DNA from: a virus
IMG/VR virus record: IMGVR_UViG_3300021376_002616
Span: 1 to 27,085 of that record
DNA length: 27,085 nt
Reading direction: 5' to 3' (one strand)
Shown here: positions 1 through 27,085 of the stretch, piece by piece
Layout of the letters: each line of letters starts with the position of its first letter
Position numbering within the stretch: position 1 is the first letter of the stretch
The notes under the pieces: model-generated
Databases searched by the model: none
Told to the model about the DNA's origin: nothing
The model's input: the letters and a program-made list of their open reading frames with translations, nothing else
Translations under genes and position numbers: made by a program

Positions 1-3
1 CAT

Positions 4-87
4 AGTAGAGGTCCTGTTGGCCGAGGACGCCGCCTTGAAAGCGGTCGGGGTTAATAGCCTTCGCAGGTTCGATTCCTGTCTCTACTG
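4..87 (+). tRNA. tRNA-Ser (anticodon UGA)
   Basis: A class II tRNA can be folded here. The acceptor pairs 4-10 with 80-86 (seven Watson-Crick pairs), leaving G87 as discriminator, which is typical of serine tRNAs. The anticodon stem is 29-33/41-45 with loop CTTGAAA, giving anticodon TGA (36-38). A long variable arm (about 46-62) and a T-stem 63-67/75-79 with loop TTCGATT follow. The D-arm pairs TCCT with AGGA around a loop containing GG. One oddity is that the base at position 8 would be G in this register. Shifting the acceptor by one (5-11/79-85) restores U8 but makes the discriminator T. No CCA is encoded. It would read UCA codons. Confidence 0.88.
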
Positions 88-92
88 TTTCT

Positions 93-100
93 TATAAATA
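93..100 (+). promoter_or_regulatory. T4-type late promoter octamer
   Basis: TATAAATA, the exact T4 late promoter -10 octamer recognised by the phage late sigma factor gp55, lies 20 nt before the ATG at 121 and just after the tRNA. It has no -35 box, as expected for this class. It would drive late expression of the fiber-like gene at 121. Confidence 0.7.
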
Positions 101-120
101 CTCAAAAGTCTCTGTGACGA

Positions 121-330
121 ATGGGTATTCAAATAAACGGACAGACTGATATTATCTCTGCGACTGATGGAAGTCTGACTGTTTCTGGTGCTGCAGGCCA
201 ATCAAACGCAGACCCAAGCATCGCCGGTGCAGGCGGAGCAAACACCGGTGGTGGCGGTGGTGGAGTAGGTCACTATGGAACATCTGGTTCCGGTGGTTCC
301 GGTATTGTCATCATCGCTTATCCTTCATAA
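121..330 (+). CDS. Short glycine-rich fiber-like structural protein (69 aa)
   Basis: The first ~25 residues carry a module of the type INGQTDIISATDGSLTVSG, as seen near repeats in cyanophage structural or fiber proteins. The rest is glycine/serine rich and ends in GGSGIVIIAYPS, the typical C-terminal strand of phage fibers with Gly-rich tips. At 69 residues it is far shorter than a normal fiber. It may be a small accessory tip protein or a remnant made by deletion joining the two ends of a longer gene. A perfect late promoter octamer 20 nt upstream argues that it is still expressed late, with the virion proteins. No clear Shine-Dalgarno is visible. The family call rests on sequence style only. 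Confidence 0.6.
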   Translation: MGIQINGQTDIISATDGSLTVSGAAGQSNADPSIAGAGGANTGGGGGGVGHYGTSGSGGSGIVIIAYPS

Positions 331-371
331 TTTAATAATTCCTTAAGCACTATCACTAAACCCTAACAAAC

Positions 372-399
372 TTGACAAAGTAAAAATACCCAGTATTAT
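372..399 (+). promoter_or_regulatory. Sigma70-type (early) promoter
   Basis: TTGACA at 372-377 and TATTAT at 394-399, with a 16-nt spacer, match the vegetative host sigma consensus at 11 of 12 positions. It lies 29 nt upstream of the ATG at 428 and would start the microgene chain 428-1409. Confidence 0.55.
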
Positions 400-427
400 A
401 ACTAATAATGTTCCATACAAATCCCAA

Positions 428-577
428 ATGGACGATCATACTTTTAATAATTGGGTGAAAATTAAAGCAACATTTGAAGCATCTGGTAATACAAATAATA
501 TTTTTTACAGAAGAGCGTGTGAGGTAGTTAAAACAAAAAAAGATCCGCTAGAAAAACTTTTTAATGACAAAAAATGA
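428..577 (+). CDS. Hypothetical small protein (49 aa)
   Basis: The ORF runs from ATG 428 to TGA 575-577. It encodes a soluble, lysine-rich 49-residue protein beginning MDDHTFNNWVKIKATFEASG and containing FYRRACEVV. The pattern of a WxxIKxxxEASG segment, then YxRA, then KxDPL looks like a small protein I associate with T4-like cyanophages, with no known function. It sits behind the promoter at 372-399, and its stop overlaps the start of the next gene (ATGA), implying translational coupling. It is real on the grounds of coupling, amino-acid pattern and promoter position; its role is unknown. Confidence 0.65.
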   Translation: MDDHTFNNWVKIKATFEASGNTNNIFYRRACEVVKTKKDPLEKLFNDKK

Positions 578-780
578 TGGAACCATTTGACGAAGACTAC
601 GCGACTCACACAGAAGTTCGGGAGATGATCGATGCTGCTATCAGAAGACACAACCGCAATGCTTCTATCATTAGTATGTGCGTCGGTTGGGTGGTTCTTG
701 CTTTATTTGCTGAAGGACTATTGAGACTTGTAGGAGTTATTCCGCCATTACTGCCATGGCTCAACATTACGCTGAAATAA
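574..780 (+). CDS. Small membrane protein (68 aa), conserved-looking cyanophage hypothetical
   Basis: An acidic N-terminus (MEPFDEDYATHTEVREMIDAAI) leads to an Arg/His-rich amphipathic stretch and then one hydrophobic segment at about residues 32-60 (SIISMCVGWVVLALFAEGLL and on). A topology with the charged N-terminus in the cytoplasm and one or two membrane passes is likely. Two ATGs stand in tandem (574 and 577); 574 overlaps the preceding stop. The next gene starts 25 nt before its stop. It resembles small membrane proteins of T4-like cyanomyoviruses, for which no function is established. Confidence 0.75.
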   Translation: MMEPFDEDYATHTEVREMIDAAIRRHNRNASIISMCVGWVVLALFAEGLLRLVGVIPPLLPWLNITLK

Positions 781-935
781 TCGGTATAATTTTACTTTTG
801 ATATTTTCTGCCACAATGTTCTATCAAGGAACTTGTATTCTAAAAGGGCAGCGTGGATATTCTTTGAGAAACTATCTAAATCAAGATAGCACTAATATGC
901 GTAAAAGAATAGAAGAACTACTCAAAGACAAATGA
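756..935 (+). CDS. Small membrane protein (59 aa)
   Basis: ATG 756 lies inside the end of the preceding gene, and TGA is at 933-935. Residues 8-23 are strongly hydrophobic (IIGIILLLIFSATMFY), forming a single N-terminal membrane anchor. A basic, polar tail rich in Arg/Lys/Glu follows and ends RKRIEELLKDK. The next ORF starts at 932 (ATGA overlap). No family is recognised. The overlap chain and clean membrane segment support it being a real gene, perhaps an inner-membrane factor acting early in infection, but that is inference. Confidence 0.55.
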   Translation: MAQHYAEIIGIILLLIFSATMFYQGTCILKGQRGYSLRNYLNQDSTNMRKRIEELLKDK

Positions 936-1036
936 CCGAAGAAGATTTACAACAATTACAAGAAATCGTGTTTAACCAAAAGATGAATGAGTTATTTGAA
1001 GAACCTTCTACTTATGAGGACGAAGAAGATGAATAA
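932..1036 (+). CDS. Acidic microprotein (34 aa)
   Basis: ATG 932 overlaps the upstream stop (ATGA); TAA is at 1034-1036. The peptide is Glu/Asp/Gln rich, starts MTEEDLQQLQEIVFNQKMNE and ends EDEEDE. It is probably helical and has no membrane segment. It overlaps the next microgene by 8 nt. No family is recognised. The evidence is its position in an unbroken chain of coupled ORFs, so confidence is moderate. Confidence 0.45.
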   Translation: MTEEDLQQLQEIVFNQKMNELFEEPSTYEDEEDE

Positions 1037-1118
1037 TACTGCATTGTCTGCTATTCTATTATTTTCTGCGACTGCATTGTTTATTCAATGGGGTCTTATA
1101 AATGCCTACCCAAATTAA
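1029..1118 (+). CDS. Membrane microprotein (29 aa)
   Basis: ATG 1029 lies within the end of the preceding ORF, and TAA is at 1116-1118, overlapping the next gene by 17 nt. The product is almost entirely one transmembrane helix (ALSAILLFSATALFIQWGLI). No family is recognised. The chain of overlaps suggests translation by coupling. Confidence 0.45.
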   Translation: MNNTALSAILLFSATALFIQWGLINAYPN

Positions 1119-1296
1119 ACAAAGATATCAATTTGCGATGACTTGCTTTGTAAGGTCTTATGGTAGAGGTGTCTTAAACGACAACTATATAAAACAGTTT
1201 TGTCAAGAATGGTCTCACTGGGATGTAACACCACCATTGGATGATACGGTAGACCAATACTTTCATTACGAATATAAAACTTGGAGAGGAATATGA
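1102..1296 (+). CDS. Hypothetical protein (64 aa)
   Basis: A soluble protein rich in aromatic residues (Tyr, Trp, Phe), with segments RYQFAMTCFVRSYGRG, QEWSHWDVTPPLDDT and YFHYEYKTWRG. The start at 1102 overlaps the preceding ORF by 17 nt and the stop overlaps the next ATG (ATGA at 1293-1296). It resembles small uncharacterised cyanomyovirus proteins. No motif gives a function. Confidence 0.65.
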   Translation: MPTQIKQRYQFAMTCFVRSYGRGVLNDNYIKQFCQEWSHWDVTPPLDDTVDQYFHYEYKTWRGI

Positions 1297-1409
1297 TTTT
1301 TAAGATTGTAGAGTTTTTAGCAGAGAGTCCAGTCTGGTTAGGACTTTGTGCAGGGGGCTTGATTATTCCGCCGATTATAGGTATAATGCTTATACACCGC
1401 AATAAATAA
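1293..1409 (+). CDS. Membrane microprotein (38 aa)
   Basis: ATG 1293 overlaps the upstream stop; TAA is at 1407-1409. After MIFKIVEFLAESPVW there is one long hydrophobic segment with a GG and a PP kink (LGLCAGGLIIPPIIGIMLI) and a short basic end. It is the last member of the overlapping microgene chain and ends 8 nt before the tRNA-Pro-like element. No family is recognised. Confidence 0.5.
   Translation: MIFKIVEFLAESPVWLGLCAGGLIIPPIIGIMLIHRNK
1401..1408 (+). promoter_or_regulatory. Possible late promoter octamer
   Basis: AATAAATA fits the NATAAATA form of the T4-like late promoter. It overlaps the end of the gene at 1293-1409 and precedes the tRNA-Pro-like element at 1418. It could be chance in AT-rich sequence. 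Confidence 0.3.
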
Positions 1410-1417
1410 AGGTGAAA

Positions 1418-1489
1418 CGGGGTGTAGTAGAAAAGTTATAACTCTGCGTTTGGGACGCAGCGAAGGGGGAGCATTACCTCCCACCCCGA
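1418..1489 (+). tRNA. tRNA-Pro(UGG)-like element with abnormal T-arm
   Basis: The acceptor CGGGGTG (1418-1424) pairs perfectly with CACCCCG (1482-1488), leaving A1489 as discriminator, as in proline tRNAs. The anticodon stem CTGCG/CGCAG (1444-1448/1456-1460) holds loop TTTGGGA with anticodon TGG (1451-1453). T-stem strands at 1465-1469 and 1477-1481 can pair, but the loop reads AGCATTA instead of the normal TTCRANN type. The D-arm also pairs poorly. It is either a decayed tRNA, a tRNA mimic, or a tRNA with an atypical elbow. An automatic tRNA finder may miss it. Confidence 0.55.
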
Positions 1490-1491
1490 TC

Positions 1492-1509
1492 GCCAGTTTC
1501 TTGACTGGC
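1492..1509 (+). other. Small hairpin after the tRNA-like element
   Basis: GCCAGT (1492-1497) pairs with ACTGGC (1504-1509) around the loop TTCTTG. It has no following U-tract, so it is more likely a processing or pausing structure than a full terminator. It separates the upstream unit from the promoter at 1514. Confidence 0.4.
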
Positions 1510-1513
1510 ACAC

Positions 1514-1542
1514 TTGACACAAAAGTCTCAATCTCTTATAAT
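1514..1542 (+). promoter_or_regulatory. Perfect sigma70 consensus promoter
   Basis: TTGACA (1514-1519) and TATAAT (1537-1542) are both exact consensus hexamers separated by exactly 17 nt. It lies 22 nt upstream of the ATG at 1565 and would give strong early transcription of the genes at 1565, 1774 and 2052 by host RNA polymerase. Confidence 0.85.
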
Positions 1543-1564
1543 ACTAGGGTAAACAAACAAAACA

Positions 1565-1777
1565 ATGTCTCTGATCCAAAAGTTCAAGAAAGATGTTAGC
1601 ACTCTTCGTCTTGCTGCTAACGGGGAAATCTACCTTGATGTAAAGAATCCGAAACTTTATAAAAAGGTGCGCCGCTATTATGAAAATGTCGGCGTTGTAT
1701 TTTCTGGCGACCCACTTGATGACTATGAAATGCTTATGGAGTATGTCGCTGGTGATCTTGAAGCAGTCGAAGCATGA
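1565..1777 (+). CDS. Hypothetical protein (70 aa)
   Basis: A small basic-then-acidic soluble protein. The N-terminus is lysine rich (MSLIQKFKKDVSTLRLAANG), the centre has KNPKLYKKVRRYYENVGV and the C-terminus is acidic (DDYEMLMEYVAGDLEAVEA). It lies directly behind a perfect sigma70 promoter, so it is probably an early protein. Its stop overlaps the start of the gene at 1774. It resembles small cyanomyovirus hypothetical proteins. No catalytic motif is visible. Confidence 0.7.
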   Translation: MSLIQKFKKDVSTLRLAANGEIYLDVKNPKLYKKVRRYYENVGVVFSGDPLDDYEMLMEYVAGDLEAVEA

Positions 1778-2007
1778 AACCCAAAGTTCTTCTTGAGCGT
1801 GAAGGATACCGCTTCATTGAAGCAGGTATTCTTGAGATAAATGGTAAACCAGATTATCGTATGCAAAAACAAAATGAGTATACAAAACGCTGGAATGACA
1901 TTTATCTCTTTGATAATCAAATGCAGTGTTTGACTGCTATAGAAGATCATCAATATTGCCGATGGCTTGATCCAGACAGAGTTTCTGCTTATCGTAAGTA
2001 TACATAG
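1774..2007 (+). CDS. Hypothetical protein (77 aa)
   Basis: ATGA-coupled to the preceding gene. Soluble, with aromatic and charged residues spread along the chain: GYRFIEAGILEINGKPDYRM, then KRWNDIYLFDN, then EDHQYCRWLDPDRV. No domain or family is recognised. Its position second behind the 1514-1542 promoter suggests early expression. Confidence 0.65.
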   Translation: MKPKVLLEREGYRFIEAGILEINGKPDYRMQKQNEYTKRWNDIYLFDNQMQCLTAIEDHQYCRWLDPDRVSAYRKYT

Positions 2008-2051
2008 TCACGGATGGACTTAAACAGCACTGGTCGGGAGCAAACCCCTTT

Positions 2052-2291
2052 ATGAAAAACACTGATGTATTCCGATACATTGGAAATTTTCTTCTTTTAT
2101 CTGGATATTTTGTTCTGATATGGGGAGATCCAAAAGTTGGATTGCTTGTAAAATGTATTGGAAATGGATTTGTCATTCCCTTTGCAATCAAGTATAAGTT
2201 TTGGGACATTTTGATTCTGTGTGGTTTCTATGCAGCAATTGAGATTCCGAAACTCATTCAATTATCCTTTCCTAGTTTGTCTGTAAACTAG
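2052..2291 (+). CDS. Integral membrane protein (79 aa), conserved-looking hypothetical
   Basis: Three hydrophobic stretches can be seen, at about residues 10-24 (GNFLLLSGYFVLIWG), 28-45 (VGLLVKCIGNGFVIPFAI) and 49-63 (FWDILILCGFYAAIE). These suggest a small polytopic inner or thylakoid membrane protein. GGGAG at 2036-2040 lies 11 nt before the ATG and is a plausible ribosome site. Similar short multi-span proteins are frequent in cyanophage and cyanobacterial genomes without a known role. Confidence 0.65.
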   Translation: MKNTDVFRYIGNFLLLSGYFVLIWGDPKVGLLVKCIGNGFVIPFAIKYKFWDILILCGFYAAIEIPKLIQLSFPSLSVN

Positions 2292-2327
2292 GTGGTGGAA
2301 CCAAAGACCCCCTTATGCCCTCGTCGT

Positions 2328-2402
2328 ATGGGCATTATAAATGACGACTGGTGCGGATGGAGGTTACTCCCGCCTAGTTTCTTGCTTCTAGTTAAAAAGT
2401 AA
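2328..2402 (+). CDS. Possible 24-aa microprotein (weak)
   Basis: A short ORF starts MGIINDDWCGWRLLPPSFLL and ends VKK. The DDWCGW segment is unusual and not what random AT-rich sequence gives. No Shine-Dalgarno is visible, and the ATG lies within a hairpin (2315-2320 with 2330-2335), so the stretch may instead be untranslated RNA. It occupies the only non-coding stretch (2292-2435) before the glycan cluster. Confidence 0.2.
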   Translation: MGIINDDWCGWRLLPPSFLLLVKK

Positions 2403-2435
2403 GTGGCGAGCCTGCAAAGACACATATAAACATGT

Positions 2436-2465
2436 AAAGGTGGGTTGCATAAACCCACCTTTTTT
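2436..2465 (+). terminator. Strong rho-independent terminator
   Basis: An 11-bp stem pairs 2436-2446 (AAAGGTGGGTT) with 2452-2462 (AACCCACCTTT) around the loop GCATA and runs into a T-tract ending at 2465. It closes the small-gene flank and isolates the glycan cluster from upstream transcription. Confidence 0.88.
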
Positions 2466-2473
2466 AGTATAAT
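2445..2473 (+). promoter_or_regulatory. Promoter overlapping the terminator
   Basis: An exact TATAAT (2468-2473) follows a weak -35 match TTGCAT (2445-2450) at a 17-nt spacing. The -35 lies in the terminator stem and loop. It lies 25 nt upstream of the first glycan-cluster gene. The poor -35 suggests it may need an activator or a phage factor. Confidence 0.45.
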
Positions 2474-2498
2474 ATATAAAAGGACTTGAGAGTATTAT

Positions 2499-3299
2499 AT
2501 GCTTGCGAATGATGACTTAGGTAATCTTGGAAGACTTGGAAACCAGCTGTTTCAATACACTGCTTTGCGTGGTTTAGCAGCAAGGCACGGATATGAGTAT
2601 TGTTTACCTCCAAGAGAAGTTGTAGCGACAAGAGATGATAATTGTAGAAAATCAGATACTACAATATTTGAAACTTTTAAATTACCTGATGCTCCTCGCC
2701 ATGTTACAAACTTTCAAAAAATAATGGAAGCAAACTTTGGTCTTGATCAAAATCTTTGGGATCATTGTCCAGACAATATCAGTCTTTATGGATACTTTCA
2801 AACGGAAAAATATTTTAAACATATTGAAGAAGATATTCGTCAGGCATTTACTTTTGTTGACGAAATTAAACAACCTACTGAAGAAGCATTTCAATCAAAC
2901 TTTGGGGATACTGAAGTTATAGCAATTCATCTTCGTAGAGGTGATTATTTAAAGTATCCACATCATCCTGTTCAAGAACTTGAGTATTATGCTCAAGGAT
3001 TATCTCATATGCCTGAAGATATTCCTGTGATGGTATTTTCTGATGGCATTGAATGGTGTAAAGAACAAGAACTTTTTCAAGGCGATCGTTTTATCTTTGC
3101 TGAAGGAAACAGCACTGGAGTTGATCTTTGCTTACAGGCACTTTGTTCTTATCATATCATTGCCAACTCTTCATTTTCTTGGTGGGGTGCTTGGTTGGCA
3201 AAAAGTAAAAAAACTGTTGCTCCTAGTATTTGGTTTGCTGGTCCAGACGCTTTTAAAGATTTGAGTGATCTTTATCTTTCAGACTGGATCATCATTTAA
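2499..3299 (+). CDS. GT11 family glycosyltransferase (alpha-1,2-fucosyltransferase-like)
   Basis: The GT11 hallmarks are in order: GRLGNQLFQY at residues 11-20, HLRRGDY at 144-150 (the donor-binding HxRRGDY motif of GDP-fucose transferases), and NSSFSWWGAW at 223-232. Full length is 266 residues, normal for bacterial and phage GT11 enzymes. The family usually transfers L-fucose from GDP-fucose to a galactose acceptor. No GDP-fucose synthesis genes are in this window, so the donor would come from the host or the specificity may differ. It is the first gene of the cluster, starting 25 nt after a TATAAT element. A late-type octamer follows its stop. Confidence 0.85.
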   Translation: MLANDDLGNLGRLGNQLFQYTALRGLAARHGYEYCLPPREVVATRDDNCRKSDTTIFETFKLPDAPRHVTNFQKIMEANFGLDQNLWDHCPDNISLYGYFQTEKYFKHIEEDIRQAFTFVDEIKQPTEEAFQSNFGDTEVIAIHLRRGDYLKYPHHPVQELEYYAQGLSHMPEDIPVMVFSDGIEWCKEQELFQGDRFIFAEGNSTGVDLCLQALCSYHIIANSSFSWWGAWLAKSKKTVAPSIWFAGPDAFKDLSDLYLSDWIII

Positions 3300-3300
3300 A

Positions 3301-3308
3301 AATAAATA
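3301..3308 (+). promoter_or_regulatory. Possible late promoter inside the cluster
   Basis: AATAAATA, matching the NATAAATA late motif, lies 17 nt before the ATG at 3326 in the only real gap near the start of the cluster. It could give late transcription of everything from 3326 onward. Confidence 0.4.
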
Positions 3309-3325
3309 TTCAAAAAGTTGTACTT

Positions 3326-4879
3326 ATGAAAGTCGTTATTCCAATGTCTGGTATGAGTAGTAGATTTTCTGCTGCTGGATATACTATACCAAAATACCTG
3401 ATAGAAATTGACGGCAAAAAAGTCATAGAGCACATTGTAGATTTATATCCCAAAGACTCTGAGTTTATTTTTATCATTAACGACAAGCATCAAGAAGAAA
3501 CCGATATTATTGATATTCTGAATAAGTTAGTAGAAAAGAAAGAGATCGTCACAATACCTAGACACAAAAAAGGTCCTGTTTTTACTGTGTCTGAGTTTGA
3601 GGATTTGATTGATGATGATGAACAAGTCATTGTTAATTATTGTGATTTTTCAATGTATTGGGACTATCGTCATTTTAAAAAGTTTGTGGACTTTACTGAA
3701 TGTGATGGATGTGTTATTTGTTATACCGGATTTCATCCTCATATGTTAGGTAGTGATAATTATGCTTTTTGTAAAACGGATGAGAGTAATCAGATTTTAG
3801 AAATACGTGAGAAGCAACCATTTACAGATAATAAGATGTCTGAGTTTGCTTCGACTGGAACTTATTATTTTAGAAAGGGAAGTTATGTCAAAAAATACTT
3901 CAAGCAATTGATGAATGAAGATCTTAATATTAATGGTGAGTATTATGTAAGTCTTGTTTATAATCTTTTGATTCGTGATGGATTAGTGAATCTAGTTTAT
4001 GAGATTCCTTATATGCTTCAGTGGGGAACTCCTTTTGATCTTGATGTTTATAATAGTTGGTCAAATTATTATCGTAAAGCATTAGAGGGGCAAAAGGAAG
4101 TCAAATTGGAAAATTGTATTCTTGCTCTTCCTATGGCTGGAGCAGGAAGTCGTTTTTCTAAGGAAGGTTATGATGTTCCGAAACCATTTATTCCTGTAAA
4201 TGGAAAGATTATGGTCGAACAGGCAGTTAGATGTTTGCCAAAAACCGATGATGTTATCTATGCTTGTCTCAAAGGTCATCAGTCTCCTGGACAAAATACA
4301 GTATGGATTGATGAAGTATTAAAAGGTCAAGCTTGTACTACAGAACGAATTATTGATATATGTAATTCGGAATCTTCTATACTAATATCTGCGTGTGATA
4401 ATGGTGTATTTTACGATGCTGATAAGTTCTTAGAGTTGGTTGAGGATGATACAAATGATATCATTGTCTGGACCTATCGTAACAACTATACAAGTCATCT
4501 ACAACCAGAAGCATATTCTTGGGTTAAATGTGATGAAGAAGAAAATGTAAGTTACGTTGATGTTAAAAAGTTTAGTGGAACTGATCCAGTTAAAGAGTTT
4601 GCGATTACTGGAACAATGTTTTTTAGATCTCGTCAAGTTTTTCAACGATCTCTTTCATCTCTTTATGAAAATGATGTAAGAGTAAATGGTGAGTTTTATA
4701 TTGATAGCATGCTCAATGAAGCAATCTCACTAGGATATAAAGTTAAGAACTTTGAGATAGACAATTATATTTGCTGGGGAACACCTAATGATTTAAAAAC
4801 CTACGAGTATTGGCAAAGATTTTTTAATAAAGTTGAATGGCATCTTTATGAATATCAAAATGACTACTTTACCAATTGA
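3326..4879 (+). CDS. Tandem sugar-phosphate nucleotidyltransferase (two NTP_transferase domains)
   Basis: Two homologous GT-A-type nucleotidyltransferase domains are joined in one 517-residue chain. Domain 1 starts MKVVIPMSGMSSRFSAAGY with IPKYLIEIDGK. Domain 2 starts near residue 263 with LALPMAGAGSRFSKEGYD and VPKPFIPVNGK. Both keep the signature Arg and the Pro-Lys after the Gly-rich loop, a CD catalytic-type segment (YCDFSMYWD; SACDNGVFYD), and a C-terminal NGE(Y/F)Y and WGTP signature. The Gly-rich loop of domain 1 is the more divergent (GMSSRF against GAGSRF). Normal enzymes of this family are ~250 residues with one domain. The product is probably one or two NDP-sugars for the downstream transferases; the sugar is unknown. 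The next gene overlaps its end. Confidence 0.8.
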   Translation: MKVVIPMSGMSSRFSAAGYTIPKYLIEIDGKKVIEHIVDLYPKDSEFIFIINDKHQEETDIIDILNKLVEKKEIVTIPRHKKGPVFTVSEFEDLIDDDEQVIVNYCDFSMYWDYRHFKKFVDFTECDGCVICYTGFHPHMLGSDNYAFCKTDESNQILEIREKQPFTDNKMSEFASTGTYYFRKGSYVKKYFKQLMNEDLNINGEYYVSLVYNLLIRDGLVNLVYEIPYMLQWGTPFDLDVYNSWSNYYRKALEGQKEVKLENCILALPMAGAGSRFSKEGYDVPKPFIPVNGKIMVEQAVRCLPKTDDVIYACLKGHQSPGQNTVWIDEVLKGQACTTERIIDICNSESSILISACDNGVFYDADKFLELVEDDTNDIIVWTYRNNYTSHLQPEAYSWVKCDEEENVSYVDVKKFSGTDPVKEFAITGTMFFRSRQVFQRSLSSLYENDVRVNGEFYIDSMLNEAISLGYKVKNFEIDNYICWGTPNDLKTYEYWQRFFNKVEWHLYEYQNDYFTN

Positions 4880-5696
4880 TAAAAATATAAATGCTGTTTT
4901 AATGCTTCATTGGGGATGGACAGATCTTTTACAACACGTTGGAATGGTCAGATATTATCAGACGTTGTATAAGTCAGTCTCACTCATATGTTTGCCTCAT
5001 CAAAAAGAGTTTCTTGAAGCACTTTATCCCAACTTTGATTTAATTTTTGTTTCATCTCCAGATCATGGAGAAATTGATTCAGTCGCAAAGAGACTTTTTG
5101 ATGAAGATTATTTGTTTCTTTTAGATGGACATCAATGCTCACAATGTTTTACTCTTGCTTGTTTACGACAAAACTTTGATCCTCAATCTGAAATACAAAA
5201 AATAAATTGCGATTCTTTGAGTAAAACTTGTCTTCATCAAATATCTCAAATTAAAGAGATGGACGCAAATGATCCAGACTTTGATGAACGTATTGGATTT
5301 TATACTTTGTCGGGATTAGATCATTCGATTGCTTTTGATTATTTTAAAATTATTAGAGATCACATTGCCGAAGAAAGTAAATACAATGATCTTGTTTCAT
5401 CTCAAAATTATTCTGTAGTACATTATATTAATGGAATGGATCTTTCAAAGATACAATATCCATTAGTATATTTGAATGATCAATCATCAAAAATTATTGA
5501 TATGATTAAGGTGATTGAAAACGCAAAAGAAGTTCATTTGTATGATAGTCTTTATGGAATACTTTGTTATTTTTTATATTTTTCTGGACAACTTAAAGGA
5601 CCTAAATTATACTTACATAAGTATGTTAGAATGAAAATACCAAAGTTTTTTGACTATCAAAAAATGGCAAACTCTGGAGATTGGATTGTTCTATGA
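4860..5696 (+). CDS. Putative glycosyltransferase, unassigned family (paralog of 8178-8945)
   Basis: A 278-residue protein from ATG 4860; ATGs at 4833 and 4848 are alternatives with longer overlap. It begins with a GT-B-like pattern (NAVLMLHWGWTDLLQHVGMVRYY), where an alternation of hydrophobic strand and polar loop would bind a donor. The C-terminal half has ENAKEVHLYDSLYGILCYF, close in pattern to ENAKDIHLIENSISLFVYH in the protein at 8178. The two are clearly paralogs. That motif type is seen in LPS transferases with a GT9-like fold, but I cannot assign a CAZy family. It is followed by a GT61-like gene, exactly as its paralog is. Confidence 0.65.
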   Translation: MTTLPIDKNINAVLMLHWGWTDLLQHVGMVRYYQTLYKSVSLICLPHQKEFLEALYPNFDLIFVSSPDHGEIDSVAKRLFDEDYLFLLDGHQCSQCFTLACLRQNFDPQSEIQKINCDSLSKTCLHQISQIKEMDANDPDFDERIGFYTLSGLDHSIAFDYFKIIRDHIAEESKYNDLVSSQNYSVVHYINGMDLSKIQYPLVYLNDQSSKIIDMIKVIENAKEVHLYDSLYGILCYFLYFSGQLKGPKLYLHKYVRMKIPKFFDYQKMANSGDWIVL

Positions 5697-6778
5697 GTAA
5701 AATATATTATTGGAACGATGGAAGAACAAGACTGATTAAGGAAAAGGATGAGAATGGTAGAGATATAGAAGTCTCATATTTCTTTTCAGTTCAGTTTGTT
5801 GGTCTCTCAAAACATTATCCACAACCGTTAATATACTCTCATCAGACTCAAAAACTACATCTTCCAACCAAAGAAATGTTTATGTCTTTGGGACGTGGAA
5901 CAGTCTATGAGCAAACTATGGAATATGAAGTAAAATACCCTCTTAGGTTTGAAAACTTCTGTTCGGTTCCTGTATTTTACTTTGTGTATAATATGGCGAA
6001 CTATTATCATTTTATCTATGATACCTTACCATATCTGTATTCATATTTCAATGAGAAAGAGATTCATCCAGATCTGAAACTTCTTGTAAGTCCTCCAGAG
6101 GGTAAAGATGACTTATATCCCTTTGTCTGGGAGTGCCTGGAACTCTTGGGAATAGAAAAAAAAGATGTGGTGTTTCTTAACCCAGAAACTCTTTACAACA
6201 CGGTTGTGGTGGGATCTTCGTTGACTCACAATGGTCTTTCCAACACTCCACCACATTCAGGTGTATTTGATATTATCAACCGTATGAAGGGAGATCATCA
6301 AGGACCTGAGAAGATTTATGTCTCACGTAGAACTTGGTTACATAATAACTTTGAAAACATTGGAACCAACTACACTGAACGTCGTCGTTGTGTGAATGAG
6401 GATGAAGTAGCAGAACTCTTCAAATCTCAAGGATATGAAGAAGTCTTCTGTGAAAATATGACAATGAAAGAAAAAATAGGATTATTTAATTCAGCAAAGT
6501 ATGTTGCTGGACCTATAGGTGGCGGTATGTGTAATGTAATTTTTTGTTCATCAGAAACAAAAGTCATTTCAATCAATAGTCCTCTGTTTTTTGATATTAA
6601 TAAACGATTCGAATATTCAATGTTTCATACTCAACTTTATCATTTTAATGATACTGAGTTCATTGATAAGGTGGAAGAGAGTGTTGAAAGTGATGGAGCA
6701 CTATCAATTTCTGGTGGTCTAAACTCTCCTTGGAAGGTAGATCTAAATAAACTAAAAACATTTCTTAACAATGTCTGA
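5693..6778 (+). CDS. GT61-like glycosyltransferase (DUF563 type)
   Basis: ATG 5693 overlaps the preceding stop (ATGA), giving 361 residues; an upstream in-frame ATG at 5681 is less likely. GT61/DUF563 features are in order: NMANYYHFIYDTLPYL in the first third, PEKIYVSRRTW near the middle, RRRCVNEDEVAELF, and then MKEKIGLFNSAKYVAGPIGG followed by GMCNVIFC near the C-terminus, the conserved G-G nucleotide-binding end. GT61 enzymes include xylosyl- and other glycosyltransferases of bacterial polysaccharide loci and plants. Donor and acceptor are unknown. It overlaps the aldolase gene by 8 nt. Confidence 0.78.
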   Translation: MSKIYYWNDGRTRLIKEKDENGRDIEVSYFFSVQFVGLSKHYPQPLIYSHQTQKLHLPTKEMFMSLGRGTVYEQTMEYEVKYPLRFENFCSVPVFYFVYNMANYYHFIYDTLPYLYSYFNEKEIHPDLKLLVSPPEGKDDLYPFVWECLELLGIEKKDVVFLNPETLYNTVVVGSSLTHNGLSNTPPHSGVFDIINRMKGDHQGPEKIYVSRRTWLHNNFENIGTNYTERRRCVNEDEVAELFKSQGYEEVFCENMTMKEKIGLFNSAKYVAGPIGGGMCNVIFCSSETKVISINSPLFFDINKRFEYSMFHTQLYHFNDTEFIDKVEESVESDGALSISGGLNSPWKVDLNKLKTFLNNV

Positions 6779-7436
6779 AATACTAGAACTAGCAAAAGAG
6801 ATTAGCGAATACACCATATGTGGTGAAGGTAATGTTTCAGTTAGAGTAGATGATAATACTTTCTTAATCAAAGCAAGTGGAACAAGTCTTCATACTCTAT
6901 CTAACGAAGACCTGTCTTTATGTAATACAAATGGAGCACAAATAGAATTGTCTCATAAGAAACCAAGTATTGAAACTTCTTTTCATGCTTGGATTATGAA
7001 AACTTTTCCTGAAATAAACTTTATTGCTCATACTCATCCACCACATACAACAAAGATTTTGTGTTCTGAAGCAATTTATGATTTTGCCGAACATCGTTGG
7101 TTTCCTGATCAGATTGTAAGAAATGGAATCAAGTCTTGTATAGTTCCTTATGCTCCACCAGGACAAGCAATTTTAAAATTAGTCGAAAAGCACGTTTCTA
7201 AGTTTGTTGATTATGAAGGATTTTTTCCAAAGTTGATTCTACTTCAAAATCATGGTATAATTACAGCATCTACATCTAAAAAAGATTGTGCTGCCGCAAC
7301 TTTAATGTGTGAAAAGTCTGCTGATATTTTTATTGGAGCAAAACTTCTGGGTGGAGTTAAGTTCCTGACTAAACAAGAAGTTGCTGATGTTGATACTTGT
7401 CCAAATGAAAACTATCGGAGAAATATGTATCAATGA
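6771..7436 (+). CDS. Class II aldolase/adducin family protein (fuculose-/ribulose-phosphate aldolase-like)
   Basis: A 221-residue, full-length single-domain protein. GEGNVSVR (18-25) and KASG (34-37) form the phosphate-binding elements, Glu68 is the probable catalytic acid, and His87/His89 in AHTHP plus His160 in QNHG are the zinc ligands of the FucA/AraD fold. Family members cleave or epimerise sugar phosphates such as L-fuculose-1-phosphate and L-ribulose-5-phosphate, or dehydrate methylthioribulose-phosphate. In a glycan cluster it may build or interconvert a rare sugar phosphate ahead of activation. It is coupled to a HAD phosphatase gene (4-nt overlap). Confidence 0.85.
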   Translation: MSEILELAKEISEYTICGEGNVSVRVDDNTFLIKASGTSLHTLSNEDLSLCNTNGAQIELSHKKPSIETSFHAWIMKTFPEINFIAHTHPPHTTKILCSEAIYDFAEHRWFPDQIVRNGIKSCIVPYAPPGQAILKLVEKHVSKFVDYEGFFPKLILLQNHGIITASTSKKDCAAATLMCEKSADIFIGAKLLGGVKFLTKQEVADVDTCPNENYRRNMYQ

Positions 7437-7744
7437 AAGTCATTTATGTTGATATTGATGAGACCATTTGTCATCGGGAAACTTCCGTTGACTTTGGCAC
7501 AACTCACGATTATACTAAAGCAATACCAATTCAAGAAAATATAGAAAAAATCAATAAACTTTATGATGAAGGTCATACAATTGTTTATTGGACTGCTCGT
7601 GGATCTAGAAAACAAATTGACTGGACTAAATTAACTACAAAACAACTCAATGCTTGGGGAGCCAAATATCATGAGTTGAGAGTGGATAAACCATTTTATG
7701 ATTTGTTTATCGAAGATAAAGCATTAAGGATTGAAGAGTTATGA
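7433..7744 (+). CDS. Small HAD-superfamily phosphatase
   Basis: 103 residues with the minimal HAD core: motif I VDIDET (Asp7 nucleophile, Asp9 general acid), motif II WTARG (Thr54), motif III Lys86 in DKP, and motif IV IEDKA (Glu94-Asp95). No cap domain is present. It shares the segment TTKQLNAWGAKYHEL with the HAD domain at 20843 (TTKQLNDWGYKYHEL), so the two are recent paralogs, and a third copy lies at 12551. Capsule-type HADs of this size usually dephosphorylate small sugar phosphates. It sits between the class II aldolase and the GDPD-like gene. Confidence 0.85.
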   Translation: MKVIYVDIDETICHRETSVDFGTTHDYTKAIPIQENIEKINKLYDEGHTIVYWTARGSRKQIDWTKLTTKQLNAWGAKYHELRVDKPFYDLFIEDKALRIEEL

Positions 7745-8181
7745 TTCTTATATCTCATAGGGGGAATATTCGTGGACCTGTTCCTGAAAAAGAAAATCGT
7801 CCAAGTTATATTGATTGTGCTATTGGCAGTAAATATTATGTAGAAATTGACGTTCGTTTAATTAATGGTGAACTTTGGTTGGGGCACGATGAACCACAAT
7901 ATAAGATTGATCATAATTGGATAGAACATCGTAAACAATATCTTTGGATACATTGTAAAAATCTTGAAGCAGCAAAAGAATGTTCAAAATATCAGTCATT
8001 TTGTCATACTGAGGATCCTTTTACTTATACATCAACTGGCAAAATCTGGTTACACGATCTATCCATGAAAGTTGATAACAATACAATTATTCCTTTGATT
8101 GATAAAGAAGAAGTTGAGTCGTTTTTTATTTTTACTGAAAGTCCTTATGGAATCTGTACAGACTATCCAGCATTGCTATGA
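7741..8181 (+). CDS. Short GDPD-like (PI-PLC-fold) protein
   Basis: 146 residues. The glycerophosphodiester phosphodiesterase signature is clear: ISHRG (His6, Arg7), KENRPSY (Glu18, Asn19), VEIDVR (Glu35, Asp37) and GHDEP (His49). These are the metal-binding and catalytic residues of the TIM-barrel family. Typical GDPDs are about 230-300 residues, so this protein has only about two-thirds of a barrel. It may be a minimal form found in polysaccharide loci, or it may use a partner. A role in trimming or transferring a phosphodiester-linked substituent (for example glycerol phosphate) fits the context, but that is inference. ATGA couplings are on both sides. Confidence 0.72.
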   Translation: MILISHRGNIRGPVPEKENRPSYIDCAIGSKYYVEIDVRLINGELWLGHDEPQYKIDHNWIEHRKQYLWIHCKNLEAAKECSKYQSFCHTEDPFTYTSTGKIWLHDLSMKVDNNTIIPLIDKEEVESFFIFTESPYGICTDYPALL

Positions 8182-8945
8182 AAACGTTGTTGTTTTTTGT
8201 ATATGATGCTTTTGGGGATTGGATTTCTACAAATGGAATGATTCGTTATTTGTCTAAACAATATGATAAAGTGTATTTGGTCCATGATACTCCAGTTGTG
8301 ATTCCATTTACCAGTCATATGTTTAGAGATAATCATAAGATTATTCCAATTCATGGAAGTGCCTTATCAGAGGAAAGTTATGACGTTATTGATGTTCGAA
8401 TCCACGAAATTAATTATTGTCCAGCAAATAATGGAACATATTTCAACAAATTAAACAAGTTTGAAGATAATTCATTTCCAATTACTGATAATGCCTCTGC
8501 GTTTTATGCCGAATTGGGATTAAATCCTGAAATTAGAATATCTCATTTCTTTTATGAGAGAGACTATGAGAAAGAAGAAGAACTTTTTAAGTCTTTAAAT
8601 CTACCATCAGAATACTCTGTTATTTGTGAAATGAATGAAGGTAGTATTAATAGGGAATATATTAAGCACGATAAAATTGTCAATCTTCATAATCTAACGG
8701 ATAATTTTACTGATACTTTAAAAATTATTGAAAACGCAAAAGATATTCATTTAATTGAAAACTCAATATCTCTTTTTGTTTATCATACTCAACATATAGG
8801 AAAAATGAATCTCGTTCCTATTCATCTTCATGCATATGCTAGAAAAGAAAATCATCGTAGATGTGATGGTCCAGATTGTAATAATACATACTTAAATATG
8901 TTAAAATATCCTCAATTACAAAACTGGGATTTTATTTGGAAATGA
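8178..8945 (+). CDS. Putative glycosyltransferase, unassigned family (paralog of 4860-5696)
   Basis: 255 residues. The N-terminus (TLLFFVYDAFGDWISTNGMI) has the GD-x-x-x-x-NG pattern of GT-B transferases related to GT9 heptosyltransferases. The C-terminal third carries ENAKDIHLIENSISLFVYH, matching the paralog at 4860. It is followed at once by a GT61-like gene, mirroring the order at 4860-6778. Family number, donor and acceptor are unknown. Confidence 0.65.
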   Translation: MKTLLFFVYDAFGDWISTNGMIRYLSKQYDKVYLVHDTPVVIPFTSHMFRDNHKIIPIHGSALSEESYDVIDVRIHEINYCPANNGTYFNKLNKFEDNSFPITDNASAFYAELGLNPEIRISHFFYERDYEKEEELFKSLNLPSEYSVICEMNEGSINREYIKHDKIVNLHNLTDNFTDTLKIIENAKDIHLIENSISLFVYHTQHIGKMNLVPIHLHAYARKENHRRCDGPDCNNTYLNMLKYPQLQNWDFIWK

Positions 8946-9712
8946 AATATAAGATTGAACACGCCGGCGGTGATTTTATTTTTCATTGGTTTGTTTTAAT
9001 GTTGGGTGCGTTAAAACAAATTGATCTTTCATCAAAGGTTGATGTTTGTACTGACTATGATGGAAAATATACTGTCTATCAAAAAGAAACTTTTCAGATT
9101 TTAGATGATATTATTAATCTAGTTCCAGATAATGGAGACTCGCAGTTTTTACCATCAATTAAATGTCTTGGTGCTAAAAATGACAGTGGAATACACACTG
9201 TTGATCCTACAGTTTATACATTTTTAAGAGATCTATTTCTATCTCGTCTTCATCGTATGAAGAAGTTTGATACTTTTGAATATGAAAAAATATACATTCG
9301 AAGAAACAAATCTCATTTATGTGAAGGAAACAAGCAAGATAATAGTGCCAAAAGAAGGCAAATTATCAACGAAGATGAATTAGTTAAAGGTCTTCAAGAA
9401 CTTGGTATTAAATGTATTAATTTTGAAGATTATTCTGTTTCTGAAAAAATACAAATCTTTCAAGATTCTAAATGGATTATAGCACCACAAAGTGGAGGAT
9501 TGGTTTTTTCTTTATTTTCTGGACCAAGTACAAGCATTATTGAAATATATCCACCAGATCCTCATCAATATTGTGATCATTATATTGATATTTGTAATGT
9601 TTTAAATGTTCCATTTTATAGATATAAAAATGTACAAAAAGTGGATTATTATGATAATATGATTGTAGAGTCTTCTGAGTTTATTAAATACTTAAGAGAA
9701 TTAAATATATGA
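8942..9712 (+). CDS. Short GT61-like glycosyltransferase
   Basis: 256 residues from ATG 8942 (ATGA overlap; ATG 8936 is an alternative). It keeps the C-terminal GT61 half: YEKIYIRRNKSH, RRQIINEDELVKGLQELGI, VSEKIQIFQDSKWIIAPQSG and GLVFSLF. The N-terminal acceptor-side half is much shorter than in the 361-residue homolog at 5693. It may be a minimal form or a deletion derivative. ATGA overlap with the cupin gene follows. Confidence 0.68.
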   Translation: MKYKIEHAGGDFIFHWFVLMLGALKQIDLSSKVDVCTDYDGKYTVYQKETFQILDDIINLVPDNGDSQFLPSIKCLGAKNDSGIHTVDPTVYTFLRDLFLSRLHRMKKFDTFEYEKIYIRRNKSHLCEGNKQDNSAKRRQIINEDELVKGLQELGIKCINFEDYSVSEKIQIFQDSKWIIAPQSGGLVFSLFSGPSTSIIEIYPPDPHQYCDHYIDICNVLNVPFYRYKNVQKVDYYDNMIVESSEFIKYLRELNI

Positions 9713-10059
9713 GTCAAAATACTATGGAATTAAAACCGTGGGGTTCTTATACTAATCTTTTGGATGAGGATTACACTAAGGTCAAAAAAATTGTAATTCA
9801 TCCTGGAGAAGCACCTAGTTATCAATATCACTTTAAAAGAAGTGAGATATGGGTGATTGTAAAGGGAACAGCACAAGTCAAGATTGATGATGAAATCCAT
9901 TATTATAGAGTTGGTGATGTTGTTTTTATTCCAAAAGAATCGAAGCACCAGATCAAAAATATTTGTGAAGAGGAATTAATCTTTATTGAAGTTCAGTTAG
10001 GAACTTATTTTGGTGAAGATGACATTGTGAGGTTAGAAGACAAATATGGCAGACTATAA
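9709..10059 (+). CDS. Mannose-6-phosphate isomerase type II-like cupin (ManC C-terminal domain)
   Basis: 116 residues matching the cupin domain of bifunctional ManC/AlgA: PWG (10-12), a Tyr-Gln-x-His cluster followed by RSE (38-46, metal site), VKGTAQV, FIPKESKH (His80 metal ligand), IEVQ (93-96) and GEDDIVRLEDKYGR at the end. In ManC this domain interconverts fructose-6-P and mannose-6-P, and the guanylyltransferase is a separate N-terminal domain. Here the cupin stands alone, while the gene after it (14-nt overlap) begins with a nucleotidyltransferase domain. Stand-alone copies may instead isomerise or epimerise another sugar phosphate. Confidence 0.85.
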   Translation: MSQNTMELKPWGSYTNLLDEDYTKVKKIVIHPGEAPSYQYHFKRSEIWVIVKGTAQVKIDDEIHYYRVGDVVFIPKESKHQIKNICEEELIFIEVQLGTYFGEDDIVRLEDKYGRL

Positions 10060-11593
10060 AGTTCTTTTAACAACAAGTGGACTTGGATCTCGACTTGGTA
10101 ATCTTACAAAGTTTACAAATAAGAGTCTAGTAAGAGTTGGTGATAAAGCAGTCATCTCTCATATTATTGAATCTTATCCACTAGATGTAGAGTTTGTAGT
10201 TACTTTAGGACACTATGGATCTCATGTAAAACAATATCTAACATTAGCGCATCCTGATCGCAGTATTAGTTTTGTTGAAGTTGATAATTATATGGGAGAG
10301 GGAAGTAGTCTTCTTTATTCCATTTCATTGTGTGAGGAGTATTTACAATGTCCTTTTATTTTTCATGCTTGTGATACTCTTCTTCCACAAAACTATATTT
10401 CTAGCATAGATTTTTCTTCAAATTGGTCAATTGCTGGAAAAGGAGAAAACAGTCAATCTTATCGAACTATTAATTGTGTCAATGGAAAAATCGCGTCAAT
10501 CAATGAAAAGGGTGAACAAAACTTTGATTTTGTTTATGTGGGTGTTTCTGGTATTCAACAGTATGAAGTTTTTTGGAATGTTTGTAGAAGCACTCTCCAA
10601 AATATAAAAACAAGTGATTTAAGTGATTGCCATGTTATTCGTAAAATGAATGACTTTTTGGTGGTCTCTGTTGATAAATGGTATGATATTGGAAATATCG
10701 ATGCTCTTAGAAGAACTCGTTCAGAAATAAAAGGAACCATACAAGTTCTTGATAAAGAAGATGAAAATATTTTTGTATTTAAAGACTTTGTAATCAAGTT
10801 CTTTCATAATAAAAAGATTTGTTATGATCGTGTATTAAGAAGTAAAAGTTTAAGTGGATTGACTCCTAAACTTTTAGACAGCACTGAAAACTTTTATAAG
10901 TATGAGTATGTTGTTGCGGATTTAATGTCCGACAACGTAAATCGCATTAAGTTTTTAAATCTATTAACTTGGGCAAAGGAAAACTTGTGGATTCCTAAGA
11001 AACAAGAAAACTTTTATGACAATGCTTTATCTTTTTATAGGGATAAAACTTTATTAAGAGTTGAAAAGTTTTTAGATAAACATAACTTATCTGATGATAT
11101 TGATTATATTAATGGAATTGAAGTTCCTACAATAAAAAGCTTGATTTCAAAAGTAAGATTTGAAGAAATTATTGGTAAAACCCCAACTGGATTTCATGGC
11201 GACTTTATTCTTGATAATATTTTAATTTCAGATTCATTTACATTGATTGATTGGAGACAAGATTTTAATGGAGTAATTGAATCTGGTGATATGAATTATG
11301 ATCTTGCTAAATTGAATCATAATTTAGTATTAAATCATGAGATGCTATATCATAATTATTTTCAAATTGATTTTTCAAAAGGTATCACTTGTGATGTTCA
11401 TGTTAAAAAATCTTTGATTGATTGTAAGAGCATTCTTAAATCATTTTGTGAAGAGAATGATATTAACTTTAATAATATTGAGATACTCACTGCTTTGATT
11501 TGGATTAATATGTCTCCACTTCATGAACATCCTCTTGATATGTTTTTATATTATTTTGGTAAATATAATTTATTCTTATCACTATCTAAATGA
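10046..11593 (+). CDS. Nucleotidyltransferase-kinase fusion (NTP_transferase + APH/choline-kinase-like)
   Basis: 515 residues with two catalytic domains. Residues 1 to about 230 are a nucleotidyltransferase: TTSGLGSRLGNLTKFTNKSL with the Gly-rich loop and Lys, then HACDTLLP, and KWYDIGN at the end. Residues from about 240 to 515 are an aminoglycoside/choline-kinase-type fold: VFKDFVIKFFHN as nucleotide-binding strand, TGFHGDFILDNILI near 381-394 (Brenner motif HGDxxxxN with catalytic Asp), and LIDWRQDF near 399-407 (metal-binding Asp). The pairing recalls LicC plus LicA of phosphocholine metabolism, joined into one chain. It would phosphorylate a small alcohol or sugar and then attach a nucleotide. 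The substrate is unknown. Confidence 0.78.
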   Translation: MADYKVLLTTSGLGSRLGNLTKFTNKSLVRVGDKAVISHIIESYPLDVEFVVTLGHYGSHVKQYLTLAHPDRSISFVEVDNYMGEGSSLLYSISLCEEYLQCPFIFHACDTLLPQNYISSIDFSSNWSIAGKGENSQSYRTINCVNGKIASINEKGEQNFDFVYVGVSGIQQYEVFWNVCRSTLQNIKTSDLSDCHVIRKMNDFLVVSVDKWYDIGNIDALRRTRSEIKGTIQVLDKEDENIFVFKDFVIKFFHNKKICYDRVLRSKSLSGLTPKLLDSTENFYKYEYVVADLMSDNVNRIKFLNLLTWAKENLWIPKKQENFYDNALSFYRDKTLLRVEKFLDKHNLSDDIDYINGIEVPTIKSLISKVRFEEIIGKTPTGFHGDFILDNILISDSFTLIDWRQDFNGVIESGDMNYDLAKLNHNLVLNHEMLYHNYFQIDFSKGITCDVHVKKSLIDCKSILKSFCEENDINFNNIEILTALIWINMSPLHEHPLDMFLYYFGKYNLFLSLSK

Positions 11594-12579
11594 TATTCCC
11601 AAAGTATTACATAGGACCAATGAGTAAAAATGTAGTTGATTGTGTGATGGAGCACAGTCGAAAACACTCTATTGGTCTTATACCATCCAGAAGACAAGTG
11701 GATTATTGTGGTGGATATGTGAATAATTGGACTACGTTAGACTTTTTTGAATATCTTAAAGATACTGATATTTTACTTTGTAGAGATCATGGTGGACCTA
11801 ATCAAGGATTGAATGTTGATGATGGGATTCAATCTTTTTTGGATGATTGTAGTAATCTTCATTTAATTCATATTGATCCATTTAAACATTCTGAGTCTAT
11901 CTATGAGGCAGCAGAAAAAACAGTTTATTATATAAAATTATGTTTTTCTAAAAATCCTCATATTCTATATGAAGTCGGAACCGAGGAAGCAATTTTCAGA
12001 TATGAACCTGAAGAATTAAGTTGGTTTTTAACTTGTTTAAAAATATTTCTTACAGAAGAGGAGTTTTCTAAAATTAAATATGCTGTGGTTCAGTCAGGAA
12101 CTCGTTTAGATTTATCTACTAGAACAAATACTGGAAACTTTAATAATGGTAGACTTTTAAACTTTATTGAAGTTGTTAAAAACTTTGGATTAATGAGTAA
12201 AGAACATAATGGAGATTACTTAATTGATTCATTTGATGTTGAATTGAGATATGCCTCCGGACTAGATGCGATCAATATTGCTCCTGAGTTTGGTCAAATT
12301 GAGTCTGAGTTTTATTTGGAAGTATGTAAGGATAGTTCTTTATTTGATAAATTGTATGAGATATGTTATAATTCTGGGAAGTGGAAAAAGTGGATACTTG
12401 ATATTGGTAGAGTGTCTAAAGACCAAATTATTATGACCTGCTGTCATTATGTTTTATCTGAGCAAGAGTTTATTAATAATATTAAAAGTTGTTTTCCAAA
12501 TGCTGACAAGTTAATACAAAAAAGAATTACTTCTAAATTAAAATTATTAAATGAACAAACAAAAAACTATTGCGTTTGA
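11590..12579 (+). CDS. GatZ/KbaZ-like protein (tagatose-bisphosphate aldolase accessory family)
   Basis: 329 residues. Features recall the TIM-barrel GatZ/KbaZ family: IPSRRQVDYCGGYV near the N-terminus, CRDHGGPNQG, HIDPFKH, an EAAEKTVYYIK helix, LYEVGTEEAIFRYEP, and NIAPEFGQIE late in the chain. In enterobacteria GatZ is the non-catalytic partner of the GatY aldolase. No GatY-type catalytic subunit is visible here, only the class II (FucA-type) aldolase at 6771. Homologs in glycan loci may be stand-alone sugar-phosphate aldolases or isomerases. It is coupled to the nucleotidyltransferase-kinase upstream and a HAD phosphatase downstream, so it probably supplies their substrate. Confidence 0.65.
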   Translation: MIFPKYYIGPMSKNVVDCVMEHSRKHSIGLIPSRRQVDYCGGYVNNWTTLDFFEYLKDTDILLCRDHGGPNQGLNVDDGIQSFLDDCSNLHLIHIDPFKHSESIYEAAEKTVYYIKLCFSKNPHILYEVGTEEAIFRYEPEELSWFLTCLKIFLTEEEFSKIKYAVVQSGTRLDLSTRTNTGNFNNGRLLNFIEVVKNFGLMSKEHNGDYLIDSFDVELRYASGLDAINIAPEFGQIESEFYLEVCKDSSLFDKLYEICYNSGKWKKWILDIGRVSKDQIIMTCCHYVLSEQEFINNIKSCFPNADKLIQKRITSKLKLLNEQTKNYCV

Positions 12580-12925
12580 TTTAGATGATGTTATTTGTTT
12601 TAGATCAAATGAATATGAGCATCTTGGACCAGAAAAGTATTTACACTGTCAACCATATGAAGAAACGGTAAGGTTGATAAACTCTCTATATGATGATGGG
12701 TATAAGATTATTATATACACAGCAAGAGGAATGAGTCAATTTAACGGCAATATTATTGAGATTTATAGTAAGTTATATAACCAAACAAATGGTCAACTTA
12801 AATCTTGGGGAGTAAAATATCATCAATTAATAATGGGAAAGGCACATTATGATATTTTGGTTGATGATAAAGTTTTAAACTCTAATCAAATTACTAAAGA
12901 AACAATTCTAAACTTTTTAAAATGA
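12551..12925 (+). CDS. Small HAD-superfamily phosphatase
   Basis: 124 residues: FDLDD (Asp10, Asp12), YTARG with Thr57, Lys97, and VDDK (Asp105-Asp106). It is paralogous to the HADs at 7433 and 20843 (shared SWGVKYHQL), with an insertion after TARG, FNGNIIEIYSKLYNQT, that may form a small substrate-selecting lid. It overlaps the GatZ-like gene by 29 nt and the next gene by 4 nt. The expected role is dephosphorylation of a sugar or polyol phosphate in the same branch as 10046 and 11590. Confidence 0.83.
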   Translation: MNKQKTIAFDLDDVICFRSNEYEHLGPEKYLHCQPYEETVRLINSLYDDGYKIIIYTARGMSQFNGNIIEIYSKLYNQTNGQLKSWGVKYHQLIMGKAHYDILVDDKVLNSNQITKETILNFLK

Positions 12926-13686
12926 AATACGATCTTGTCATTTCGATTAATGTTCATGAAAAACCAGAGTATTTGCTTACTCAAATTGAAAATATAAAAC
13001 AATATGTTTCGTTGAAAACAAAAGTCATTCTTAATTGTAATGACTTTATGTTAAATGAACTGACACAAAATCCAATTGAAAATGTGGATGCTCATCCAGT
13101 TCCTATTAGTAAAAGAACTTTTCATGGATCTTTATTACAGGGAATAGTTTGTAATATGGATTATGCTTTGAATAATTATGATTTTGACTATTTTTTAGTA
13201 ATGTCTTCTAGAGAGTTTTTTTATCGGAACTTAACAAGCACATCTCAAATAGAAGAACATTTAGTTGATGAAAGAATGGCGCCAGTCAGGACCGGTCCTC
13301 CTCCTGGTCGTATAGAAGAGTTTACTGTTCCAAACTATTATCAGGTTGGAGATTATGATCGTAGTGATTGGTGGTGGCACGTATTTAAATATACTAAATT
13401 ATTTTCATATATCAAAGAAAATAATTTAAATTACTCACATTCGATGCATGAAGGAATGTGTTATTCTAAAAAAGTCTGTGAAGATATGATAGACTTTTTT
13501 AGGAATAATATAGATATTATGAGTGAACTGTTTAATTTTGATGGTTGTGTAGAAGAGTTTGCTCTACAAACAATTTCTGTAGCACTTCATCCAACGAAGA
13601 GTTATTACTATATTGGAAATGGATGTGATACAAAATCTTTGGATCAAGTGGATCCTACTAAGTTTACTTATAAGAGGGTTAGATAA
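12922..13686 (+). CDS. Putative glycosyltransferase, GT14/core-2-like
   Basis: 254 residues. The N-terminus (YDLVISINVHEKPEYLLTQI) is a Rossmann-like strand followed by a helix, as in GT-A enzymes that start by addressing the donor. YDFDYFLVMSSREFF near residues 88-103 resembles the position where GT14/branching enzymes have their SGxDxP-type motif. Downstream WWWHV, HSMHEGMCYSK and CVEEFALQTI resemble the acceptor half. There is no DxD. The assignment to GT14-like is tentative; GT2-like is the alternative. It is coupled to the HAD upstream and lies 3 nt before the next gene. Confidence 0.5.
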   Translation: MKYDLVISINVHEKPEYLLTQIENIKQYVSLKTKVILNCNDFMLNELTQNPIENVDAHPVPISKRTFHGSLLQGIVCNMDYALNNYDFDYFLVMSSREFFYRNLTSTSQIEEHLVDERMAPVRTGPPPGRIEEFTVPNYYQVGDYDRSDWWWHVFKYTKLFSYIKENNLNYSHSMHEGMCYSKKVCEDMIDFFRNNIDIMSELFNFDGCVEEFALQTISVALHPTKSYYYIGNGCDTKSLDQVDPTKFTYKRVR

Positions 13687-13689
13687 TCA

Positions 13690-14535
13690 ATGGACAAATG
13701 TTTATTTGTAATTACTGGAGACACTTTTCGTATTGGTGGGCAACGATCTCCAGAAAGAGGTGGGGAAGATTCTTATAAAAGACAGAAATTAGCGACTTCA
13801 TCACACAATCGTTTCTTTGAAAATATTGAAAAAAAGTTTGGTGTAAAGTGTGATTTATTTTTCAACATTTATAAGTGGGAAGATCAATATGATAATGATT
13901 TTATAAGTTGGTATGGTGATAGGGTTGTAAGTCTTAATTTTCATCCTTCAAGATTGGAAAGCGAACATGCTCTAGTATATGATACTGTAAATCGTTTAAG
14001 AGATTTTGGTCTGGATGATTATCGATTTATTATGTTAATCCGACCAGATTGGTATTTAAAAAAATACTTTGTAGAAATATTTGATATTGATGATGATCGA
14101 GTCTTATATGCTCATTTAGATGGTGGGTATAAAATGACTAATAATGATGGAGTTATAACTTTTGCCGATATTGATGGAAATCAAAATGATGTGCCTCAAA
14201 TATGTCATTGTATTACATATTGTCCTCAAAAACATTTTGGTATTTTCTTAGATAATCAAGTTTGGCATTGGCACAATTCATTACTTCGTTTAAAAAATCA
14301 TGTTTCTAGAAAAGAGATGGGATTTTTTATTAATACATTTCATTGGTGCTGTACAAGTTTAGACTGGAATCCCATTTATTCTTTGGTTGGTAGAGGAGAA
14401 CATCTTGAATATAAAATGCCAAATATGGTTTATGATCTTGAGACAAACACAGTTAACTATACAGACACTATTGAAAGGTATAAGCATTTGATGTATACTG
14501 ATACTATAGAAGAAAACTTAAAAGACTATGAATGA
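13690..14535 (+). CDS. Unknown protein of glycan cluster, possible glycosyltransferase
   Basis: 281 residues, soluble, no family recognised. Visible features: an N-terminal strand LFVITGDTFRIGG followed by a charged RSPERGGEDSYKRQ; RFIMLIRPDWYLKKYF around residues 116-131; an acidic FDIDDDRVLYAHLDGG that could host a metal-binding DxD; and a Trp/His-rich VWHWHNSLLRL. The strand-then-acidic layout (IMLIRPDWYL, then DIDDDR) is compatible with a GT-A transferase. It is flanked by transferase genes, overlapping the next one by 8 nt. Confidence 0.5.
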   Translation: MDKCLFVITGDTFRIGGQRSPERGGEDSYKRQKLATSSHNRFFENIEKKFGVKCDLFFNIYKWEDQYDNDFISWYGDRVVSLNFHPSRLESEHALVYDTVNRLRDFGLDDYRFIMLIRPDWYLKKYFVEIFDIDDDRVLYAHLDGGYKMTNNDGVITFADIDGNQNDVPQICHCITYCPQKHFGIFLDNQVWHWHNSLLRLKNHVSRKEMGFFINTFHWCCTSLDWNPIYSLVGRGEHLEYKMPNMVYDLETNTVNYTDTIERYKHLMYTDTIEENLKDYE

Positions 14536-15271
14536 AATATCTTTAGCCATACCGTTTTATAATACATCAAGGTATTTTCAAGAAGCAATTGAATATGCCC
14601 TAAACAATGATTTTGTAAAAGAAATTGTTGTTAATGATGATTGTTCGACGAATGATGAATGGGAACAATTAAACAGTATTGTAAATACTCTGAATACAAG
14701 TAAAATAAAATTATTCAGAAATGAAGTAAATCTTGGAGGATTTAGAAACAAATATACTGCTGTTAAAAACTGTACTTGTGATTGGGTTTATCTTTTAGAC
14801 AGTGATAATCATCCAACAAAAGATACATTAAGCATAATTCAATCGATAGAAAATCCAGATTCAGATATTTGTTATATTCCACAAAAACTTTTATTGTATA
14901 AAGATGATGGATATCGTAATGAAGTTTCTTATCATTTTAAATATGAAAAAATTGGAATCGATGAAGCACAAGACGCTCTTCTAAAAAAGACAAAATGGTT
15001 TGATTGGTTTTTAAATACAGGAAACTTTGTTTTTAATCGTGAGAAATATCTTGAAAAACTTAAGTCTGGATTTGATAATTTAAATGAACCTGTTTATGCT
15101 TGTAGTATTGCTTTTTCTTATCATTGGATGAGTAAAAATGGATATTATAAGGTTGTTCCAGGTATGGAATATTATCATCGTTTACGTAATGATAGTTATT
15201 GGAACTCTTGTGGAAATAATTCAGATATATCAGCACAATACTATCATCAACGAATTATTAATTTGATATGA
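14528..15271 (+). CDS. GT2 family glycosyltransferase (first of tandem pair)
   Basis: 247 residues of a classic GT-A, family 2 enzyme: AIPFYNTSRYF, IVVNDDCS (residues 33-40, UDP-binding Asp), RNEVNLGGFRNKYTAV (64-79), and WVYLLDSDN with the metal-binding DSD at 91-93. The C-terminal part carries FLNTGNFVF and YYHRLRNDSYW. The whole layout is repeated in the adjacent gene at 15268, with identical RNE-x-NLG, NKY-x-AV and WVYLLDSDN elements, so the pair arose by tandem duplication. Donor sugar unknown. Confidence 0.87.
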   Translation: MNEISLAIPFYNTSRYFQEAIEYALNNDFVKEIVVNDDCSTNDEWEQLNSIVNTLNTSKIKLFRNEVNLGGFRNKYTAVKNCTCDWVYLLDSDNHPTKDTLSIIQSIENPDSDICYIPQKLLLYKDDGYRNEVSYHFKYEKIGIDEAQDALLKKTKWFDWFLNTGNFVFNREKYLEKLKSGFDNLNEPVYACSIAFSYHWMSKNGYYKVVPGMEYYHRLRNDSYWNSCGNNSDISAQYYHQRIINLI

Positions 15272-15981
15272 TTACTGTTGTTATACCTTATTACAATAGT
15301 GAAAAATATTTAGAAAAAACTTTAAAACTTCCTTTAAGTTCTGATTTTGTTTCTGAAATTATTATTCATGACGATTGCTCTCAGTATCAGATAGAATCTA
15401 CTGATTCCAAAATCAAAGTTTATAGAAATGAAACAAATCTAGGTGCTTTTAAAAATAAGTATCTAGCAGTTTCAAAAGCAACAAATGAATGGGTTTATCT
15501 TTTAGATAGTGATAATTATTTTTTTGATAATTCTTTAGAAGTCGTAAAAAACATTTTACCACAAAGAGGAAGATATTACTCACCATCACAATTACATTTA
15601 GTTGACGACGGTCTTGATTCAAGTTTAGATGGTAAGATTATGAAATATGATTTTGGAGTGGTTGATTCGAACAAAGCAAAAAGTTTATTGGAGGCAGGGA
15701 TTGGAGAGTTTGAATGGTTAATTAATACTGGAAACTTTTTTATACATCGTGATGATTATGTGGAATTTATGAAAGATATTTTTGAAGATTCTTCATATCC
15801 ATATTTTGAGGCTGATGCTATTGTTTTTTGTTATAATTGGTTAAAAAAAGGAAACACCATTGAAGTTGTTGAAGACTTATGGTATAATCATAGATTAAGA
15901 AGTAATAGCTACTCACATTCAGTTGGAAATAAAAATGCTGACTCCTTAAACTATCATAAAAAATTAATTACACAATTATGA
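15268..15981 (+). CDS. GT2 family glycosyltransferase (second of tandem pair)
   Basis: 237 residues: VVIPYYNSEKYL, IIHDDCS (DDCS 35-38), YRNETNLGAFKNKYLAV, WVYLLDSDN with DSD at 80-82, and the paralogous C-terminal LINTGNFFIH and NHRLRSNSYSHSVGN. The ATGA junction to its paralog means both are made from one coupled message. It is slightly shorter than the first copy, with a gap near the region after DDCS. The two may add successive sugars or differ in donor choice. Confidence 0.87.
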   Translation: MITVVIPYYNSEKYLEKTLKLPLSSDFVSEIIIHDDCSQYQIESTDSKIKVYRNETNLGAFKNKYLAVSKATNEWVYLLDSDNYFFDNSLEVVKNILPQRGRYYSPSQLHLVDDGLDSSLDGKIMKYDFGVVDSNKAKSLLEAGIGEFEWLINTGNFFIHRDDYVEFMKDIFEDSSYPYFEADAIVFCYNWLKKGNTIEVVEDLWYNHRLRSNSYSHSVGNKNADSLNYHKKLITQL

Positions 15982-16853
15982 TTCGAATCGCTGAAGTTCC
16001 TCAAGAGTTTCTTCCTAAAATGCCAGTTCAGTATCCACCTCATCAAGGATACAGTCCTATGATTGAAGAGAGGGCATATTCTTTTTTTGCGACTCAAAGG
16101 GACCTTGAATCTGATTATATCTACATTCCAATTCAATGGACTTCTTGGCATATTAATCCTGGTGGTGAGTATGGACAAAACACTCAACCCCTAATTGATT
16201 ATTGTAATCAACTTACGGAAAAATATCCAAATGAAAAGTTTTTTACAGTGGTCCAATATGATGGTGGAACACTAGTGCCAATTGATAATTGTCGTATTTT
16301 TGCTTCTTCTGGTAGTTTTAGCTCTCCTGTTGGAAAAAACTCTGTTTACGAACCAATTCCTCTTCTTTGTGATCCTCACGGGGGTGCTCCTAGAGAAGTG
16401 AGAGAATATAAGGTTGGATATGCTGGAAGAGATACACATCCTCTTCGTGTTAAAATGAATCAACTTTTATCGCATTTACCTCAATACAGGTTTGCGATTA
16501 ATTTAGATCATAATCATACTGAGGTTTTTCGTGATGTTCTATATAATTCAGTATTTGCTCTTTCCCCAAGAGGATTTGGACCTGCTTCATTCAGAATGTA
16601 TGAGGCAATACAAATGCGGTGTGTTCCCATTTATATTAGTGATGAGTTTTGGCTTCCATTTACAGAATACATTGAATGGGATAAAATGTGCTTATTGATT
16701 AAAGAAGATGAGATTGAAATGATTCCAGCAAAGGTAGATACTTTATTGGAAAGTGGAGAATATCAAAATATGATTGATTATGGGCAAGAAATGTATGAAA
16801 AACATTTGACTTGGGATGGATGCCTTAACACAATTGCGAGACTGGTATGCTAA
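15978..16853 (+). CDS. GT47 (exostosin-like) glycosyltransferase
   Basis: 291 residues. The C-terminal exostosin signature is strong at residues 191-230: SVFALSPRGFGPASFRMYEA, then CVPIYISDEFWLPF. This is the GT-B nucleotide-sugar pocket of GT47, in which the RGxGxxSxRxxEA segment and the CVPV(I/Y) strand are conserved. The upstream half has PIQWTSWHINPGG and KVGYAGRDTHPLR. GT47 members transfer glucuronic acid, xylose, galactose or arabinose in eukaryotes and occur sporadically in bacterial and phage glycan loci. Confidence 0.85.
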   Translation: MIRIAEVPQEFLPKMPVQYPPHQGYSPMIEERAYSFFATQRDLESDYIYIPIQWTSWHINPGGEYGQNTQPLIDYCNQLTEKYPNEKFFTVVQYDGGTLVPIDNCRIFASSGSFSSPVGKNSVYEPIPLLCDPHGGAPREVREYKVGYAGRDTHPLRVKMNQLLSHLPQYRFAINLDHNHTEVFRDVLYNSVFALSPRGFGPASFRMYEAIQMRCVPIYISDEFWLPFTEYIEWDKMCLLIKEDEIEMIPAKVDTLLESGEYQNMIDYGQEMYEKHLTWDGCLNTIARLVC

Positions 16854-17473
16854 TTAATTTTACAAACTTATATAAAAAATACAATATGAACATTCGTGGT
16901 ATTGTTCATATTGGTGCTCATTATGGTGAAGAAATACAAGAGTATATTGATAATGGTATTCAAAACATTACTGTTTTTGAACCATTATCCAATAATTTTG
17001 ATATTCTTGCCAAAAGACTTCAGAACGTAAATGCGGATATTCAAGGACATCAAGTTGCTCTTGGAAGTCAGAAAAGAATGGCAACGATGTATTTGAGTAG
17101 TAATGAAGCACAAAGTAGTTCTATTTTAAAACCAAAAGATCATTTACAGCATCATCCAGATGTTCTTTTTAATGGGACTGAGGAAGTAGAAGTTGATCTT
17201 CTTGACAACTACGATCTTCGTAATGCTAATTTTATGAATGTTGATGTTCAAGGATATGAACTTGAAGTTTTTAAAGGTGCTAATGAAACTTTAAAAAACA
17301 TTGACTACATTTACTGTGAAGTTAATCGTGGGGAGATGTATGAGGGTAATCCTATGGTTGAAGAACTTGATGAGTTTCTTGGTCAATATAGACTCAAAAG
17401 AGTGGAGACTCACTGGCCAGAAACTTGGTATAAGTGGGGAGACGCACTTTACATTAAAAATAAAGGAGAATGA
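16847..17473 (+). CDS. FkbM-family SAM-dependent methyltransferase
   Basis: 208 residues with the Rossmann signature of the FkbM family: IVHIGAHYGEE (19-29) as motif I, VFEPLSNNF (43-51, acidic residue for SAM ribose), and NVDVQGYELEVFKGA (131-145), the family's diagnostic VDVEGxExxVxxG segment. FkbM-type enzymes methylate hydroxyls of sugars or small molecules, and in glycan clusters they often add O-methyl groups to a terminal sugar. It overlaps the previous gene by 7 nt. Confidence 0.9.
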   Translation: MLINFTNLYKKYNMNIRGIVHIGAHYGEEIQEYIDNGIQNITVFEPLSNNFDILAKRLQNVNADIQGHQVALGSQKRMATMYLSSNEAQSSSILKPKDHLQHHPDVLFNGTEEVEVDLLDNYDLRNANFMNVDVQGYELEVFKGANETLKNIDYIYCEVNRGEMYEGNPMVEELDEFLGQYRLKRVETHWPETWYKWGDALYIKNKGE

Positions 17474-17476
17474 ATG

Positions 17477-18070
17477 ATGCCTAAAACAAAGAAAACGAAT
17501 GTTCCAGATCCTACAAGAGGAAAAACAAGACTGATTTGGGAACCCACTTATCAGTGGACAGTTAAGTTTTTTCAAGAACATCCAGAATTAAAAATTGGTG
17601 CTGAAATTGGTGTTGCGGGTGGTCAACACATTAAAGCAATTGTGGAAAATACCAATGTTGAAAAGATGTATGGTATTGATCCATATTATGATGAAGGTTG
17701 GGATATGCATGGATTTTTTGACGTGGATAAAGACTATGGTGGATTTGATGGTCTTTATGGTGAAGTTCGTGATATGTTGAGTGTTTATGGGGACCGAGTT
17801 GAATTAATTCGTAAAACATCTACAGAGGCAGCTCCAGACTTTGAGGATGGTTGTTTAGATTTTGTTTTTATTGATGGTTTTCATGACTATGAAAATTGCT
17901 TTAATGACATTAGTTTTTGGCATCATAGAGTTCGTGAAGGTGGATATGTGATGGGACACGATTGGGACCACGGAGCATATCCAGGAGTTCAGCAAGCAGT
18001 TGTTGAGCATTATGGTGATAAAGTCACGGGTATTCCTGGACCAGTGCATGTTTGGTATGTTCAAATATGA
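17477..18070 (+). CDS. Class I SAM-dependent methyltransferase (Methyltransf_24-like)
   Basis: 197 residues from the second of two tandem ATGs (17474, 17477). AGGAG at 17464-17468 lies 8 nt from 17477, one of the few good Shine-Dalgarno sites in the cluster. GAEIGVAGG (41-49) is motif I, YGIDPY is motif II, and FVFIDGFHDYEN (129-140) with GHDWDH form the metal-dependent catalytic region typical of macrocin-O-methyltransferase-like and CmcI-like enzymes. It probably acts on a sugar hydroxyl or carboxyl together with the FkbM enzyme next to it. It overlaps the following gene by 4 nt. Confidence 0.85.
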   Translation: MPKTKKTNVPDPTRGKTRLIWEPTYQWTVKFFQEHPELKIGAEIGVAGGQHIKAIVENTNVEKMYGIDPYYDEGWDMHGFFDVDKDYGGFDGLYGEVRDMLSVYGDRVELIRKTSTEAAPDFEDGCLDFVFIDGFHDYENCFNDISFWHHRVREGGYVMGHDWDHGAYPGVQQAVVEHYGDKVTGIPGPVHVWYVQI

Positions 18071-18762
18071 GAATCTGTATTCTTACAATAGCAACAAACA
18101 AATATATTCAGTTTGTTGAAAGACTTCTTGATAATATTGAAGAAAACTTTTTGAATGGGCACGAGATTGAATGTCTTCTTTTTACCGATCATGAAGTAGA
18201 AGCATCTGATAATGTAAGAGTTTGTCAGATTGACCACGAACCCTGGCCAATGCCTACTTTGAAGAGATACAACTATTTTGTAAAAGAAAAGGAGTTTATC
18301 TCTCAGTTTGATTATTGTTTCTACTTTGATGTGGATATGGGTCTTGTAAATAAGGTGGGTGATGAAGTTTTGAGCGACCTTGTTGCCACCATGCATCCCT
18401 ATCAGTCTTTCTATCCTAAAGAACAAAGATCTTATGATAGAAACCCAAAGTCACTAGCATATGTTCCTGTTGGTGAAGAAGGTGAATATTATTATGCTGG
18501 TGGATTTAATGGTGGATCTACAAAGAGATTTCTTGAGATGGCAGAGATTCTTGCTGACCGTGTAACCAAAGATCTTGAGAACGATGTTATTGCTCTCTGG
18601 CACGATGAGTCTCAAATGAATCGTTACTTAATTGATAATGCTCCGACACTTAGTTTGACACCATCATATTGTTTTGCTGAAGAAATGATGGGAAATCCAG
18701 ATTATCCTTATGAACCTAAAATTATTGCTTTGAAGAAAAATCACAATGAACTTAGATCTTAG
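18067..18762 (+). CDS. GT6 family glycosyltransferase (ABO / alpha-1,3-galactosyltransferase-like)
   Basis: 231 residues from ATG 18067 (ATGA overlap). The GT6 order is intact: PTLKRYNYFV, YFDVDMGLV with DVD at 88-90 as metal-binding DxD, LVATMHP (105-111), YYYAGGFNGGST (141-152), LWHDESQMNRYL (177-188, the conserved WHDES(H/Q)xN catalytic segment) and SLTPSYCF. GT6 includes the human blood-group A and B transferases and alpha-1,3-galactosyltransferase. It transfers Gal or GalNAc in alpha-1,3 linkage from UDP donors, often to fucosylated acceptors. The length is that of a bare catalytic domain, with no membrane anchor. It co-occurs with a GT11 fucosyltransferase at 2499. Confidence 0.88.
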   Translation: MRICILTIATNKYIQFVERLLDNIEENFLNGHEIECLLFTDHEVEASDNVRVCQIDHEPWPMPTLKRYNYFVKEKEFISQFDYCFYFDVDMGLVNKVGDEVLSDLVATMHPYQSFYPKEQRSYDRNPKSLAYVPVGEEGEYYYAGGFNGGSTKRFLEMAEILADRVTKDLENDVIALWHDESQMNRYLIDNAPTLSLTPSYCFAEEMMGNPDYPYEPKIIALKKNHNELRS

Positions 18763-19399
18763 AGAAATACCTTTTTACTATGTTAATTTAGACGACGCAG
18801 TAGAAAGAAAAACAAAAGTAGAAAGCACTTTAAAAGAACTTGAGATACAAAATATCAATAGAGTTTCTGCCATTCGTCATAGTAATGGATTTGCTGGATG
18901 TGCTCAGACTGTTAGTGATTTTTTACATCAAATCACTGATGGTCCTTTTGTGTTAATTGAGGATGATATTGCCGTTAAAAACTGGGATCCAATTATAGAA
19001 GTTCCAGATGATGCTGATGCTCTTTATCTTGGGATTTCTGGGTGGGGAAGAATGAACGGACACTCTGGACCTTTTGTTCAGTGGGATATTGTTGATGAAA
19101 AACTTCTTCGTGTTTATAATATGTTGGGTGGACACGCAATTGTGTATCTTTCTTCAGAATGGGTCGAAATGGTAAGAAGATGCTGTCATCATGCAGGATA
19201 TGTAATTCAAAGTTACTATGATATTCCAGTAGCAGAGGTTCAGAGATTTTTTAATGTTTATGCTTTAGATGATCCTTATTTTTATCAGACAAGTTCTGAT
19301 GGAAATCAGAAAGTCACTTATGAAAAACTTTCTACTCAACAATCTTTGGAATGTTTTTCTTATATTCCACAATTATTTTTACCTGAAAAAATTAACTGA
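18746..19399 (+). CDS. GT25-like glycosyltransferase (LOS/LPS type)
   Basis: 217 residues with the GT25 opening IPFYYVNLDDAVERK (8-22), ISAI-type RVSAIRHSNG, GCAQTVSDFL (51-60) and FVLIEDDIAV (68-77) with the EDD metal motif at 72-74. The SSEW-type helix follows in the C-terminal half. GT25 enzymes act in lipooligosaccharide and collagen glycosylation. The usual R-x-x-G-E-x-GC-x-x-SH signature is reduced to FAGCAQTVSD, so this is a divergent member; a second, more typical GT25 lies at 23281. It overlaps the GT6 gene by 17 nt. Confidence 0.75.
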   Translation: MNLDLREIPFYYVNLDDAVERKTKVESTLKELEIQNINRVSAIRHSNGFAGCAQTVSDFLHQITDGPFVLIEDDIAVKNWDPIIEVPDDADALYLGISGWGRMNGHSGPFVQWDIVDEKLLRVYNMLGGHAIVYLSSEWVEMVRRCCHHAGYVIQSYYDIPVAEVQRFFNVYALDDPYFYQTSSDGNQKVTYEKLSTQQSLECFSYIPQLFLPEKIN

Positions 19400-20346
19400 T
19401 GTATATTGCTTCTTGTCCTTTGAGAGTTTCTTTATTTGGAGGATCTACCGATAATCCATACTTTGTTAAAAAGTATGGTAAGGGATCGGTAATAAGTTTT
19501 ACATCAAATCTCAAAACTTATATTACCTTACACGAAGACAAACTTGGTTATAACATGCAAGGTCATAAGTATATTGTAAATTACTCTAAGAGAGAGGAAA
19601 CTGAGTTTATTGGTGATATTAAAAATGAATTGGTTCGAATTGTTTTGAACTATTTTGGATGCTTTCCATTGACAGTGAGTATGACAAGTGATGCTTACTC
19701 GCAAGGAAGTGGTTTAGCATCATCTTCATCTTATATCATTTCTTTGATTAAATGTATTTCGATGTTTAATGAATTAAATCTGACTGATATTGAGATTTGT
19801 GAGTTAGCTCTTCAGTTGGAACAGGAAATGAATCCTTATTGTGGTTATCAGGATCCTTATGGATGTGGTATTGGTGGATTTAAAAAAATTGATTTTGAAA
19901 AAGGTGGAATTATTAAATATGACTTCTTATCTACCGAACTCTTTAAACATTATGATGTTCATTTGATTTTTACTGGAGTCACTCGAAACTCTAAAAATGT
20001 TTTACATGATGTAACCGCAAATATTGATAAATCATTACCTTTACTTCAAACAGTGGATGAGGCATATGATGCTTTGCGAAAAAAAGATTTTGCTTTATTT
20101 TTACAACTTTTAAATTATAGTTGGGAACAGAAGAAACAAACAAGTTCTTTAATTACTGAAAATCCAAAGATTCAAGAGATAGATCAGAATCTTACGGAGT
20201 GTAAAGAAGTCATCGCGCACAAGTTGTGTGGTGCTGGAAATGGAGGATTCTTTTTAACTTTTTCAGAACCAAATACCTTGTGCTTTTCTTATAAATCAAT
20301 TAAAATAGACGTAGAATCGAATGGTGTAATGGGGTATAAAGTATGA
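19399..20346 (+). CDS. hddA: GHMP-family heptose-7-phosphate kinase (HddA-like)
   Basis: 315 residues. The N-terminus PLRVSLFGGSTDNPYFVKK (7-25), GHMP motif 2 QGSGLASSSS (102-111), Asp in YQDPYGCGIGG, and the C-terminal motif 3 CGAGNGGFFL (substrate closure) match D-glycero-D-manno-heptose 7-phosphate kinases and related fucose/galactose-type kinases. HddA phosphorylates C1 in the alpha configuration to give heptose-1,7-bisphosphate for the GDP-heptose route. It is followed at once by the isomerase that makes its substrate, which strengthens the heptose call. TGATG coupling to the preceding gene. Confidence 0.82.
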   Translation: MYIASCPLRVSLFGGSTDNPYFVKKYGKGSVISFTSNLKTYITLHEDKLGYNMQGHKYIVNYSKREETEFIGDIKNELVRIVLNYFGCFPLTVSMTSDAYSQGSGLASSSSYIISLIKCISMFNELNLTDIEICELALQLEQEMNPYCGYQDPYGCGIGGFKKIDFEKGGIIKYDFLSTELFKHYDVHLIFTGVTRNSKNVLHDVTANIDKSLPLLQTVDEAYDALRKKDFALFLQLLNYSWEQKKQTSSLITENPKIQEIDQNLTECKEVIAHKLCGAGNGGFFLTFSEPNTLCFSYKSIKIDVESNGVMGYKV

Positions 20347-20846
20347 ATCCATTTGCTGAATATGTAAATGTGCTTCAGTGCGCTCATATGAGTAATGAGT
20401 TTGAAAGATTTCGTGAAGCATTTCAGAATCATCCAAGAATTATTATTTTAGGAAATGGTGGGAGTAATTCTGTTGCCTCTCATATCTCTCAAGACTATAT
20501 GAAGTTTCATGGAAAGAAAGTATCAATTCTTTCAGATCCTTCAATGATTACAATGCTTACGAATGACTTTGGGTATGAAAATGCCTATCAAAAGTTTCTA
20601 GAGTATTATGTTGAAAGTGATACTCTGGTTATCATTATGAGTTCTGGAGGTGAGTCAAAAAATATGTTAAACGCTCAAGAATGGTGTGAAGTTAATAAAG
20701 TTGACTATGGAGTCTTGACTGGATTTGCTCCAAATAATAGTATTCGAACTAGAGCAACTAATGCTTTATGGAATTATTATATTAGTAGTGATGACTATGG
20801 TGTTGTTGAATGTGTTCATCAAATCTTTCTTCATGGGGTAGTATGA
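20343..20846 (+). CDS. gmhA: Phosphoheptose isomerase (sedoheptulose-7-phosphate isomerase)
   Basis: 167 residues, a SIS-domain protein: ILGNGGSNSVASHISQDY (phosphate-binding loop from residue 35), LTNDFGYENAYQKFLEYY (GmhA signature), and IIMSSGGESKNML. The C-terminal ECVHQIFLHG carries the Gln-x-x-x-His zinc-site pattern of GmhA. It converts sedoheptulose-7-phosphate, available from the host pentose-phosphate pathway, to D-glycero-D-manno-heptose-7-phosphate, the first step of NDP-heptose synthesis. It is slightly shorter than the ~190-residue bacterial enzymes. ATGA overlaps lie on both sides, between the heptose kinase and the phosphatase-nucleotidyltransferase fusion. Confidence 0.9.
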   Translation: MNPFAEYVNVLQCAHMSNEFERFREAFQNHPRIIILGNGGSNSVASHISQDYMKFHGKKVSILSDPSMITMLTNDFGYENAYQKFLEYYVESDTLVIIMSSGGESKNMLNAQEWCEVNKVDYGVLTGFAPNNSIRTRATNALWNYYISSDDYGVVECVHQIFLHGVV

Positions 20847-21559
20847 AATATTGTTTTGATATTGATGGCACTCTTTGTGATACTCCTAATAATGAGAAAG
20901 GTAAACCCGACTATCTAAACGCAAAACCAATTCCTTTTATGGTGGAGCAAGTCAATCGTTTGTATGATGAAGGAAATTATATTATTTTACAAACTGCTAG
21001 AGGTAAAGGATCAGGAATTGATCATACCGAACTTACAACAAAACAACTCAATGATTGGGGATATAAGTATCATGAGTTGTTTCCAATGTTTTGTAAACCA
21101 ACTGCCGATATATTCATCGATGATAAGGGCATAAATGTTGAGGATTGGAAAAAAACTCAACCACAAATTAAAGGGATTATTGGAGGAGCATTTGATCTAA
21201 TTCATCCAGGATATGCTAGAATGTTCAAACAATGTAAGCAATATTGTAATCATCTTACTGTCGCATTACATGAAAATCCGTCTTTAGAGAGACCAAAAAA
21301 GTTGCCTCCAGTTCATTCAATTGAAGAAAGAAAAGAAGTTTTACAGGCAATTAAATATATTGACGACATTGTTGTTTATCAATTAGAAAACACTTTTCTG
21401 TCTTATTTGAGTGATTATGATATTAGATTCTTGGGTGATGATTATAATGATGGATCTTATACTGGTAAAGATCTAGAAATCAAAATTGTCTTTATAAGTC
21501 GAGATCATGATTATTCTACAACAGAATTAAAAAGAAAAATTGTAAAATCTTGGAGGTAA
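20843..21559 (+). CDS. Fused HAD phosphatase and cytidylyl-/adenylyltransferase (GmhB-like plus HldE-C/TagD-like)
   Basis: 238 residues from ATG 20843 (ATGA). Residues 1-100 are a HAD core: FDIDGT (Asp6, Asp8), TARG (Thr51), Lys85, IDDK (Asp93-Asp94). Residues 109-238 are a nucleotidyltransferase: IKGIIGGAFDLIHPGYARMF (HxGH-type loop, here HPGY at 121-124), PVHSIEERKEVLQAIKYIDD, RFLGDDY, and SRDHDYSTTELKRKI (ISTT-like motif). Together with GmhA and the HddA-like kinase it would remove the C7 phosphate of heptose-1,7-bisphosphate and attach a nucleotide to heptose-1-phosphate. TagD-like glycerol-phosphate activity is the alternative for the second domain. The next gene follows after 1 nt with a good ribosome site. 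Confidence 0.85.
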   Translation: MKYCFDIDGTLCDTPNNEKGKPDYLNAKPIPFMVEQVNRLYDEGNYIILQTARGKGSGIDHTELTTKQLNDWGYKYHELFPMFCKPTADIFIDDKGINVEDWKKTQPQIKGIIGGAFDLIHPGYARMFKQCKQYCNHLTVALHENPSLERPKKLPPVHSIEERKEVLQAIKYIDDIVVYQLENTFLSYLSDYDIRFLGDDYNDGSYTGKDLEIKIVFISRDHDYSTTELKRKIVKSWR

Positions 21560-21560
21560 A

Positions 21561-22457
21561 ATGAAATCAATAGTGACAGGTGGAGCAGGATTCATCGGAT
21601 CTCATATAGTGAACAAACTTTTGAATATGGGTCATGAAGTGATTGTCATTGACAATGAGTACTCGGACAATGATAGTTTTCATTGGAATGATCAGTGTCA
21701 GAATTACAAGTTGGATATATGTGATTACGAATCTACTCGGTCTCTTTATGATGGAGTTGATTATGTTTTTCATTGTGCCGCAGAAGCACGTATTGGACCT
21801 GCGATTGAAAATCCAACAAATGCTGTTCGAATTAATTCATTAGGCACTTGTATGGTTCTTCAGTGTGCTCGTGAGGCAGGTGTAAAGAGAGTAATGTATT
21901 CTTCGACTTCTTCTGCCTATGGTCTTGCTAATCAATCCCCGAATGTGGAAACACAACCAAATGATTGTTTAAATCCATATTCAGCATCTAAGGTATCTGG
22001 TGAAGAGTTTTGTAAAATGTATACAAGTTTGTATGCTTTACCGACTGTAATTTTTAGATATTTTAATGTTTATGGTGAACGAGCTCCACGTAAGGGTCAA
22101 TATGCTCCCGTGACTGGTATTTTTCTTCGTCAAAAAGAATCAGGAGAGTCTCTTACTGTTGTTGGTGATGGTCAACAGCGTCGTGACTTTGTTTACGTTG
22201 GTGATGTTGCGAACGCAAATATTATGGCAGCAATTTCAAATCCAGAACCAGAAGCATTTGGTCAGATTTATAATGTGGGAACAGGTAATAATTATTCTGT
22301 TCTTCAAATTGCTCGAATGATTTCTGATGACATTGTACATATCGCACCAAGACCTGGTGAAGCAAGAACAAGTCTCGCAAATATTTCTAAAATTAAAAAT
22401 ACTTTTGGGTGGAAACCATCTATGAAACTTGAAGATTGGATTGGAGCACATTTATGA
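21561..22457 (+). CDS. NAD-dependent nucleotide-sugar epimerase/dehydratase (extended SDR)
   Basis: 298 residues. TGGAGFIGSH (6-15) binds NAD, FHCAAEARIGP is the NAD-contact strand, SSTSSAYG carries the catalytic Ser/Thr, and YSASK carries the Tyr-x-x-x-Lys pair. FRYFNVYGER and RRDFVYVGDVANA are typical of UDP-hexose 4-epimerases and NDP-sugar 4,6-dehydratases or epimerases. GGAGG at 21552-21556 lies 4 nt before the ATG. Coming directly after the heptose genes it could be the NDP-heptose epimerase, but the sequence looks more GalE/WbpP-like, which would also supply UDP-Gal or UDP-GalNAc to a GT6. Confidence 0.85.
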   Translation: MKSIVTGGAGFIGSHIVNKLLNMGHEVIVIDNEYSDNDSFHWNDQCQNYKLDICDYESTRSLYDGVDYVFHCAAEARIGPAIENPTNAVRINSLGTCMVLQCAREAGVKRVMYSSTSSAYGLANQSPNVETQPNDCLNPYSASKVSGEEFCKMYTSLYALPTVIFRYFNVYGERAPRKGQYAPVTGIFLRQKESGESLTVVGDGQQRRDFVYVGDVANANIMAAISNPEPEAFGQIYNVGTGNNYSVLQIARMISDDIVHIAPRPGEARTSLANISKIKNTFGWKPSMKLEDWIGAHL

Positions 22458-23281
22458 CTGTTCAGATTTTTACCACTGTAGTGAATCGACCAGATTTTGT
22501 TGAAATACAATATAAACTTTTTGGTAAGTTTTTAAAGGATGAATATCAATTTCATGTTGTTGATGATTCTATTGATGAGACTATTTCAAATGACTTTAAA
22601 AATGTTTGTGACAAACATAAGATTCATTATTATCGCAAACCACAAAGCGAAAATAAAAAGTTTGATAATCCATTAGCAGGTGCTCGTCACGCAACAGAAA
22701 CAATTCAATGGACTTATGATAATCTAATTAAAAAAAATCACTCCACAGATTTAATTTTGTTCTGTGATTCTGATATGTTTTTATTAGATGATTTTTCTTT
22801 GTATGAGTATATGGAGAATGAAGTCATCGCAGGTCATCTTCAAGTTAGAGGGCATGTAAAATACATTTGGAATGGTCTAATGTTCTTTGATATGAAAAAG
22901 ATTTGTGAGATTGATTCAAATCTTGATTTTTCTGATGGTGTAGTTGAAGGTCAAATGACAGATATTGGTGGTCATCTTTATCCATATTTTAAAGAGCATA
23001 ATATTCAATTTAAAAGAATCAATGATAGTGGAACTGATGGAGAAGACTATCCAGAATATCCATCTGAATATAATGGAGTTCAGATTCCAGTTTTATTAAC
23101 ATCTGATATGTGGTGTAAACCTGAAGATGGATATAATTTTGAACTTCATATGAATGGTAAGTTTCTTCATTATCGAGCCGGAACAAATTGGCATACTCAA
23201 ACAAGTTGGAAAAGTAAAGAAGATCCTCTTAAAATCAAGGCAGAAATATTCAATCAAATTATTAAAGATTTCATCGACTAA
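22454..23281 (+). CDS. Putative GT-A glycosyltransferase
   Basis: 275 residues from ATG 22454 (ATGA). The N-terminus VQIFTTVVNRPDFVEIQYKL resembles nucleotide-diphospho-sugar transferases. DLILFCDSDMFLL (99-111) gives a DSD metal site followed by a hydrophobic strand. The acceptor half has WNGLMFFDM and FLHYRAGTNWHTQ, with a His close to the end that could complete the metal site. The family is not assigned. The stop overlaps the next ATG (TAATG). Confidence 0.7.
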   Translation: MTVQIFTTVVNRPDFVEIQYKLFGKFLKDEYQFHVVDDSIDETISNDFKNVCDKHKIHYYRKPQSENKKFDNPLAGARHATETIQWTYDNLIKKNHSTDLILFCDSDMFLLDDFSLYEYMENEVIAGHLQVRGHVKYIWNGLMFFDMKKICEIDSNLDFSDGVVEGQMTDIGGHLYPYFKEHNIQFKRINDSGTDGEDYPEYPSEYNGVQIPVLLTSDMWCKPEDGYNFELHMNGKFLHYRAGTNWHTQTSWKSKEDPLKIKAEIFNQIIKDFID

Positions 23282-24075
23282 TGGATAAAAATAAAGCAGT
23301 ACATAAACTCAAAGGTCTTCCTCCCATTTACTATCTTAATCTGGATGAACAACCAGAAAGAGCAAAGTATATGGAAGAACAATTTAAATATTGGGAGATT
23401 GAAAATTATACTCGTATTTCTGCTTATGACGGAAGAGATGGAAGAGATCTGGGAGATATTTTAAAAGGTAGGTATCCAGACAATATGTCTTCTGGTGAAG
23501 TAGGATGTGTGACCTCTCATCTCAAAGCAATCAAACACTGGATGGAGACTTCTGATAGTCCTTGTGCCTTAATGATGGAAGATGATTGTGATCTCAGTAC
23601 AGCATCACATTGGACTTTTTCTTGGAAAGATTTTTATGCCAAAGTTCCTTATGATTATGATGTAGTTCAACTTGCTATTATTAACCCAGCACAAGTTCAT
23701 TTACAATTACATCGAAGGTTTGTCAATGATTTTTCTACTGCTTGTTATATGATTACTCGTCATCATGCAGAAAAGTTAATTCGTCTTCATTGTCGTGATG
23801 GTAAGTATAAACTTGATCAAGGAGTCAAACCCAGAGCAGTTGCTGATGATTTAATTTACAACTCTGGCAATACCTTTGCGATTCCTTTATTTCTTTATAA
23901 GATTGAACTTGGTTCCTCTATTCATGACATTCATATTGATGTTTTTCATCGCAGCAGTTATGAAGGTCTTTGGCAGTTCTGGAAAAATCAAGCGGCTGAT
24001 ATAGAAGATTGGAGTGCTATTTTTGACTATGATCCTTATTTTGGTCGCATTCCACCAGGTTGGGAAGGTAAATAG
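23281..24075 (+). CDS. GT25 family glycosyltransferase (LPS type)
   Basis: 264 residues with full GT25 features: IYYLNLDEQPERAKYMEEQF (16-35), ISAYDGR (46-52), SGEVGCVTSHLKAI (71-84, the diagnostic GExGCxxSH segment) and ALMMEDDCDLS (96-106) with the EDD metal site at 100-102. The last part carries DDLIY and SSIHD. Bacterial homologs add Gal or Glc to LOS/LPS. It is the last gene of the cluster; a 46-nt gap separates it from the promoter at 24122. Confidence 0.88.
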   Translation: MDKNKAVHKLKGLPPIYYLNLDEQPERAKYMEEQFKYWEIENYTRISAYDGRDGRDLGDILKGRYPDNMSSGEVGCVTSHLKAIKHWMETSDSPCALMMEDDCDLSTASHWTFSWKDFYAKVPYDYDVVQLAIINPAQVHLQLHRRFVNDFSTACYMITRHHAEKLIRLHCRDGKYKLDQGVKPRAVADDLIYNSGNTFAIPLFLYKIELGSSIHDIHIDVFHRSSYEGLWQFWKNQAADIEDWSAIFDYDPYFGRIPPGWEGK

Positions 24076-24121
24076 TAAGCATTTATACTCATTATTGTCG
24101 GCAAACCGTAACAAAAAGTCC

Positions 24122-24150
24122 TTGACAAATCTTAATATTTCCTATATAAT
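24122..24150 (+). promoter_or_regulatory. Perfect sigma70 consensus promoter of the hli-petF operon
   Basis: TTGACA (24122-24127), 17-nt spacer, TATAAT (24145-24150): exact consensus. It lies 27 nt before the hli start. It would let the host vegetative sigma factor transcribe the photosynthesis/redox genes early in infection. Confidence 0.88.
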
Positions 24151-24177
24151 TCTGTAATAGTTCTTAATGAAACTTCA

Positions 24178-24372
24178 ATGACGGTCACAACCAACGAGCG
24201 TGGGCAACAAAATATGTTTGCCAAAGAGCCTCAAATGTATTATGAAAATTATGGAATGTACTCTCCCAAAGAAGTCATCGTCCTCACCAATGGGCGCTGG
24301 GCAATGATGGGAATCCTTGCTGGATTTATTTCTTATGCCGCAACTGGTAAGTTTTTCTTTGGAATCTTCTGA
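24178..24372 (+). CDS. hli: High-light-inducible protein (Hli), 64 aa
   Basis: A single-helix chlorophyll-binding family protein. A polar N-terminus of about 30 residues leads to the signature VLTNGRWAMMGILAGFISYA (35-54), in which Asn38, Arg40 and the helix residues bind chlorophyll; a Gly/Phe-rich end follows. The usual Glu of ExxNGR is Val35 here, a substitution at a chlorophyll-ligating position. Phage Hli proteins sit in the thylakoid membrane and are thought to protect photosystems during infection. No Shine-Dalgarno is seen. First gene behind a perfect sigma70 promoter. Confidence 0.92.
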   Translation: MTVTTNERGQQNMFAKEPQMYYENYGMYSPKEVIVLTNGRWAMMGILAGFISYAATGKFFFGIF

Positions 24373-24385
24373 TAATTGATTGACA

Positions 24386-24472
24386 ATGGCTGAAATTACG
24401 TTTACAATCACATCTGTTGCCTTTTTTGTTTTACTGGCAGCATCCGTAGAAAAACTTTGTGAGACTTATTAA
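24386..24472 (+). CDS. Single-helix membrane peptide (28 aa)
   Basis: ATG 24386 to TAA 24470-24472, whose last base is the A of the ferredoxin ATG (TAATG). The peptide starts [20 protein letters not shown] and ends VEKLCETY. It is a one-pass membrane peptide the size of the tiny subunits of photosystem II and cytochrome b6f, and it lies among photosynthetic genes. It does not match PetN, PsbN or any other I can name. It could be a small photosystem-associated peptide or just a leader that couples translation into ferredoxin. Confidence 0.6.
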
Positions 24473-24765
24473 TGGCTACCTATTCCGTTACTCTTCAATC
24501 TCCCGATGGCACTCAAACTGTTATTCAGTGCCCTGATGATCAATACATTCTTGAAGCTGCTGATGAAGCAGGCGTAGATCTTCCTTCCTCTTGTAAAGCA
24601 GGCGCCTGCTCTGCTTGTGCTGGCAAACTCATTAGCGGCACCGTAGATAATGAGGAACAATCTTTCCTCGATGACAATCAGATTGCTGATGGTTGGGTGC
24701 TGACTTGTGTAGCATATCCCACTAGTGATTGTGTGATTTTAACCGACCAGGAGGAAAATCTGTAA
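24472..24765 (+). CDS. petF: Plant-type [2Fe-2S] ferredoxin
   Basis: 97 residues, the normal ferredoxin length. The iron-sulfur ligands are Cys41, Cys46, Cys49 and Cys79 in the C-x4-C-x2-C-x29-C spacing of Pet[10 protein letters not shown] is the binding loop. The usual Arg-Ala-Gly of plant ferredoxins is Lys-Ala-Gly here. It would accept electrons from photosystem I and feed NADP reductase, phycobilin reductases or ribonucleotide reductase during infection. It is translation-coupled to the 28-residue membrane peptide. Confidence 0.95.
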
Positions 24766-24773
24766 GTGATAAT

Positions 24774-25037
24774 ATGCTTGGGCAACTTGGAGTTGCTCTC
24801 CAAGAACTTGGATGGGAAAGCACCGATGAACTCTCTGTTGAAATTGGTGGAGTGGCAGTCACAGGAACTGCTACTCATCAAGACGCCAATCCTAAGTGGG
24901 CAAAACCATTTGGAACTATAACCTATCAGAATGATGCTTTTATAGTTATCAAAAATAAATCCAGAAGTCCTATGGTCTTTTCCCAACCCAATCCTGAACT
25001 TAAACAACATCACCCCTATCAAGGAGAAAACAAATGA
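24774..25037 (+). CDS. Hypothetical protein of the photosynthesis operon (87 aa)
   Basis: Taken from ATG 24774 (MLGQLGVALQELGWESTDEL). A GGAGG at 24750-24754 is 19 nt away from this ATG but 7 nt from an in-frame GTA at 24762, so the real start may differ; ATG 24729 would overlap ferredoxin by 37 nt. The protein is soluble, beta-rich (VEIGGVAVTGTATHQDANP, FGTITYQNDAFIVIK), and ends QHHPYQGENK. No family is recognised. The stop overlaps the start of the second hli (ATGA). Confidence 0.65.
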   Translation: MLGQLGVALQELGWESTDELSVEIGGVAVTGTATHQDANPKWAKPFGTITYQNDAFIVIKNKSRSPMVFSQPNPELKQHHPYQGENK

Positions 25038-25153
25038 ACAAAATCTTTACCGAACGCGCTGAAAAAATCAATGGATGGGCTGCGATGATCGGATTCGTTG
25101 CCGCTGTTGGTGCTTATCTGACCACCGGACAAATCATTCCCGGAGTATGGTGA
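25034..25153 (+). CDS. hli: Short high-light-inducible protein (Hli), 39 aa
   Basis: ATG 25034 is preceded by AAGGAG (21-26 of the 25,0xx block, 8 nt upstream). It encodes MNKIFTERAEKINGWAAMIG and then one hydrophobic helix with the end PGVW. ERAEKINGWAAMIGF is the phage Hli signature: Glu10, Asn13 and Met18 line up with the ExxNGxxAM motif. It is the compact ~40-residue type common in cyanophages, and unlike the longer hli at 24178 it keeps the chlorophyll-ligating Glu. It is too short for most ORF cut-offs. It overlaps the upstream gene by 4 nt. Confidence 0.9.
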   Translation: MNKIFTERAEKINGWAAMIGFVAAVGAYLTTGQIIPGVW

Positions 25154-25166
25154 GATGGAGGTTAAA

Positions 25167-25694
25167 ATGCGTAGAGAGGGTTATCAAGTTCCTCAAGTTG
25201 AATTCGTATTTCGTGAGTCTGGTGAGTTTGTAAATAGAACATCTGCGGAACTCTTTAATGATAAGCGTGTGGTCATCTTTAGTCTGCCTGGCGCTTTCAC
25301 TCCTACTTGTAGCGCCTACCAACTTCCTGGTTTTGAAGAAAGATATGACGACTTTCTTGGTCTTGGAATCGACGACATTTACTGCATTTCTGTTAATGAT
25401 GGATTTGTTATGAATGCCTGGGCACAGGATCAGAACATTGAAAAAGTCAAACTCATTCCTGATGGCAACGCATATTTTACTCGTTCAATGGGTATGCTCG
25501 TCAATAAATCAAATCTTGGATTCGGTGATCGTAGTTGGCGTTACGCTGCCATTGTAAAAAATGGTATTGTTGAAAAAATGTTTGTTGAAGAAGGTCAACG
25601 TGATAATGCAGACACTGATCCTTATGAGGCATCAACCCCAGAAAAAGTTCTTGAATATGTTAAGTCAACTGTGAGAGAAACCGCAACCGTATAG
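25167..25694 (+). CDS. Peroxiredoxin (Prx5 / type II-like)
   Basis: Start at ATG 25167, chosen because GGAGG (25157-25161) lies 5 nt upstream; an upstream in-frame ATG is at 25155. 175 residues. SLPGAFTPTCSAYQLPGFEE holds the peroxidatic Cys48 in PGAFTPTCS, the universal Prx active site in the form used by Prx5 enzymes. DDIYCISVNDGFVMNAWAQD is also a Prx5 signature. It would reduce hydrogen peroxide or alkyl peroxides, using thiol donors, during light-driven infection. It follows the short hli and shares the operon with ferredoxin, a possible electron source via thioredoxin. Confidence 0.93.
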   Translation: MRREGYQVPQVEFVFRESGEFVNRTSAELFNDKRVVIFSLPGAFTPTCSAYQLPGFEERYDDFLGLGIDDIYCISVNDGFVMNAWAQDQNIEKVKLIPDGNAYFTRSMGMLVNKSNLGFGDRSWRYAAIVKNGIVEKMFVEEGQRDNADTDPYEASTPEKVLEYVKSTVRETATV

Positions 25695-25704
25695 GAGAAT
25701 CCAT

Positions 25705-25833
25705 ATGTGGATAGGACAAACTCTTTTTGTTCTTGGTGTTCTTGCTCTAGTATGGAGAGCATCACAACCACCAGACGATGATGATCAGAGTGGTGGAAAA
25801 CTTCAACCGATTTATATTAAGAATAATAAGTAA
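25705..25833 (+). CDS. Small membrane protein (42 aa)
   Basis: ATG 25705 after AGGAG (25693-25697); TAA at 25831-25833. One hydrophobic helix (LFVLGVLALVW, residues 7-17) is followed by an acidic patch (QPPDDDDQSGG) and a basic end. No family recognised. Last gene before the terminator at 25845. Confidence 0.65.
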   Translation: MWIGQTLFVLGVLALVWRASQPPDDDDQSGGKLQPIYIKNNK

Positions 25834-25844
25834 ATATACTTAAT

Positions 25845-25881
25845 AAAACTCTGCATTCCTAAATAGTATGCAGAGTTTTTT
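25845..25881 (+). terminator. Rho-independent terminator
   Basis: A 12-bp stem pairs AAAACTCTGCAT (25845-25856) with ATGCAGAGTTTT (25868-25879) around an 11-nt loop and runs into T residues. It ends the hli-petF-peroxiredoxin operon. Confidence 0.88.
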
Positions 25882-25886
25882 AGTTT

Positions 25887-26048
25887 ATGCCAAGAGGACA
25901 ACTAACGCTCCAAGAAATGAAAAGGATTTTATTAACGTATAAGAAAGAATTATATGAGGAAAATGCGTCTTATACTTCAGACCCAAAACATCTTGCTCAT
26001 AAGTATTTAAATAAGATTCTTGAAAAAATTGAAGAATATAGGGTATAA
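25887..26048 (+). CDS. Conserved-looking hypothetical protein upstream of psbA (53 aa)
   Basis: ATG 25887, TAA 26046-26048, immediately after the terminator. The product starts MPRGQLTLQEMKRILLTYKK and contains DPKHLAHKYLNKILEKIEEY: a basic, helical, soluble protein. The MPRGQLT start and DPK-x-LA-x-KYLNK block look like a small protein I associate with psbA-flanking regions of T4-like cyanophages. No function is known. Its promoter is not obvious; read-through of the terminator is possible. Confidence 0.7.
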   Translation: MPRGQLTLQEMKRILLTYKKELYEENASYTSDPKHLAHKYLNKILEKIEEYRV

Positions 26049-26054
26049 TAAATA
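26047..26054 (+). promoter_or_regulatory. Possible late promoter octamer
   Basis: AATAAATA matches the NATAAATA late motif and lies about 265 nt upstream of psbA. It could give a late transcript with a long leader in addition to the early promoter at 26112. Confidence 0.3.
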
Positions 26055-26111
26055 TTGATATAGGAAAATATTGTAGTATTATAAGTGGCACTTCGGAAAC
26101 CGGCAGACCTC

Positions 26112-26140
26112 TTGACAGACCCTTGAAACCATGTTATGCT
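26112..26140 (+). promoter_or_regulatory. psbA promoter, sigma70 type
   Basis: TTGACA (26112-26117) and TATGCT (26135-26140) with a 17-nt spacer; the -10 has four of six consensus bases. Transcription would start near 26147, leaving a leader of about 170 nt before the psbA ATG. Confidence 0.75.
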
Positions 26141-26159
26141 AAATAGGTCAATAAGAAAA

Positions 26160-26302
26160 GTCAGGGTTTTCTGACAATTCTTGATCTTGCCGAAAAGGGA
26201 CGATAACTCCTTACCGGGACTAGGCAAGTAAAATCCGTCTCTCATATCCCTGCTGAGGGTGCAGGGAGCATAGTAATCCCACCATTTCCCTGATGGTATT
26301 AC
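26160..26302 (+). ncRNA. Structured psbA leader RNA (PhotoRC-like)
   Basis: Four hairpins can be drawn in the leader: 26160-26164/26171-26175 (GTCAG/CTGAC); 26186-26191/26223-26228 (CTTGCC/GGCAAG) enclosing an inner AAGG/CCTT stem; 26247-26253/26261-26267 (TCCCTGC/GCAGGGA, loop TGAGGGT); and 26273-26277 plus 26281-26285 pairing with 26293-26302 (ACCAT/ATGGT extended by GTAAT/ATTAC across a CCC bulge). The last two lie just before a run of A residues and the ATG, with no Shine-Dalgarno. PhotoRC RNA motifs are known upstream of psbA in marine cyanobacteria and cyanophages, and I infer this is one. It may control psbA translation or stability. Confidence 0.6.
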
Positions 26303-26319
26303 TTACTTTTTAAAAAAAA

Positions 26320-26595
26320 ATGACTGCTACTATTGCACAACAACGACAACTGAATAATTGGGAACAGTTTTGTAACTGGGTCACCAGCACCGAAAACCGC
26401 ATCTATGTCGGTTGGTTCGGCGTTCTGATGATTCCTACGCTTCTCGCCGCAACAATTTGCTTCATCGTTGCCTTCATTGCGGCCCCACCGGTCGATATTG
26501 ATGGCATCAGGGAGCCAGTTGCTGGTTCGCTTATGTATGGAAACAACATCATTTCTGGTGCTGTTGTTCCAAGTTCAAATGCGATTGGATTGCAT
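26320..26595 (+). CDS. psbA: Photosystem II D1 protein, exon 1 (codons 1-92)
   Basis: The reading frame gives [57 protein letters not shown] and [10 protein letters not shown]: the N-terminal stroma and first transmembrane helix of D1. The frame then meets TAA at 26599-26601, but D1 should continue with F-Y-P-x-W. The interruption is a group I intron, so the gene is split and not broken. Exon 1 ends after His92 in phase 0. The rest of D1, including the manganese-ligand C-terminus, lies beyond the window. Phage D1 replaces the rapidly turned-over host protein and sustains photosynthesis during infection. Confidence 0.95.
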
Positions 26596-26680
26596 TCGTA
26601 AAGGAGTGCCTTATATCGGAAATGGTATAAGAAAATCGGGTGAATTGCTGGAAACCTAACCCAGTAAAAGGATAGAAATG

Positions 26681-26688
26681 TATAAATA
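26681..26688 (+). promoter_or_regulatory. Late promoter octamer inside the intron
   Basis: Exact TATAAATA, five nt before the endonuclease ATG at 26694. T4 intron-encoded endonucleases are likewise expressed from late promoters inside their introns. Transcription would begin at about 26694, so the ATG at 26715 may be the true late start. Confidence 0.65.
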
Positions 26689-26693
26689 GTAAT

Positions 26694-27085
26694 ATGGAAA
26701 CCACTTCTATCCTAATGACTATCTACGAACAGTTTATTGAGTATTGTAAAACTGAAAACTTTGATAGTGAGTACTATGAAAAGCACCATATTGTTCCCAA
26801 GCATTCTGGTGGTACTGACGACAAAGAAAATCTGATTTACTTACCTCCTCATATTCACACTCTTACACATTATTATCGTTGGTTATCATTTCAAGAAATA
26901 GGCGATAAGGTTGCTTACGAAATGAGATGGAACCAAGATTTGGAAAGTGTGAAACTTCGTTCTCAACTTGCTGTTGAAACTAATAAAGAAAAAGGTAATC
27001 TTTTTTGGAATAGTGAATGGCAAAGAGAGCAAGGTCTAAAAGGTGGAACAAAAGGAGGTTCTGCTAATACTCAAAACCAGTTTCT
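26694..27085 (+). CDS. HNH homing endonuclease, intron-encoded (3' end beyond window)
   Basis: Open from ATG 26694 to the window end (130 codons, no stop). The HNH/ββα-metal signature is YYEKHHIVPKHSGGTDDKEN (28-46, including His31-His32, His37 and Asn46) followed by PPHIHTLTHYY with His53, His55 and His59. A Gly/Lys-rich stretch (GLKGGTKGGSAN) near the end resembles the DNA-binding tails of intron endonucleases. It would cut intronless psbA near the insertion site and spread the intron. The in-frame ATG at 26715 (residue 8) is an alternative start. It is related in type to the HNH endonuclease F-CphI described for a cyanophage psbA locus. Confidence 0.88.
   Translation, partial: METTSILMTIYEQFIEYCKTENFDSEYYEKHHIVPKHSGGTDDKENLIYLPPHIHTLTHYYRWLSFQEIGDKVAYEMRWNQDLESVKLRSQLAVETNKEKGNLFWNSEWQREQGLKGGTKGGSANTQNQF

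Follow-up and report, generated by a model that had tools for sequence, protein, structure and literature searches.

A 28-gene lipopolysaccharide-type island with fixed ends and a modular interior in a T4-like cyanophage

Overview

The window analyzed here is a viral DNA of 27,085 nucleotides (IMG/VR record IMGVR_UViG_3300021376_002616), and positions 2499-24075 of it carry 28 intact, co-directional genes on the + strand. Judged by gene content and flanks, this cluster is a large member of the lipopolysaccharide (LPS) gene clusters known from T4-like cyanophages. It was compared within a set of 38 islands of this T4-like cyanophage type (8-23 kb each). We read the cluster as a single-promoter glycan cassette with fixed ends and a variable middle, which would be expressed early and would add foreign sugars to the lipid A-core of the host; to this reading as a whole we give about an even chance (roughly 0.5). 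The cluster itself is far beyond what chance would produce, as its architecture recurs in 38 islands and its 26 testable genes are under strong purifying selection. We found no earlier description of the rules that these 38 islands appear to share, i.e., fixed ends, shuffled modules, one direction of transcription, lack of membrane proteins, and selection.

Gene content and organization

The ORF check confirmed the claim of a first-pass annotation that all 28 genes lie on the + strand and mostly overlap. Counted by hand, with ATG starts used where present, 23 of the 27 junctions overlap by 1-32 nt (14 of them by exactly 4 nt), and the remaining four are gaps of 0-26 nt. The competing - strand ORFs in 2499-24075 are all short (≤121 aa).

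Pfam assigned eight proteins to six glycosyltransferase families, in agreement with the earlier count of at least six. These are GT11 (g1, a fucosyltransferase-family protein at 2499-3299 with a relative in 37 of the 38 islands), GT61 (g4, 5693-6778, and g9, 8942-9712), GT2 (g16, 14528-15271, and g17, 15268-15981), GT47 (the exostosin-type g18, 15978-16853), GT6 (g21, 18067-18762, 81% identical to P-SSM2 at the DNA level), and GT25 (g28, 23281-24075). The proposed total of about a dozen transferases is only partly borne out: profile comparison added g22 (18746-19399; GT25-like, 98% probability), and further members are plausible but unproven among the proteins that match no family, namely g3 (4848-5696; a possible glycosyltransferase), g8 (8178-8945), g14 (12922-13686), g15 (13690-14535; with a relative in only one other island), and g27 (22454-23281; a possible GT-A transferase with a DSD motif). 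Similarly, the statement that nearly all genes belong to sugar-related families was somewhat generous, given that 17 of the 28 proteins pass the Pfam gathering score, about five more match weakly (HAD, SIS, NTP transferase), and for six or seven genes no function could be assigned, g7 (phrog_34507, 7741-8181) having no named one. Two methyltransferases (g19, FkbM, 16847-17473; g20, class I, Methyltransf_24, 17474-18070) and an NAD-dependent sugar epimerase/dehydratase with relatives in 36 of the 37 other islands (g26, 21561-22457) are also encoded.

Precursor enzymes are predicted in three groups. Module M1 consists of g2, a tandem double nucleotidyltransferase (phrog_3980, 3326-4879), and g5, an AraD/FucA-like class II aldolase/epimerase (6771-7436), which is followed by g6, a small HAD phosphatase weakly resembling EcbF/BcbF (7433-7744). 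Module M2 contains g11 (10046-11593), a fusion of an N-terminal LicC-like nucleotidyltransferase and a C-terminal choline/aminoglycoside-kinase-like domain with the motif HGDFILDN, and g12, a TIM-barrel aldolase-like protein (11590-12579); it is flanked by g10, a cupin of the mannose-6-P isomerase type (9709-10059), and g13, another weakly matching small HAD phosphatase (12551-12925). Module M3 comprises g23, an HddA-like GHMP kinase (heptose 7-P kinase; 19399-20346), g24, a GmhA-like sedoheptulose-7-P isomerase (20343-20846), and g25, with a HAD-like N-terminus and a TagD/RfaE-II-type nucleotidyltransferase (20843-21559). HddA (94 bits) and GmhA (50 bits) are the best NCBIfam matches of g23 and g24, both under the equivalog cut-offs. 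The LPS of marine Synechococcus contains neither heptose nor KDO (PMC4515613); the product of a heptose pathway would therefore be foreign to it.

The g12 protein matched no Pfam or NCBIfam profile. Its structure as predicted by AF2 (pLDDT 88.8) has the KbaZ/GatZ fold, with 3txv as the best PDB match (TMq 0.71); PDB searches with g8, g12, g22, and g27 returned no useful solved relative. No relative of g12 above 45% identity was found in any phage record, and none in any named cyanophage. Its cellular relatives are from marine Bacteroidetes (~50% identity) and mostly lack neighbors related to the window genes, and in eight other contigs (from an alphaproteobacterium, a flavobacterium, a spirochaete, an archaeon, and others) g12 relatives lie near relatives of g10 and g11.

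The fixed 5' end

All features of this flank are on the + strand. They are tRNA-Ser (TGA, 3-88) and tRNA-Pro (TGG, 1418-1489), both found by ARAGORN, a perfect sigma70-type consensus match, TTGACA-N17-TATAAT (1514-1542), and, downstream of it, three small conserved phage genes of 70, 77, and 79 aa (1565-2291), a flank common to the window and S-SRM01. Directly after them, 23 nt past the stop of the last, begins a wcaG RNA (RF01761, 2315-2417; covariance-model score 74.1 bits against a gathering score of 42), which is the constant 5' boundary of the island. Among 50 GT25-bearing records, nearly all of which were picked by GT25 alone and not by the wcaG RNA, 42 contain this RNA, and in 41 of the 42 it lies upstream on the same strand. 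Relatives have it in the same position as the window does, and seven records contain tandem copies.

Between the wcaG RNA and g1 lie a terminator and a promoter. This PeSL-like element (2436-2473, + strand) consists of an 11-bp hairpin (2436-2462), a T-run, a -35 box TTGCAT (2445-2450), a 17-nt spacer, and a -10 box TATAAT (2468-2473). The promoters here are known as consensus matches only, and the -35 box of the window differs from TTGACA by three mismatches; at the same position DSL-LC03 has a perfect TTGACA-N17-TATAAT. Such an element is found at the 5' end of 31 of the 38 islands, compared with three copies in 569 kb of island interior, and covariation across 28 sequences supports the hairpin (33 double-change cells versus 8.9 when shuffled, 0/500). 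The stem differs in sequence from case to case, whereas TATAAT does not vary at all and TTGCAT and the 17-nt spacer hardly do; conservation of the boxes despite a varying stem suggests a working promoter downstream of the wcaG RNA. The late box TATAAATA is absent from the 5' end of the island, where sigma70 promoters occur instead.

The position of this promoter calls a simple 5' riboswitch role of the wcaG RNA into question. As an account of regulation only, compatible with any target of the glycan, the RNA may act as a riboswitch in the 5' leader, which would respond to a sugar or to a metabolite related to light and would set, by attenuation, how often transcription passes the adjacent terminator into the island, the -10 box being incidental. 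Attenuators classically have an aptamer-like RNA with a terminator behind it, and the tandem copies also fit; against this, the invariant TATAAT and the nearly invariant TTGCAT and spacing point to a promoter 3' of the RNA, and in about half of the islands the RNA starts 22-31 nt after the preceding stop, which leaves no room for a promoter of its own. We regard attenuation as possible, but less likely than not. The promoter at 1514-1542 would be the likely source of transcripts running into the wcaG RNA.

The fixed 3' end

Each of the 38 islands ends with the GT25 gene, as does that of every isolate checked, and g28 is 72-76% identical over 264 aa to the GT25 of P-SSM2 (T4-GC 266). It is similar to mimivirus R655, to collagen galactosyltransferase, and also to a bacterial GT25 beta-1,4-galactosyltransferase; its predicted structure is of moderate confidence (pLDDT 74). 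A scan of 84,980 species revealed no GT25 relatives in cells, but it is a weak scan because only two exact peptide patterns were used. The island is directly followed by hli, ferredoxin, and psbA (24178-26601), with the high-light-inducible protein gene hli (24178-24372, + strand) and ferredoxin (24472-24765, + strand) as flank anchors. A perfect sigma70 consensus match, TTGACA-N17-TATAAT, lies between the island and hli (24122-24150, + strand), and a match with at most one mismatch is found there in 32 of 37 islands against a background of 5%. Early-type promoters at both ends lean towards a target in the host cell. The first-pass annotation had missed both fixed ends (the wcaG RNA and PeSL-like element 5', GT25 and the hli promoter 3') and the modular interior.

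The variable interior

The interiors of the 38 islands contain 220 protein families at 50% identity, few of them widely common and 112 confined to one island; at 30% identity there are 163 families, and each Pfam tally of these lists the 25 commonest. For most pairs of islands the median Jaccard index of gene content is about 0.1-0.2, and it is low even in some pairs whose GT25 proteins are 95-98% identical. The modules co-occur exactly: g11 and g12 are found in the same eight islands, g2 and g5 in the same six, and g23 and g24 in the same four, and mapping them onto the GT25 tree takes 4-6 changes. Both ends are retained among related phages, and the interior is swapped in modules of several genes. 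Such a mosaic interior would fit a candidate role of the PeSL-like element as an exchange joint. The island is built like a replaceable cartridge, and the sugar coats that related viruses make, or the way in which they coat their hosts, probably differ from one virus to the next.

These genes appear to be functional. In the window, dN/dS is 0.04-0.30 for the 26 testable genes, and over 339 pairs its median is 0.094, with no value above 0.5. A role of cyanophage LPS genes as functionless stuffer DNA filling a large head, raised as a possibility in PMC3037559, would fit the great differences in content between phages and the occurrence of the clusters in larger genomes (PMC3037559), but is strongly disfavored, to the point of being very improbable, by dN/dS values of about 0.09, by the co-direction of 708 of 715 island ORFs with almost full coding coverage, and by the conserved regulatory ends.

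Acceptor and proposed function

No membrane segment was predicted in 702 of 708 island proteins, and no protein has two or more. The prediction used a plain hydropathy rule, and its one positive control, the E. coli O16 locus, gave nine segments in Wzx and six in Wzy. By this count no flippase, polymerase, ligase, ABC transporter, or initiating transferase is encoded in the 38 islands, and no protein of the window gave a Pfam match to a lipid-priming transferase of the WecA/WbaP type. A bacterial-type O-antigen or capsule locus is therefore rejected, and the acceptor has to be one that cytosolic enzymes can reach. The earlier description of an assembly cluster was overstated, as neither this cluster nor the 37 related islands encode a polytopic membrane protein; the cluster could build and link sugars, and would need an acceptor in the cytosol and export by the host. 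Its precursor and transferase genes suffice for an unusual oligosaccharide, as had been proposed, although completeness of such a product is not demonstrable from sequence.

In the mechanism that we favor, host RNA polymerase would use the PeSL promoter for early transcription of the island. Soluble enzymes would then make several activated sugars, i.e., a heptose-like sugar via g23-g25, one or more sugars via g2, g5, and g6, and a cytidylyl-activated sugar via g10-g13. About 8-14 cytosolic transferases and the two methyltransferases would act sequentially on one acceptor at the cytosolic face, most likely the host lipid A-core, and host transporters would carry the product, a phage-specific outer structure, to the surface. 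The changed surface may alter a phage receptor or a grazer target during infection, and recombination between the conserved ends and between modules would let phages swap glycan types. One difficulty is that, for a lytic phage, superinfection exclusion by a cluster of 10-28 genes is costly compared with single-gene solutions. The literature searched yielded no infection-transcriptome papers covering cyanophage LPS genes.

Virion glycosylation is a serious rival, possible in our judgment if not the expected outcome. Chloroviruses and mimivirus decorate their virion proteins with their own transferases, and the same cytosolic enzymes could decorate phage structural proteins (capsid, tail fibers) with a phage-specific oligosaccharide. 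Soluble-only enzymes and foreign sugars fit this equally well, the precursor supply is self-contained, the 38 islands lack polytopic membrane proteins, the constant GT25 has its mimivirus and collagen-type (as well as bacterial) likenesses, and in P-SSM2 and ACG-2014f the island has tail-fiber genes several kb away or less. The early-type promoters and the lack of a late promoter at the 5' end argue against it, and no report of glycosylated cyanophage virions was found in the literature searched. A more specific proposal, which we consider doubtful, is that the island serves phages as a 'serotype' locus: a mobile cassette, anchored at its ends, would give every T4-like cyanophage a glycan of its own, most notably on the virion, with the terminator-promoter element beside the wcaG RNA as the exchange joint.

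Less probable still is that the island makes or modifies some other glycan or small conjugate of the host, such as an exopolysaccharide, a glycolipid, or a storage sugar, or that it drains carbon, in place of acting on LPS or virions. The wcaG RNA has been tied to exopolysaccharide and high-light genes by Weinberg et al. (PMC2864571), and the island adjoins hli, ferredoxin, and psbA; however, export machinery is absent, and transferases so numerous and diverse suggest that sugars are added to an acceptor in a set order. As for DNA, there is no evidence of its glycosylation in cyanomyoviruses according to a review (PMC2984593).

Comparison with known systems

The DNA belongs, by its sequence, to a virus of marine or freshwater cyanobacteria, a T4-like cyanophage; its nearest flank is that of S-SRM01, and the earlier assignment to the same kind of cluster as that of P-SSM2 holds. 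The LPS gene clusters of P-SSM2, S-SSM7, and S-SM2 lie near hli03 and near tRNAs (Sullivan et al., 2010, PMC3037559). The window cluster, with its nucleotide-sugar enzymes and several glycosyltransferases, shares with them the genomic place near tRNAs, the gene classes, and GT25 (T4-GC 266) as the last gene; in contrast to them, it is among the largest islands (28 genes) and carries module M2 (g11-g12), and P-SSM2 lacks the wcaG RNA. S-SRM01 and DSL-LC03 have the same flanks, the wcaG RNA, the PeSL-like hairpin, and GT25 with hli, ferredoxin, and peroxiredoxin, and S-SRM01 also has the split psbA of the window. Their islands are shorter (13.6 and 9.8 kb), consist mostly of other genes, and include GDP-fucose synthesis, which is absent from the window.

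Bacterial O-antigen and capsule loci of the Wzx/Wzy or ABC type similarly have constant ends and a variable, low G+C interior of nucleotide-sugar and transferase genes, but differ by their membrane and initiating components. PeSLs of T4-like phages, in the account of Arbiol (2010) and Comeau (2014) given in PMC4503421, are terminator stem-loops fused to early sigma70 promoters at the edges of plastic regions. As far as that account goes, the element of the window is alike in its hairpin, sigma70-type promoter, and position, and differs in being a single element at one boundary, next to a structured RNA. The chlorovirus and mimivirus pathways likewise combine virus-encoded cytosolic sugar synthesis with transferases, including GT25-like enzymes; they serve virion proteins of eukaryotic viruses, whereas here virion proteins are a candidate target.

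Implications

Selection, intact ORFs, and conserved regulatory ends in 38 islands argue that cyanophage LPS genes work rather than stuff. The lack of membrane components limits the possible acceptors to those reachable from the cytosol, by which the choice between LPS and virion becomes testable, and the island ends offer a fresh approach to the unsolved wcaG RNA. If the 'serotype' proposal were true, bacterial viruses would use enzymes of their own to build, and to vary, a coat of several sugars, like the giant viruses of algae and amoebae. More generally, the fixed-end architecture suggests that phages trade one type of surface glycan for another, and such trade would have consequences for host range, superinfection, and grazing in microbes that abound in the ocean.

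Gene Content and Counterparts in Other Cyanophages

The first-pass annotation had described a single-strand glycan cluster of 28 genes in the window, a viral fragment of 27,085 bases, and ORF calls bore this out, with all 28 ORFs at 2499–24075 on the + strand. The Pfam-confirmed glycosyltransferases are GT11, GT61 (two), GT2 (two), GT47, GT6 and GT25. Beyond the glycosyltransferases, Pfam identifies a double nucleotidyltransferase and a CTP-transferase-like domain, a class II aldolase and an epimerase, a GHMP kinase, a cupin of the mannose-6-P isomerase type, and two methyltransferases; the GmhA-like and HddA-like assignments are NCBIfam best matches under the equivalog cut-offs. The G+C content is 27–37% in the island interior vs. 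39–41% in the flanks, whose nearest match is the T4-like cyanophage S-SRM01 (79% DNA identity over 328–2317). The window also carries tRNA-Ser, tRNA-Pro and a wcaG RNA (2315–2417). Upstream of the island, a glycine-rich ORF (121–330) resembles a tail-fibre C-terminus by eye.

Glycan clusters with the same final GT25 gene are found in S-SRM01, P-SSM2, DSL-LC03, S-T4, ACG-2014f, Sf-CH8, DSL-LC02, S-SSM7 and SynMITS9220M01. In most of these nine named phages, GT25 is followed closely by hli, usually with ferredoxin, and further on by psbA. GT25 was found in 97 phage records, all from cyanophages or marine viruses, and a relative is encoded in 381 viral contig stretches. Because LPS clusters near hli03 were described previously in P-SSM2, S-SM2 and S-SSM7 (Sullivan et al., 2010, PMC3037559), the window cluster is a large new example of an already known cyanophage cluster type. 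The first-pass interpretation was supported in part.

Following hli and ferredoxin, the window encodes a peroxiredoxin (25155–25694), which is also found in S-SRM01, DSL-LC02 and DSL-LC03 and in 21 of 64 GT25 loci. A PhotoRC-II RNA (26172–26281) precedes a split psbA (26320–27085), in which a 93-codon exon 1 gives way to an ORF that is cut off by the contig end; at the equivalent position, S-SRM01 has a site-specific endonuclease and then the next psbA part.

Constant Regulatory Ends

We surveyed 50 records chosen for holding a GT25 relative. The wcaG RNA was present in 42 of them, and in 41 of these 42 it lay 8–23 kb upstream of GT25 on the same strand (the exception is contig G035). It was not found in the other eight; at least four of these (P-SSM2, AG-345-E02 and contigs G033 and G039) extend far upstream, so the wcaG RNA is frequent, not obligatory. 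Contigs G007, G011, G012, G014, G016, G021 and G028 carry a second, weaker wcaG copy 5' of the main RNA, mostly within about 10 nt, which suggests tandem elements.

The 38 islands compared comprise the full wcaG-to-GT25 stretch of 34 contigs plus the window, S-SRM01, DSL-LC03 and P-SSM2. They are 8.1–23.2 kb long with a coding coverage of 0.94–1.02, and 708 of their 715 ORFs run in the wcaG-to-GT25 direction. Directly 3' of the wcaG RNA is a terminator-promoter element (2436–2473 in the window), a hairpin with a T-run and with TTGCAT in its loop region, followed after a 17-nt spacer by TATAAT; DSL-LC03 has a perfect TTGACA-N17-TATAAT at the equivalent point. Among 28 distinct aligned sequences the T-run is invariant, as is TATAAT by selection, the elements having been picked for it; TTGCAT is nearly invariant and the stem varies with compensation. 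Stem pairing holds in 96.8% of cells and falls to 39–67% when partners are slid by 1–3 columns, and there are 33 double-change cells vs. 8.9 after shuffling, a count that none of 500 shuffles reached. An independent scan for the strict form (hairpin, T-run and TATAAT) located it at the 5' boundary in 31 of the 38 islands, with three copies in 569 kb of island interior and 17 in 179 kb of flank. The element matches the definition of PeSLs, the terminator and early promoter cassettes of other T4-like phages, as far as PMC4503421 cites it. At the other end, a sigma70 promoter (≤1 mismatch) lies within 250 nt after GT25 in 32 of 37 islands vs. 5% of random stretches.

The wcaG RNA was proposed to be a plain 5' leader (PMC2864571). 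It lies upstream of the PeSL-like promoter, starting 22–31 nt past the preceding gene's stop in about half of the islands, and the window has three small genes that run into it behind a perfect promoter at 1514. This position calls a plain leader into question; judged from sequence context, the wcaG RNA may instead mark where an upstream transcript ends, or act as an attenuator leader.

A Modular Interior under Purifying Selection

The 708 island proteins fall into 220 families at 50% identity; 112 are confined to a single island, and only five reach half of the islands. Some pairs have GT25 proteins 95–98% identical yet few genes in common (G020 and G029 share one family). Island genes move as modules: g11 and g12 co-occur in the same eight islands, g2 and g5 in the same six, and g23 and g24 in the same four. 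Module presences need 4–6 changes each on a weakly resolved GT25 tree, and the best relatives of the window modules are scattered over different islands. Interior G+C is below both flanks in most islands. Within the island of G006, a RuBisCO-like protein was unexpectedly encoded (L129:8452–9687; RuBisCO_large best E 3e-44, assigned to the gene by motif and sequence).

Whether cyanophage LPS clusters function or are stuffer DNA was stated as not known in PMC3037559. Stuffer DNA without function is strongly disfavoured by the dN/dS of 0.04–0.30 between window genes and their nearest relatives and the median of 0.094 across islands (339 pairs, none above 0.5).

The cupin g10, the fusion protein g11 and g12 are predicted to form an uncharacterised activated-sugar or polyol pathway. 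In g11, a LicC-like nucleotidyltransferase, for which CTP:phosphocholine cytidylyltransferase was the best profile match, is fused to a kinase-like domain with an HGDFILDN motif. No family matched g12; its model (pLDDT 88.8) is structurally closest to the KbaZ/GatZ-like 3txv. Since relatives of all three are clustered in several bacteria and an archaeon (L179–L187, L196), the pathway would be a pre-existing one. No g12 relative was found in any named cyanophage, the best phage record being a single-cell marine virus (45%).

Acceptor and Target

By a hydropathy rule, 702 of the 708 island proteins lack any membrane-like segment and no protein has more than one, whereas the same rule, applied as a control to the O16 locus of E. 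coli K-12, gave nine segments for Wzx and six for Wzy. The islands therefore appear to lack a flippase, polymerase, ligase, exporter and polyprenyl-phosphate transferase, and self-sufficient O-antigen or capsule loci are ruled out. The acceptor must be reachable from the cytosol; candidates are lipid A-core before host export and a phage protein, something else being less likely. The GT25 protein g28 resembles a bacterial GT25 beta-1,4-galactosyltransferase, mimivirus R655 and human collagen galactosyltransferase, likenesses that do not discriminate among these acceptors.

We favor host LPS as the target, with a probability of roughly 0.5. Early-type promoters flank the island on both sides, and the late box was not found at its 5' end. 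In addition, marine Synechococcus LPS is without heptose or KDO (PMC4515613), so a heptose pathway would change the host surface. Glycosylation of the virion is a somewhat less probable but serious alternative, consistent with the solubility of the island enzymes, the self-made foreign sugars and the resemblance to viral glycan systems. What appears to be new is the rule by which these islands are constructed, with constant regulatory ends, a modular interior and no membrane parts.

Follow-up and report, generated by a model that had tools for sequence, protein, structure and literature searches.

The window, by which we mean the whole 27,085-nt stretch of viral DNA that was analyzed (IMG/VR record IMGVR_UViG_3300021376_002616, positions 1 to 27,085), carries near its end the first exon of psbA, preceded by a leader in which the following features were distinguished:

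26112..26140, + strand: putative sigma-70-type promoter TTGACA-17-TATGCT, with TG before the second hexamer (consensus scan, 10/12 matches)
26160..26175, + strand: P0, hairpin GUCAG-GGUUUU-CUGAC at the 5' end, not part of the Rfam model (comparative evidence)
26186..26191, + strand: 5' arm of P1, CUUGCC (Rfam alignment; varied complementary stems in relatives)
26195..26212, + strand: P1a, hairpin in the P1 loop, AAGGG/UCCUU (19-nt insert relative to Rfam; subtype of the window)
26216..26220, + strand: PK5, 5' strand of the pseudoknot, GGGAC, in the P1 loop (covariation in relatives)
26223..26228, + strand: 3' arm of P1, GGCAAG (Rfam alignment; relatives)
26237..26241, + strand: PK3, 3' strand of the pseudoknot, GUCUC, followed by conserved UCAUA (covariation in relatives)
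26247..26267, + strand: P2, hairpin UCCCUGC-UGAGGGU-GCAGGGA, with the nearly invariant AGGG in its loop (Rfam alignment; relatives)
26272..26303, + strand: P3, hairpin with outer stem AGUAAU/AUUACU, inner stem ACCAUU/GAUGGU, and loop UCCCU (beyond the Rfam model; relatives)
26304..26319, + strand: A/U-rich putative ribosome landing zone without a Shine-Dalgarno motif (sequence; predicted openness)
26320..26595, + strand: first exon of psbA (photosystem II D1), then interrupted (Pfam Photo_RC 8.6e-13, first 91 codons)

An earlier, sequence-only reading of this DNA had proposed a 160-nt leader with at least four hairpins. The hairpins P0, P1 (26186-26228, with P1a inside), P2, and P3 all have comparative support, and the proposed bounds were close; the length becomes about 173 nt if the promoter at 26112-26140 is used, since this promoter would put the RNA 5' end near 26147. 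In relatives, the sequence TAtnnTAAATA was found 139-195 nt upstream of the ATG.

The psbA frame of the window is broken after codon 92, with a stop codon (26599-26601) just beyond the break. The ORF beginning at 26715 is that of an HNH homing endonuclease (Pfam HNH 9.3e-8, phrog_655 2e-13), and GGGTGAATTGCTGGAAACC, close by, agrees with the group I intron core of related psbA genes; the Rfam Intron_gpI threshold was not reached within 26596-27085. This segment is probably an intron with an endonuclease, cut at the window end. The psbA frames of cyanophages break at varied codons (about 62, 92, 107-109, 168, 188, 250, 263, and 306), and Rfam group I introns were found in loci L024, L064, L426, L484, and L495, with up to four per locus (L484). 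It should be noted that the deposited psbA start codons of phages S-SSM7 (L656) and Syn9 (L665) are probably wrong: both are upstream of the homologous start, that of S-SSM7 being at the PhotoRC region.

The covariance model of PhotoRC-II (Rfam RF01717) matched positions 26172-26281 (+) over its full length (1-96) with 50.9 bits, the threshold for membership being the gathering cut-off of 39 bits (E = 4.9e-6; 2e-7 in a smaller search), while PhotoRC-I (RF01716) gave no match at its gathering score and none at E up to 1 within 26000-27085. The supposition that this is a PhotoRC-type RNA was thus borne out, and specifically for PhotoRC-II. Two weak Rfam matches were far under their cut-offs (fluoride riboswitch, 17.9 bits; ncS16, 19.8 bits). 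Alignment to the model recovered the P1 and P2 stems and the conserved ACCgAGAC and GUCUCUCAUA, which, like the site upstream of cyanophage psbA, agree with the described family (Weinberg 2010, PMC2864571). The family is located in the 5' UTR of psbA in marine samples or cyanophages, as it is here, where the psbA exon begins at 26320. The window's version of the conserved motif is ACCGGGAC, which leaves one G-U pair in the pseudoknot. It differs from the family model by 19 inserted nt in the P1 loop, which form the separate hairpin P1a and to which the middling score is attributable, as in L058 and L059 (39-40 bits); the printed Rfam model lacks the pseudoknot, P3, and P0. Among cyanophages, 503 records matched the window leader and/or psbA at 60-90% identity, the best relatives of the flank being Synechococcus phages S-SRM01 and DSL-LC02.

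The 5-bp pseudoknot joins 26216-26220 to 26237-26241 and lies outside the printed Rfam model. In all 121 initially parsed leaders, the 5 nt after CC in the P1 loop were complementary to the 5 nt preceding UCAUA. The pseudoknot was then evaluated by scans in which PK3 alone was fixed to non-standard forms and PK5 was left free, leaving out rows chosen by a psbA-independent pattern that fixed both strands. In the first group of unique psbA-linked leaders with non-standard PK3, an exact compensating PK5 was present in 27 of 28 (GAGGC:GCCUC, GGGAU:AUCCC, and GAGAU:AUCUC; the exception, L399, forms 4/5 pairs). In the second group, AAGAC:GUCUU was found in 62 of 63 unique psbA-linked leaders, the remaining one being a G-U intermediate. 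A scan for further PK3 forms (GTnNC) returned no psbA-linked leaders. With GAGAC:GUCUC and the wobble form GGGAC:GUCUC of the window, six PK5:PK3 combinations were recorded, and both-sided changes occurred at four of the five pairs. Independent contrasts on the psbA tree gave 20 concordant and 0 discordant changes, with two wobble-neutral (pair 1, 9, p = 0.004; pair 2, 2; pair 4, 6, p = 0.03; pair 5, 3), to be read with the caveat that the tree was built from psbA, the leaders may recombine, and contrasts at separate pairs depend on one another to some extent. In a 71-row alignment, 99.7% of the cells of this helix were paired. The unpaired bases CC, AAA, and UCAUA are invariant. Priority for the pseudoknot is not claimed: a 2020 method paper lists PhotoRC-II with other families that have covarying pairs absent from the library structure (PMC7657543), and the pseudoknot may be among the pairs proposed there or drawn in 2010 (PMC2864571).

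Compensatory changes among cyanophage psbA leaders, suggested earlier as a check, were numerous in the other helices as well. The complementary P1 stems of relatives came in more than 25 sequence versions. P2 had 68 distinct 5' arms, which paired with their own 3' arms in 100% versus 63% after swapping, and P3, absent from the Rfam model, was found in 147/148 leaders, where its inner stems, 21 of them distinct, were complementary in 100% versus 48% after swapping; since the arms of P1, P2, and P3 were picked as the best stem per sequence, the swap figures express consistency and are not an unbiased test. The stricter evidence for P2 is the fixed-column counts of the 71-row alignment. The stem of P1a, an extra hairpin of the window's subtype that is not general to PhotoRC-II, also covaries in relatives (GGGA:UCCU, GGGU:ACCU, GGGAC:GUCCU, GGG:CCC). 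P0 lies directly downstream of the promoter and is very variable in sequence; 126 distinct 5' segments of relatives fold into such a hairpin with a mean score of 16.9 versus 12.0 for shuffled sequences, which were beaten in 90% of segments. The leader of S-SSM7 retains P1 and the pseudoknot, but P2 and P3 are gone, which shows that P3 can be dispensed with. The GGG of the P2 loop and the CCC of the P3 loop were complementary in all alignment sequences, with three invariant G-C pairs; the loop flanks did not covary (own loop pairs 10.86 versus 10.97 swapped), and a P2-P3 kissing loop is treated here as a possibility and is not claimed.

The predicted fold of the window leader is not exceptionally stable. 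It reaches -43.5 kcal/mol, the mean of shuffled sequences being -37.9, and 18 of 200 shuffles were as stable or more so; with z only -1.41, thermodynamic stability was rejected as evidence for structure. The minimum-energy fold lacks P1 and pairs about 26195-26202 with 26235-26242 instead, and the comparative structure without its pseudoknot has -37.5 kcal/mol. In pairing plus covariation over the 71 rows, the whole structure beat 500 of 500 shuffles, and structures slid along the alignment had 38-64% of cells paired versus 91% for the comparative structure. Judged from these alignments, the evidence for leader structure is covariation and not stability, and the psbA leader of this virus is a true, conserved RNA structure of the PhotoRC-II family. 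The family itself is known; on the comparison of about 225 relatives, its anatomy is now better defined and larger than the library model.

The absence of a Shine-Dalgarno motif, already remarked on in the sequence-only reading, is evident in the window leader and extends to its relatives: the motif occurred in 0/148 PhotoRC leaders versus 6/17 psbA leaders without PhotoRC (17 of the 18 listed, as L035 has a PhotoRC that the parser missed). Genes without the motif rely on a local lack of structure, according to the accessible text of PMC3121790. The mean unpaired probability predicted for the 16 nt preceding the AUG (26304-26319) was 0.69 versus 0.47 for shuffled sequences. The distance from the last hairpin to the ATG at 26320 is 16 nt, where the earlier reading had given 17. 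In all leaders but one, the inner stem of P3 ends 18-25 nt before the AUG, and the P3-AUG spacing was 21.2 ± 1.8 nt versus 56.7 ± 10 nt between the promoter and PK5; the fixed P3-AUG offset points to the ribosome. The P2 loop was also considered as a distant Shine-Dalgarno or Yfr1 site, which is not preserved across the loop variants.

Among viral contigs with psbA, the PhotoRC-II element was found in 62 of 80 loci and not in 18 (class A held 64 loci, of which one is the window itself and another, L033, was placed there by a chance CTCAT). Of 42 longer records, 34 scored above the RF01717 cut-off. When the pattern was sought without regard to psbA, it matched 122 times: psbA begins 68-82 nt past the pattern in 115, five run into the end of a contig, and the other two are second copies adjoining psbA. 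The element occurs in relatives almost only upstream of psbA. Linkage to other genes was rejected, the exceptions L096, L045, and L133 being second copies adjoining psbA and the others without psbA being cut by contig ends. In L045 (about 1026-2332) and L133, the second copy is separated from psbA by a small cassette (89-aa ORF), accompanied in L045 by an HNH-like ORF; in L096 (4333), an unrelated 388-aa ORF intervenes. These copies look like duplications by mobile insertions.

Twelve cultured cyanophages were sampled; all ten T4-like ones carry PhotoRC-II (Syn1, Syn9, Syn19, S-SM2, S-SSM7, P-RSM1, P-TIM68, ACG-2014b, ACG-2014d, and S-SRM01), and the two T7-like podoviruses, S-CBP4 and P-SCSP-R27W, do not. 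In 300 genomes of the host family, PhotoRC-II was above cut-off in none and PhotoRC-I in 44. Since PhotoRC-II occurs in T4-like cyanophages and PhotoRC-I in hosts, the former looks like a T4-like cyanophage solution and the latter like a host one, as far as these genomes indicate. A host origin of PhotoRC-II was considered and rejected; the two sub-threshold RF01717 matches in hosts lie away from psbA and look like chance. S-SRM01 (L655), a freshwater Synechococcus phage, has the gene order of the window (peroxiredoxin, small ORF, psbA exon 1, homing endonuclease), yet its PhotoRC-II is of a different subtype, which suggests that the leader was exchanged.

Several known systems resemble this leader in part. 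PhotoRC-I (RF01716) of Synechococcus-type hosts is likewise a psbA leader without a Shine-Dalgarno motif, and 16 nt separate its last hairpin from the AUG; unlike PhotoRC-II, it is a 44-nt two-hairpin model, and the two have no sequence similarity. In the Synechocystis psbA2/psbA3 5' UTR, an A/U-rich zone that overlaps the ribosome site determines how long the psbA mRNA lasts, but that leader has 49 nt, no pseudoknot is described in the accessible text, and protection comes from ribosomes and the antisense RNA PsbA2R (PMC10989914). The CfrI antisense RNA of phage S-PM2 is also a non-coding RNA linked to phage psbA, but is described as antisense to the psbA 3' end and is no leader (PMC9602691). 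Our literature search found no published functional test of PhotoRC-II.

The best explanation, to which we assign a probability of about one in two, is that PhotoRC-II is a cis-acting 5' untranslated element of the psbA mRNA of T4-like cyanophages that leaves the region around the AUG free for initiation independent of a Shine-Dalgarno motif and shields the mRNA from decay. The compact leader body would fold on itself, leaving the start codon open, and P0 together with the folded body would keep RNase E from entering at the 5' end and slow decay; the outcome would be high, lasting D1 synthesis in infection while host mRNAs are degraded. According to PMC10989914, RNase E cuts the AU-box overlapping the ribosome site in Synechocystis psbA leaders, ribosomes protect these leaders, and host RNase E is raised in Prochlorococcus infected by phage P-SSP7. 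Against this explanation, P3 is dispensable in S-SSM7, cyanobacterial genes in general often lack a Shine-Dalgarno motif, and the leader sequences are phylogenetically related.

The retained pseudoknot and the invariant CC, AAA, and UCAUA exceed the needs of a passive stabilizer and are also compatible with a site for a ligand or a protein. They look like a recognition core rather than a simple hairpin and favor the main rival, a possible but distinctly less probable regulated switch, in which the pseudoknot core would bind a metabolite, an ion, or a host or phage protein and P3 would tune psbA translation, e.g., in response to light or redox state. The tuning to light or to host ribosome or protein factors suggested in the sequence-only reading is conjectural. 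The invariant P2-P3 loop complementarity makes a kissing switch possible, but the loop flanks do not covary, the element is tied to psbA alone while riboswitches usually spread over several pathway genes, and its discoverers thought a riboswitch improbable (PMC2864571). More tentatively still, PhotoRC-II may be a pseudoknotted viral translation element replacing the Shine-Dalgarno motif, its fold positioning the ribosome from a fixed upstream distance (or P2-P3 kissing gating it) and so setting the amount of viral D1 in infection.

Docking of a host small RNA (Yfr1, Yfr10, or Yfr2) on the exposed P2 loop is improbable. The loop UGAGGGU could pair partially with the C/U-rich motif of Yfr1, but loops vary (UGAGGGU, UAAGGGU, UUAGGGU, GGAGGGUG, GAAGGGAU) in a way that does not maintain the supposed pairing, and (A)GGG alone is constant. 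A Yfr2 pull-down in Prochlorococcus MED4 did enrich host psbA (PMC6778093). Even less credible is a transcription attenuator with P3 as a conditional terminator: a U-containing stretch lies downstream, but the inner P3 stem is followed by AUUACUUACUUUUUAAA with no immediate U-run, and the terminator scan, which looked for a G+C stem with a direct U-run before the gene, gave leader matches only around P0 and none at P3. That conservation acts on DNA alone, e.g., through an exchanged psbA block with an incidental RNA fold, is barely conceivable, for although psbA blocks recombine and related leaders have sequence in common, the covariation tests contradict it: compensatory changes recur in P1, P2, P3, and the pseudoknot, and slid structures have fewer paired cells.

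Viral psbA is among the most studied auxiliary metabolic genes of the ocean, and the architecture of P0, P1 with the pseudoknot, P2, and P3, with fixed spacing and no Shine-Dalgarno motif, makes the function of PhotoRC-II testable by break-and-restore changes. Natural controls exist in S-SSM7, without P2 and P3, and in psbA leaders bearing a Shine-Dalgarno motif instead. Loci L061, L063, L073, L079, and L081 share a psbA leader of another kind, which has GGGAGGTGCAATTCCTCC and TGGTCTTACTTAA but no PhotoRC motif and is possibly another structured leader. Elsewhere in the window, a wcaG RNA (RF01761) was found at 2315-2417 (74.1 bits versus a cut-off of 42), just upstream of a family 11 glycosyltransferase gene (2499-3299).
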